Source of the DNA: Thelephora terrestris
Taxonomy: Eukaryota; Basidiomycota; Agaricomycetes; Thelephorales; Thelephoraceae
Assembly (NCBI GenBank): GCA_015956445.1
Contig: WIUZ02000002.1
Coordinates: 1,798,001-1,862,000 of the forward strand
Direction of reading: 5' to 3'
DNA length: 64,000 bases
Part shown: positions 1-64,000 of the stretch, piece by piece
Layout: each line of letters opens with the position of its first letter
Numbering within the stretch: position 1 is the first letter of the stretch
Made by a program: the position numbers and the translations under genes
The notes under the pieces: model-generated
The model's input: the letters and a program-made list of their open reading frames with translations, nothing else
What the model was told of the DNA's origin: nothing
Databases searched by the model: none

Positions 1-697
1 TCCTGACCTAGCCTGGCCTAATCTAAGCCTACTCTGTTTGGGGTCCTGACCTAACCTAACCCAACCTAACCTATTTGTAGCCCCAACCTAACCCAACCTA
101 ACCTATCTGTAGCCCCAACCTAACCCAACCTAACCTGACCCAGCCTGGCCCAACCTAAACCTACTCTATTTGGGGTCCTGACCTAACCCAACCCAACCTA
201 ACCTAACCTCACTTAACCTAGGCTGAAACAGGGCATGTTAGGCAGGTTGGGTCAAGTTAGATGGGCTGCTTTTGGTCAGGCCAGGTTAGGGTTAGGTTTA
301 GGTTCAGGTTTAGGTTTAGGTTTGGGTTCAGGGTTAGGTTAGGTTAGGTTAGGTTAGGTTAGGTTGGATTTGGGTTGAGTACAGTTTAGGTTAAGTTGGA
401 TTTAGGTTGGATTGGGTTTAGGTTGGGTTGGGTCAGGTTGGGTCAGGTTGGGTTAGGTTAGGGTCCCAAATAAAGTAGGTTTAGGTTAGGTTAGGTTTAG
501 GTTATTTCAGGTTGGGTCAGGTTAGGTTGGTTTAGGTTAGGTTAGTTTAGGACCCCAAATAAAGTAAGTTTAGGTTAGGTCAGGTCAAGTTAGGTTAGGT
601 TAGGTCAAGTTAGGTTAGGTTAGGTGAAGACCCCAAATAGAGTAGGTTTAGGTTCATTCAGATTAGGTCAGGTTAGGTTAGGACCCCAAATAGAGAT
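1..697. repeat. Degenerate TTAGG-type telomere-like array with a strand switch
   Basis: The first about 220 bases are C-rich (CCTAA, CCTAACC units). After about base 225 the same units appear on the other strand as TTAGG, TTTAGG and TTGGG variants, with a perfect 5-mer run near 335-365. A spacer, CCCCAAATAGAGTAGG or its complement, recurs near 36, 168, 465, 549, 630 and 680, so there is a higher-order unit. No coding signal is seen. The array resembles telomeric or subtelomeric sequence, but the unit is the 5-mer TTAGG more often than the usual fungal TTAGGG. It is not at a visible chromosome end. Confidence 0.8.
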
Positions 698-849
698 TTA
701 TTCTATCAGGCATACAAACAGTTAACTACTCTCAAAGTCCAAGGCTGGGTGTGACCCAGCAAATATTCCCATTTTTGGGATCCATTAAAGGTCTCCTTAT
801 CAGGTGATTTATGAAACATGTCCTTTTCTGAAATAACCATAAAACCCAT

Positions 850-1035
850 GCCCCATGGGCAATGGATACCCTTGTGCAACAAATGCCCCATGGGGAACAG
901 ACACCCGTGTACAACCTTTGCCAAACCAATGACCCATGGGAAACCCGTACTATTGTACAACCCAGCGTAGGGAATCCATAGTGTTGTACAATCCAGGGGG
1001 CGTGGGCAGCTCATACCCTTGTACAATCAGGTTCT
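850..1035. repeat. Degenerate tandem repeat of about 40 bp
   Basis: About four imperfect units share CCCATGGG near the start and a TTGTACAA or TGTGCAAC core near the end. They lie in unique-looking DNA between two TTAGG blocks. Short open frames here follow the repeat and look spurious. Confidence 0.5.
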
Positions 1036-1130
1036 ATTGTCCTCCGGACCCTATCAATCACCTCAGTCCCCTCTTTGTGATCATTCTCGGCACTTGTTGC
1101 AGATTCCCTTTGTTCCAGCCCTTGCCTCTT

Positions 1131-1320
1131 ATCTAGGTTAGGCTCAGGTTAGGTTGAATTTGGATTGAGTTGGGTTGGGTTTAGGTTTAGGTTTGGGGCA
1201 GACTAGGTTAGGTGAGTTTTGGTTATGTCAGGTTTAGGTTTAGGTTAGGTTAGGTTAGGGTTAGGTTAGGGTTAGGTCAGGTTAGGTCAGGTTAGGTTAG
1301 GTTAGGTTAGGACTCCAAAT
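1131..1320. repeat. Second TTAGG-type block
   Basis: G-rich TTAGG and TTTAGG units run on the plus strand. The block ends at ACTCCAAATAGAGAT, almost the same junction (CCCCAAATAGAGAT) as the first block near 683-697. Confidence 0.75.
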
Positions 1321-1374
1321 AGAGATATGGTCATGACCCTGGATTTTTTGCCACATTTTTTACCAATTTCCCAG

Positions 1375-1682
1375 ACTCGCACTTGCTGTTTTTCTCTACC
1401 TTTTGAACACCTAGTTGGTAGGAGGTTCCACTTCACCACACTTCCCTCTTCTTTTACTCCTTTTTGCAACCTCCCAACACTACCCCTCTTGATCCGCAAC
1501 CTGCAACCTGCAACCTGCGTTTTCCAGTAGACAATTTCCCTCGGACTTTGTTTCCCTCATATTCCCTCCCAATCACATCCTAACCACCAGCTGACTGTTT
1601 CCTGATCCTTCACCACGACTTTTACCCTCAGTTTTCATTTCCCTATCTCCATTTCCCGTGTTCCAATCACAATCCAACCAAT
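1375..1682. repeat. Left diverged direct repeat flanking element copy A
   Basis: A pyrimidine-rich stretch that matches 4,990-5,320 in the same order and orientation, by eye about two thirds identical. Shared landmarks are CTTCACCACA, a CAGTAGA near the middle, TTTCCCTCA, CCCTATCTCCA and CCAATCACA at the end. It ends exactly where element copy A starts. Confidence 0.55.
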
Positions 1683-2153
1683 TGTCAGGGCCACTCTACC
1701 CCAACAACTACCAGTGCACTGAGCCGACTCCGCAGAGTACTCACTAGTCCAACTAGCTTGTGAGAGAACGATCACGTCTCTATTCTTCCGGTAGGTTGTC
1801 CGAGGTCACTACAAGTCAGGTCGAAATCCTAAAGAGAAACCCAACCTAAACCGTACTTCGTTCGGTTTAACAGACAAGGGTTTATCCCTACAACAGGATT
1901 GATGACTCCACCAGGTGATCGACTGGACGCTCGAGGTGTTCTATAAGTTGAACGCTGAGGTTCTATAGTTACGAGGCGCAGTTGACGCGCAGAGCGGGAG
2001 GGAGAGCAGATGGGGGATGTCTTGGATCAAACAAGAAACTCTGACTTGTCCTTAACTGCAACTGGGCTGAGAAGGGCAGAGGATTTCCTGAGGTAACAAA
2101 ACTAAGGTACTACGATACAGCCACAGTTGCTACTTATACTAAAGGAGTGGCCA

Positions 2154-2161
2154 TGACGTCA
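2154..2161. promoter_or_regulatory. CRE-type palindrome in the element 5' region
   Basis: The sequence TGACGTCA is a perfect ATF/CREB bZIP site. It is kept in all three family 1 copies (near 52,135 on the minus strand of copy B and near 57,430 in copy C), about 0.9 kb upstream of the gene start in copy A. Confidence 0.5.
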
Positions 2162-2957
2162 ATACCCTAATATACCCTTATCAAGTCCGAACAAGGGAGA
2201 TAAGGAGTGTGAGAACGCTAAGTAAGGGAAGCGAACAAATATGACGCGTGGGAGAATAAAGGACAAAGGGCCTTACTAGCGTGTGAAGGATTGCATAAGA
2301 GATAAAGAATGTCTGCATGAAACATAGAGGTAAAGATAACACTAGTCCTAAAAGAAAAAGGGGCATGGGGTCATGAAAGTTCGTACCTGGGGATCACACC
2401 CAAGGGCTAGGTGAGAATCTTCTTGGATGCTTCCTTTGGAGAGGCCAAAGATAGAAACCATACAGCATCCCTTGTTGTCGGTAGGCGGTAACAGCATCAT
2501 GGACTAGTGGCAACCTTATCGTGCGTCCGAACATGAGGAGCGAGGGCCTAGACTCATGGGACATAAGGGATTACAGATTCGCCGGCGTTTCACGCTAATG
2601 GCTACTCCACATTCGCTTGGCTAACCAGAAAGAGTCTAAGGCACTCCTTCCGAATAACGGCGATTCCTTCCTCCGGTTAGGAGACTATGATGTGACTGTC
2701 CACGTGTGTGATCAGGGTCCAGGGTTGATCGTAATCGTAAAGTCATGAGGGGTCGTAAAAGGGGTTCGTGATGTCATGAAGGGGTCATCAGGGTCTTGAG
2801 ACCTATTTTTAGTGCGCGCGCGTTCTAGGCGTTCCGGAACGAAGCTCTTCCAAGGCCGTCCCGCGGGCCGAGGTGTCAGCTTGATGTAGTAAGCCAACGA
2901 TGATGGTACAGGGGCGGAAGTTGATGTGACCCGGACCAATGAGATTCGTCGAGGGAG

Positions 2958-2990
2958 GTCACGTGAAGGATCACCGATCTAGGCTATAAG
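2958..2990 (+). promoter_or_regulatory. E-box and TATA-like box of the element gene
   Basis: TCACGTGA (E-box) is followed by CTATAAG at about 2,984-2,990, roughly 65 bases before the first ATG at 3,056. The arrangement is similar in copies B and C, though the E-box core is altered in C. Confidence 0.45.
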
Positions 2991-4989
2991 AAGGACGTCT
3001 TCTTGGAGCCATCCTTGATCAGCAACACCAGCAACTTCCCCATCATCTTACCAACATGTCTTTCCCCAACAACCATACCTACAAAGTCGCCAATGGTATC
3101 TCCACCATCTCCCGTATCGACCGTCGTATCGCCGCCCACAAGACCTATGCCAACGCAGCCGGGACTCCCTATACCACGGATGATCAGGTATGGGGGAGAA
3201 CTAGGGCTTCTTGTGCTAGCACTAACGCCTTCCTCTAGGTAGAGGTTACGTTCTTTTGGGCGTTGATGTCCAGCTAACGGCTTCTAGATCTTGGAGATCG
3301 TCAAGGAGGTGGACGCCGAACGTCTCAGGGAGACAATCCCACATCTGATGGGGTTGACCTGGGACGATGAACTCTGGGTCCGGTCCATGATCGCCGAGAA
3401 GGTGATCTTCCAGATGAGGGGTAGGTTCGGGGAGTTGGAGCACCCGATCAAGAAAGAGCTCTGGTACACCCTGCAAAGAGGGATCTACGATCAGGACTTG
3501 TTGGAGCACGGGGCAACCGTTCCTCGGGCCATCCGCCATGCCACTGCCGCCACCTCGTTGTTGTGGTCGCTCGTTCGGGAGGGGGAAAGCAAAGTAGGTT
3601 CTCCGTTGGAATATTCGAGTATGACTCTCGATTAACCAAACTGCCTAGGTCGAACGTTTGGAGCGTGAGGTGAAGGAGGCGAAAGCAGACGTCCTTTGTC
3701 TGTCGGCGGAGGGTCTTCTGATGAAGGAGACTCTTGCTGCCTTCCAGCAGGGGACGAACGAGGCGTTGGAGGCGATGGTTGCCAACCATCAAGAGTTGAT
3801 CGCTGGGTTAAAGGTCCAGGACAACAACATCAAGGGGGCACTGGCCAGGAGGGATGAAAAGGTCCTTTCAGCCTTTGCAGGTTTATGCAACGACTGAGAG
3901 GTTTTTCTAGACTGAACAGCTCGAGGACGTGGTGGCGGTGTTGACGGCGCAGGTCGCGTCCTTGCAGGATAAGACCTGCAACTGCAAGGAGGGTCCGAAG
4001 TTGGTTGGTCAGGGGACTGCCGACGTTCCGTTCGAGCTGGAGTACGCCGATGAGGTGGTACTCCCGTCGCCTAACCCATCGTCCTATGCGACGCCTCCGA
4101 TCGAGAACGCGGTTCCTGTTCCGACTCCGGCTCCGGCTTCCTTGTTGGCCGAGTCCGACAAGGAGAACTGTCGACGTTGCCCGCTGCAGCCGATCAGTCA
4201 GCTGGTCAAGATCGAGGATGAGGTCATGGAGGTAGATCGGGCCGAAGATGTTCCGAGGGCCATTGAGGTACGTCCGGTGACAACAGGGCAGCGTTGTAAA
4301 CGCTCTCGACGCCGTGTTGCTCATCGCATGGCTCCATCGGCTAACCCGTACCCGCGTCCAGTTGAGTCGGATGGTGACCAGTCTGGTCGAGGTGGTGGAC
4401 GAGAGTTCCGCTATTGGGTCCACCGTGCCTACCGACAGGTCGAGTCAGAGATCCAGCTTCGCCACCAGCTTCGACTCGCAAGACAGGATCCCACCCAGGG
4501 GTCTGACGAGGGAGACGGAGGGTCTCTTGCCGACTACGTCGATAGTGCTGCCGAGCAGTCATCCGGTGATGGAAATGTGGGACCAGGTGTTCCAGAGTTC
4601 GGTGACATCTGGGAGGCTGATCGGTCCGCTCGAAGGCATCTCTTCCTATCGGCTTGAACTAGTCGTTCAGCTGAGTGCCGAAGATGGTGACGCCATGTTC
4701 GGGGAGGTCCTTGCGAGGAGAGGTCAACACTACGATCTCCGGGATGGACGCTTGATGACCATGAGGCCTGCCGTAGATAGAGTCGACTTTTGAGGACGGT
4801 GTATAAGCATTGTATAGCCAGTTATTCCGTATTGCCGTGAATGTATGCGCGTTTGTGTGTTTTTGAATGATGGGTGTGACGGATAAGGAGTGTGAAGCAT
4901 TCAAAACATAAGGAGTGGTAAGAAGAGTTCGAAGAAAGATCGTGTTATAAAAAGTTTTAAAAATACCATGTTCCTGACAGACTCTCAAA

Positions 4990-5320
4990 CATCCCAACTA
5001 AGATACACCTGTCCCTTCCCTTCACCACATCCCCCTCTTCTCCTATCCCTTCTCACTACCTCCTGCCATCATTCTCCCCCTCTTGTGACCTGTGACCTTT
5101 GACACGTGACCCATGACCTGCAACTCTCAACCTTAGACCTGTGACCCACATTTTTCAGTAGATAGTTTCTCTCAAGCTGTGTTTCCCTCACGCTGTTTCC
5201 TGATCTGTTCTTTGACATTTCCCAATGTCCTCCCAACCCCTCGCTACAATTCCTACTTTCATTTACCACTTCCCTATCTCCACTCTCTACATCCCAATCA
5301 CATCTCAATTAATTGCGCTG
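4990..5320. repeat. Right diverged direct repeat flanking element copy A
   Basis: Direct partner of 1,375-1,682. It also contains a local degenerate GTGACC or TGACCTG repeat at about 5,085-5,145. The similarity suggests that copy A sits between two tandem repeat units, or that recombination between units removed its original target duplication. Confidence 0.5.
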
Positions 5321-6118
5321 TTTTTTTCCCTGTCTCCCTCTGGTTCATTTTCCAACCACACCCCTTTCATTCAAATCTTATCAGATATATGTATACTGTA
5401 AGTAACTTATAGAGTCTGATGCACATGACCCAGTGTGCTCTGATAGCAGTGACTCACTAATAAAAAACACATGTCTCAGCTTGTACTTTATCATGACTAT
5501 CCCGAACCCTCATTAATACTTCCATTCCAAAGCATTTTTTTGTCCATGGGTCAAGGCATCCCACATCTCCAAGAGCCTATTTGAGCTTCATCATGATTGC
5601 TCTGGCCCGTTCTGTATAAAAATTACCTCATGCATTCCTTACTTTTTTACAGCAAACCGGCATAAATACTGAAGATAGCCTAGGGCAACCCTAATGAATG
5701 TACAAGGCTGTATATCTCACTTGATATCATATGACTTTCCCTGGCTCCCACACCTCCTCTTCCTTGGGGGCTCTCCATCTTCTAAACTATCTCCCTCTAG
5801 TTCATTCCTTGAGACAGGTTGTGTGGCAGGTGTAAGGGTAGGTGGGAGTCAAATCTTGAGAAGTTGGGATTCCTTCAGCTTCTGTTTCTCCTCCATCTCC
5901 TTCTTTATTTTCTTCAAACCCTCCAGTGTTATTTGACAAAATAAGAAGAGCCGTGTTTTGTATTGTTTGAATTGAGGCCAGTGAGCAAGCACAGAGGATA
6001 GATTTTCGACAGTGGTCATGAGATGGAGGTACTTGCATAACCGGTCCTGGAGCTCCTGTGAGAGAAAAGATGTTGGGGGAAGGAGGGAGTTTGGCTCACA
6101 GACCCGGTCCCAAGTCCT
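5321..6118. other. Gap before the helicase gene; no gene seen
   Basis: AT-richer DNA between the repeats and the helicase stop codon. Short open frames occur but show no recognisable domain, and it probably includes the helicase 3' untranslated region. Confidence 0.4.
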
Positions 6119-7600
6119 TCACGTCCATGCAGAAATCATGTCAGAGGCGGCCTCTTGAAGTAGGCCAGTGAAGGGAGCATGAGTCCTGTCAGAACGAAGC
6201 ACTGGGTCCTTTGGATGCTTGGCAGTGAAGGCCTCAACCCTGGATGGTTCTGGTTCCAGGTCTGGCAAGACATTGCTGTGCTTGATACAACAGTTTGGGG
6301 GATGAAACAAGTCGTCACCGAAACAACGGCAGAAGACGTCATGAGGACAGGAATCCTCGGGTGGGTTGAACCAGGTTCGAAGGAGTTGACACATGCTTTC
6401 CCAGCGTTTTAGATCAGCGGCTTTCTGACCCTTGAGCCCTTTCGAGTCCTCGACAATGTCTCTGACCCACCGTGAGGCATAGGTGATAGCAGTTGCTGGC
6501 TTCTTGTCCCGACCGGCTCGTCCCATCTGTTGAACAAGCTTCAAAAATGAAGAAGGCACGTCAAACACAATCACCTGCCGGATGTCGGAAACATCAACAC
6601 CCCATGTAAAACAGTCACTCGCAACAATGATTCGGGTGGTCCCAGTTCGGAATCTCTCCATCGCACGTAGACGGCCTTGATCTGAGATCAGAGAATGATA
6701 TGGGAGGATGATTTCTTTGGGTGAGAGGGACTGTGGAAGGAGACGTTTGAGGAAGCTGTATACACGGGTGCCAAGGTTTATGGTGTTGCAGAAGATGAGA
6801 GACTTTGTGATGTCAGTGGCAGATGTGGCAGCAGATGGTATGAGCCAGGAAATGTCGAGGAATGTGTTGGAAGAGATGGGGTACTGGAAGAACCGCGGGA
6901 TGTAGCAGACGTGGGGATTGTCGATGGGGAGATGAGTGTGGATGTAGCAGCCTGGGTTAAAACCAAGGGAGGCCATAACCCGGTCAAAGGTCTTGCCAAC
7001 AGGAAGTGTCGCGCTGACCGCAACCCAAGGGACAGAGGAAGGTAGACGGTGACGAAGTCGCCCGATCTCCTTGTAACACGGGCGAAAATCAGCTCCTTGT
7101 TCCTCAACCAAATAGCACTCATCGACGAATACAATGCAGAGGCGGTCGCGGAATTTCGGATCGGCAAGCAGTGGTTTCAGACGTTCACTTGTCAGCATCT
7201 CCGGCAAGACAATCACTAGACCATACTTCCCGCCCATCACTTCTTTGACCAAGTCTCGGTGTTCATTGTGCGAGGCATGGCTAGCAGTGGCTTCATCAAT
7301 GGCAATAGCCGGGATTCCTTTTGACCGCGCAGAACGTTCCTAAAATGGTCTCAGTCAATCACCAGTAAATCGAGCAGCAACATACCTGATCACGGCCCAA
7401 AGCTTTTGTTGGAGTGATGCTTAACCCAATCGCCGTTGTGTCTTGAAGGCGAAACACAAGAAGTGGCGCATATAACAGCATCGTCTTTCCACAACCAGTC
7501 CCTGCCGTGAATACGACATCCTTTCCATCAATGATTTCCTTGGTCAGGGTGACCTGCCAATCCTGGAGTTCGGGATATCCAAGGCTCAGTGATGATGGAC
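6119..7600 (-). CDS. RecQ-like superfamily 2 DNA helicase (5' end uncertain)
   Basis: This encodes an ATP-dependent 3'-5' DNA helicase of the RecQ type. Reading on the minus strand, a segment with GYPELQDWQ (a RecQ motif-0-like W-Q) leads to the Walker A sequence AGTGCGKT. A 46-base intron at 7,340-7,385 is followed by a frame open to the stop at 6,119. That frame holds motif II as DECY in place of the usual DEVH, motif III SATLP, motif V-like WGVDVSDIRQV and motif VI QQMGRAGRDKKP. A Cys-rich patch (CPHDVFCRCF, then CC) in the C-terminal part may be the RecQ zinc-binding region. No RQC winged helix or HRDC domain is recognised. I could not place the start codon, and the open frame continues upstream to about 7,640. 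The gene points toward the telomere-like repeats. A telomere-linked helicase, an ordinary dispersed RecQ paralogue or a 5'-truncated copy are all possible. Confidence 0.8.
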
Positions 7601-10151
7601 AGGGTGTTAGCCATGAGGCTGATATGTTTATGGGATCCCATGGCGGGCTTGAGTTTGAGATATTGGTGGTAATGCAGGATAGGGGGGAACACTAGACGGT
7701 CGCAGAGGGGAAGTTGAAAATTGTGTTTCAATCACATTGAGGTCATGTACAGAGAACAAAATCCACACTGACATTATGCGCAAGCCACGCATTGGCACAA
7801 CAACTCGTTTGGTGAAAAGAATGCTGTAGCAAATCCAAACATGGAGGTGAAGTCCGAAGGGGTAAAGCACGACCTTTCCATCTCACCCTGGTACCTATGA
7901 CGTGTCTGTGAAACCGGGACCTTATCCCATGACCCGGCCCGGGTTGGCATCTCGTTCGAGAGCTCGAAAACGAACGCCGTCATTTGAGGCGGCAAAGGTG
8001 GAACGAGTGGGAAATTTCCAACACGGGAGACTACAAGGAATCCGGCAGAGCAACGGTAGGGGTAGTGAAGTCGGGGCAACGCGCGTCGGTACAGCAGAGC
8101 GACGGCATTTGACCCTCATGAGAGGCCCATTCAACCTTCAAGGTCTTGATGCCGTGGCTCATTGTGAATGCACTGTGATTGGAAGATGTTACTGTCCGTA
8201 GCCACGTGGTTCTGTGTAAGATGTCTGGTACATAAGCCGGCAAGACTTGAGTCAGAGCTCACAATTCCGACCGAGAGCCAAAGTGGAATACTCACGGCAA
8301 AAGGGCAATCCTCAGGCCATCTCTATTCCCAGCAACATTGTGTACAGCACCCCTACGTAGCCCATTCACTTGGTTCTTGAGGAACGAAGGGTTGGAAGGC
8401 AGGTTTAGAGAGGGAGAGGCAAGTGAACATCGATGGAGAGCGACAAGACGCGAGGCGCTGGCAACGGGGGAACTCGCGCGAGAATGCTCAACCCGGCGCG
8501 ATCCAACGACGTTGATCCGCGAGCCGGTCGCAATTATGCCCCAACCTAGGGCTGAACTTTCCGCTGTCCCGGTTCAGACCCAGCCGCGGATATCAACGAT
8601 TAGGCTTCGGCCGTTGCCGATTACAGACCCCCACCAAAGAGCTAGACATCAGTCCCAGCCTAGGATTGAAGTTGGAAGAATGTCTTGACGGTGAGTCGTG
8701 GGTCCATCTCCGATGTCTTGTTGTCAACCTAATTCGTCGCACTTTCTTTCTAGAGCTGCGCAGAGGCAACCCGCATCCTCAACTCAGCGTCCCAACAGCG
8801 CCCGCCTTTTCGACGGCAGTGTGCAACGACTGTCCCTATTTCCCGGACCCAAGGAATGGTTTCCTCACCATCGTGACATCACTATCCCTGCCGTCCCATC
8901 CACATCCATGTATAAAGCACCGGGTCCGACGCGACTATCCAATTGCCTTTCTTATCTCTCTCCGCGGTTGAACTTGCATGATTGACGGTCTGACCCGACC
9001 GCCCCAAGTGCGTTTGTATTGTCACTCCGGCCGTCCCAACGACATTCTACCCCACACGACATTCCGCTGCACGTTGATGGGTCCGACGCAATCGTTCCCC
9101 ACATCAGTATCGTTCTGAGCGGTGGTCATTGGAATTGGCCATGCTCCAATGTTTCGACCGACATTCTAGCGAGATGGATGAAGGATGTGTCGCTCCATTC
9201 AGCCATACTGATGCCCCGCGCGGGACAGACGCTAGATTCCATGACATGGGCAGCAGGTCACATTCAAATAACCCACGTCACCTCTTCACTAAACCCCCCC
9301 GGAAATTTCATGAAGGTATTGCCAGTTCCCTCTGTCTTTAACGCGGCGTCACGTTGCTGATGCTTGTTACTTGTATTCGTTCCCTTTTCTAACCTCTCTG
9401 ACTCCCCCGGTTCGGTTCCAGCAAAATCACCGTCCTGAATTCAACGTCCTCCCAGTCCTACCCCGACGGTACACAGCCATCCGATGTAACCTCACACGAT
9501 GGGCCTCGGCCGATTTACCCTTCCAGGCGGGCCAGACCCCACCGCTCGACCGGGCCTTCCCATTCCTGCCGTACATGCACAAGGGCACCGCAGCCAATCG
9601 ATATGACATTCCACATCGCAACCACGAGCAAGGCCCCTGGATGGCGAAGTTTCTCGTGGATCTGGAAATATCAATATCACGCTTTCCACCAGCGATAGAA
9701 AACGCCACAGCGTCGCACCCCTCGTGTCAAAAAGTTCTTGAAGGGAATATTGGAGCGCATGAAATCTGCGGGCAACCTGGCTCGCTGTCCCGGGAGTGGA
9801 TAAGTGCGGTACTATATTCTAACAAAAATTTCTGTGGGGAACTTGAAGGACCGTCAAAACGTTTAAAGTTCGCACTTACCGTGCGAGTACTGTATGTAAC
9901 TCGTACAACCACACCGTACCAGGTTCGCGTTCCATGAATTTTGAACATTGATATCAATAAGCGGTAGCCACAAGTTCTACAGAGAGTGTGAACGGATTGG
10001 CTTCATCAACACGGATAGTAACACAACATGCCAGAAAGAAAAAGATATGACAACCGAAAACATGTAGAGGAAGAGTATATGCAGAACAGCGGATGATGTC
10101 AGCGCCGGATGAGAGTAGAGAACAAGAAAACCAGAAGATGGACGGAGGCGA
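7601..10151. other. 2.5-kb stretch with no supported gene
   Basis: GC-rich DNA with several open frames of 70-190 codons on both strands, none with a recognisable domain or a convincing splice pattern. GACATTCC- and GGTCCGACGC-like words recur between about 8,870 and 9,600, hinting at decayed repeated sequence. It includes the 3' flank of the RNA-binding protein gene. Confidence 0.4.
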
Positions 10152-11544
10152 TCAGAATCCCCCGCCCCTGCCCATGTTGTTATATCCTCCCATACCGCCT
10201 CGAGGCCCAGAGGGGATCATTCCTCCACCTCGACCAGAAAAACCGTTCATCATGTTCATCATGTTCCCCATCATCTGCTGCATGCCCATGTTCATCGATG
10301 GGTTCATACCGTTCATCCCAGCCCCCATCTGCATTCCGTTCATCCCGTTCAAGGGGTTTATGGCCCCCATCCCGCCACCCATTCCACCCATTCCGCCAGT
10401 CATCATGCCACCACGCATCATCCCCTGACCACTGACCACAGTTCCACGTACGTTATTCGCACCTTGCCCGCCACGATAACCACCGCGACTGGGGTTGGTG
10501 TGGTGACCAACGCTACCAGTGTTGCTTTGTTGCGTTCCGCTTTGTTGATGGCGCAAGTCACGAGGAGGAGGTTCTATGAATTTGGGGTATCAGCACCAAA
10601 CCTACGGAGATAATGGAGGAATTTGATAGGTACCCACCCTTGGGAAGTGTCCTGAACGGGTTGCCCTGCGAAGTGCTTGTGAGGGTAGCTGACGCCCTGC
10701 GGTTTTGAAATTCACTATCGAAAGAGGTTAGTGGCGGTGACTCAGGCGTAGAAGCGATTGGTTGAGCTTACTTGTTCGTAAACCAATTCTTCAGCAGGAC
10801 GGCGTTTTCATGTGAGTGACATTCAATATACGCAATGCTAAGTGCGTTGTGGCATGAGCGGCTAGAACAGGAAAGGTACGGCGTTGTAGTGTATGTATGA
10901 CGTACCCCTTGCTCTTCCCATTCACTTTATGCTCGGAAAATGTGATATCTTTGTGATCAATATTGATCCCAAGGTTTAGCGCAACTTGGCGGAGATCATC
11001 GTCGGTGGTCCACTGTGTCACAAGAGTAATGGAGAGCGGCGGGAGGTAGAAGAGAGAGAGAGAGAGAAACGAAAAGACATTTCAGACCAAGCTCCATACG
11101 ACATGAGGAAACTAGCGAAGACAAACGGACCCATTGTAGATCACCGATGTATAGTGCATCCTGATTGCTAGACCCGGACATTCCGTTTGTCGGGATAGAC
11201 ATCGGAATGCTATTTCCGTAGATTGGAGAAGTCTGGACGACGCCTATGGCCTGGGTCTGGGATTGCACCTGGGCAGCTGGTTTCGGAGGCTCCTTAGTGG
11301 ACTGTTTCTCGTCATGAGGGTCATCTTCCCTCTGTCGCTTTTCGCCAGTCATGGGATCATGGCCCATAGTCATGGACGTTATAGGGGCACGAGGGTCTTT
11401 CGAAGTCTCGTACTGTGACAGGAGCCGTTAACGTGAGGGCCAAAAATCTTGAAGGTGGATTTCACTCACAGTTGAATCTGGCTGGGGATAGACATCATCT
11501 TCGCCACCATAGAGATCAAATTCATCTTCGGCGACGGCAGCCAT
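10152..11544 (-). CDS. CFIm68/CPSF6-like RRM protein with Gly/Met-rich tail
   Basis: A nuclear RNA-binding protein resembling the large subunit of cleavage factor Im, which helps choose mRNA 3' ends. Six exons join in frame: 11,544-11,470, 11,412-11,131, 11,012-10,906, 10,837-10,772, 10,714-10,638 and 10,573-10,152. The N-terminus is acidic ([12 protein letters not shown]), as in CPSF6/7. The RRM begins with RNP2 ALYIGDLQW, continues with [15 protein letters not shown] and holds [13 protein letters not shown] as RNP1. It ends with [19 protein letters not shown]. The tail carries a [11 protein letters not shown]-like patch, then a long run of GGM, GMN and NMGM repeats, likely disordered. The start ATG at 11,544 opens the acidic exon. 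It is divergent from the DUF1295 gene. The best fit is CFIm68-like; a generic RGG/RRM protein is the alternative. Confidence 0.9.
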
Positions 11545-12135
11545 GGCTTCGCACGCTTATTTCGACGAAAACGGATTGGGAAAGGGTCTTTTGGCTGATA
11601 ACGCGAGGGGTAAGAGTAACACATGAGAGTACAACAGGCGTATCGTGAACAAGGGAACATGACAGGTAGGGAGTAACGGGTTAGCGAGATACATGGATTG
11701 ATACAAGACCAGGCAGACAACTGGAGAGTGGGGAGATTACAAGAGAAGAAAGGACTCTTACATGTGAATTGATAATACACTCGTGTCTCGTCTACAGCAG
11801 GTGGTGGAACGGCTCGCAGGCCAGTAACAAACACGACAGAGATGGCGGCTTGGAAATTAGAAAGCCGCAGACAAGTACAGATATCCCGGTTTGTTGGCTA
11901 CCGAAGGGAGGAGCGATGAGGAGGGAGGGAGATGGTGGTAGTTGTTATTCAAGAACCGAAGACAAACCCGCTTCGCGATTTGGCCTTGTTTGCCAACGGT
12001 GGCTGAACTTCTGATTACCTCATCAACGTTGATGGTCCTCGATCGACTGGCCACTGCGCGTCAGATCGCCAGGACCCAGCGACCAGCGCAGGTCAACCTT
12101 GGGTCATCTCTCTTCTTTGCCACCATCCATTCAGA
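11545..12135. other. Divergent intergenic region
   Basis: This lies between the starts of the RRM gene (minus) and the DUF1295 gene (plus) and should hold both promoters. I see no clear TATA box or repeat. Confidence 0.5.
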
Positions 12136-13398
12136 ATGTTGGAACTGCTCAACGAGTTACCCCCTGCTTTGAAATGGCCAGTACACTTCATGGCAGGTGT
12201 AACCACACTCTGCTACGTCGTCAGTGAAATCACTGGCAATGTCTCCCAAGTTGATCGCCTGTGGGCAATTCTACCCTTCATCTACACCGCCTATTTTGCT
12301 CTCCTCCCCCTCTGGCCCACGTCCTCTTTCTTGGGCGTTCTCCCCTATGTCCCGGAGAACGTGCCCACGGAGCTCTTTGCGGGTTACAGTCCAAGGGCCC
12401 TGCTCATGTTGATACTTACGGTGCGTCGGTCCCGTGCAAGGGCCACAAGCATCGATTAATGCGGCGTAGTTCGTGTGGTCCGTTCGTTTGAACTACAACA
12501 CGTATCGTAGAGGCTTCTTCAACTTGTGCGTGGTGTGACCATCTCATCCCTTGCATGGGTGAGCTGATGATTGGGACAGCCACGAAGAAGACTACCGCTG
12601 GCCGATCCTTCGCAAGAAACTCCCAAAGTGGTTCTTTCACCTCCTAAACCTGACCTTCATCGGTGAGATTCCCCGCACTCTGCGCCTCCGCGGTGCTCAC
12701 CTCGTCGTCTAAAGCGATCATACAAAACTCGATCTTGTTCGTTATCGCACTCCCTGTTTACGAGGCTGTCAAACAACCTCATGCTCCCCTCGAGACGTCC
12801 GACTACGTACTTTTCATTGCAGGGCTCGTGATCAACGCGATCGAGCTCACCGCCGACAACCAGCACCAGTCTTTCCACCGATACAAAAGAACCGGAGAGA
12901 TCGACAAGAACGAGTGGATCGGGGTAAACATCCAGTGGACTCCAGAAGATGCCAAGCGTGGTTTCATCACCAAGGGTTTATGGGCGTGGTCGCGACACCC
13001 AAATTTCCTGTGCGAGCAGTCTTGCTGGGTAAGTACCGAACGTTTCGAACACCCACAAACCTCCACACTCCGTTCACGTGTGGATCTAGGTCATCATCAA
13101 CTTGTTCCCAATACTCGCTAGTTCGTATACTAAGCTCGACACGAACCAATTCGGCTTCGTACCCCTCTGGGATCTCGTTCCTTCCTTCGTGTACTGCTCG
13201 GTTTTCCTAGGATCGACTCCCTTGACGGAGGGCATCACTTCTGGAAAGTATCCTGGATACAGGGCTTATCAACAGCGAGTCAGCATGTTTGTTCCGTGGC
13301 TGACCCCCATCTGGGGCTTCATCTTGCAGCTAAGAGGAAAGAAGGAAGAGATCGACAGGATCGTCTACGGAGATGGTGTGATTGTGAAGCAAGAGTGA
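12136..13398 (+). CDS. DUF1295 family integral membrane protein (steroid 5-alpha-reductase-like)
   Basis: A multi-pass membrane protein of the DUF1295/steroid oxidoreductase superfamily (related to ICMT and 5-alpha-reductases), likely in the ER. Its substrate is unknown. The ATG at 12,136 opens MLELLNELPPALKWPV. Four small introns fit well: the first begins at about 12,421 (GTGCGT), the last ends at about 13,090 (CTAG). Family signatures are VDRLWAILPF near the N-terminus, NYNTYRRGFFNFHEEDYRW in the middle, and the C-terminal NADPH-site block with GLWAWSRHPNFLCEQ followed by PLTEGITSGKYPGYRAYQ. Hydrophobic segments alternate with these motifs. The length of about 320 residues is normal for the family. 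The protein looks complete. The gene is convergent with the Mad3/Bub1 gene. Confidence 0.88.
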
Positions 13399-13746
13399 AT
13401 CTCGGGAACCCGCTGCGGCCCAACCTTAGGACTTGTTTGTACATAGAGTAGTCTGCAGGTAGCAATCATATCCCGCGGTATTCGCCTCCATACGTATGTA
13501 AGATGGACCTCTTCGCAGTTCCTAGGTACAACCCTTCCCAATTATTTCTGGTGTCATTTACGATGATTATGGTTTTGGCCTAAATTATCATGATCTAGAA
13601 ATCTGTCAAAACCAGCAACTTAAAATAGGGGGGATTCGAACAAAAGGATGGGAACTAGAAAGAAAAACGGTGCGGAAATTTATGGTATTATGCGAATGGG
13701 AAGAGACCCGGGGCAGAGAGAAAAATTCCAAAGGGGGGTATCGACA
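13399..13746. other. Convergent 3' intergenic region
   Basis: Between the stops of two convergent genes. AT-rich stretches near 13,540-13,640 fit 3' untranslated regions; nothing else is seen. Confidence 0.5.
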
Positions 13747-16700
13747 TCAACTTTCGTCGCTCGCAATGATGATCTTCCCAAGTAACGCCTTGAGAGGTAA
13801 CGCAGAACCGTGGCTCCTGTCCTTCGCAACCAGCACCTCCTCCATCTCCTCCCGCAACGCACCCAACTCCGGACAAAGCGGCAATGTCCCATCCTCCCGC
13901 ACAAGCGTCGGATTGAGTAAAAGGTCGAATAACTTCGTCCACAGATCCACTTGCCAATACCGCTTGAACGATGCGGCGAGCTTGTCCCTCGGTTGTCCGT
14001 CCACTCCGGTATACGAGACGACCGAATTGTCGTCGAAGTACTTTCCGTAGAGCATGCAATAGATGATACCCGCGAGCCCGAAGTAATCCGGTTGGTAGGT
14101 CCAAGGCGAACCCTCTCGCATCTCCGGACAGTCCTTCGCGTCAGTTGGCCAATCGGAGAGGAATTGTTGGCCAACGGGGAACTGTCTAATATCGATCGAC
14201 CGGCCAAAGTCGATGAGCTTGATCCCCTTATCGCCCCACCCGCCAGCCCCTGAGGGGTCGTACGTCGACGAGAGTGGCTCATCTCCCAATCGTAGAAGAC
14301 AGTTGTCAATCTTCAGATCTCCGTGGACGAACCCCACAACGTGCATGCCTTCGACCAGCCGAAGGAGTTCTATGGTGAAGAACATGACAAGGGTCTCGCG
14401 AAGACACGCTCCCTTCTCCGACACGTTGATCTCCTGAGCCCGATTGACGAGTTCGAGTAACGTTCCTTGGGTACACATATTCAAGACGAGGTAACTCTCG
14501 TCACGGAATACATACAGGGCTTGAGGCTCGATGATGGATACCCGGAGATGCAGGGGCAGCGATGCTCGAAGGTTCTTCAACACGTGGAACTCCCATAGAT
14601 TCTTCGGCCGGACCACTTTTACCGCGACGAACACTTCCTCATCGAGCACGAGTTGCCGTTCGACATCCGCAGCAGCAAATACGGCTCCGAACCCACCCTC
14701 CCCTAACTTCCCCACCACCTCGTACACGTTCCCACCAAGATCGAGAGAGAATATCTCATCAGACTTATCCCGCTCCCGCCTTTTGCAGAACTTTTGCAAA
14801 GCGGCCAAGTGGTTCTTATCTTCGTTCCGAAAATCGCGGAAAGCAGAATCGGGCGGAGCGAGGGTGAGTAGGGCCGATATGATGGGCCCGTCAAAAGGGA
14901 TGCAAGGATTGGGTGGTCGGAAGGATGATGCAGCCGCTATGGCATCCTTGAGGCCAAGTGTACCAGTCATTTCCTCGACTTCTTCCATTTGGTGTTGGTG
15001 AACCGGGTCATCGGTGATGAAATGACAGCTGTTGTCCTCGTCGTCGTCGTCCTGACTGTCCGAGTATTGGGGCGAAAATGCGGTATCGTATCGTAGGCCT
15101 TTCTCGTCAAGATCCACATCGCTTTCCTCATCCTCTCTCAACTCTTTGGCGAGTTCCAGCGCGGCGGAAGTTGCGTCGTTTGCATCGTGGAGCCGTAATG
15201 TTCCAGTTGCCTCGAACGTACGTTCTGTGATGGGGGTCATCACGTCTATTGGCTTCCCGTACCTTCCACGATGTGATGTTCCTTCCTGTTCGTCCTCGTC
15301 TGGCGAATGGACTCCATCGTTATCTGGGTCATGACCAGCAGCTATGCCCTTCCTCTCTTCCTCTTCCGGATCCTCTGGTGGCACAACGGTCACCTTCTTT
15401 CCAACAGATTTGCGGCGGAGCTGGTTCTCAAGGCGTTTTGCCTTGTCAGCGAGGGGATGGAAGATGGGCTTCGGTTGATTCTCCGGCTGAGTTCCCGGTC
15501 GGCTGAACACCCTGAATGTGGGGGCTATTGGATCCCTGAGGGGTGTGAAAGTAGGTTTGGGTCTGACAGGTTGTTTTCCGTCGGCAGGAGCTGGAGTGAA
15601 AACCCTAGAGAAGACGTTAGGTCTGGCCAGGTTTTCGCCGAATACTGGGGGAGGTCTCGGTGTTTTGAGCGGGAGCCCTGCGTTCTCGTTGAATTGTGGA
15701 GGAGCTGGTGTTTTGGGGTCATTCTGGGGTACGGGAGCATCTTGATCAACGAAGACTTGGAACTTGGGATCCAACGTTAGTTTACTCATCTCCGTTACGA
15801 ACCACAATCGATTACCTTGGGGGTAGGGGCTGCCCGTGCGTTTTCGTCCACGAACGGCTGGAACTGGGAGAAGTCAGGTTGGGAGGAAATGAGCTTCGCC
15901 TTGGTTCATGCATACCTTTTGGGCAGATGGTTTCTGGGAGGGTGGATCCACGAACGGTTGAATCTGCACATCGAAGGATATCTCAGCGTTGCAGCAAACT
16001 GCATGCGGTGACTTCTCACCTTAGGGGTCTTTGGGTCCTCATCCACAAATGGGCGGAAGGCTGTAAACTTTTAGGTCGTGGGTGCGACCCACAAAAAGCC
16101 TTGCTCGCATACCTGGCTGTCTCGGGGCAGGCCCTCCCAAGTCCCGAACATGAGTTTGGCCCACATACCGCGGAACGATCTTGACCGTGTGCACAGGCGC
16201 ATGCTTGCTTCCAAGAGTACCGAATTTCGAAGTCCTTTCGGGGGAGTTGTACATCCCGAATACGTCTGCCAGGGCCTCCTTCGTTGCCAGTGTGACGGTA
16301 GGTTCTGAAGCTGAAGGTGGCATGAGACCCCTTCGGGTATGAGTTCTTCCCGAACCATCGTCGTTGAGCTTGACACGAGATTGTCCAGAACGCTTCAGGT
16401 CAAGATCCGTGGGCGCTGGCGGAGGCCATTTCTTCCCAAGAAGTCCCATTGATCGAGCCCGAGCTTCTTGGATGCTGTACTCAACACCGTCTTTGAAAAG
16501 AAGCCCAAAATCTAGACGGAGTCTCTCTGGTCGTCTCCCGGGGTCAGGCCGAGCCAGCATAGGCGCATATCGGTTATGTGCGAGATTGGAAACGCTCTTT
16601 AGTGGGTTCCGTTGCTGGAATTGCTCATACTTTGTCTTGAGACGATCTACCGGACGAGCCTTCCGATAAATCCCATGGCGATAAAGCTCGTCTGCTTGGC

Positions 16701-17107
16701 GTAGACTTTTGGGCGAGTTGTAAAACGTGATGCATGCAGCCAAAGACCACTTACTAACCAGTGCGCTCCAGAAGCTCGCCATACTCCTCGTAGAACAGCG
16801 CATACTTCGTACCGATGTTGTTTGTGTATATGTGATTGAAAATGCTGGCTGATTCTTCGACATACTTGGCATACATGATCCACAGTTTCAAACAGCGGAG
16901 ATCGCCTTTGGCTGTGGGATCTTCACTGAGCTGTTGAGTAGCCTGCTCGAGAAGATCAATGAGGCCGGAGTCGTTGGCTTCGTGCGGTTGGTAGTTTTCT
17001 TCGAGCCATCTCGCATAAGAATAGTAGACGTCGAGAGGATCGTCTTCTTGGTCGATGAATTCGAGTTTCTGTTGAAACCGCCTCCGTTCGCGTTCGAGAT
17101 CTTGCAT
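13747..17107 (-). CDS. bub1: Fused Mad3/Bub1 spindle checkpoint kinase
   Basis: A spindle assembly checkpoint kinase that acts at kinetochores and in Cdc20/APC inhibition. Exons on the minus strand are 17,107-16,755, 16,705-16,113, 16,060-16,020, 15,963-15,916, 15,899-15,816 and 15,762-13,747. All splices stay in frame, giving about 1,044 residues. The N-terminal Mad3/BUB1 TPR domain (about residues 1-170) includes DDPLDVYYSYARWLEENY and YALFYEEYGELLERTGY. Next come four F-x-P-F-V-D-like ABBA motifs, one per exon: FRPFVDED, IQPFVDPP, FQPFVDEN and FQVFVDQD. An acidic linker holds MTPITERTFEATG, resembling the Bub1 CD1/CM1 region. The kinase has GEGGFGAVF, AVKVV, HGDLKIDN and DFGRSID, so catalytic Lys, Asp and DFG are present. 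No KEN box is visible near the N-terminus, which is unusual; a missed upstream exon could hold one. The ATG at 17,107 is the first in-frame one. It is divergent from bqt4. Confidence 0.93.
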
Positions 17108-17362
17108 GAGAAATTGGGCTAACGCGTTGAGCACGTGATCCTGGGTAGAGCTTTTGTGTGTTGTTGTTTGTCCACGTGGCTCGGGCCACGCTGCTTCAAC
17201 TTGGACCTTTGGCTATTCGAGGCTGCTCCCCCCAGAACTATGCGCTACATCGCCCCCAGAACCCAAGAACCCAGGCCACCGCTGCCGTTTGAGTGCAGAA
17301 ACCCAGAGTTGACGCTTCGTACGTGTTTCCGTGACTGATTGTGACTGTCTCCCAGGGCTCAC
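17108..17362. promoter_or_regulatory. Short divergent promoter between bub1 and bqt4
   Basis: Only 255 bases separate the two start codons, so the genes probably share promoter DNA. A GCCACGTGGC-like palindrome (CCACGTGG at about 17,172-17,179) is a candidate E-box. Part of this stretch could instead hold a 5' exon of either gene. Confidence 0.5.
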
Positions 17363-18527
17363 ATGAGGTTATCTTCAGTCGATCCCGCGAAACCACTGCC
17401 GGTCAAGTTTCAAGAGATTGCTAGGGAGGGTCATGTCGCCATCGTACGTCTCACGCCTCTCGACAGCCTCATCGGCGCGCTCATCGCGCGTAAAGGTCGG
17501 CAGGATGAAAATCCCAACGCCCGGTGGACACGCCTTTATCCTCAGGAGGCTTGACACAAACGCGATCAGTCTCACCACGATGTTTCGTGCCACATATCCA
17601 CAGGCTACTGAAGATGCCGAAAAGGCGGAAATTAACTGGATAAAGAACAACTACGAGCTTTCGGGCGCCAACAAGACCGGTCGTGCCCGCTTTGCGGGGA
17701 CTTGGGCTAGTATCGACGTTGCCCTGAACGTCGCTGACACTTACTCGATCAGCCACCTGCTACCTACTCTCATCAACTCGGTCCCAGATCCTGCTCAGAT
17801 CTATTCGAAATCTCGTGGAAAGTCGGTCACCCAACCACTCACCCCTCAACCTACCCCACCGTCGCCACCCAAACCTACCGGTCCGAACAAGCGGCGGAAG
17901 GAAGGAACACCTCAGCCCACGACGCCTGCACCTTCTCGCACACCCGCCACGATCGAGATCACATCTCCGGCTCCGGCTCCCACCCCTCGTCGATCGACGC
18001 GTTTGAAGAGTCCTGCTCCTACGCCCGTTCCTCTCCCACTGTCTCCGAGGAGGACACCAAAGTTACAACGTGCCCGTGCTGAACCCGAAGTGCCTCAGGT
18101 TCCCCGCACCCCCGCAACTCCGGAAGTCACTTATGCAGAGGAAGAGGAGGCAGTTGTTGCGACGGAACCAACCATGGCTGAGGATATTCAGGAGCAGCGA
18201 GAGCTGATCGCCGGTCTGAAGGCTCAACGAGCAGCGGCCATCGCTCGCGGTGAAGAACAGGCGGATGCTGCATCGTTGAAACGCACGATAGAGGAAGTAG
18301 AACCCCCTCTTGTTCTCCAGCCCAGGGAACCGGAGAACGAACCTCGGGCTTTGGTTACTAACAGCAGAATTCGCTTCTTGCGCAATTCATCCCCCCAGAC
18401 CAAGTCCGTATTCTGGGGTGTTGCGGCATTTGCTGCTGGTGTTGGCGCTGTGTGAGTTTCACCCCACGTGTCTTCTCGAGTAGCAACTCACTCGATCCCT
18501 TGCAGGTTTTTGCCCACTTTCTTTTGA
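17363..18527 (+). CDS. bqt4: Bqt4-like inner nuclear membrane protein (APSES/KilA-N domain)
   Basis: A homologue of fission yeast Bqt4, which anchors telomeres to the inner nuclear membrane through Rap1 and the bouquet proteins. The ATG at 17,363 opens MRLSSVDPAKPLPVKFQEI. One intron near 17,456-17,507 leads to the APSES-like domain (about residues 30-130) with GGHAFILRRLDTNAISLTTM, FRATYPQATEDAEKAE, INWIKNNYEL and ALNVADTYSISHLLPTL, which lines up with the yeast protein by eye. A long Pro/Thr/Arg-rich linker with an NKRRKEG nuclear signal and a coiled-coil-like AEDIQEQRELIAGLKAQRA follows. A last intron at about 18,452-18,505 joins VFWGVAAFAAGVGAV to FLPTFF and a stop. This forms a single C-terminal membrane helix, as in tail-anchored Bqt4. 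About 350 residues; looks complete. Confidence 0.9.
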
Positions 18528-19131
18528 TTGCCATACTTGGTGCTCTTTTGACACTGCTAGTCAATCCGCTGTTCCTACTCGATTTTTATCGTTCACCCTA
18601 TTACTACTGTCCAATACACTCTCTCCCCTCTGGTGGTATGAGACGCCCGTTCTCAGTATGTAGCGGTTTAATATTCTCTCGCTTCCTCTAGTTTTTTTAT
18701 AAGCGCATGTGCTAAACTGGACACCATGTTTTGATCATAGTCGCATATACATGAACAGGTCTCCTTGCTTATAGCGCCGATGCTGAGATCCGAGACACCA
18801 CCAGGAAATTGATGGGGGGCACGTTGCCGAGATCGACACCCTGGCGCCAGGAGGAAGATGGACTCCGACCTTCTTCCATGCGGTTGTGAACGTAGACGGT
18901 GTGGGTCAGGAAGCGGGAAAACATACTCTCGGATAGAACTATCGGTCGTTAGATTCTCCCGCCGGCTAGCATGTATCATGCGCGATACCTCGACGTCTTA
19001 CCGGAGCTCCGGGCAGAAGCGCGGTACCACACCCCCCATCCATCTTGAACTCCATGACCGTGCCCGTATAAATATGAACGCCTGTGGAATCAACAACCAC
19101 TTTTCCCCGAACATCGCCGACCCCTTTAACC
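18528..19131. other. Intergenic region upstream of the MDR gene
   Basis: 3' flank of bqt4 and promoter of the MDR reductase. CCCGTATAAATATGAACG near 19,062-19,079 is a good TATA-box candidate, about 60 bases before the ATG at 19,132. Confidence 0.5.
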
Positions 19132-20562
19132 ATGCATTTGCCATCGACCTACAAACAATACGTCTTTGACGAGCGCCCGACGGAACACATCACTCCCACT
19201 ACGTTCAAATGCGAAACAAAGTCGACCAGCGATCTTAAAGTCGGACCCGGTCAGGTGTTGGTCGAGGTGACATGGATTTCGCTTGACCCGGCGATGCGGT
19301 CGTGGTTAAACGACAGCAAGCGGGCGTACACGCCTCCGGTCAAGCTCGGTGAAGTCATGCGAGCCGCTGGCCTCGGAATCGTCGTGCAGGTTGGGGAAGG
19401 TAGTAGATTCTCTGTCGGGGACGAAGTCTCTGGTGTTGTTGGTGAGTTTTACAATCGGGTCACTACTTGCACCAGAACTGATGAATTGTGCCTGTAGGCT
19501 GGAGGGAATATGCCGTGCTCGACGACAAGGCTGTCACCAAGCTCCCGTTCGTGTTATCACTCGCAATGAAGACTAAAGAGAATTTGCTCATGTGGCTTGG
19601 CTAGAACCATTGCCGGTGCCCAAGCGTTGGACTTCCTTGGACCCCTGGGCCACGTTGGCATGACCGCTTACTTCGTGAGTTCACCCAAAGACTTTCCTGC
19701 TCCACGTTTTGACCGTGTGGGCATCACATAGGGCTTGATCGACATTGGCAAGATCAAGGCCGGCGAGACGCTCTTTGTCTCAGGCGCAGCAGGCGCCGTC
19801 GGTTCTGTCACCTGCCAAATTGGCAAAATCATGGGCCTCAAGGTCGTCGCCATCGCCGGTTCCGATGAAAAAGTCGAATGGCTCAAAAAAGAAATCGGCG
19901 TCGATGTTGCCGTCAATTACAAGGCTCCGGATTTCAGGCAACAGATTATCGCTGCCGGATTTGCTGATGTATACTTTGATAACGTCGGTGGCGAAATCCT
20001 CAATTTGATGATGACGAGGATGGCGATGAAGGGCAGGATCGCCCTTTGTGGTGTGTTTCCGTCTCCATCAACCGGCGTTTGATTCCACTGACCTGTTTTC
20101 GATCAAAGGCGCAATTTCTGATTACAGTACGTGAAGTGGAACTTTGAGGCAGACCGTGGTCGGATGATTGCATCTTTAGACGGTAAACCCAAGGGACTGA
20201 CGAACTACACGAGTTTAATCGCTCAACGAGCAAGGATTGAGGGTTTCGTTGTGTAAGCATTTCGTTGTTCTGAGCCCTCCATACGCCCTTACTTGTGCCG
20301 GCGTTTCTAGTATGGATTATGTGAAGCAGTACCCAGTTGCCATGAAAGCCATCGCAGAATGGACAGGAAAGGGATTACTCAAGCGCAAGTTCCACATCGT
20401 TGATGGGCTCGATGCCGCCCCAGCCGCTCTGCCATTATTGTACAGCGGTGGAAACACCGGTAAATTGTGCGTCGTGCTCTTCTCTGAGGCCAAACTCGTT
20501 GCTTACCTCGCCTCACTAGGGTCGTTAAGGTTTCCAGGCACGAAGCCGCATCCAAACTTTGA
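19132..20562 (+). CDS. NADP-dependent MDR oxidoreductase (leukotriene B4 dehydrogenase/CurA-like)
   Basis: A zinc-free medium-chain reductase expected to reduce the C=C bond of enones with NADPH in the cytosol; the true substrate is unknown. The ATG at 19,132 opens MHLPSTYKQYVFDERP. Seven small introns fit the family. Motifs in order are GPGQVLVEVTWISLDPAMR, GDEVSGVVGWREYAVL, LGHVGMTAYFGLIDIG, the Rossmann loop SGAAGAVGSVTCQIGK, VAIAGSDEKVEWLKKEIG, VYFDNVGGEILN and the C-terminal GNTGKLVVKVS. One exon, TCTGATTACA with its neighbours, is short and placed from family expectation. The stop is at 20,560-20,562. About 350 residues, full length, with no catalytic zinc ligands, as expected for this subgroup. 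Confidence 0.9.
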
Positions 20563-21428
20563 GGCTTGCGACTGCTTGTTCACTGTAATTTTTCTACTGA
20601 TAAGCGCTGTAATCGTGTAATATCAACTGGGGTTTACACGCGACCTTTTCTCGGAACCCTGTGCAGAGCAACCTCAGGCGAGCGGGGGTGAAACGCTGGA
20701 AACCGTGTATTGAGAGGTTGTGCGGTGGCTGCTTTGTCGTTACACGCCTTGTACGGGCGTGGCGATTTGGCGGAGAATGATGTTCACGGTCACCTAGAAG
20801 CGTTTCGCCGACCACCAACCATCATGATATGCATCTCCCCGCACTACCACCTGCCTCCTCAAGGTCAGTCAGAAGAAGTATCCTAACCGCTGACTACTGT
20901 TTTGGTTGATAGAGTCTTAAAAGGTGTCTGTTGGGCCAGGAAGGAGCAACGTTATGAAAGCCAACGTGGTGATCGACGATCTCACCGACGTGCACAGTCT
21001 AATGAATTCATCTTGTTCTTTACGTGCAAGCATCAGCCACCCTCTACAGGTCTCACGCAAAGGTGTGGACGGAACTTATCATGACGGCGTTCTCACCTTT
21101 TTTGTCGTGTATCAAGCCCAGACGCTCAATTTGTACGGATTCTCGGCACCGTCGGAAGACGCCCTTGATCTCAATTCAACACCCCAGAGGACACATATCT
21201 TCCACGCGATGGCTACCACGTCCAGAGCATGTCCTGATCCATCTTATCTGCAATTTCTTTGAGGCGCCTTTCGAGGGCACATCTGAGGCACTTCGAGACC
21301 TTATCGTGAAATCAATTGAACTGGGTTCCGCCACAACGTTGCTTGAATAAATAGGATAGGCCCCGAGCCCTCGTTGTTCCTTCACCCAGCAGAAACTCTC
21401 CCACTAGAACCAAACATAGACGGCGATA
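20563..21428. other. Intergenic region upstream of BTB gene 1
   Basis: No gene is recognised. From about 21,130 the DNA is homologous to the region upstream of the second BTB gene, and AATAAATAGGATAG near 21,345 is a TATA-like candidate shared by both. Confidence 0.5.
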
Positions 21429-22283
21429 ATGTCGGACAGCGAAAGATTTGAGGTCCCGGACCCAGATCTCATCCTACGAGCTCGAGGTCCTCCCAACCGC
21501 GACTTCCGAGTCCACAAACTCGTTCTCTCCCTCGCTTCACCCGTATTCAGGGGCATGTTCTCCCTCCCCCAACCGACCACGCCCCATCAAGGAGAGTCGG
21601 ATGCGGCGCAAATAGATGTCGTCGAAGTCACGGACGCCCCACGCGCGCTTGACACCATCCTCAGAATGATCTATCCCTTCGAACCCCCGACTTTCAACGG
21701 CAACCTCGACGGTCTCGTGGAATGTCTGGTCGTTGCGGACAAATACGAGATCAAAGGGGCGATGTCGCGACTGCGCGGGGCCCTTTCGCGGCTCACTACT
21801 TCCAAGGCCCTTCGAGTCTACGCTATCGCTTCGCGATTCGAATTCGCCGACATCGCGGAATCTGCCTCCCGCCACATTCTCACATCGGTCAATCTCACTG
21901 GGATCCCCCAACTCCCGGAAGACTTCGGAGTCGTCCCCGCCACGACTTACCACAAACTCGTCAGAGCGCAGGCGAACCGCCTGGAAACGGTGGTAGACAT
22001 AATTAACCGAACGCCGCTCCAAAGCTGTCACAATTGCCCCGGCGGAAGAAAGTTTGCGGGAGAAGTGTTCAGGGCGAGACTCACTCGTATCATCATGAGG
22101 GGCACGCCCGTGGACGCTCCAGCTTGTTTCGAGGCTTGGGGGAAGGCATACGGGCATGACGCCGAGTGCGAAACGGACTGCGTTCCTAAATTCATTTACG
22201 ATGCCATTTCCAAGGCCGAGAAGCAGTTGGCCACACCCGCGACGCCCTCGCCGAAGAGGAAATCGATTCTGAAGAACGCATGA
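21429..22283 (+). CDS. BTB/POZ domain protein 1
   Basis: An intronless 284-residue protein. The N-terminal BTB fold (residues about 10-110) has the signatures DLILRARGPPNRDFRVHKLV, LSLASPVFRGMF, LDTILRMIYPFEPP and LVVADKYEI. In fungi such proteins are usually Cullin-3 adaptors or lineage-specific members of large families; no target can be inferred. The C-terminal part contains several cysteines (CHNCPGG, CETDCVPKF) and ends with a basic SPKRKSILKNA. The start is the first ATG and follows a TATA-like box by about 75 bases. It is a tandem paralogue of the gene at 23,232. Confidence 0.85.
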   Translation: MSDSERFEVPDPDLILRARGPPNRDFRVHKLVLSLASPVFRGMFSLPQPTTPHQGESDAAQIDVVEVTDAPRALDTILRMIYPFEPPTFNGNLDGLVECLVVADKYEIKGAMSRLRGALSRLTTSKALRVYAIASRFEFADIAESASRHILTSVNLTGIPQLPEDFGVVPATTYHKLVRAQANRLETVVDIINRTPLQSCHNCPGGRKFAGEVFRARLTRIIMRGTPVDAPACFEAWGKAYGHDAECETDCVPKFIYDAISKAEKQLATPATPSPKRKSILKNA

Positions 22284-23231
22284 GATTTTTTTACTATATA
22301 AATTCGTGTACTTATGTACCATGGACTGTACCCCAATTCCTGTAATCTGTACTGGTGGTAGAAACCTGTATCGATCATCCCGTTCGATTCATGTCATGTT
22401 CACGCGAGATACCGCAACCGCGAGTACTAGCGGGTCATCGTCATCACGAAGATGGCTGACAGATCCTGGTAGGACGACAGGCCGCCTCAACCCTGGTGCA
22501 CTAGAATGTCCGAGTCTCACATAGGAACGGATCCCCGCCACAAACACTAACGACAGGGCAGCCTCAAGGACGCTCTTGATACAGGTGACTGGCGGGTATG
22601 GTCATCTGGCAGACCACTACACAGCCAAACGGATGGAATGAATGTATTCGTACGATGTCTTGTCTTTCATATTCTCGTCATTTTTTTCCGTGTCGGTGAA
22701 TCTGGCAGACCGTAAAGAACGGCTGAAGTTTGGAAAGTTGCCACACAATGGGGGTTTCGAGAGCGTCGTGAGGCCCAATGAGCCACTTATCTCCGGTGCG
22801 CTCTATGATTGACCAATCCGGTGCATGGTACGTCCGAGTGGCTATAAATTCGATGAGTCTCTCTGACCGTGTCGAAAAATCGCTTCTTTGACCGAAGTTG
22901 CGTTGCTTGCCACTCCCCCAGTACGGATGCTCGACACTGCTTGAAGACGTTTTTTGACGCAACTCGGAGCCTCAGAGAACACTGCCCCAGAGAGGATGCA
23001 TATCTTCAACGGTCACGGCTACCACTAGGAGGACACGTCTTGATCCCCCCCAACCACAGCCTTCGAGGCTCGTGTCGGGGGAACGTCCGAGGCTGTCCGG
23101 AACCTTATCGGGGAATACATCGCAGGGTCCCGCCACAATGTTACCTGGATAAATAGCGTGAGCCCTGACCCCCTCTTCATTTTTTCACCCAGCAATACCT
23201 CCCCGCCATCTCAAACTCAGAAACAACCACA
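22284..23231. other. Spacer between the two BTB genes
   Basis: The first part is the 3' flank of BTB gene 1. From about 22,920 the DNA resembles 21,130-21,428 and is the upstream part of the duplicated unit, with GGATAAATAGCG near 23,147 as TATA-like candidate. No other gene is seen. Confidence 0.5.
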
Positions 23232-24101
23232 ATGTCGAAAAACGAGAAATTCGACGCTTCAGACGCAGATCTCATCCTACGAGTGCGAGGTCCTCCCAAA
23301 CGCGACTTCCGAGTCCACAAACTCGTCCTCTCCCTCGCCTCACCCGTGTTCAAGCGCATGTTCACTCCTTCCCGACCGACTACACCCACCCAAGGAAGCT
23401 CGAGGGAGTCAGATGTGGCGCAAATAGGCGTCTTCATATTCCCGGACCCTCCACGCGCGCTTGACATCGTCCTCAGAATGATCTACCCCTTTCAACCCCC
23501 GAATTTCGGTGACAACCTCGACGTTCTCGTGGAATGTCTGGACATTGCGGAAAAATACGAGATCAATGGGGCAATGTCACGACTACGTGGGGCACTTTCG
23601 CGGGCCAGCGCTTCCGAGGCCCTTCGAGTGTACGCTATCGCTTCGCGATTCGGATTCACCGACATCGCGGAATCTGCTTCCTGTCTTATCTTACCATCGC
23701 TCGATCTCACTGGGATCCCTCGACTTCCAGAAGACTTCGAATCCGTCCCCGCCACAATTTACCACAAACTCGTCAGACTGAACAGGCACTACTTGGAAGC
23801 GGTTGTGGAGGACATCGACGGGACGCCCTTCAAGACGGGCTGTTACAGTTGCCCCGGCGCAAGGCGTTTCACGGAAGAGGTGTTCAGGGCGAGGCTCGCT
23901 CGTATAATCATGATGGGCACGCCCGCGGAGTTTTTACCTTGTTTCCGGGTTTGGGTGAAGACGTATGGGCTCAACACTGACTGCGAAACGGACTGCGTCC
24001 GTAAATTCATCCGCGCCGCCATTTCCAGGGTCGGGAAGCAGTTGAATTCACCCGTAACGCCCTCGCCGGCGCGGAGGAAATCTATTCTGAAGAACGCATG
24101 A
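23232..24101 (+). CDS. BTB/POZ domain protein 2, tandem paralogue
   Basis: A 289-residue protein collinear with BTB protein 1 over its whole length. It shares DLILRVRGPPKRDFRVHKLV, LSLASPVFKRMF, the CETDCVRKF motif and the SILKNA C-terminus. By eye roughly 70% of residues agree. Most differences lie in the loop after the first BTB helix (a five-residue insertion, GSSRE region) and in the C-terminal third. Both copies keep an open frame and the paired cysteines, so both are probably functional. Role unknown. Confidence 0.85.
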   Translation: MSKNEKFDASDADLILRVRGPPKRDFRVHKLVLSLASPVFKRMFTPSRPTTPTQGSSRESDVAQIGVFIFPDPPRALDIVLRMIYPFQPPNFGDNLDVLVECLDIAEKYEINGAMSRLRGALSRASASEALRVYAIASRFGFTDIAESASCLILPSLDLTGIPRLPEDFESVPATIYHKLVRLNRHYLEAVVEDIDGTPFKTGCYSCPGARRFTEEVFRARLARIIMMGTPAEFLPCFRVWVKTYGLNTDCETDCVRKFIRAAISRVGKQLNSPVTPSPARRKSILKNA

Positions 24102-24610
24102 TTTTTTTTCTTTCGGTGGGGCTTCAAGCTCCATGCATCATGTATCATGGGCTACGTACCAATTCCTTTGATCTGTAACGGTGGTGAGAACTTGTATCAA
24201 TAATTTCTTGGGATTTCTCTGCGTTTGCGCTCATTGCACATAATATACCACAACCACTCGTCGATATTTTGGCATGCGTCAGTGCAAAAGCTTGACGCGA
24301 ACTTGACATATGCTCCTACGTCTTCCAGGTTGGTAAAAGTGCCTAACGGGCCCCCTCACCTGCAAATTTGATGAACCGGGGCCGGGTATCCACCACCAAA
24401 GACCGAAGTTTAAAACGTTCGAATCCAGCCCGATATCCCCACTCTTCTCCCCCGACTCAATCTTGCGTTTTCATACCCCCGTGTGGCTTCGAAACGCGGT
24501 TATATACCCCATTTGTACTTCGACCCGACTATTTATTTATCATATCATTACATACATAGTTGCTCGGTCCGGCGTGCTGCAACTCCGTCGCTCGACCGTT
24601 CAGTTGGAAT
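24102..24610. other. Convergent 3' region between BTB gene 2 and ureG
   Basis: AT-rich 3' flank. A GTTCGAATCC word near 24,417 resembles a tRNA B box, but no tRNA fold surrounds it. Nothing else is seen. Confidence 0.45.
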
Positions 24611-25715
24611 TCAGTTCTCCACCGGTTTTCCAGGAGACCCAGCGGCTTGCCACGAGCTCAAAATCAACTCAACGACGTCTTCCACGCCAGTTCCTTCCTT
24701 GATGCTCGTGAAGATCGTCGGTCCGTCCCCCCTCATGAGCTTCGCATCCCGGTCCATGACCTCCAGAGATGCAGAGACCAACGGGGCGATATCGATCTAG
24801 AACCGGATCGTGAAACCAAGGGGCCACAAAGAGTCAGCCGACAACTCACTTTGTTGATCACGAGGAGGTCGGAATGGGTGATACCAGGTCCCCCCTTGCG
24901 AGGAATTTTATCTCCACCCTAGGAGGCAAACGGAATCAATAAAGTCCCCTCCCACCGGACGCTCAAACCGCGTGGAGCATTACCGCAACGTCGATAACAT
25001 AGATAATAAAATCCGCCAGTTCTCTAGAATAGTTCGCGGCCAGATTATCGCCCCCGCTCTCGACGAAAAGCATCTGACAATCGAATTTGGCCTGAAGATT
25101 CTCGAGGGCGCCGATATTGGCGGATATGTCCTCCCGGATGGCGGCGTGAGGACATCCTCCGGTCTCGATAGCCAGGATGCGCTCCACGGGGAGGGCGTTG
25201 TTCTTGATCAAGAACTCTTGGTCCTCGCGAGTGAAGATGTCGTTGGTCACGACAGCTAAAAGCACAGGTTGAGCAAGTTTAGTGGACACCTAGGACGGTG
25301 TAGACAATACCAACCGATGTTGTACGTATTGCGGAGTCGTTTGCACAGAGCGAGCGTCAAGGCCGTCTTTCCAGAGCCAACAGGCCTTCGGCGCCCGATC
25401 AGACCAAAAATCTGAGGTACTGGAAAGGACACTCCCACCCTCCGATGCCGACAGTGAACCCTCGCTCCTCAAAGCTTCTTGAATGGAAGCTAGGCATTTC
25501 GCGTTCGGCATACTTTCCTAGGCCCCTCTGGAGTTAGCGGAGGGAAAACATCGTTAGGGGCCCTGCCTTCGAGATTCACCTGGATGATCTAAATGCTCGT
25601 GGGTGTGACCGTGGTCGCCGTGGTCGTGTGTATGTCCGCCGCTTCCGTGGTCATGAGTGTGTGTAGGGGGCGAGCTGGACGAGGATAGGTTGTTTATGAA
25701 TTGGACCGTGGACAT
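24611..25715 (-). CDS. ureG: UreG urease accessory GTPase
   Basis: A SIMIBI-class GTPase that delivers nickel to urease with UreF and UreD. The ATG at 25,715 opens [10 protein letters not shown], followed by a His-rich metal-binding stretch ([20 protein letters not shown]), as is common in fungal and plant UreG. Later exons give [20 protein letters not shown] then [20 protein letters not shown] (P-loop). Then come [15 protein letters not shown], the nickel-binding [37 protein letters not shown] and NKIDIAP (guanine specificity). The last exon ends with [15 protein letters not shown] and a stop at 24,611-24,613. Introns are 50-70 bases with consistent phases. All key residues, including the CPH motif, are present. 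Looks complete. Confidence 0.95.
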
Positions 25716-26385
25716 GATATGAACAATGATAAGACACGATAGCCGTAAAATGATCTTCCCCACTTTATATTCATCTGTGCCCCGCTTGTTTCCGTGTTCG
25801 GGGCTGTGGGTCCCCCTCGTTCATTGTTACAGTGTCCTCGAGGTCCGCGGCAGGTACAGGAAATGAAATATCTGTTAACAAGCCTAAATTTCGGGTTCAG
25901 AACGTTCGTGAGCCACAAGCGTCATCGCTCCAAATATTTCAGCGCCTTTGGCCTTGGATACGACTCTCCAGCAACAACTCGAAAAACATGTAGACGATGT
26001 CACAGCAGAAAGGATAGAGTACCGGCCACGACGTGAGGAAAAACAAACGGACAACAAGCAAACAAAAAAGGTGGTGGACGGGGCTAACTACGTCAAAAAT
26101 GAAAAGCTCTGACGAGCGAAATGACCGACAACGTGAAGGGGGAATGAACGATACGTACATCCGTAGGATAACTCGTGACACTAGAACCAAATGAACGGCT
26201 ACGTCTCGCATGGACCACGTCGTAAGGAGGAAACGACAACACACCAAGTTTTCCCATGCATCACACACCCTACACACAGTATACCTGGGTCACTCGTCGT
26301 GCTCTCTTATCTCAGTAACCACACAAAACAAATAAATCGACCATCTTCCGCACAATAAACACCGGCAGAGGGCCCCAAAGTCTCT
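25716..26385. other. ureG promoter and 3' flank of the ataxin-2 gene
   Basis: Both neighbours run on the minus strand. No extra gene is recognised. CTTTATATTC at about 25,763-25,772 is a TATA-like candidate on the minus strand for ureG. Confidence 0.45.
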
Positions 26386-29300
26386 TTAGGCGTGTCCTCC
26401 CATCTGCACAGGGGCGGGAGGAGCTCCTTCATAATGGTGAGGAACGTGCTGGCCAGGTGGCATCATCATAGGGTAAGGGACAGCATGTTGCACTAGAAAA
26501 ATGCAAAAGTCGTTAGAGCGAGTAAAAGCACCAGGGAATATTGCCTACTTTGTGGGCTTTGAGAGTAGTAGGGGTGTGCGTGTGCAGGGATCGGAGTCGG
26601 CGGCATTGACGGTCGCGGCCCACCGCCATTAGGGGGTGGTGGGTAAGTACCAGGAGGTGGCGGAGGGGCCATATACGGTCCAGGGGCTATTTGCAAGGTC
26701 AGATACCGATAACGATTATTTTCAGAGGACCTACGAGGCATCTGGCTCATGCTCGGAGAGGGGTACATGGCTGAGAAACGAGAACATGAGGAACGCCCAT
26801 GATTGCTTTGATAGGTAACGGTCTTACCGTTCGGAGGGGGCATCGTGTGTGGGTAATGCATGGGGTGCATATAGGGCGATGGCATGTACGAACCAGGTGG
26901 AGGAGGACCCATTCCAGGCATCATTGGCTGTTAGGAAAGTCAGAATACTAAGAATGTGATACCAAACCGTTGAAAAATATCGCACCTGACCAGGGTAGTA
27001 CTGAGGGTAAGCGTAGACGTAGTTGCGGGACTGTGCCGCCTGTTGAGCCGAATCCTCTTCGTACGACGGCGGTGGGATCGGTGGGGGAACAGGAGGGGCA
27101 AGGTGTGGCGAATGCTGTTGTTGAGTGGTAGGGGGCTGGGAAGGCAGATTATGAGAATAGCGTTTCCCGCTATAGGGCCACATTGTTGCTGCAGTCACAT
27201 GTGAATACCGCCAAGCTTCGAGCCTGAACTTGGCCTGAACACAGAAATGAGACGTACCAATGGCAGCTGGTTCGGCAACTTTTGCATACTTGAAGGGGTT
27301 GAAGTCGTCCTTGATATGCACGATAGTGGTCTTCTTGATCGGGACCCCAAAGAATGGATTTGGTTTCGCGGACTCGGTGGGTTTCGGTTTTGGGGATTGG
27401 TTAGCAGCCGAGGGGCCGGTAGTGGTGGCCGGAGAAACATTCTGTGGTCAAAATTATGGATCAGAGAACAAAGGACGTATGCGAGAGGGAGCATACGGGG
27501 GTGAAGGCAATTGCCTGAGGGTTAGGTTTGAATGGAGATGCACTGACATTCAACCTATTGGCCGCAGTCAAAGCGTTTCCTTCGGCAGGTGGGGAGTTCA
27601 TAGGCTTTCCCTTGAAGGGGGGGATGGCTTGGATGAACATGTTTGGCCGTTTGTTGGAAGCATCTGGTCTGGAAGCCGACTTCGTGGGGGTGGGTTGGAC
27701 AGCTTTCTGGGGCGGTGGGTTGATAGTCGTCTTTACCGCAGGAGCATGTTGCTGGGGCGGGGTGCCCGAAGTTGAAAGAGAGGTGTTTGCCTGTCCAATG
27801 GCACGCGCGGTCTCGGAAACCGCGTCGGACTTCGTCTTCTCACGGATCTGCTTCTGTTTCTCCTCATCCTTTGTCAAGATGGGAACGAGATCGTCAGGAA
27901 TAGGCTTCTTGAGCTGTGATCGGAGGTTCGATCAATCCGATTTCATCCCAAGACAGAAAGGTCGTGATGGGGAACCAACCTTAAATGATTGGCTGAACTT
28001 GACGAAATCCGCGGTCCACTTGTCACGCTCTGCCCTGAAGACGGCTTGCTTTTTCTGGGCAAGTCTTTGCTTCTCGCCACTGACGAAATCACGGAAGGCA
28101 GGCACAACGGCATCACCAGTGGACTACGTTCAAAGTGAGTATCAGTATCTCAACGGAATGGACTTGTACCCACGATGGTTGGGGTAGGTGTGGTGCCGTT
28201 GGAAGTCGATGCCTGATGTGTTGGAGTGGCACCGTCAGGACCGTTGATCGAGACCTTGGGGATGTCCGGCTTCAGAGCGTCCTCGACGACCCCAGCCTTA
28301 CGGGCACCAGGAGGGATATACGCATTAGTGCCACGAACGACTCCAGCATACCTGCGGAAGCGTTAGTGATTGGCCGCATGGGGTAGTGGAATCACTCGCT
28401 TATCCTCCTCGTTGGTTCCATTATCACCCGTATTGTCCATGTGACGCTCCTCACGAACATGAGGGTTGCTTGTGGTTGACTGCGGAGGTTTAAGAACGTA
28501 TCATGAATGATATGATATGACTTACGCCCATGATCTCATTCGCGATCCGCTGAGCCTCTCGTTCGCGTTCCTTGAAGTCTGGACCACTCCGATCAAGTTT
28601 GGTGGTGTATACCTCCTCATCGAATGAGGTCTTAACACCAAACAGTTTTTCGTTCGTTGCGAACTGATCCCAACTACCGTTGGAGGCACCGGGACCGAAG
28701 GTCAAATCATCGCCGTGTGTGCCAAAGGTGGCGGTGGGAGCAGGATTGGAAGAATCGGCCTTCCAAGCCACCAACTCATGCTCCCTCCGAGAGCCGGACT
28801 TGTTACTAATATCGGTGTCTGTCTTGAATGCTGTTTACATTTGTGTGAGTATGTGGGTGCGTGTGGAAGGCAATCGCTCACGATCTCCATTGACCGCCTT
28901 GGAGTCAGCAGGACCAGACGCCCATGTGTCAATATTGGTGGCAGCAATGAAGAAAGAATCCTTGAGGGGGGCTCCGGGTACGGAGATCTCCTTGACATCT
29001 TTTAACGTCACGCCCGTAGTATCACCTTCGCCAGTAGTAGAATTGACGGCGCCTTCATACTTCTGACCGGTTTTGGTGGAGATTGTGACGGTGGTACCCT
29101 GTATGCATTCAGAGAAATCAACGCGCGATCAGAGTAGTAGCACGGAGGTGCGTACGATCAAACCAGTGAGGGGCTGCAAAATGCGGTCGGTCTCCTGTTG
29201 ACGAGCGCCGTTCTGCTGGTTCAAAGGCGGAAACGAACCAGGGTCTTTAGGCTGCTGTTGCGAAGGTGGCGGACCATTCGGTAAGCGACCAGAGTTCATG

Positions 29301-29487
29301 GCGGGCGAGGGAGTCTGGGAAGGGCGTGCGCCCCAAGCGGGGCGGCTGGAGGGGAGATTGGTATTGAGATCAGCGAGAACCGGTTACGAGGCGGGGAATG
29401 AAAGGAGGATAACCAGGCAAAGACGTACCGCGGGCCTGAATCGGGCATACCCTTCCTTTGGGGCTTAGTATGACGGTTTGAGGACAT
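26386..29487 (-). CDS. pbp1: Ataxin-2/Pbp1-like RNA-binding protein
   Basis: An ataxin-2 family protein, expected to bind poly(A)-binding protein and act in stress granules and mRNA stability. The ATG at 29,487 opens MSSNRHTKPQRKGMPDSGPR. Many small introns split the gene. The Sm-like (SM-ATX) part includes GTTVTISTKTGQKYEGAVN, GVTLKDVKEIS and DSFFIAATNIDTW. The LsmAD part includes NEKLFGVKTSFDEEVYTTKL and FKEREREAQRIANEIM. A Ser/Pro/Gln-rich middle carries the PAM2-type motif FKPNPQAIAFTP (NPxAxxFxP). The C-terminus is Pro/Tyr/Met-rich, with SYMPSPYMHPMHYPH and APGPYMAPPPPPGTYPPP, and stops at 26,386. The domain order SM-ATX, LsmAD, PAM2, low-complexity tail is canonical. Exon ends in the C-terminal third are less certain. 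Confidence 0.92.
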
Positions 29488-32400
29488 GATAAGGATAACG
29501 CTGAGAGAGAGTGAAGAAAGAAGTTGAATGAAGAAGAGGATTTCACAGGAAAGAGGACGTTGCTCGAGGAAGATAAGGAGAAAGACCACCAGTCGAATGG
29601 GTGACTGTCAAGAACGGTCTGAGGGTTGAGATGAAGATTATAATCCCGAATCTCTTTGATGGACGAGAACGTCGGGGGGAGTTATGACGAAGCCGCTGCT
29701 CGACAAGCTGGCCGGAGGAAGAGGGGAATGGGAGACGAGGAGAACACGGACAGTGTGAGGAACGTGTTGTGCGGAAGTCAAGACTTGGTCGAAACTCCCT
29801 CTCTCAACAAATGCACAAGCTCGGACACCAGACACCCCCAAGCCACAGCCACCCCACGTGGCACCATATTTCTTACACTCTCACAAACATTCCCCTCGAT
29901 ATCAATTTCTTTTCTCTGCACAAAGGGACCACTCGATAATTCGCAAACAAATCTCTGGAAGGAAACTGGGGGAAAAATCCAGTGCGATTTCGCCACAGAC
30001 ATCGGGTGGCTAAGGCGGTCATCCGGGGTCCTATACCACGTGACCTCCAGTTCTTCGCAACCGTTGCCCGTGCCGCATATGAATGGGTGTCTAACTTGTA
30101 GAAAAAGACAAACGCAAACCCACTGGAAGCCCGCAAATTCACATTCCAAATCATGATTTATGGCGTTTGAGGCAGTCACAGGTTCTCACGAGTACTCCCT
30201 CCGATTGACATCGGAACTAGTGGTTCGATCACCAGAGTAGAATGTTCATTGACAGCTCCAGAACATAGAAAAAGATACCTCAGAATGCCGAAGTACATGT
30301 ATCGTGTGGTCGAGGCGACGACGGGGCCACCTGCACTTTTGTACGTGGCTACCCCTCGACAGCTGCTTTTGGGCCTGCTAGCTCTAAAAACGCAGGATCA
30401 GTGATAAATATTCAACGTTGAATGCTGTTTCTGGTTACACCCGCTGTACTTACAATCCGGGACTCTCCCACAAAACCGGGACACGACATTTGCTCATGGG
30501 GAGACGAGACGCGCTCCGAAGGGTGTTTGAGAGCAAATTAATCTGGATTCGCCGTGGGGCCACTTCAATATAGTCGCCTTATCCACTGCCGTAACAACGA
30601 GACCCTCCTAGTCGAGATAACCTATTGCTGGCATCCAAGTACCGTGCGTTGTCTCTTGAACGGGACGATCCCGCGCAGATAGAACGCCTCGTCGCTGGCC
30701 TCGCGCCCCTCTGGTTCATGTCGTCACCGCTGACGTACGCGTGCCCTTCGAGTAGATGTTCCAGACCAGGTCCTGTGGGTTCAACCCTGCCGTCCCAGAA
30801 CCAGGGCGGGATGCGTTCGTTGTCCAAAGCCCCCCCCCCCCCAGTTGGCAGGATTCGTCAGGGCCCAGAAGGGTCGGCGAGGTCTAGATCAAAGAAGAGA
30901 ATCAGGATTCTACCGCTCGTCAAGAGGGTCCGGTCTCGACGAATAGATCAACGCATTGAGTCCAAGGCGTAGCATCAGCAATTCAACTCGGCCCAGATTT
31001 AATGTCGATGATCCAGGTGAATCCATCCCTGGCATTCGGCCCGAGAAAGTTCTGCAATTAGAGCACCTAGACCGCCAGGAGTCCTGCCGTGGAGGGTCTC
31101 CTTTCGTGGGCTGTTTCCGACGCAGGTCTCCGCGGTTTGTGGGGCGGATATCTCGCGGATAAGTGGTCGGTGCGGAGACGATGCTGTTGTTTGGAAATAA
31201 CCGAGCGGCTCGTGCATTATCCAGCGAGTCCACCGAAGTTCCAGGAAGTGTCATCGTCTGCGCCGTGAACTTTTTCGCGTACGCTGGGTGGGACCGGATA
31301 TCGGATGGGGGGCATCGCAACCTCCCTGATCACTTCCCCGGCGAATTCCGACCGTTCGCCCATATTCCCTCCAGCGTCTCCATCACGAGCTTTTATCTTA
31401 TCAGGTATACGGTACGCCATCGCCCACGCGTTTTCTGGACACGCCTTCGTGCTCTGGCGGTAAAAATGTGAAATTACCCCGTTTCTGATCTTCACCCAAG
31501 GTTATGGGCGCCTCTCACGTGAAGCCCGTCGAGGACGCATCGGGCAACTGAGGCCGACGAAGCGCTCTCTCTGTCGCGCATCTCCACCTGAGTAAAATTT
31601 TACGCGTCAAGAATCATATGTGCTCACACCTTCTGCGGTTCCCCACTCAACCCATCGCCCACATTCTCCTGTCCTCCTTCGATGGTGGGTACTACAGCGA
31701 TTGGAAGCCGATCTATCAAGAGTCAGTATTAGCAGCCTGAGGCCAGCGCACCTCGCGTCCATGAGATCGAAAGGGATCCCTCAAAAGAATACCTCGAAAT
31801 ACCTGACTACATACACATTGGAGTTCGCTGGAATCTCCGATGACTTCTCTCATTTCTCTTGGATTCTCGAAGGACCACTTCCCTGCCTCGAGAACCTCAC
31901 CACCGAGATTTTATCCCCCCTCAACTACCTCCGCTCTCCCGAGTGTTCTGCATTTGATATGTCATCCGCGTCCACTTCGTTGTGGGACGCACTATCACCT
32001 GTTCAGGATCAGGCGGTTTCGTGTCCAGGCCTCGACTCGGTCAGGACGCGCTCCGAGGAGGCAGGTTTTACCAGTTTTGGAAAACGGCCGGGGGTATTTC
32101 GCCCTTTCGTTGAAGTGCTCAAGGTTCATCTCCTTTCTGAAGGAATACAGAAGGTGAGCCCCGTTCCGTGTCGCGAAACGGATGGGCGCTGATTAAATCC
32201 TCCAATGGGATGACCACCTCCACCTATACAGGGAAGGCGAGATCTGGAATCCCTGATCTCGCCCCGCTGGCCACACGCGTTTCAATGGAATTGATCATCG
32301 TCAACACTTCAGGCTGTGGAACCAGCTGTGTAGTTACAGAACAGAAATCTCACTCGCTATCTACTGACTGATCTTTGCGTCGCGTCGGAGATATCGTTGA

Positions 32401-33458
32401 TGGACCTTGGTCTGCTCCCACCCATCTCCCAAAGAGCTTAGGGTCCCACGGCTCATTAATACCGCTCCGGACTGAGCGAAAGAATCATATCAATTGTAGC
32501 ACGTCTTCGATGTCGTGCGCGCACAGACTGGGGAATGTGTGTTTTGGAGACAACACCCTGAGGGTGGCGCGCCTCACGTTCATGGGATCAAAAGGGAACC
32601 CTCAAAACCTAGTCGCCAGGTTTGGCCACCAAGGGATGCCGCAAGCCGCATAATCTACTGGTGAACTCCATACATTAATATTCACTGGAACCCTCGATGA
32701 CTTCCCTTGTTCCTCCTGGAAGGGCCACTTGCTCGTCCCGAGAGCGTCACGATCGAGATTTATCCCCCTCGACGACCTCTGGTGTTTGGACAAATTGCTT
32801 CATCAAGCCGGTCCCCTTGCAACTTTCAACCAAAATTCCTTTGAGGGCACAGCAGCGTCACACTTTCCTTTTCTCCGAGATGTTTTCACTGGACCGTGTT
32901 CACAGCAATTGGGGCGATTGTCGCTGGTCGGCATAAAGGTCGGGAACAGCCTGTAACTTCCTCCCACGCGTGTCCTGCAACTCCCGGGCCTTACTTCCAT
33001 TTTGGAAAACAGCCCAGGTTTTGTGGGGCATATATGGCTATGCCCGCATTTATGGGTAAGCGACATCTGCACTGTAAAGATGCTGAAATTTCCGGCCACA
33101 TGCGCTTACAATTTATGGGTCTGGGAAACCTTGCAAGGGAAGGCCCCTGCGAGGTGTTTCGTGTGTGGGAAGGAGCAGTTGTCACCGAAACTATTTGCTT
33201 GGTACGGGGATAAAGTGCCGAACACCGCGTTTTTTCCCCATCGCGTGTCCGGATATCCCGACCCTGCATGGGATGAAACATCATTCATCACTTCTGGTGA
33301 AGCTCTCACAGGATGTTATAAGGCAAGTCTTGCAGCCAGGTCCTCCTCAGGCTGGTCCTTCTCTTCTGCTCCTTCACCCATACTTTCACCCGTCGGCCTA
33401 GTGCTTTGAATACGCATAATAATCCTCACCCTTCGTCTCCCAAACCGAACGTTTCGTT
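29488..33458. other. 4-kb stretch with no secure gene
   Basis: Open frames reach 190 codons (for example 31,620-32,192 plus) but none shows a clear domain or start. A run of 14 cytosines lies near 30,829-30,842. Parts of 31,620-32,000 and 32,570-32,800 resemble each other (separate entry). It also holds the ataxin-2 promoter just above 29,488. Confidence 0.4.
31620..32800 (+). pseudogene. Two diverged, decayed copies of one sequence, possibly F-box-like
   Basis: Segments about 31,760-31,925 and 32,580-32,775 share GTCCATGAGATCGAAAGGG-like, CTCAAAA, GATGACTTC, GGCCACTT-like and CGAGATTTATCCCCC words in the same order. The first lies in a frame with Leu-rich pieces such as EGPLPCLENLTTEIL and EVLKVHLLSEGIQK, reminiscent of F-box/LRR proteins of basidiomycetes. 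The frame is not continuous between copies. Family assignment is a guess. Confidence 0.3.
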
Positions 33459-33762
33459 ATGATCGCAAAACTCTTCTTCTTCCTCGCTCTCTCGGCCTGT
33501 GTCATGGCGGTGCCCATTCTGCGTACGTCGAAGCCCACATTGCACCCCATCGATGTCCTGGCTCACTCTTGTCTTAGCTTCCCCAGTCCCAGCCCCCGGA
33601 TCAGGTTCACAACCTGTAGAGCCTTCCCCAGAACCAACGGGACGTGGTCCCCGCTTCGTCATTTCTCCCCTCTACAGCACTGGCCACGACAACGATTCAC
33701 TCGCCCTGGAACAACGGGCCTTTCTGAGAAATGTGTCCAGGATTGTTGGGGAGATTATTTAG
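33459..33762 (+). CDS. Small secreted protein, function unknown
   Basis: Two exons, 33,459-33,522 and 33,578-33,762, join across a 55-base intron (GTACGT...TTAG) to give 82 residues. The N-terminus MIAKLFFFLALSACVMAVP is a clear signal peptide with likely cleavage after VMA. The mature part is short, Pro/Ser/Glu-rich (PVPAPGSGSQPVEPSPEPT), followed by RGPRFVISPLYSTGHDNDSL and ALEQRAFLRNVSRIVGEII. It has no cysteine pattern. No family is recognised. It could be a small secreted protein or effector-like product, or the start of a longer gene I cannot follow. Confidence 0.6.
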
Positions 33763-36601
33763 GGGGGTCGTCCGTGATCAAGGTCTGCGTTACCAGCGCT
33801 TGGATTGAGAGTAGTGGGTAGGAGACGATGTATTTTTAATCGTACGTTATGCACGGAGAGTGAAGATTCCGCCTGAGGAACGATTGAGCGCTTCAATGAG
33901 TCAGGAGAATGTGCTCTTTGTGTGGCGATGGAGATGACACATACCACTCTCCCAACAAGATATCTCTGATGTGAAAAATCAATTTATGGGCACGGAACAC
34001 CTCGTCCGACATGTTATGAGGTTGGTTGAGGCACTGCCACACAGACAAACAGAGTCTTTGGCGCCCATGTAATCCACCATCGCCCCGGGGCCCGGGCGGA
34101 CCGACAGTCGCGGAGAGCGCTGTCCATCATCCCCGTCGCAAGACGCACACCATCAAGCTTTTAACGTTCACGGTAGACCATGGACACTAGGGGCGTCTCC
34201 GACTCTCTCATCATCTTCCATCTATCATTCGGTAACATCACGATTGGCGGTCGGCCTGACTTTGGTACTCATATTCATCGCATACTCAAGATCATGTTCA
34301 AGCCGACCGTAGTCTGGTGGAACTTATCTTCTAACCACACGGTCAGCGGAGATCAAGAGGATCTCTCGAGACCTGGTCGCCGATTCCAGTGAAAATGGCG
34401 GCCCCGCAACGTACCCGGATGCTGTAGCCCTCCTTCCCTACCGTAATGATATAACTGGCTTTTCACGGCACTGGACCCCATACGTTAGACTTCTGTGGGC
34501 CCCCTCCACCTCCTGACTCGCTCGAACCCTCAGGCCTCAGGGGCCGCCCCCCCAGCTTCAAACACCTCAAGCTCAAGACCCTACCCGCATCCGATGACGC
34601 CGACCGATTAGTTCTGCAACCTCTCATGAGGACTGGGCCATTGAAGGGTGCCTGGTCTTCACAACGACACCTTTCCCTAATTTTATGGCTTGAGAGGGTG
34701 ATCCTGCTATCTCTTCTCTTGACGTTGCTGCATACTTATATCTGGAACCTCCCGGCCTCATCTTCTCTGATGTTCAAATTTGAAAAGGCTCTTGCCAGAT
34801 CTCGAAACCGGAGCGATGAGCCATCATGTGGGCCGAAGGCACTCTCTCTTACTTGATCTCAACAGCCTCCCGAGATCAAGTTCCCCCCCGCGGAAACGCA
34901 AGAGGCAAGGCCCATTTCTGCGCACGAAGCAGGTGCACTTATGGTGATCAACTCACGGCGGGATCGCAAACAGCTCCTCTACGCGAACCACGAACCAGCG
35001 GAAATCCGGGTTCCTGGCGCAGTCCAGTTTGTCAAACGTGAGCCTCTAGGGTCGATTGTTTCCATCACAATTGGTTATTTAGCCACAGGGCAGAAATCTC
35101 CCCTATTGCCCACTCTGACTGACTGCCCTTTGCATCACGCAGGGGTCACCGGTCGGCGTGAGTGCGTTCCAACCCTTCAATCTCAAAATGGATCACCAAA
35201 GCCCGTTGATTCCACACTGAACAAAGTATTCTGACCCTTGGTTATCGCTGTGCGCTGGAGAGCCTAAAACGTGAACACGACACTTGCATCGTCGGGGCAA
35301 AGTCGGCCCGGGATGACGATCCGTGCTCAATTGAACCCCCGAAGGACCAACCTTGTCCCCAGACCGAGGTACACGCATCATTTCAAATTTCCCAAGCTCA
35401 AGCTCAAGGTTTTCCGCCCCGGACACGGAGAGCTCGATGACGTACGGGCGCACATCGGCACGTGAACTGATAAAAAAAATCGATGAAATCGATGGCCAGC
35501 CACCGGAGCGAACGTGTCCGGCATTGAGGCCCGCAGCAATGGATACGAGAAGGTCAGCTGACCCATACATGAGAGAAAACGCGTTCTAATTTCTGGCGTC
35601 GTTCCCACACTACAGGCGTGCTTTCCTGCCCGATTCACGGCTTCCCAGCTGCATGTACAAGGGACCTTCGATATCGATGCAATTATCAACTGTCAAAATT
35701 TTCAATGAATACTCACTCACCCTGAAGTGCTTGTACGTCTAACACAGACAGCAGGAAGAGGCGTTTCAGGACAAGAATTCCAGCTCAATGACCATCGATT
35801 CGGCGGAATACACGGCCCTTGACTGAGACCAGTGCCTGGCCTAGGGTGACCAATTCGTTCGGGGCTTTCCAGTTGGAGTGAGCTCGGCGCCAGACTGACA
35901 CTGAACCATGTCAAGCCTAGCACTCAGCATGGATCTCAGATTAGCTCACACTCTAGTTTGTAAGTTACCCAAGGCAGAACGACAGTGATGTCGATCTCCC
36001 GATGACGGAGCAACAACAACAGAAAAGCTGGCATCACGGCGATTGAGTGACAGGCAGCAATTGGCTCAACGGAACATACTTCTGGTTGAGCCGATTCTAG
36101 GCTAATTTAGCTATGATTATGGCACATGGGAATATACTTCTTTCGACGACGACGTGCTCGCTTTAAGCCACGCGGCAAGGGTGGGATGAGGAATTGCAAT
36201 TGTATGGATAGAATGGATGATATGTATGCGAGGGGGGGTGAGCGGATCAGATGGGATGGGGGTGAGGAAAACAAGTCACGCCGAGAATGAAACGTGTGAA
36301 GGGAAGGTGGTTGAGGAGGTAGAGGCCATCGAGCACGTACATGGACAAAAGAGGATGAGATAGAGGTGATGACGGCGCAAGACGTCCACCGTGAAAAAAG
36401 TCGGATGACCAAGAAATCTCTTCCTCTTCGCCTCCCCAAAGAACCGACGCGCAACACAGAATACAGGGGATGCCGCGACTACTAAAAAAAACGGTGGTAA
36501 GCATAGGACCAACGGTCGGGGCAATGTCGAAGTATCCCTGCACAAGACCAGAGAAACTTACCACAAGCAAAGCACAACTAAAACCCGCTCGATAACTGAG
36601 A
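33763..36601. other. 2.8-kb stretch with no supported gene
   Basis: Frames at 34,180-34,392, 34,626-34,856 and 35,353-35,589 are open but show no domain. Pieces near 34,550-34,610 and 35,385-35,410 (TTCAAACACCTCAAGCTCAAG and TTTCCCAAGCTCAAGCTCAA) resemble each other and may be remnants of a Leu-rich protein. The right end contains the 3' flank of the Nudix gene. Confidence 0.35.
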
Positions 36602-37406
36602 TCACCGAGGGGCCATAGAGGAGAGCGTGAGGCCTTGGGCGAGCTCCTTCTTCCATGATATCCTTCGAAGGGCTTCCCCATAATCGACCCACTCTCTCTT
36701 CCTTTCCTTGCACTCAAGCCACTCCGAGTCGAGGGAGTGCACCTCAAGCTCGAAGAAATGATACGTCGACGATGCCGAATGGACCGTCGTCACGAATTTC
36801 GTAATTTTGCCACGTACTCCCGCTGTGTGGTTCGATCCAAGGAAAAAGGTGGCGTGAAACCGCGGGAGCGGGCGAGACGGGAGGACCGGGGGGGTCGTCC
36901 GAGATCGAGCCGAGGTATTGAAATGACGTGTTTGGTAACGCGCATTGATGTTCGGAGTAGGAGGCACACGTAAAATGAGACGCGTGTGTTCCGATTATGC
37001 AAAAAGCATGAAGGGAGGAAGAGAGGCCAAATGGGTTAGGAAGTTGGGAGGCGGGGAAGGACAAAGGAGGAGACCTTCTTCCAAAGCTTCTCTTGACGCC
37101 GCTGCTTCCAACCCTCTGTCTGTAGGTTCCCAACCTCCTTTGGGCACTGTTGACAGGTCATCCACGGGTGGTTCGAAGGACAAAGAGCGTTGCGGAGCAA
37201 CAATCGGAGCATTGACCAAACAAGGGAGCGTACAGTCAGCAACGAGTCCAACTGCGGGTGGTGGGTGGGGCAAGTGGGGGACGTGACTCACAAACCCAGC
37301 GGTCTGAACGTTTGCGGCTTGAGACGATGAGGACCTTTCCTTTTGAAATGGGGATCGCACAGCATACGACCCGGGGCGAGGATCGACCTTTGTTGTCACC
37401 ACCCAT
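36602..37406 (-). CDS. Nudix hydrolase, Aps1/diphosphoinositol polyphosphate phosphohydrolase type
   Basis: A small Nudix enzyme expected to cleave diphosphoinositol polyphosphates or dinucleoside polyphosphates in the cytosol or nucleus. Exons 37,406-37,292, 37,146-37,075 and 36,822-36,602 join in frame to 135 residues. The start MGGDNKGRSSPRVVCCAIPI leads to KVLIVSSRKRSDRWVLPKGG. The Nudix box is GGWEPTDRGLEAAASREALE then EAGVRG, with the catalytic REALEEAG intact. The position of the first conserved Glu is shifted or replaced (G-x5-R), a mild departure. The C-terminal part has HFFELEVHSLDSEWLECKER and REWVDYGEALRRISW, typical of Aps1. Looks complete. The 252-base second intron (36,823-37,074) is unusually long here. 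Confidence 0.92.
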
Positions 37407-38001
37407 TGCTGTTCGAGTAGAGTAGGGTTTCTTGGGGGGGAGGGGGTTGTAGAGAGTGGGGGAAGGAGAAGAGAGATGACCCGGAGTTTTATTGGTGATG
37501 GTTCTGGGAGAAGAGCGTATTAGGGCCTAATTCGCAACCAAAAGGGCGGACTAGGAGAGGATCTGTTCAGGTTTACCAAATCACCACAGGTAGCTTATTT
37601 GGCTGATGACGAAGGGCAAACAATATCTCCGGAGTGTTGGGTGGTTTTGCCGTCGACAAAATAATAATAGAAAATACGCAAAAAATCGGTGGATTTTGGG
37701 TCAGGGCGAGGACGGCGATGACGAGAACGATAACAAGATAAAATTTTGGGAGGGGTCGTGTGCCGCATCCACACTCACAGGTGGGAGATGGGTGTCCCAG
37801 CCAACGAGATCACGCACGTTGGTCCCAAGGACGCCAATTCGGAGGTATCGGACAGCCACCCGTAAATCATAAATATTCCTCACAAAATCTAAGTACCAAA
37901 CTATTAACGACCCATACCCCATCACACGTCACGGCCTACTCGTTCCAGCTAGCATCCAGAGCATCAGTGCTTCAGCTCAACTACAACGAAAGAAAACAAA
38001 C
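37407..38001. other. Intergenic region, Nudix promoter and ZIP 3' flank
   Basis: No gene is recognised; open frames here are short and without a domain. Confidence 0.45.
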
Positions 38002-40052
38002 TCACGCGACCAAGAACATGCATGCAACCCCAAATGCCATCGCAGCAAACTAGAGAGGCAAACGAGCGATTCGTCAGGCACAGGTCAAGAATCGTATAAG
38101 CCAGCTCACTTCTCGCAGGGCTTGCTTCCCGCTTCTGCTTTCTTCCAGCAGTCTAGATAGAAGATCGACCCATTAAGTCAGGGGGAAAAGGAGGTGAGGA
38201 TGACGTTAGGACTATGAACGCACGTTGGCAAGACCGCAACAGCTCCGATATACAGGAACCCCCCGGCCACAAAAGGAATCACCTACACCCACTTAAACGG
38301 AGCAACGAGGGGGTTGGGTGCCACTCACAAGATCAGCCATCTTGACGGTAGTTCCCAGAATACCAGCAGCTGTGCCCTTGAGCGCGGCGACCAGATCGTT
38401 TTGTTCAGTCGCCCCCTCCCCGGAACCAGACAGGTTGTGAATGGCAATTCCCATGAACGTCCTGCCAAATTCAATCCAGAACAGCAGTACGATCGTCATT
38501 AGCATCGCCGGTTCAGAAACAAACGGGGTTGGGAAATTTCGACCTTACCCAATCTATGTTCGTCATTCAATCCAACGGACGAGGAAAACGAGGACTGGGT
38601 GAGCGTCCTGATGAGGGCGAACGGATTCCAATCGGACTCACAAAAGCGCCAATGGCAGTGATGAACTGAGATTGCATGGCCTGTCTCTTGGTAAACCCAC
38701 TCCGAATCAAGATCGAGTAATCCGCGATCTCGTGAGGAATCTCGTGTGCAAAGCAGGCAAGCGTGGTCGTAGCTCCGATCAGAGGGCTAGAGTAGAAAGA
38801 AGCCGCCATGCTTTCATGAATTGTGGTCAATTTGAATTGAAGCATCAAAACGAGGGGATGGAACAGACTTACGCAAGGCCATCAGTGCTGAAACGTTCGA
38901 ATGAGCCACACGATAACGAACAACCAAGAAATAGGGCACGTACATGTTATGGACGAAGTCGCCGAACAGATTGAGGTAAGCCGACAGCTTGGAGGGGCCA
39001 TTCTGCGACGAACGTTCCTCATCCTTTGCCTGCTCTGTTTCGCCCTGCTTCTTTTCTTTCCTGGCCGTGAGTTCGCCGTTTGTGTGTGAAAGCTCGACAC
39101 CAGAAGAGTGGCCAGAAGATCCCTCGACGGAATGTGAGTGTGAATGAGAGTGGGAGTGTCCCCCTTCCTCGGAACCCAAAACGCGAAGAGTCTTCTCCAT
39201 CATGAAGAATGAAGCAAATCCAACGAAGATGCCAAGGCTAGATTTTCAGGTCAGAGGTCCCTTGGAGTACCCAAACTGCTGGGACAATACCCAACGATGA
39301 TATTCCGCTTGTCTTCCACCATGAGGAAGTGCACGTCATGGTGTTCACCCATGAACGAATGCGGAACAAGATGCAAGAAAACATCAGAAAGCAATCCGCC
39401 CGTCTAGGTAGGTCACGAGTCAGCCACCCCAGAGCCAACACTTTGGATCAGCCTTGAAAATAGGGTCAGAACTCACAGCGAATGCGGTCATGGTATTTAA
39501 TGTGTTCGTGTTGATCTGTGCGGGTATGAACGCGAGGATAAAATTCGGGACACTGTCGAAATGGAGGGAGAAAGGTGGGTCAATGCTTGTGACGGGTGAT
39601 AAGCCATGAGCGTACGAGCTGATATACAACGTTCCGAGCACTACAGAGGGCGGAACACGCAACATAATCAGATACGGGGAATTCTGGGCTTTACGGGGGG
39701 TAGCGTGCTCACCAGAATTCCATCCTGGTCCGAAGGGAAACAAGACATCGAAGATTTGTCTCAACAGAGGAGACTCCCCTTCCTCCAGTTCGGTCTTTAT
39801 TTTAGAAAGCTTCTGCACCGTCGAGCATTGTTGAATCTCCGTTCCCTACGTGAGCACCGTCCAATGTTTCGAGGGGGTGAGGTGGCACAACTGTTCAGCC
39901 TCGACCCGGAATTGGAACGCGTTATGGCCGCTCACGTAGATTTGTTTGTCTCCTAGGGTGGTAGACTTTGCGAATACAGAGTGAGCTTGAAAGCATGCTA
40001 AGACAGAAAGGAGGACGAGGGTCCGCTGGGTCCGACGCGACACGCTGAGCAT
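38002..40052 (-). CDS. LIV-1-type ZIP zinc transporter (ZIP7/Yke4-like)
   Basis: A ZIP family (SLC39) transporter that moves zinc into the cytosol, probably from the ER or Golgi as for ZIP7 and Yke4. The ATG at 40,052 opens MLSVSRRTQRTLVLLSVLAC, a signal peptide-like segment. Later exons give FILAFIPAQINTN, GGLLSDVFLHLVPHSFMG, then a His-rich cytosolic loop (HSHSHSHSHS). The metal site follows as HNITDGLAMAASF and HEIPHEIADYSILIRSGFTK, and the remaining membrane segments GTFMGIAIHNLSGSG and FAAMAFGVACMFLVA. The stop is at 38,002-38,004. The two His-rich metal motifs of transmembrane helices 4 and 5 are both intact. HNITDGLA spans a 19-base exon between two introns. Looks complete. Confidence 0.92.
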
Positions 40053-40337
40053 CTTCGTCAATGAGGTGTCCAGAGGAGTTAGTGTGATCTTTGACAGCGC
40101 CCTCCTTCTGGCGAGATACCGCCACTTCCGAGGACATCGTCCCCCATCTCACTCGTTCTCTCGCTCTTGCTCCTCGCATGATCCCCACGGCAGCTTCGGG
40201 GTTTCTTTACGCCGGCCCGACCGCGATATTCTGCAATTCTCAGCGTCGCGGGAAACAGCCCTCCGATTTTCTCATCTACGTAACAAGTTCGAAGTCGCCT
40301 CTCGCCCTCCGTCCACCAGCACCCTTGTAGCCCCGCA
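40053..40337. promoter_or_regulatory. Short divergent promoter, ZIP gene and HD hydrolase gene
   Basis: Only 285 bases separate the two start codons. No TATA box is obvious. Pyrimidine-rich tracts precede the plus-strand start. Confidence 0.5.
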
Positions 40338-41284
40338 ATGTACCCTACGCCAGACGAAGCCGCTGTCTTGAAGAATATCGAGGCCTTCATGGTCAAAACA
40401 ATGGCCAGGTATGACCCCTCTCACGACGCTCTTCATGGTGAGTAGGGAAAAGGCCTCCGATATTCCCGTTCCTTATCCTTCGTGTTGCATACACAGTCCA
40501 GCGTGTCCGTGGGACTGCGCTCAAGCTGGCTTCTAACCCGTCGATTTCCTCCCTCTCGCCCGATCTCCTTGTGATCGAGCTCTCCGCACTTCTTCACGAT
40601 GTGCTCGACAAGAAATACGTCCCAGAATCACTCTCGTCCGATCCACTCGCCTTCTTTCACCCCCTATTCCAAGAACTGGACGACCAACACCCCTCCGTGG
40701 GTCTTCTTGCTGAAGACGGAAGGCGTGCAAGGCTCATTGCAGATATCGTCACGAATGTTTCTTGGACAACCGAGAAGAAGCTCAGGCAAGAGGGTAAATG
40801 GGGAGCATGGCATGAGAGTTGTCTGGAGCTGCATTGCGTCCAGGATGCAGATCGATTGGATGCTATCGGTGCCTTCGGTGCGCACGCCGTCTAGAGTTCA
40901 CGAGTGAAACATCGAAACTGACTCTAATAACAGGGATCATGAGATGCTCTGCGTACACTGCAGTTACCTCGAAGTAAGTCACCAAGGCACGAACGACCCA
41001 ACGTTCCTCTTGTGATTGACGCGCGCATTGTACCATAGTCCTTTGCACGTCCCAAACGGCGACCCGCTACAAGCCTCGTCCGCTATTCAACATTTCTACG
41101 ACAAGCTCTTGCACATCAAAGACCATCTGAAGACGGAACCTGGCAAAAGAATGGGCCAAAAGCGGCATGAGATCGTGAGTCTTCCTGAGCAACCCAGCAG
41201 GGCAGCCGCTCATCCTACCTTTGCGCTCCATAGATGTTGCAGTTCTTGAAGGCAGTAGAGGATGAGTATGAAGGAGAGCAGTGA
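40338..41284 (+). CDS. HD-domain phosphohydrolase, uncharacterised
   Basis: A metal-dependent HD superfamily hydrolase; substrate unknown, and bacterial YedJ is the nearest named type I recall. The ATG at 40,338 opens MYPTPDEAAVLKNIEAFMV. Five exons join in frame to about 235 residues. Metal ligands are visible: His in SHDALHVQRVRGTALKLA, the HD pair in IELSALLHDVLDKKY, and Asp in LHCVQDADRLDAIGAFGI. The C-terminal exons give SSAIQHFYDKLLHIKDHLKT, GKRMGQKRHEI and MLQFLKAVEDEYEGEQ, then a stop at 41,282-41,284. All expected ligands are present. It shares a short divergent promoter with the ZIP gene. Confidence 0.88.
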
Positions 41285-42060
41285 TAGCCTTCCACCTAAC
41301 TTTGCGCGTAATTTCTCAGGCCAACGAATCCTTATAACAACTTGGTCGTCATTTTACCGATGATATCCTGATAATAATCGGCAGTACTACTGCCAGGCTG
41401 TTGAGAAACGCTTCACGCAGCCGCTGCGGAACCCGCGCCCTGATCCTGTAACCTCGAGGAACGATCTTGTCAACCTTGGGGTCCGGCGGATGTTCTCTCT
41501 CACAGGTGCAGCCTGGAAAAGAGGGTTCCCGGGAGTGATTCTGTGGATCACCGCCACGTCGGAACAACTCTCCGTAAATTTGACTTCTTCATTCGACAGT
41601 CGAAATCCTGGCCATTTCATCGCCGGCCGCACCAAGACATTGGAAATGACATAGCCTTTTTCAGCCCTTCCGCCTTCCATTTCAATGATCGCAATGAGCC
41701 CAGTCGGATGTTGGGATTTGAAATGTGACACCCCACCTTTGAGACAACGGGTCTGAACGTGGAGCGGAGTGCAATGTATGGAATGTCAGAAATGATGATA
41801 AGCATTAACCAACTACAACAACAGCAAGGGGTCGCATCTCGTGAGTCCGTCATAGAAAGCCAGCGTGAACGAATTATAGCGAAGGGAAGAAATGTTCTAA
41901 GTAATTGGAAACAAACGAACCGTTTTGGCCGTTAGTGAGTAAGCAGGGGGGTTTTGGAAATGATGATCGTGAACGCGTAAGATGATGAGCATATGCTCTT
42001 ATCCATCGGAAGCAAAAATTGAACCAAGAAAAGTTTGGGTGCGTAACGAAACGTCCTTTT
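41285..42060. other. Convergent 3' intergenic region
   Basis: A 114-codon minus-strand frame at 41,387-41,731 is open, but it has no recognisable domain and lies between two convergent gene ends. I do not call it. Confidence 0.35.
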
Positions 42061-42915
42061 TCAAGCCAAGATAACACCGACGAAGACAGCAAATAGGCCA
42101 ACAGAGCCGAAGTTGACGACGTTGCTCAGGACTCCACCACTGGTATTGCCGGAGGTAGAAGGAGTGGAAGAGGGGGAGGAAGAACCAGACGAAGAGCTGG
42201 ACGAAGGACGAACAGGAGTGGTGGTGGGGGTAGCTGGCTTCGTAGTGCTGGTAGAGGTCGTGGTCGTGGAGGAACTGCTACTCGGAAGTGACGAAAGCGA
42301 AGAAGCAGGGGGCTGACTGACGGAGCTCGTAGAATTCAAGCAAGTGGCCGCTAGCAGAAGGTGGGTCTGAATAGGTGTCAACTGTGCGATGTGAAATCAT
42401 ACTTACAGCCAGCCTGCACGGTGAAAGGAGCAGATTGGGAAGTGTTACCAGTCTGGTCGCGAAGTAGTAGTCCGAGAGATGTGCCAGAGGGTTCGGCAAC
42501 GACCCAGGTGAACGAGGTGCCGGTCAGATTGGACCAGGAGAAGAGAGCAGGAGAACTAGGGCTGGTGCCTGGGACGACGCTCTGCAGAGAAAATCCATAG
42601 ATCAATAGAGTGAAATGATGGGTGACAGGGGAAAACCGACCAAGAAGAAAGGTCCTGGAGAGGGATGAGTTAATACCGTGTAATCGAGAAGAGAGGGTAC
42701 ACCGAGAGCTCACCAGCGCTGCCCTGAGGATCCCAAGTAACCAGAAGAGGCTGGCATTCAACGGCGCTCGCCCTGATGCGTGGTGCAGAACTTGAGGTAA
42801 GCGCGTAATATGGAACCAACGTGGGATACATGGGGGCTTACGGGGTGTTCACCATAATGGCGTTAACGCTAGACCCAACGGCGGAAAGGAGGGCGACGAC
42901 AGAGAGCAACTTCAT
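42061..42915 (-). CDS. GPI-anchored Ser/Thr-rich cell-wall protein (Kre9/Knh1-like)
   Basis: A secreted, GPI-anchored surface protein of the Kre9/Knh1-type Ser-Thr-rich family, thought to act in cell-wall glucan assembly. The ATG at 42,915 opens MKLLSVVALLSAVGSSVNA, a signal peptide. The next exon has VECQPLLVTWDPQGSA, matching the family's ECQP start. Then come PSSPALFSWSNLTGTSFTWV and GLLLRDQTGNTSQSAPFTV, a beta-rich domain. A long Ser/Thr/Pro stretch (likely O-glycosylated) leads to SGGVLSNVVNFGSVGLFAVF and VGVILA, a C-terminal hydrophobic tail fit for a GPI signal. The stop is at 42,061-42,063. About 200 residues; looks complete. Confidence 0.85.
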
Positions 42916-44122
42916 TTCTGTGCAGTAGGATGGAGGGTAGGACGAGTGGGAAGAGAGGGGACAAAAATCCCGCTGGATGACTGCGAGGCGGTATTTATTC
43001 CATCACCACCCCTCAACTGATTCCAATCTCCGAAGAAATAGCGGCCGAGACCCCTGAGACCCCATCGTCCCATAGTACTTTGGTATCGTGGATGCTTGGC
43101 ACGTCGGCTGTCATGGCCCTTCGCGCGGGAGGTTAATGACCTAGATCGAGTAGCGTCGATTCGTTGCCTATTCCCCTGTATATTTTTCTCCAGACATTGG
43201 ACCTTGCGATGACTGTTTACATGGCCATCTCTGTGCGCGCATGTTCGGCTCGGTCTCTTATCTCCAATCAGCGGGGGTGTCAAACGTGGCGGGCACGCGC
43301 CTCCAGCACGTCCACTGGTCGTTTTATGACACCACCCCAGGTCTTTCGTGCCTGCGCATGCGGATCCATCCCGAGTACGTACAGAGTTGACATAGACGCA
43401 GAGGGGCGGTTGCAGTTGCAGCCAATGTTCGCACTAGCCGACGCTGCAAAGCTAACGAGCACACTCGCACAATCACATCACGCTGGGGCAAGGCTCACAC
43501 ATGAACGGGATCGCAGTGGTACTCCAGATCCTTGTCTTTTCAAGTGGACTGAAAATCCGGGATATGAGTTTCTGCTGGCCGAGCGTTGTATCAGTTCGGG
43601 AAATGTCGATGAGGGCGTTTTCTTCCAGAGTACTCTATCGTAGCGTTCACCTTGTCACAAAGGAGTCCTGAATTAGGGCAGAGAGGGCAGGTCGGCGCCG
43701 CTGGGTGGTAAAAGCCTAGAAGGGCCGGAGCCCCATCTGTCAACGTGTACCAATTGTCTCTGGGGGTAGGCGCAGGTGATGGGAACACTGAACCTCGCTC
43801 GGAACGTTCCGGTCGACTGTCGCTGGGCCCGGGGTTCGTAGCTTGAATTCGAGCGTTTCCAGGCCGTGCCGCTTGCAACGCTTGCAGGTGGCACGTAATG
43901 TGCGGAGATGAAGCTTATCGTGGGCTATTAGTATCTCCTGTAGTATGATTCTCAGTCTGCTCTCAGGCCTGCCTGAGGCCGACCGAGGCCCTCCCACGAT
44001 CCCCTGCAAGTGCGACGGGGGCCGGAGGCAAGTATATAAGGGTGCTAAATTCAACCTTGGAGCCTCTGTATTCTCATCCAGTCCACAACCTTGCCCTTAC
44101 CTTCATCCAAGTTTTGTCTCTT
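42916..44122. other. Divergent intergenic region of 1.2 kb
   Basis: Holds the promoters of the GPI protein (minus) and pyruvate decarboxylase (plus). A minus-strand TATA-like GGAATAAATACC lies near 42,990-43,001, about 75 bases before the GPI-protein ATG. Open frames here are short and show no domain. Confidence 0.5.
44033..44040 (+). promoter_or_regulatory. TATA box of the pyruvate decarboxylase gene
   Basis: TATATAAG lies 83 bases before the start codon at 44,123, a strong match to the fungal TATA consensus and fitting a highly expressed fermentation gene. Confidence 0.7.
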
Positions 44123-46674
44123 ATGGTCAAGTCTACCGAGGACGCCACTTCGACGGCCAGCTTGCATAAGGAGATTAGCCATCTCCGTCACGAACTCAAG
44201 ACTTCCACACATGACCATCCTGCTACCTCCCACCAGATAAGAGTTGGGAATTATTTGCTCGAACGTCTCGCTCAGCTAGGTGTTACGGTGAGCGTGCAGT
44301 GCTAAACAAGCACCTCTCGATTTCTGGTGCGTTTAGAAAGTGCTGAACGCGAACTCCGGTTTCGCAGACCCTCTTCGGTGTTCCGGGAGATTTCAATCTC
44401 GGTGTGTTCTCAACCTTCCTCGCGATATAATTCATGACTGACCCTGGATACCATCAGGATTCCTGGTGCGCGCGAAATCTCGTGTGATGTTCTTCATCCA
44501 TTGACCGCTATCGTAATTCATTAGGATCTTGTGGAGGACGACCCTAAAATTCATTGGGCCGGCAACTGGTGAGCAGCAAATCGCCCCTCCGTGCGTGTTG
44601 GTTGATTGTTCGTGACAGCAACGAACTGAACGCCGCCTATGCCGCCGATGGTTTCGCTCGAGTTAAGGAAAGTGGCGTGGGTGCCCTTGTAACAACGTCA
44701 GTGGTTACCTCACTCGAACCTTGATCGAACTCAACCTTTCCAGATTCGGCGTAGGAGAATTGAGCGCCATCAATGGTATCGCTGGAGGTAAGAAACATTT
44801 GTTGGTTCGCTCATTCCTTTGCTGAACGCATTGATACAACCGATAGCCTTCTCTGAGCATGTTCCTGTCGTCCACATCGTTGGTGTTCCGAATACTTTAC
44901 AGCTCAAGACTAAGCCCATGTTGCATCACACCCTTGGTGATGGAAGGTTCGTGACAACTACCCGCACCCAACCTGTATTCTTACCACCTGACCGCACCCT
45001 CAGATTCGACGCGTACCTGAAAGCCGCCGAACAGTTCACTCGTTCCCAGGCCATCCTCACCCGAAAAGAGAACGCCGACGTCGAGATCGACCGCGTGTTG
45101 ACCGATTGTATACTCTCCGTGCGTTATGGTGTCAACGTAGTGGCATATGACGCTGCATACTGACATGGGATCGTTCTTACCCAGGGGAAACCGGTGTATA
45201 TCACCCTTCCCACTGATGTAGCGTACGAGAAGATCTCTGCCGCGAGGCTTAGAACCCCCCTCAACAGGGAGCCACCTGAGAATGACCCAGAGACCGAGGC
45301 TTCTGTTATCGAAAGCATTTACAAGCTGGTAAAAGCGGTTAATGGGAATGTTGCCGTTCTCATCGATGCTTGCACAATCCGTCACCACATCAAGGAAGAA
45401 CTCAAGGAGTTTTTGGATAAGACTCAGTTCCCAGTGTATGCCGCGCCCATGGGAAAAACTGCTATCGACGAGGGCCATCCTAGATACGGTGGTGTACGGC
45501 GTCAATTCTCAGATCACCGTTGTGGGAGGCTCAACTAGGTTTTCATAGGTTTACGTTGGATCCATCAGTCACCCTGATATCCTCGAGAAGGTCGAGGGCG
45601 CGAAATTGACGATCTCCATCGGATCGATGCTCAGTGACTTCAACACCGGCAACTTCACCTATCACATTCCCAGGAGCAAAACTGTCGAGGTACGTAGATA
45701 ATTTAAAGCGCGGTCAAACGTAATTGACTACTTACTGGTCTCTCTCATCAGCTTCATTCTGACCATTCCAGAGTCTTGCACGCCCTCTTCCCCGGAATCG
45801 GTTTCAAGAGGCTTCTTCCCAAACTGACTGCCAAGTTGGCCGAGTTTAGGAGCATCTCACACAAAATCTCCGTTCCTCGATTCGTCTTCCCTGTTCCCAG
45901 CGAGTCCAACGACATCATTTCCCAGGCGTGGTTGTGGCCCCGTGTTGGACAGTTTTTCAGGCCGCGGGACGTAATAATCGCCGAGACCGGGACCTCGAGT
46001 TTCGGTATTATCGATGTACCCTTGCCCAAAGAGGCCACGCTTATTACCCAGGTCTTGTGGGGTAGTATCGGTTACACCGTCGGTGCTCTCCTAGGTGCTG
46101 CGTGTGCTGCTAGGGATTGCCACTTGGGGAGGACCATCCTTTTCATTGGAGACGGAAGCCTGTGAGTACATGAATCTGTGAATGGATTGTAGCACTTGCT
46201 AAGATTGCCTTCAGGCAAGTCACCGTCCAAGAGCTGTCTACGCTGATCACCAACAACGTGACCCCAATAATCTTCGTCCTCAATAACAGTGGCTATACCA
46301 TTGAGAGATTTATCCGAGGAATGCACCGGAAGTATAACGACATCGCTTCGTGGTAAGCTATCCACCCCTGACAGTACAATTCGCTTGTTTGAGACGCTGT
46401 TGAAATTTTTCGCAGGGAGTATACCCAGCTCTTGAACACCTTTACTAAGGACAAAGACGCCACTATCTCGTATACGGTCAAGACGAAGGCTGAGCTGGAT
46501 GCTCTTCTCAATGACGACACATTCAACAGGGCTGAAAAAGTACAGTTGGTCGAGCTCATTATGCTTGCCGAGGACGCCCCTGCTGCCTTGAGTAGACAGA
46601 CGGAGCTGGGTGGAAAGACCAACAAGTATGGAGAGCCGGAGGTCGATTTGAAGCGGATGTCGTCCAAGCTGTGA
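44123..46674 (+). CDS. pdc1: Pyruvate decarboxylase (TPP-dependent)
   Basis: Converts pyruvate to acetaldehyde and CO2 in the cytosol, the branch point to ethanol. The ATG at 44,123 opens [20 protein letters not shown]. About twelve exons join in frame to roughly 600 residues. Motifs in order: [20 protein letters not shown], the catalytic Glu in [17 protein letters not shown], the His pair in [28 protein letters not shown], the catalytic-site ETGTSSFGI, and the TPP/Mg motif GDGSLQVTVQEL...[14 protein letters not shown]. The C-terminus ends [10 protein letters not shown]. The third exon is only 8 bases (44,458-44,465, GATTCCTG). A frame that runs past about 45,118 is intronic read-through; the splice to GKPVYITLP at 45,184 is preferred. 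Looks complete and functional. Confidence 0.95.
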
Positions 46675-47934
46675 TGTATTGCAGGTCGAGTGGAATGCGC
46701 CGGCGAGGTGTCACCACATTGATGTAAAACTTCTGCCTTGTACGGTCATAATTCTGTTGTTTATCGATACATTGTATCATACGTTCTATGAAGTTCGCCC
46801 ACGTCTAGCTCTCCATAATTGATAGTTTTTAGTGTCGCCACGACCCACGCGACTTGTATGAGCCGCGTCGTGTTGGAGAAATCAAATGGAGCTGTTGGCA
46901 AACAGTCTAGTGCAAAGCCAAGGATAACCAAGCCAGGCATCGGCCCAATTGTAGACTCTAGCATTTAAGTTACCATTAACTGATAGCGACATATTCAACG
47001 GTATCACAACATCTCTCCACCAGGGCCATCATCCACTGGGGGTCTCTCCGGGGGGTTACGCCTCAGGCAGGGGATGCTAAGAACTTGTGGAAAGGAACCA
47101 CGATGTCCTCCGGTTTGAGCGAGTAACACTGAATCATACCGCTCCGAATCTGGGCCAGTCACATTGTGTAACGTGAGTAAACAGTCAAATCCACATTGGG
47201 AAATTTGCACATGGTGTGCTGATTGTGCTGTAATGCTTAATTGTGCTGTATTTACAGCATGCTTGACATGCTTTACGTGATAAAACCTGCTTAATGTGGT
47301 TATTTAAGCATGATCAACACATTTGTAAATTTCCTGATGCAACCATCCTCTTTGGCATCTGAAGCAGTGACGGCCACCAGATCAGCAAGTGGGTATATAG
47401 TATGCAGGCAAGCTGGCAGGATTCAGAAAAGTGTCCTGTTTGCGTCTAGTGAGTAAACTTGGAGGTCAGCAGTGAGGAATCAATTCTGATTCAATGAAGA
47501 GGTACTTTGTGGTACATGGAACCAACCAGTCAAAGATGAGACAACAGTGGCCCTGGTTTGTCAAGTAGGAGGTTGACAATGTGATCTAGGGTGGCAGATG
47601 AGGCTTGTTTGAGATTGTGGTTCTGGATTCAGCCAGGAGATAGGTCAACCCATGATGCATGGTGTCTCTACATTAGATAAACCATTGTGCAAGCCATATG
47701 GATAAATGGAAGGATGAGAGAAGGCACAAAGTGATCTTACATCAAGAGAAGATATAAGGGTTGAGGAAAGGGGAGTTACAATATAAAATTTAAAGAACAC
47801 TGTGTTCTTGATGAGCAAACAATCTGTGTGTGAGTATCATTACATCATTATATGATTGTGTGACCACCATGAGTAACTCCAGGTCCTGACATTTGTGATC
47901 AAGGGTGGAAAATGTGGGGGGAGGTGGCCAAAAA
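46675..47934. other. 3' flank of pdc1 and start of the repeat island
   Basis: From about 47,215 the composition changes to AT-rich. Words TGCTGATTGTGCTG, TGCTTAA and GCATGCTT recur to about 47,325 and reappear at 48,735-48,960. No gene is seen between 47,330 and 47,934. Confidence 0.45.
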
Positions 47935-48045
47935 TAGCACCTGTAGGATTTGAACCTACGCCCTCACAGGATAGAAGATTTCAAGTCTACACCCCATGAG
48001 GAGCAGATTTCAAGTCTGCCGCCTTAACCTCTCAGCCAAAGTGCC
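47935..48045 (-). tRNA. tRNA-Ser(UGA)-like gene, array copy 1
   Basis: Minus strand, 111 bases, from GGCACTTTGG to ACAGGTGCTA, followed by TTTTT (Pol III stop). The A box (TGGCTGAGAGG) is intact. The B box is GGTTCAAATCC, one base off consensus, so this copy may be weaker. Anticodon loop CTTGAAA gives UGA. A second AGACTTGAAATCT sits in the variable region. Confidence 0.6.
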
Positions 48046-48107
48046 TTGGATCCTGTGCCGAGTGCGCAGTCTACGTGCCATGGCAGAGGAGGGGAAGGTG
48101 GGAAAAA

Positions 48108-48218
48108 TAGCACCTGTAGGATTCGAACCTACGCCCCCACAGGATAGAAGATTTCAAGTCTACACCCCATGAGGAGCAGATTTCAAGTCTGCCGCCTTAA
48201 CCTCTCAGCCAAAGTGCC
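48108..48218 (-). tRNA. tRNA-Ser(UGA)-like gene, array copy 2
   Basis: 111 bases on the minus strand with consensus A box and B box (GGTTCGAATCC), acceptor strands GGCACTT and AGGTGCT pairing, and a TTTTT terminator. The extra segment of about 31 bases in the variable arm repeats the anticodon-arm sequence. Confidence 0.65.
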
Positions 48219-48290
48219 TTGTAACCTGTGCCGAGTGCACAGCCCATGTGCCATTGCAGAGTAGTTCCTGTGGTGGAAGGTGGCCAAAAA

Positions 48291-48401
48291 TAGCACCTGT
48301 AGGATTCGAACCTACGCCCTCACAGGGTAGAAGATTTCAAGTCTACACCCCATGAGGAGCAGATTTCAAGTCTGCCGCCTTAACCTCTCAGCCAAAGTGC
48401 C
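48291..48401 (-). tRNA. tRNA-Ser(UGA)-like gene, array copy 3
   Basis: Same structure as copy 2. The second variable-arm hairpin reads CCCT-GTG-AGGG, a perfect 4-bp stem. It lies 183 bases from copies 2 and 4. Confidence 0.65.
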
Positions 48402-48473
48402 TTGTAACCTGTGCCGAGTGCACAGCCCATGTGCCATTGCAGAGTAGTTCCTGTGGTGGAAGGTGGCCAAAAA

Positions 48474-48584
48474 TAGCACCTGTAGGATTCGAACCTACGC
48501 CCTCACAGGGTAGAAGATTTCAAGTCTACACCCCATGAGGAGCAGATTTCAAGTCTGCCGCCTTAACCTCTCAGCCAAAGTGCC
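48474..48584 (-). tRNA. tRNA-Ser(UGA)-like gene, array copy 4
   Basis: Essentially identical to copy 3, including the spacer, so the 183-base unit was copied recently. A and B boxes and the TTTTT stop are present. Confidence 0.65.
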
Positions 48585-48656
48585 TTGTAACCTGTGCCGA
48601 GTGCACAGCCCATGTGCCATTGCAGAGTAGTTCCTGTGGTGGAAGGTGGCCAAAAA

Positions 48657-48717
48657 TAGCACCTGTAGGATTCGAACCTACGCCCTCACAGGGTAGAAGA
48701 TTTCAAGTCTACACCCC
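48657..48717 (-). tRNA. Truncated tRNA-Ser-like copy 5
   Basis: Only the 3' part remains (second anticodon-arm copy, variable hairpin, B box, acceptor 3' strand and terminator). The 5' half with the A box is replaced at 48,718 by the AGCAT-rich inverted repeat, so it is not a functional tRNA gene. Confidence 0.65.
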
Positions 48718-48965
48718 AGATCATCAGAAATTTTACCAATCTGCTGATTGTGCTGAACTCAGCACGAATTAGCATCCATCAGCATAAATTAGCACAGATC
48801 AGCATGTTAAGCATCCACATGAAAAGCATAGAGCCCTTTTGTTCAGCATCATCACCAAAATTTGTACTTTGTTGCTTAACGATGCTGATAAGTGCTTAAT
48901 GATGCTGATCGGTGCTTAATGAAGCCCATCAGTGCTTGGCCAAGCACTCTTTATCATGAGGAAGA
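48718..48965. repeat. AGCAT/TGCTGA-rich imperfect inverted repeat
   Basis: The left half is rich in AGCAT and TTAGCA (TCAGCATAAATTAGCACAGA), the right half in their complements (GATGCTGATAAGTGCTTAAT). This makes a loose foldback. It shares CTGCTGATTGTGCTG with 47,216-47,232. It cuts the fifth tRNA-like copy. A MITE-like element is possible; its ends are unclear. DNA from 48,966 to 49,335 shows nothing recognisable. Confidence 0.45.
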
Positions 48966-49340
48966 ATTGAGATTCTCACCAGTCCAGTTTCCCTGCAAGG
49001 TAAAAACAACATCACTTGCTCAAAATTCAAGATGAAATAAACCATATACAAGAAAAACCAACAATCACTGGCCCTGTATTTTATGTTCTTGACCAAATCT
49101 CAACCCTTGAAACTAGGCCAGGCAGTTTCTACTCACACACCCAACAGTCCTTCCACTGACTCAGGAGCTCTTGTATGCTTGTTTTCATTTTGCCTTGACA
49201 TGGCTGTTGCTTCATGCAGCTTGCATGGAGTGAACTCTTGACTTTCTTCCAGTGTCTTTCTCCAGTGAGTTTGAGTAATTTTCATCAGGCCATGGATGTA
49301 CTTATTTGTCAAAGTACAAACATTCCCAAAGATTCATGGG

Positions 49341-52300
49341 TGTCAGGAACATGGTATTTTTAAAACTTTTATAACACGCTCTTTCTTCGAACTCTTCTTA
49401 TCACTTCTTATATTTTGAATGCTTCACACTCCCTATCCTTCACACCCATCATTCAAAACACACAAACGCGTGTACCATTCCCAGCGAATCGTAACAACAT
49501 GGCTATATACGGTGCTATCAACGTCCATCAGAAGTCAACTCTATCTACGGCAGGCCTCATGGTCATCAACTGTCCATCCCGGAGATCGTAGTGCTGGCCC
49601 CTCCTCGCTAGAACCTCCCCGAACATGGTGTCACCATCTTCGGCACTCAGCTGAACGACTAGTTCAAGCCGATAGGAAGAGATGCCTTCGAGCGGACCGA
49701 TCAGCCTCCCAGATGTCACCGAACTCTGGAACACCTGATCCCACATCTCCATCACCGGGTGACTGCTCGGCAACACTATCGACGTAGTCGACGAGCGACC
49801 CTCCGTCTCCCTCGTCGGACCCCTGGGTGGGATCCTGTCTTGTGAGTCGAAGCTGGTGGCGAAGCTGGATCTCCGACTCGACCTGTCTGTAAGGACGGTT
49901 GACCCTATATCGGTATCCCCGTCCCTCATCTCGACCAGACTGGTCACCATCCGACTCAACTGGACGCGGGTAAGGATTAGCCGATGGAGCCATGCGATGA
50001 GCAACACGGCGTCGAGAGCGTTTACAACACTGCCCTGTTGTCACCGGACGTACCTCAATGGCCCTCGGAGCATCTTCGGCCTGGTCAACCTCCATGACCT
50101 CATCCTCGATCTTGACCAGCTGACTGATCGGCTGCAGCGGGCAACGCCGACAGTTCTCCTTGTCGGACTCGGCCAACGTGGAAGCCAGAGCCGGAGTTGG
50201 AACGGGAACCGCGTTCTCGATCGGAGGTGTCGCATAGGACGACGGGTTAGGCGATGGGAGTACCACCTCGTCGGCGTACTCCAACTCGAACGGAACATCG
50301 GCTGTTCCCTGCCCAACTAAGATGGGACCCTCCTTGCAGTTGCAGGTCTTATCCTGCAAGGACGCAACCTGCGCCGTCAACACGGCCACGACGTCTTCGA
50401 GCTGTTCAGTCTAGAAGAAGTCTCTCAGTCATTGCATAAACCTGCAAAGGCTGAAAGAACCTTTTCATCCCTCCTAGCCAGCGCCCCCTTGATGTTGTTG
50501 TCCCTAACCTTCAGCCCGGCGATCAACTCTTGATGGTTAGCCACCATCGCCTCCAACGCCTTGTTTGTCCCCTGCTGGAAGGCGGCCAGAGTCTCCTTCA
50601 TCTGAAGACCCTCTGCCGACAGACAAAGGACGTCTGCCTTTGCCTCCTTCACCTCGCGCTCCAAACGTTCAACCTAGGCAGTTTGATTAGTCGAGAGTCA
50701 TACTCGAATATTCAAACGGAGAACCTACCCGGCTCTCCCCCTCCCGAACGAGCGACCACAACAGTGTGGTGGAAGCGGTGGCATGGCGGACAGCCCGAGG
50801 AACAGTCGCCCTGTGTTCCAACAGGTCCTGATCGTAGATCCCCCTCTGCAGGGTGTACCAGAGCTCCTTCTTAATCGGATGCTCCAGCTCCCCGAACCTA
50901 CCCCGCATCTGGAAGATCACCTTCTCAGCGATCATCAACCGGACCCAGAGCTCATCGTCCCAGGTCAACCCCATCAAATGTGGGATCGTCTCCCTGAGAC
51001 GTTCGGTGTCCACCTTTGTGACGACCTCCAAGATCTAGAAGCCGTTAGCTTGACATCAACGCCAAAAGAACGGAACCTCTACCTAGAGGAAGATGTTAGC
51101 GCAAGCATAAGAAGCCCTAGATCTCCCCCATACCTGATCATCAGTGGTATAGGGAGTCCCCGCCTCACTGGCATAGGACTTGCGGTTGGCGGCACGGCGG
51201 TCGATACGAGAGATGGTGGAGATACCATTGACGACTTGATAGGTATGGTTGTTGGGGAAAGACATGTTAGTAAGATGATGGGGAAGTTGCTGGTGTTGCT
51301 GATCAAGGATGGCTCCAAGAAGACGTCCTTCTTATAGCCTAGATCGGTGATCCTTCACGTGACCTACCTCGACGAACCTCATTGGTCCGGGTCACATCAA
51401 CTTCCGCCCCTGTACCATCATCGTTGGCTTACTACATCAAGCTGACACCTCGGCCCGCGGGACAGCCTTGGAAGAACTTCGTTCCGGAACGCCTATAACG
51501 CGTGCGCACTAAAAATAGGTCTCAAGACCCTGATGACCCCTTTATGACATCACGAACCCCTTTTTACGACCCCTCATGACTTTACGATTACGATCAACCC
51601 TGGACCCTGATCACACATGTGGACAGTCACATCACAGTCTCCTAACCGGAGGAAGGAATCGCCGTTATTCGGAAGGAGTGCCTTAGACTCCTTTTGTTTA
51701 GCCCAGCGAATGTGGAAGTAGCCGTTAGCGTGAAATGCCGGCGAATCTGTAATCCCTTATGTCCCATGAGTCTAGGCCCACGCTCCTCGTGTTCGGACGC
51801 ACGATAAGGTTGCCACTAGTCCGTGATGCTGTGTGGTCTCTATCTTTGGCCTCTCCAAAGGAAGCATCCAAGAAGATTCTCACCTAGCCCTTGGGTGTGA
51901 TCCCCAGGTACGAACTTTCATGACCCCATGCCCCTATTTCTTTTAGGACTAGTGTTATCTTTACCCCTATGTTTCATGCAGACATTCGTTATCTTTTATG
52001 CAATCCTTCACACGCTAGTAAGGCCCTTTGTCCTTTATTCTCCCACGCGTCATATTTGTTTGCTTCCCTTACTTAGCGTTCTCACACTCCTTATCTCCCT
52101 TTGTTCGGACTTGATAAGGGTATATTAGGGTATTGACGTCATGGCCACTCCTTTAGTATAAGTAGCAACTGTGGCTGTATCGTTGTACCTTAGTTTTGTT
52201 ACCTCAGGAAATCCTCTGCCCTTCTCAGCCCAGTTGCAGTTAAGGCCAAGTCAGAGTTTCTTGTTTGATCCAAGACATCCCCCATCTGCTCTCCCTCCCG

Positions 52301-52610
52301 CTCTGCGCGTCAACTGCGCCTCGTAACTATAGAACCCCAGCGTTCATATTAGAACACCTCGAGCGTCCAGTCGATCACCTGGTGGAGTCATCAATCCTGT
52401 TGTAGGGATAAACCCTTGTCTGTTAAACCGAATGAAGTACGGTTTAGGTTGGGTTTCTCTTTAGGATTTCGACCTGACTTGTAGTGACCTCGGACAACCT
52501 ACCGGAAGAATAGAGACGTGATCGTTCTCTCACAAGCTAGTTAGACTAGTGAGTACTCTGCGGAGTCGGCTCAGTGCACTGGTAGTTGTTTGGGTAGAGT
52601 GGCCCTGACA
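49341..52610 (-). mobile_element. Family 1 element, copy B, with 5-bp target duplication
   Basis: Minus-strand copy of the 3.3-kb element, bounded by TGTCAGGAAC at 49,341 and GGCCCTGACA ending at 52,610. ATGGG stands directly outside both ends (49,336-49,340 and 52,611-52,615), a 5-bp target-site duplication. Parts match copy A: a 5' region with CRE palindrome at the high-coordinate side, and gene blocks from about 51,320 down to 49,528. By eye the coding blocks are about 90% identical to copy A and mostly open. No polymerase or transposase is seen. TG...CA ends with a 5-bp duplication fit LTR-type integration, so a giant solo LTR or an LTR-element derivative is possible; an unclassified inverted-repeat element is the alternative. 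Confidence 0.8.
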
Positions 52611-52624
52611 ATGGGCCTGGCCAG

Positions 52625-53390
52625 GTTTCTCACATTCCTGCCAGGGCTATTCTTGCTTCAGCTACAGTTGAGCAACTCTCTACAATTCAGGTATACCCAA
52701 AAGGCTATGAGGAAGTGCTACACTATCTCTGCCCAAACAATCTACAAGGACTAATAGATTGAACTGACCAGATTGTCTCCCAATAAATATCTGGTCTAGT
52801 CTCCTTGTACAACACAGAAAAGAGAGGTTGGGCTTCTCTCTGATGTCTCACAGGATAGCCTCTTGCTTGGCCTCAAGGTCACCCGCAACACATTCAGGCA
52901 GAGAAGTTAACCTGCAATAGTAAGCCTGTTCTGTACAGAAGGAAATACAGTACTTTAGATACTGTCAAAATGGCGGCAGCTTCAGCAGCAACTAAACACT
53001 TCCACTCGTCAGGGCCACTCTTTCCCTAGCCACAGCTGAGCGACTCTATACAGTTCAGGGGTCCCACTAGGCAACCGACAAGGCTACAGGGATAGTGCTA
53101 GACTATCTCTGCCCAAACAACCCACAAGAACTAGGAAATTGAGCTTACTAGATTGTCCTCAAAGAGGTATCTGGTTTGATTCACTAGTTCAATACAGAAA
53201 AGAGATATGGGGCTTCTCTCTGACGTTTTACAGATAGCCTCTTGCTAGGCCTAGGGGTTGCTCAGGGCACACTGAGGAAGAGGAGTTAATCTGCAATAAT
53301 CAGCTTGTTCTGTACAGTAGGAAATATAGGCCTTTATATACTATAGCGACAGTTTCTGCTTTAGGAGTGACTAAGCATGTCCACTGATGT
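52625..53390 (+). repeat. Tandem pair of about 370-bp units (family 2 5' region)
   Basis: Units 52,640-53,005 and 53,006-53,390 align throughout: GAGC(A/G)ACTCT(C/A)TACA, CTATCTCTGCCCAAACAA, ACAGAAAAGAGA, GATAGCCTCTTGCT and TGTTCTGTACAG. The second begins with TCAGGGCCACTCT, the same start as family 1 elements, and ends in a TTTATATACTATAG TATA-like box. Confidence 0.65.
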
Positions 53391-55181
53391 GAAATTTGGC
53401 TGAGCGCCTGCTACGGAAATATTTCGAAAGCAGACTTAGAAAAATATGAAAGGTAATGAATGTGTGGGAGCGTGGGGCAAGAGGGAGCATGGCTAAGGGT
53501 AACTTCCATAAACGGAACAAAGGATGAGGCAAGGATGGCATAAAATAACAAATGTTGGTCGGAATAAGACACAATCATGAGGGAATGAAGTTATTACATG
53601 GGATAAAAAGGGAGTATGACAACTAAGCAGAAATGTGGTAAGCGGGCCAAAACGTAAGTACAATTGGTGTGTGGGAATGATTGAATCAGCACCAATTGAG
53701 TAGGGACTCAGCTGGTCTGTGTGCAGCCTTGTGACATGGGGACTAAGTCTGGCATGGCACCCTGGTTCCGGCCAGAGACTGATGATTGGCTGGCTGGGAT
53801 AGGATTTAAGGGTGGAGAGTGTGGGCTTGCTTCCTCAGCAACTTTTGTCGCTACCAACCTCTTCTCTCCTCTCTTGCTTAACCAGCCAATCTTCACTAAC
53901 ACTATGTCTTCTCTCACCAACTCTGCTGCCATGAAGGGAAACACTAGCTGTGCTGCGTGGGGGAATCTTTCGTTGCACAGCATACATGTAGCGTATACTG
54001 ATTGAAGTTCCCAGGTCCACTAACCTGGCTAGCACCACTATCATCAACAAGCTTCAGTCGGCATCCAGGGAGGCAAACATGTTGACTCCAGAGAGGACTC
54101 ACAAGGTGTACCCGCCGGAGTCTGGCACCTGCAACCCATGCTTGATTTGCTCTGATGTGCACAAGCTGATTGATCCGTACCCTGTTCACTAAAAGGACTT
54201 CTTCTTCCGCGCGCCATATCTTCCATTCACCAAAATCTCCCACGGTAACACCACAACCTATACTCGTCCTCGTGCTCCCCAGTACTTGGATGAGATCTAT
54301 CCTGAGGAGGAGCAGATCAGGGACCAGGCCTTGGATTGTATGGACGACCAGGCTAACTTGTGGTTGCCCGAGATGGTCTTTGTCAACAGGTGTTGGGCTT
54401 CAACAATCATCCACGCCCAGGAGGAGGGTAACGAGTTCCTGCAGCTTCATGCTCATATCGAGCGAGGCTTGACCAACATTGGGAAGGAAGAGTTGCTGAT
54501 GGTGAATCCTGATGTTCTTAGGTCCATCCAATATGCTGCTGTGATGAGAGGGATGTTGTTCGGTTACAGCAACATGTTGAATAGGGAAAACTATCAGTTG
54601 TGAGGACAGATTCAGGAGATGGAGGAATCGATGGAAACCGAGCAAGGGCGTCGTTGGGATCTGGAGAGGACCGTCAACCGTTTATTGAGTAGGGTGACCA
54701 CTATGGAGTCTACCTTGAATGCGGTAGGACCTCCAGTCCATTCTTATTTGTCTAGAACTAACTTGGGGTCTTGTAGGTGTTGGTTGCCCTTCATGGGAGT
54801 GGGTCTCCTGAGGATCTGTCAGCTTTGGCAGATGATGAGTGTCGGTTGCCAGCAGGTCCTATGTGTACAGGACAGCGTGCTTGTTGTGGTAAGGATAAGC
54901 ATGGGCCTTACAGCTGTGCGGACAGATTGGGGAAGGGGCAGCTCATGCCAATTGAGTCGGAGGTGAGTGGGTCCAGTGGGATGTCCTACCAGTCAGTCCC
55001 AAGGACTGACGGTTCCGTGCTGTTTTCTCCTTTGCATACTCCTGTACCACCTCCAGAGGAGCACCGGTCTATCTTGGACCCTTGGATGAGCAATCTCCAA
55101 GACATCCCGGTCTTGGAGTTGATAGCGGCAGCCGAAGAGGTGAAGGCGATGGACTTCCCACAGTCCAGGGCCATTCCTTAG
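53006..55181 (+). mobile_element. Family 2 element, distant relative of family 1 (3' end not found)
   Basis: Starts with GTCAGGGCCACTCT as in family 1, then differs. It has a TATA-like box near 53,335 and a multi-block gene from about 53,904 (MSSLTNSAAMKGNTS) to 55,181. One block contains QYLDEIYPEEEQIRDQALDC and ANLWLPEMVFVNRCW, comparable in position to the 114-residue block of family 1. A coiled-coil-like stretch follows. The last block has GQRACCGKDKHGPYSCADRL, a C-x4-H-x4-C core like part of a zinc knuckle. It looks older than family 1 and appears damaged, with perhaps a few breaks. Class unknown. Confidence 0.55.
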
Positions 55182-56159
55182 ATACCATAGTAGGCCATAT
55201 TATATTTGGAATATAACCAACATCATAGCTGTCGTTTGGTGTGAATAGAAGGAAAAGGGTGAATGGACTAGTTAATGTGAGAAAAGAGTGTCCATGAAGT
55301 GAAAAATGAACACGGTAAGGGCGTAGCAGTCATGACGATGATACCACCAATCATCAAAAATAGCTGTGTGTATGCACAGAAGATTTTCTAACATCTAAAC
55401 CCAGAGCACTATGAAAGGTAACAAAAACTGGGCAAGAGGGGGCATGCCAAATGTCCACAGTGACTTTCTGATTAACAGGACCACACTCAGTTGTTGGATG
55501 TGGATCTGGAGGAGGTTCAACAGGAGGGCTGGGGGATTAAGGAGCTGTGACAAGAATTGAGGAGTTGATCCAGAGCATGAACCAGGGCCTCAAATGGATG
55601 GTTCTTGTCATTAACATGTGACATGTTGAAAAAGATCACTCAAGTCATACAAGAAATTTGCTCCATTTGCAGTAATAACACAAGACAAGCACACACTTCA
55701 CATGAACAACACTGTGTCATCAGACAACAATGAGCAAAATATAAGGATCACACACACTCCGAGAACATAAACACCTCCTCAATGTTGGATTTACCCAGCA
55801 GTCCTGACATCCCAGGCCATTCTGAAACACCCCTTCATGCATCTCTGTCGCCACTTGACTTAACCCTTCACTCATCAAGTCAAACCATACTTCTCCTGGA
55901 GTCTCCCTACTCCCAGTTTCAACCTCATCCTCCCTTGACACACCTTGTTTGACAGATGACACCACTGTCAAGAAAGACTCACTGGGCTCTTGCAGCTCTT
56001 TTTCAAAGTCTTCTCCATCTGAGGAACTGGAACTGGATGACTAAATGTGCACTTACCAAGCATGTAGAGGATTGGGTATATAGGGAGGGGGGATGGATGG
56101 CTCTCTTCTTTTGACCACCACTTCCCCCTCCGGCACCTAATTTGTTTGTCCCACCAGAC
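55182..56159. other. Gap after the family 2 gene; no gene seen
   Basis: The first 200 bases resemble the region below 63,582 on the minus strand (AAAGAGTGTCCATGAAG, GCAGTC(A/G)TGA(C/T)GATGA), so they belong to the family 2 element. A CCTGACA word at 55,803-55,809 is a possible but unproven 3' end. The rest is unassigned. Confidence 0.4.
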
Positions 56160-56958
56160 ACAGACACCATCAACTATTTCGAATGAATCGTTATAAGACC
56201 TCTTCAAATAAACCTCAGTGATCTAGAGCTAGCTTTTCAACATGTAGATGAGGAAGATGACCCAATCCAAAAACAATCCAGACAAGACTACTACACCTCC
56301 CACATCCTTGAAATTTTCAATGACAACTCTTCCCAATCCACCTGGCCCATCCTTTACCCCTCCTCCAGATTTGGAGACAATCTCCTCAGACAACTCCAAT
56401 CTGTTCAAACAGGAGTAGACAACCTCAACACCAACAACAATCCTACCATACCATAACCTTCCTCCCAACCTGCCGCAGATGTCATTCTGATGTTGGTGGC
56501 AATGGAGGGAAACATTACAGATCTACAAGTGGAGACTCTAGCCTCCCTTTAAAGCTATGCTGACACTGCTGAAGTGTCTGCTCCCATAACCCCCCCTCCC
56601 CCACAGCCAAAACCTTCCCTGAAGAAGAACCTCTTTCCACAAGCAGTGATTTAAACAAAATGCAACACAGATCCCAAGAGCCTCCCCTCCTTTGTTGACC
56701 TGGTCACCACCCTTAACAAAACCCTCCACAAACATCCCAAACACTTGTATGTCCATGTGGTTGGTGTGGAGTGGACTGCAGCATTGAACCTGGTGGTCCA
56801 CACCCAGACACCCTCCCCCTCTGCCTCGTTAACGCCCTCAAGGCTGTTCAGGCATCAATTACGTCCAATCTACTGTATATCAAGAACATCATCCCCAACA
56901 CAAGATGGTCCTGTGTGACCCTGTCACACAAGTTCACCAGCAAGGAGCCCTTAACCCG
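56160..56958 (+). mobile_element. Probable LINE ORF1-like fragment, left part
   Basis: Plus-strand pieces such as SFVDLVTTLNKTLHKHPKHL followed by VGVEWTAALNLVVHTQTPSP resemble the N-terminal ORF of basidiomycete non-LTR retrotransposons, where a helical segment precedes a W-T-x-x-x-N-L-V-V strand. The frame is broken by several stops and frameshifts, so it is a fossil. It ends where family 1 copy C was inserted. The assignment rests on pattern memory only. Confidence 0.35.
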
Positions 56959-58048
56959 TGTCAGGGCCACTCTACCCCAACAACTACCAGTGCACTGAGC
57001 CGACTCCGCAGAGTACTCACTAGTCCAACTAGCTGTGAGAGAACAGTCATGTCTCTATTCTTCTGGTAGGTTGTCCAAGGTCACTGCAAGTCAGGTCGAA
57101 ATCCTAAAGGGAAACCCAACCTAAACCGTGCTTCGCTCGGTTTATCCAACAAGGGTTTATCCCTACAGCAGGATTGATGACTCCACCAGGTGATCAACTG
57201 GACGCTCAAGGTGTTCTATAAGATGAACGCTGAGGTTCTATAGTTACGAGGCGCAGTTGACGTGCAGAGCGGGAGGGAGAGCAGATGGGGGATGTCTTGG
57301 GTTCAAACAGAAAACTCTGACTTGGCCTCAACTGCAACTGGGCTGAGAAGGGCAGAGGATTTCCTGAGGTAACAAAACTAAGGTACTACGATACAGCCAC
57401 AGTTGCTACTTATACTAAAGGAGTGGCCATGACGTCAATACCCTAATATACCCTTATCAAGTCCGAACAAAGGGAGATAAGGAGTGTGAGAACGCTAAGT
57501 AAGGGAAGCAAACAAATATGACGCGTGGGAGAATAAAGGACAAAGGGCCTTACTAGCGTGTGAAGGATTGCATAAGTGATGACAATTGTCCGCATGAAAC
57601 ATAGGGGTGAAGATAACACTAGTCCTAAAAGAAATAGGGGCATGGGGTCATGAAAGTTCATACCTGGGGATCACACCCAAGGGTCAGGTGAGGATCTTCT
57701 TGAATGCTTCCTTTGGAGAGGCTAAAGATAGAGACCATTCATCATCCCCTGTTGTCTGTAGGCGGTAACAGCATCACGGACTAGTGGCAACCTCAACGTA
57801 CGTCTGAACATGAGGAGGTCGGGCCTAGACTCATGGGACATGAGGGATTACATGCTTCGCCAGTGTTTCACGCTAACGGCTACTTCCACATTCACTGAGC
57901 TAACCAGAAGGTTCCTAAGGTGATGCTTCCAAATAGCGGCGATTCCTTCCTCCGGTTAGGAGACTGTGATGTGACTGTCCACGTGTGTGATCAGGGTCCA
58001 GGGTTGGTCGTTATCGTGATGTCATAAATGAGTCATCAGGGTCGTAGA

Positions 58049-58773
58049 CACTGGGGGAAAGGGGGTACTTACCCAATGGGTACATTGTGAGTTCATTGTG
58101 AGTTTTGAAACCATTTGCCCAGTCGTTACCCACCAGGTACTTTCTGGGTACTTTTTGAAAGATACCCATCAATTCGCCCGAATTTTACCCACTGGGTACA
58201 TGGTGGGTATTTTGTAAAAGTACCCACTCCGGAACCCAGTGGGTACTTTTTGAGCAAAACCCTGGGGTTCTTTCACAATTTACTTTCCAATGTGCCTATC
58301 ACAAACTTGAGCCACTCATTGAGAGTTCTTTTATAAAGTACCCACCAATCCAATCACAATGTACTCAACCAGATACTCAATGGGTTCTTTGAGAGTTTGT
58401 GATGAAAATGAGCCACATTGTGAGTTCTTTGTGAGTTCTTTGAAAAAAACACACTGGGTACATTGTGATCAGATTGGTGGGTACTTTATGAAAGAACTCT
58501 CAATGAGTGGCTCAGGTTTGTGATGGGCACATTGGAAAGTAAATTGTGAAAGAACCCCAGGGTTTTGCTCAAAAAGTACCCACTGGGTTCCGGAGTGGGT
58601 ACTTTTACAAGATACCCACCATGTACCCAGTGGGTAAAATGTGGGCGAATTGATGGGTATCTTTCAAAAAGTACCCAGAAAGTACCTGGTGGGTAACGAC
58701 TGGGCAAATGGTTTCAAAACTCACAATGAACTCACAATGTACCCATTGGGTAAGTACCCCCTTACCCCCAGTG
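58049..58773. mobile_element. Palindromic CACTG-ended MITE 1 in copy C
   Basis: A 725-bp foldback: CACTGGGGG at the left and CCCCCAGTG at the right, with arms of about 316 bp (58,049-58,364 and 58,458-58,773) around a 93-bp centre. AGA flanks both ends (58,046-58,048 and 58,774-58,776), a 3-bp target duplication. CACTG ends plus 3-bp duplication fit a CACTA/CMC-type non-autonomous transposon. The arms are filled with GTGGGTACTTT-like words. Arm identity is very high, so it is young. The mirrored 73-codon frames in each arm are spurious. Confidence 0.85.
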
Positions 58774-59282
58774 AGAGGGGTTCGTAAAGGGGTCATCAAG
58801 GTCATGAAACCTATTTTTAGTGCGCGTGTGTTCTAGGCGTTCCAGAACAAAGTTCTTCCAAGGCCGTCCTGCGGGCCAAGGTGTCAGCTTGATATAGTAA
58901 GCCAACGATGATGGTACAGTGGCGGAAGTTGATGTGACCCAGACAAATGAGGTGCATCGAGGTAGGTCACATGAAGGATCACCAATCTAGGCTATAAGAA
59001 GGACGTCTTCTTGGAGCCATCCTTGATCAGCAACACCAGCAACTTCCCCATCATCTTACCAACATGTCTTTCCCCAACAACCATACCTACAAGGTCACCC
59101 ATGTAATCTCTACCATCTCCCGTATTGACCGCCGTGCCGCCAACCGCAAGACCTATGCCAATGAGGCGGGGGTTCCCTACACCACTGATGAGCAGGTGGG
59201 GGAGCTAGAACTTTGGTTGTATTAATTCTAACTCATCCGTAGATCTTGCAGATTGTCCAGCAGGTGGATGCCAAACGTCTCA

Positions 59283-60120
59283 CACTGGGGGCAAGGGGTC
59301 ATTTACCCAGCAGATACATTGTGACTACATTGTGATTTTTTAGACAATGTGTCCAGCCTGTGGCCAGGAGGTACATGCTGAGTTCTTTCACAAAGTACCC
59401 ATCAATGCGACCACAATGTGGCCAGTGGGTCCATCTTGATCACTTTTACAAAGTGCCCATCAATTCGATCACAATGTGCCCTGTGGGTCCATGCAGGATA
59501 CATTGTAAAAGTATCCATCAAAGTGGCCACTGAGCACTTTGTGAAAGAAACCCCTGGGTTCTTTCACAATTTTGTTCACAATGTATCCTACTGAGTGCCT
59601 GAGCCACTCATTGAGAGTTCTTTCAAAAAGTACCCAGCAATGCAACCACATTGTCCCCAGGGGGTTCTTCTTAACGTTCTCACAATGAACTCTCAATGTG
59701 GTTGGATTTCACAACAAACTCCCAAAGAAGCCATTGAGTATCTGGTTGAATAGTTTGTGGACACATTGCTGGATACTTTCTGAAAGAACTCTCAATGAGG
59801 CCCAGGTGTATGCTGGACACTTTGTAAGAAAAATTGTGAAAGAGCCCAGGGGTTTCTTTCACAAAGTGCCCAGTGGCCACTTTGATGGATACTTTTACAA
59901 TGTATCCTGCATGGACCCACAGGGCACATTGTGATCGAATTGATGGGCACTTTGTAAAAGTGATCAAGATGGACCCACTGGCCACATTGTGGTCGCATTG
60001 ATGGGTACTTTGTGAAAGAACTCAGCATGTACCTCCTGGCCACAGGCTGGACACATTGTCTAAAAAATCACAATGTAATCACAATGTATCTGCTGGGTAA
60101 ATGACCCCTTGCCCCCAGTG
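59283..60120. mobile_element. Palindromic CACTG-ended MITE 2 in copy C
   Basis: An 838-bp foldback of the same family: CACTGGGGGCAAGGGG to its complement, arms of about 360 bp, centre near 59,700. TCA flanks both sides (59,280-59,282 and 60,121-60,123). The uninterrupted site is visible in copy A (CGTCTCAGGGAGAC, one TCA), which proves the exact insertion point. It splits the 114-residue coding block of copy C. Confidence 0.9.
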
Positions 60121-61821
60121 TCAGGGAGACGATCCCACATTTGATGAGGTTGACCTGGGACGATGAGCTCTGGGTCCGGTCCATGATCGCCGAGAAGACG
60201 ATCCATCAAATGAGGGGTAGGTTCGGGGAATTGGAGCATCCCATCAAGAAGGAGCTCTGGTACACCCTCATGCGAGGGATCTATGATCAGGACCTGTTGG
60301 AGCATGGGGCGACTGTTCCTCAGGCTGTCTGCCATGCCACCACTTCCACCACACTGTTGTGGTCGCTCGTTCGAGAGGGGGAAAGCCGGGTAGGTTTTCC
60401 GTTTGGATATTCGAGTATGACTCTCGACTAACCAAACTGCCTAGGTTGAATGGTTGGAGCGTGAGGTGAAGGAGGCGAAGGCCAATGTGCTTCGTCTGTC
60501 CGCCGAGGGTCTCTCGATGAAGGAGACCATGGCCGAGTTCCAGCAGAAGACGAACGAGGCATTGGAGGCGATGGTTGCTAACCATCAAGAGCTAGTTGCT
60601 GGCCTGAAGGTTCGGGACAACAATATCAGGGGTGCCTTGGATGCGAGGGACAATCGCCTGGATAGGCACTCAAAGAAGATCGGGCAGGAAAGCGTTAAGG
60701 TCGGCTTTCAGCCTTTGCAGCTTGTGCAATAACTGAAAGCCATTCTTCTAGATCGAGGAACTCGAGGATCTGGTGTCCGTGTTGACTGCGCAGGTTGAAT
60801 CCCTTCAGGATAAGACCTGCAATTGCAAGGAAGGTCCTGTCTTGGTTGGACAGGGTACGGCCAATGTTCCGTTCAAGTTGGAGTATGCCGACGAGGTGGT
60901 ACTCCCATTGCCTAACCCGTTGTCCTACGCCACTCCCCCAGTAGAGAACGAGGCTCCCATCCCGACTCCGGCTCCAGCTCCTACTCTGGCCGAGTCCAAC
61001 AAGGAGAACTGTAGGCGCTGCCTGCTGCAGCCGATCAGCCAATTGGTGTCGATCAAGGACATGGTCTTTGACCAGGCTGAAGATGCTCCGAGGGTTGTCG
61101 AGGTACATCCGGTGATTAAAGGGCAGCGTTGTAAACGCTCTCGATGCCGCAATGATCATTGCATGGCACCCTCGGCTTACCCTCACCCGCGTCCAGCTGA
61201 GTCGGATGGTGACAAGTCTGGTCGAGGTTCGGGAAGACCGTTCTGATACCGGGTCAACCGTCCCAACCGACAGGTCGAGTCGGAGGTCCAGCGTAGGCAC
61301 CTCACTCGACTCGCAGTATAGGATCCCCCCCAGGCCTCCAATGAGGGAGACGGAGGGTCTCCCTTCGACTACGTTGACAGCGCTGCCGAGCAGTCACCCG
61401 GTGATGGAGATGTGGGACCAGGTGTTCCGAAGTTCAGTGACATCTGGGCGGCTGGTGGGACCCTACGAAGGAGTGTCTTCATATCGACTTGAACTAGATG
61501 TTCAGTTGAGCACGGAGGATGGGGATGCCATGTTTGGAGAGATCCTTGCGAGGAGGGGCCGGTTCTTCGATCTCCAGGATGGACAGCTGATGACCCAGAG
61601 GCCTGCCGTAGATAGAGTCGACTTTTGATTGGACATTGTATAAGCATTTAGTATAGCCATGTTGTTCTGTATTGCCATGAATGTATGCGCGTTTGTGTGT
61701 TTTGAATGATGGGAGTGAAGGATAAGGAGTGTGAAGCATTCAAACATAAGAAACGGTAAGAAGAGTTCGAAGAAAGAGCGTGTTATAAAAAGTTTAAAAA
61801 TACCATGTTCCTGACAACTCG

Positions 61822-62130
61822 AGTATACTTCACTCATCATCAGACAGTACCCCTCATGGATAAGAAACTCCAAGAACTTCACAAATGGCCAAACATCCTC
61901 AATCTCCATTGCCTTCAAAGACACAGATGGGACACACACCCGACATCTTATTGGGACCTCTCTCACTGCTTTTGGCAACCTCAGGTGCACTTTCAAAGCC
62001 TGGGTCTTACCAAAAAAAACAACACAGAAGCCGTAGCAAGCCTCCGCAGCAGATGTTTTAGACGGGTAATCTGCACGTCAAGTCTCTACATAATACATCT
62101 GGTATTCTCCCGCACTTTCCCCACATAGAT
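61822..62130 (+). mobile_element. Probable LINE ORF1-like fragment, right part
   Basis: DNA just beyond the copy C insertion may continue the fragment that ends at 56,958. Pieces like PLPSKTQMGHTPDILLGPLS resemble the PRW-x-x-x-P region that follows in fungal LINE ORF1 proteins, with frameshifts. Weak evidence. Confidence 0.25.
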
Positions 62131-63379
62131 TTGTATCCTCATGTTACACTGATATTTCCCTCATTGGTCCAGGACTCCCGCGCCTTGGTACCATCATTAC
62201 CCTGTGTGTCAGGTATACCTTATATTCCTATTTCCCTTTCCCCCCCACTGTTATGTTCAATTGAGTTTATAATTTACCAAAGATGCAAGTCAAGTAGGCC
62301 ATACAGTAGCAAAGTGTAACATAGGTGGTACTACCTCAGCACTATAAACTGGCATCAAAAAACAGGAGGAGGGACTGCACTTTTCTTTCTCCATTCTAAA
62401 TCCCTTCTGTGCTCATCTACCCCTTGCTCAATACACAAAGTAAGCCAAAGAATCCTTGTTGTGTTTTACTCTTACTGACTTATTCAAGCAAGTATTATTT
62501 TGCAAGTGTATTTCATACTCCCAATCCCTTCTCCTCTACCAATCCCACTGCTCTGCCTGTTGTGCAAGATGTTCAGGCTTCTATCTGAAAATGCAAGAAA
62601 GTTAGAACTCTCCAACAGAACAAAACAGCAGGGCTAATATTGCATCACCCCTATAACCATTCCTTTGTGGCACTTAACTCAGGAGTAACTGCTCCTCCCT
62701 TCTTAGAAGGAGCAGATCATCAAATATTCCTGTGGAAGTCTTTGTCCCACCCAGGAACCTTAGCTTCTATTCTATTTAGCATCAGCACCACTTATTAGTT
62801 GCCTCACCCTAGGGTGCTGTTAACAACTTGTGTTCACACCCACTCTCCTGCCCTTATTGTAATTCGGTCGGACATCTAAAATGACCTACCTTGGGATATT
62901 ATAGAATACCTCCATCGCTTTGAAGAGTGTAGTTTTCAAGACCTTGAACTGTTTGTTCAGCAACTACAAATGTTCTGCATCAACTTCAATGCCACAATCT
63001 CACCCTATCAGTCAGAATCCCCCCTCGTTCTTAATCTCCCACCCCTTCTCCCTTGTGCCCCAGGAACTCCCTTCTCCAAACCAAGACCCAACACACCTTA
63101 CCCCACTGATTCTCGAGCGCCCCACAGAAATTAAGCAGGTTTTTAACACTGACAGTTCCCCTGTAATTCATGGGCAATATCATCTCCTTTCCCTCTTTCT
63201 GGGTATGATCCATGAGTCAGTCTAATAGGTTGGTTACCTTCTGTGGGAGGTTCCCTTTGTAATCTTAAAGGTACATCCCTTGTTGTTGGCAGCCTGAATA
63301 TTTATTAGTCATCCAGGGTTAATGAAGGGCCAAGTAGGAGTGGTCTCAGGATCAAGACTAGCTGCTATGTTTTCATGGA
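62131..63379. other. AT-rich gap; no gene seen
   Basis: No domain is recognised in any frame. TGTCAGGTATACC at 62,207 resembles a family end on the minus strand, but no partner was found. Confidence 0.35.
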
Positions 63380-64000
63380 TCATATCTTGCATCTTCTAAC
63401 TTCTAGGCTATCTTGATTAATAGTTTCATCATCACGACTGCCACACCCCTACTCAGTGATGTCTCTCTTCATGGACACTCTTTTTGTACATTAACTGGTC
63501 AATTCATCCATCATCTCTCCTTTCACTTCACCCCAAAAGACATCAATGATGATGGTTCTATTCCAAAGATATTATGCTTCATCAAGGTATCCAAGGAAGG
63601 GTGCTGGACTCTGTGTGGTCCATCTTATCCACCTTTTTGACTGCCTCTATCAGCTGTGAAACCAGGATGTCTTGGAGATCACTCACCCAAGGGTGCAAGG
63701 TTGACCAGTTTTCCTCTGGAGGGGAAATATAACTTGGCAAGGGAGAAGATAGCACAAAACTTTCAGTCTGCACAACCAACTGGTAGGAGGTTTCACCAGA
63801 CCTGCTTGCCTCTGACTCAATGGGCACAAGCTGCTCCTTCCTTAACCTGTCTGCACAGCTATAAGGCTCATGTCTATCCTTCCCACAACAAGCACACTGT
63901 CCTGTATGAGTAGGACCTGCTGGAAAGTGACCTCCATCATTGGACAAGGCTGTCAGATAATCTGAAGACCCACTCCCATGAAGGGCGAACAATACCTCCA
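63380..64000 (-). mobile_element. Family 2 element, second copy, cut by the window edge
   Basis: On the minus strand, 63,992-63,582 encodes a block collinear with the last block of the family 2 copy at 54,777-55,181: FALHGSGSSDYLTALSNDGG, GQCACCGKDRHEPYSCADRL, PPEENWSTLHPWVSDLQDI. The following 200 bases also match. The rest lies beyond 64,000. The block is open, but completeness cannot be judged. Confidence 0.6.

Follow-up and report, generated by a model that had tools for sequence, protein, structure and literature searches.

What kind of genetic unit carries the same spliced gene three times within a short stretch of a fungal contig, each time between ends of the form TGTCAGG...CCTGACA? 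We analyzed a 64,000-nucleotide stretch of the Thelephora terrestris contig WIUZ02000002.1 (the window), for which a sequence-only reading had proposed three repeat copies with exact common ends. Those copies, here called A, B and C, lie exactly where they had been placed (Table 1), and all three begin with the same 19 bases and finish with the same 24. When up to three mismatches were allowed, the 3' 19-mer had three matches in the window, against a mean of 0.01 after shuffling. Copies A and B align over their full length at 92.5% identity, and the sequence common to the three copies is bounded by the same TG and the same CA. DNA comparison across the window revealed no further copy of the unit. 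Copy C is longer than the other two because it contains two palindromic inserts, both bordered by 3-bp duplications, the second of which divides exon 2 of the gene.

Table 1. Positions of the repeat units, their genes and flanks, and of the second family, in the window
Feature	Position	Strand	Remark
Copy A	1683..4979	+	3297 bp; flanks CCAAT / GACTC, without target duplication
Copy A leader	1683..3055	+	1.37 kb, noncoding, U3-like
AGGAGTGGCCATGACG	2143..2158	+	internal inverted copy of 5' terminal 16 bases, 12/16
Copy A exon 1	3056..3187	+	44 codons
Copy A exon 2	3288..3593	+	102 codons; predicted helical at low confidence
Copy A exon 3	3649..3861	+	coiled-coil-like, sub-threshold matches only
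Copy A exon 4	3911..4267	+	
Copy A intron 4	4268..4361	+	GTACGT...CTAAC...CAG
Copy A exon 5 and stop	4362..4793	+	conserved C-terminal part
Copy B	49341..52610	-	3270 bp
ATGGG	49336..49340	+	copy B target duplication, one side
ATGGG	52611..52615	+	copy B target duplication, other side
Copy B exon 1	51134..51265	-	
Copy B exon 2	50729..51034	-	
Copy B exon 3	50461..50673	-	
Copy B exon 4	50054..50410	-	
Copy B exon 5 and stop	49528..49959	-	
Copy C	56959..61816	+	4858 bp, two inserted elements counted in
ACCCG	56954..56958	+	copy C 5' flank, 4/5 match to 3' flank
ACTCG	61817..61821	+	copy C 3' flank
Insert 1 in copy C	58049..58773	.	725 bp; palindromic CACTGGGGG...CCCCCAGTG; AGA on both sides
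Insert 2 in copy C	59283..60120	.	838 bp; palindromic CACTGGGGG...CCCCCAGTG; TCA on both sides; within exon 2
Copy C exon 1	59064..59195	+	
Copy C exon 2, later part	60126..60389	+	split by insert 2
Copy C exon 3	60445..60699	+	42 bases longer, in frame
Copy C exon 4	60752..61102	+	6 bases shorter, in frame
Copy C exon 5	61197..61628	+	
D1	52639..53006	+	extra tandem copy of D 5' unit; 74.6% identical, 368-380-bp spacing
D	53007..55353	+	degenerate second family; coiled-coil-like ORF between leader and tail; uncertain 3' boundary
E	63414..64000	-	3' part of second D-family copy; ends at window edge

The flanks bear out the perfect ATGGG duplication reported earlier at copy B (CCCAT/CCCAT in the orientation of the element, 5/5) and the partial one at copy C (ACCCG/ACTCG, 4/5). 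Copy A has CCAAT and GACTC on its two sides (0/5), so the general claim of 5-bp duplications holds at B, in four of five bases at C and not at A. Random draws of 200,000 site pairs from the window gave 5/5 matches at a frequency of 0.00115 and matches of at least 4/5 at 0.0167. Target duplications of Gypsy-type LTR elements range from 4 to 6 bp. The reading frame closes across the empty site of copy C; both flanks are open there and would match in frame about one time in three by chance, so the closure is weak evidence. These flanks may resemble LINE ORF1, and they gave no Pfam match, the one sub-threshold hit (E 0.014) being to an overlapping frame.

These boundaries bear on the possibility that the copies are members of an ordinary host gene family that segmental duplication has spread, with ends alike by chance; a protein match to a host gene family was among the outcomes that the sequence-only reading had named as undoing its proposal. 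The gene does have the look of a regular spliced gene of a fungus, including an upstream region of its own. However, the same TG and CA bound the homology in all three copies, and there is a target duplication at B and a 4/5 match at C; we regard a host gene family as extremely unlikely.

The ends themselves narrow the choice. All three copies have TGTCA...TGACA: the 5' end follows the TGTNR pattern and the 3' end the complement of it, and TGTNR is described as the end pattern of Gypsy LTRs (PMC2836005). Between the two ends, the exact inverted repeat spans 7 bp, and in A and B the 16-base ends have no partner with at least 12 matches at the opposite end. Such ends could also belong to a non-autonomous DNA transposon that is moved in trans by an integrase-like transposase of the Ginger, TDD or IS3 type, in which case the unit would be complete and its protein accessory. 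Ginger transposons have TGTNR ends, IS3 and IS481 have TG/CA ends, and TDD-4/5 make 5-bp duplications (PMC2836005); the absence of a paired-LTR element from the window fits this explanation as well. Against it, the inverted repeats of Ginger1 (about 40 to 270 bp) and Ginger2 (50 to 180 bp) are far from 7 bp (PMC2836005), and no DDE domain was found in the unit protein or the flanking ORFs tested, although a non-autonomous copy could lack one. We consider a transposon of this kind unlikely.

The claim that all three copies hold the same spliced gene was correct: five exons are separated by GT...AG introns at matching positions. In A and B the reading frame is open across 480 codons, stop included, and encodes an acidic protein of 479 amino acids (pI 4.9). 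What had been taken for a basic Cys/Arg tail is the sequence of intron 4, after which exon 5 carries the protein on in a different frame. The "unrecognized 114-residue domain" falls mainly in exon 2, which contributes 102 amino acids, and it did remain without a convincing family match. Proline, serine, threonine and glycine together account for a fraction of 0.25 in exon 4 and 0.34 in exon 5. Copy C carries indels of 42 and 6 bases in exons 3 and 4.

The gene in these units evolves as a protein and is kept by purifying selection. Between A and B, dN is 0.045 and dS is 0.304, with differences at 76 of 450 third positions versus 49 of 900 first and second positions. The corresponding counts are 136/450 versus 122/900 for A and C and 119/450 versus 114/900 for B and C, and the third-position excess is significant for each pair (Fisher P < 1e-9). 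Exon 5 has a dN/dS of 0.25 to 0.29 in its own frame; a second coding frame across this exon was rejected, with values of 0.44 to 1.58 and stop codons in copy C or in every copy. Since purifying selection has persisted through deep divergence between the copies, recent cargo carried passively is an unlikely account of the gene.

Divergence is distributed unevenly along the unit. The leaders of copies A and B differ by 2.6% and those of A and C by 7.0%, far less than third codon positions do. Exons 3 to 5 are closest between A and B, and in the tail A is nearer to C (6.0%) than to B (12.6%). The units thus appear to be mosaics, which template switching in an LTR element can yield; gene conversion can do so too. 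A TATAAG motif lies about 70 bases 5' of the ATG in copy A (element position 1303); it also occurs in B (1275) and C (2035). Downstream of the gene there is no AATAAA in A, B or C, and the sole AATAAA of each copy sits in the leader, at element position 572 to 574. RNA folding of the first 478 bases gave no signal (z = -0.65).

Searches with the protein returned no convincing family. The whole copy A protein had only sub-threshold, coiled-coil-like matches in Pfam (five families, best E 0.079), and PDB searches returned nothing for exon 2 (up to E 10) or for the whole protein (up to E 1). Structure prediction gave an all-helical model for exon 2 (mean pLDDT 56); with this low-confidence model, Foldseek listed 71 matches at E up to 10, none of them at 0.001 or below. 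The profile search of the exon-2 block that the sequence-only reading had suggested therefore ended without a convincing Pfam, PDB or fold match. Pfam recognized no polymerase, integrase or transposase in the unit protein or its pieces, and no cut-off was reached in the flanking non-host-like stretches, where 45 of the 98 ORFs of at least 50 amino acids were scanned (two also in trimmed form). Between the copies, the scan covered 10 of another 98 selected ORFs, these of at least 70 amino acids, so that Pfam may have missed an element there. The earlier statement that these enzymes are missing thus agrees with what was scanned. Reverse transcriptase, integrase and gag were likewise not recognized in the unit protein and the ORFs tested. 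A Gag or nucleocapsid identity for the A/B/C protein was not supported, given its acidity and the absence of CCHC from the A protein.

Pattern searches with the exon-2 alignment gave 76 stretches in genome_contigs and 15 in viral_contigs, and those with the exon-5 alignment gave 54 and 14, respectively; tblastn confirmed none of them, and these viral and prokaryotic collections say little on relatives of a eukaryotic protein. The 15-base 5' end had eight exact matches in viral_contigs, which we attribute to chance, since none matched the element over more than 17 bases.

A second, degenerate family lies beside the units. The 5' end of D, CGTCAGGGCCACTCT, shares the exact 13-mer TCAGGGCCACTCT with the A/B/C family, and E has one CCHC motif, CACCGKDRHEPYSC, which Pfam did not recognize. 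Shuffle tests on 25 segment pairs did not convincingly relate the A protein to the D protein. The lowest counts were 0/500 for exon 1 and D3, 14/500 for exon 4 and E4, and 30/500 for exon 2 and D3. The two D3 pairs join parts that are out of corresponding order; the parts correspond in order for exon 4 and E4, yet exon 4 and D4 gave 129/500. An hhalign comparison of exon 2 with D (E 0.48) was not counted as homology, and the D domain model (mean pLDDT 36.7) was discarded. What links D to the A/B/C family is the 5' 13-mer together with the layout.

This family enters into a further explanation, in which the unit would be an autonomous transposon, complete in itself and of a class not yet described, that makes 5-bp duplications and needs its own protein for movement, the 479-amino-acid product being the recombinase, with no recognizable catalytic domain, or its DNA-binding or targeting subunit. 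One gene, strongly conserved, is recognized per unit; its product matches no known family; and the D/E family shares both the 5' 13-mer and the presence of a coiled-coil-like ORF. If this were true, that old family would show the class to be diverse. However, an acidic protein with exons 4 and 5 rich in proline, serine, threonine and glycine is in our judgment atypical of a recombinase, exon 2 was modeled, at low confidence, as a helix bundle that had no PDB match at E of 0.001 or below, and the A and D proteins lack convincing homology. We hold such a transposon to be very unlikely.

The reading we favor, at a probability of roughly 60%, is that A, B and C are 3.3-kb solo LTRs of a Gypsy-type LTR retrotransposon whose LTR carries the five-exon gene. 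Of the three readings offered earlier (a very large LTR that has a gene inside it, a non-autonomous LTR-type unit and an undescribed transposon class), the large LTR is best supported because of the TGTNR ends, the 7-bp inverted repeat, the duplication at B and the 4/5 match at C, and a length like that of the Retrosat2 LTRs; the identical ends, the selected gene and the mosaic structure also count for it. Against it count the missing target duplication at copy A, the lack of AATAAA 3' of the gene, the absence of reverse transcriptase, integrase and gag from the tested ORFs, and the lack of relatives in the viral and prokaryotic collections. Proof in the form of a paired full-length element is also absent from the window, where no two units stand in direct orientation around an interior.

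We infer the following course of events. A full-length element (LTR, gag-pol, LTR) would be transcribed and then reverse transcribed, and its integrase would insert the TGTCAGG...CCTGACA-ended DNA through a 5-bp staggered cut. Recombination between the two long LTRs would then remove the interior and leave one LTR with leader, gene and tail, which could persist as a stand-alone gene unit and may still be expressed. Because it is under selection, the protein, which is acidic with predicted helical and coiled-coil-like parts and a conserved C terminus, most likely serves the element; candidate roles are assembly, regulation or protection from host silencing. Solo LTRs are usually viewed as promoters without genes. 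If the solo-LTR reading is true, every interior deletion would leave a potentially working element gene, which could act in trans on relatives as a helper or a restraint, and some fungal "hypothetical proteins" could be retrotransposon genes.

Among known systems, the Gypsy-Ty3 element MpSaci of Moniliophthora perniciosa reportedly combines large LTRs with additional genes; were this the case, no other known system would be a nearer relative, and the novelty of the unit would be lowered. Keyword searches of titles and abstract openings, which MpSaci lay outside, turned up no account of an LTR in a fungus with a protein gene within it. Ginger1, Ginger2 and TDD share with the unit TGTNR ends and 4- to 5-bp duplications but differ in that their inverted repeats are long and they have an integrase-like transposase (PMC2836005); neither feature was found for the unit. 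Rice Retrosat2, with LTRs over 3.2 kb, has 429 solo LTRs versus 162 complete elements, and its LTR ends, 5'TGTCACACCC-GGGCGTGACA3', are identical in RIRE8 (PMC3485330). Retrosat2, RIRE3 and RIRE8 (LTRs of about 3 kb) differ in their plant host and in that their extra protein, ORF0, of unclear function, is encoded upstream of the gag-pol ORF1; likened by description, they resemble the unit in LTR length, TGTCA...TGACA ends, the many solo LTRs and the presence of an extra protein (PMC3485330). MMTV is an animal retrovirus with a known complete provirus and is likened here by description, not by protein comparison; what it shares with the unit is a protein gene within the LTR, the ORF for Sag and Naf lying in U3 (PMC9412291).

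Three copies of one repeat unit (A, B and C) have exact common ends in the window, as the sequence-only reading had stated: all three agree at every one of their first 19 and last 24 bases. A and B aligned end to end at 92.5% identity, and C aligned with A in three blocks because C carries two inserts. The exact inverted repeat between the unit ends is 7 bp, TGTCAGG...CCTGACA, and a scan of the 16-base ends of A and B found no opposite-end partner with at least 12 matches. The 5' terminal bases (1683-1698) recur inverted at 2143-2158, 460 bases inside (12/16; B likewise), and the second, degenerate family, D/E, has an inverted recurrence of 5' terminal bases near the 3' end of D too (55283-55297). 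These internal recurrences look as if they bounded a smaller unit.

Coordinates of the repeat units, the exons of copy A, the inserts in C and the second family
Feature	Position	Strand	Basis or remark
Copy A	1683-4979	+	alignment of copies
Copy B	49341-52610	-	alignment of copies
Copy C	56959-61816	+	alignment of copies
A exon 1	3056-3187	+	gene model
A exon 2	3288-3593	+	gene model
A exon 3	3649-3861	+	gene model
A exon 4	3911-4267	+	gene model
A exon 5	4362-4793	+	gene model
Insert 1 in C	58049-58773		palindromic; AGA on both sides
Insert 2 in C	59283-60120		palindromic; TCA on both sides
D	53007-55353	+	5' 13-mer; 3' boundary uncertain
E	63414-64000	-	cut by window end

The 5-bp duplications proposed earlier held for B, which has a perfect one (ATGGG on the + strand), and nearly so for C (ACCCG/ACTCG, a 4/5 match), and failed for A (CCAAT/GACTC, 0/5), which lends the target duplication no support. 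Among 200,000 random site pairs within the window, the chance frequency was 0.00115 for 5/5 and 0.0167 for 4/5 or better, and we put an upper bound of ~1e-4 on three copies including one perfect and one 4/5 match. An old mutated site would look like A, and so would a solo unit left by recombination between two elements. C interrupts an open reading frame (56717-56958 and 61817-62125) that may resemble LINE ORF1; these flanks had no Pfam match above a cut-off. With C taken out, the surrounding frame stays open and keeps its register over the empty site, which has a chance of ~1 in 3 and is compatible with insertion.

The inserts in C are related palindromes that start CACTGGGGG and finish CCCCCAGTG, with 99/100 outer bases complementary in each. 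Both are flanked by 3-bp duplications (AGA for insert 1, TCA for insert 2), and TCA is uninterrupted in A at the insert-2 site. They may be CACTA-type miniature elements, which they resemble.

The gene is modeled with five exons; B is built like A, neither has a premature stop, and insert 2 breaks the C gene. Each of the three copies has 4 introns, and all 12 are bordered by GT...AG and measure 49-100 bases. Intron 1 of C is shorter (56 bases), and the acceptor used there starts exon 2 9 bases later than in A. The weakest point is the intron 3 donor, with one GT and three GC at the frame-keeping positions in A. What had been read as a basic Cys/Arg tail of the protein falls in intron 4, and translation shifts frame on splicing. 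Codon behavior favors the exon-5 frame: its dN/dS is 0.29 (A-B), 0.28 (A-C) and 0.25 (B-C). The other two frames over exon 5 give 0.44-1.58 and are interrupted by stops, either in C or in every copy.

Third codon positions differ at 76/450 (A-B), 136/450 (A-C) and 119/450 (B-C) sites versus 49/900, 122/900 and 114/900 at first and second positions (Fisher P of 5e-11, 9e-13 and 7e-10), counted over whole exons 1 and 5 (minus the stop) and the gap-free aligned parts of exons 2-4. Overall, A-B dN is 0.045 and dS 0.304. Both indels in C are in frame (a 42-base insertion in exon 3 and a 6-base deletion in exon 4), and exons 1 and 5 are free of indels among the copies compared. Given this codon-position bias and the in-frame indels, the gene was maintained as protein-coding during the divergence of the copies' lineages.

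The predicted product has 479 aa and a pI of 4.9. Exon 2 (102 aa) is 90% (B) and 88% (C) identical to that of A and is predicted, with low confidence, to be helical; exon 3 has a weak likeness to coiled coils (Pfam E 0.079 and worse). Family and structure searches (Pfam, PDB and Foldseek on the exon-2 model) returned no convincing match for exon 2 or the whole protein. That this protein drives the unit's own movement, which would make the unit an unknown class of transposon, seems to us very improbable.

The leader, the U3-like 1.37-kb noncoding part 5' of the gene, differs at 32/1248 (2.6%, A-B), 90/1286 (7.0%, A-C) and 87/1250 (7.0%, B-C) positions, omitting the stretch around insert 1; the corresponding figures for third codon positions are 16.9%, 30.2% and 26.4%. 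A-B differences climb sharply near 3080, just within exon 1. The leader is under constraint or else frequently exchanged, and its low divergence is contrary to the rule, given in PMC3601003, of stronger conservation in R and U5 than in U3. A and B are the closest pair in the leader and exons 3-5, B and C are as close as A and B in exons 1-2, and A and C are closest in the tail 3' of the gene (6.0% versus 12.6% and 14.1%). Because the closest pair changes along the unit, the units are mosaics. A-B differences cluster at 4799-4847 in A and at the equivalent stretch of the B tail, with A and C alike in the tail, which suggests a replaced segment in B.

In the second family, D opens with the same exact 13-mer as the A/B/C unit, TCAGGGCCACTCT, which has 4 exact matches in the window and 0 in 100 shuffles. 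Its first 370-380 bases are tandemly duplicated; the tandem 5' units, D1 and D2 (52639-53385), are 74.6% identical, and 28 bases separate their start from B's 5' end. The ORF in D is degenerate, and its coiled-coil match stays below threshold (betaPIX_CC, E 0.00065, 20 bits versus a cut-off of 26.8). E has one CCHC motif, CACCGKDRHEPYSC, in which D has R in place of the first C. Comparison of the D and A proteins found no convincing homology. D and E differ at 35, 26 and 41 sites by codon position, a spread that gives little sign of selection.

No copy pair surrounds an interior in the window; the sole same-orientation pair, A and C, lies 52 kb apart, and host-like genes are among what separates them. 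Of 10 ORFs tested there, 7 had a Pfam match: helicase C-terminal domain, protein kinase, Mad3/BUB1 region, zinc-binding dehydrogenase, BTB, ZIP transporter and, below its cut-off, an HD domain. A helicase-domain ORF is at 6122-7339 (-), and a tandem duplication at 21186-24204 (75% identical) has a BTB-domain ORF in its first copy and a similar ORF in its second. From the sequence itself, we judge the host to be a fungus and probably a basidiomycete, given its short introns, gene content and GC. Four tandem tRNA-like genes of 111 bases each, spaced 173-183 bases, lie at 47935-48584 (-) (Rfam RF00005, 54.5-54.6 bits); ARAGORN reported none there. Degenerate TTAGGTT-like arrays in both orientations occupy 1-1324 and are, in our judgment, possibly subtelomeric.

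We favor, at a probability of roughly 60%, the reading that the units are solo LTRs, the leftover long terminal repeats of a retrotransposon whose interior was lost, with an internal, selected gene. We infer the LTR identity, since the element's interior is not seen. Behind the solo LTR reading stand the TGTNR ends, the very short inverted repeats and the 5-bp duplications, which together indicate an integrase of retroviral type, and three comparisons. Ginger transposons have such ends too, but inverted repeats of ~40-270 bp in the description of PMC2836005, against 7 bp here. Rice Retrosat2 is described in PMC3485330 as having LTRs over 3.2 kb, similarly large, with TGTCA...TGACA ends like those here and abundant solo copies, although its extra ORF0 is upstream of gag-pol. 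MMTV, according to PMC9412291, carries a gene within its LTR.
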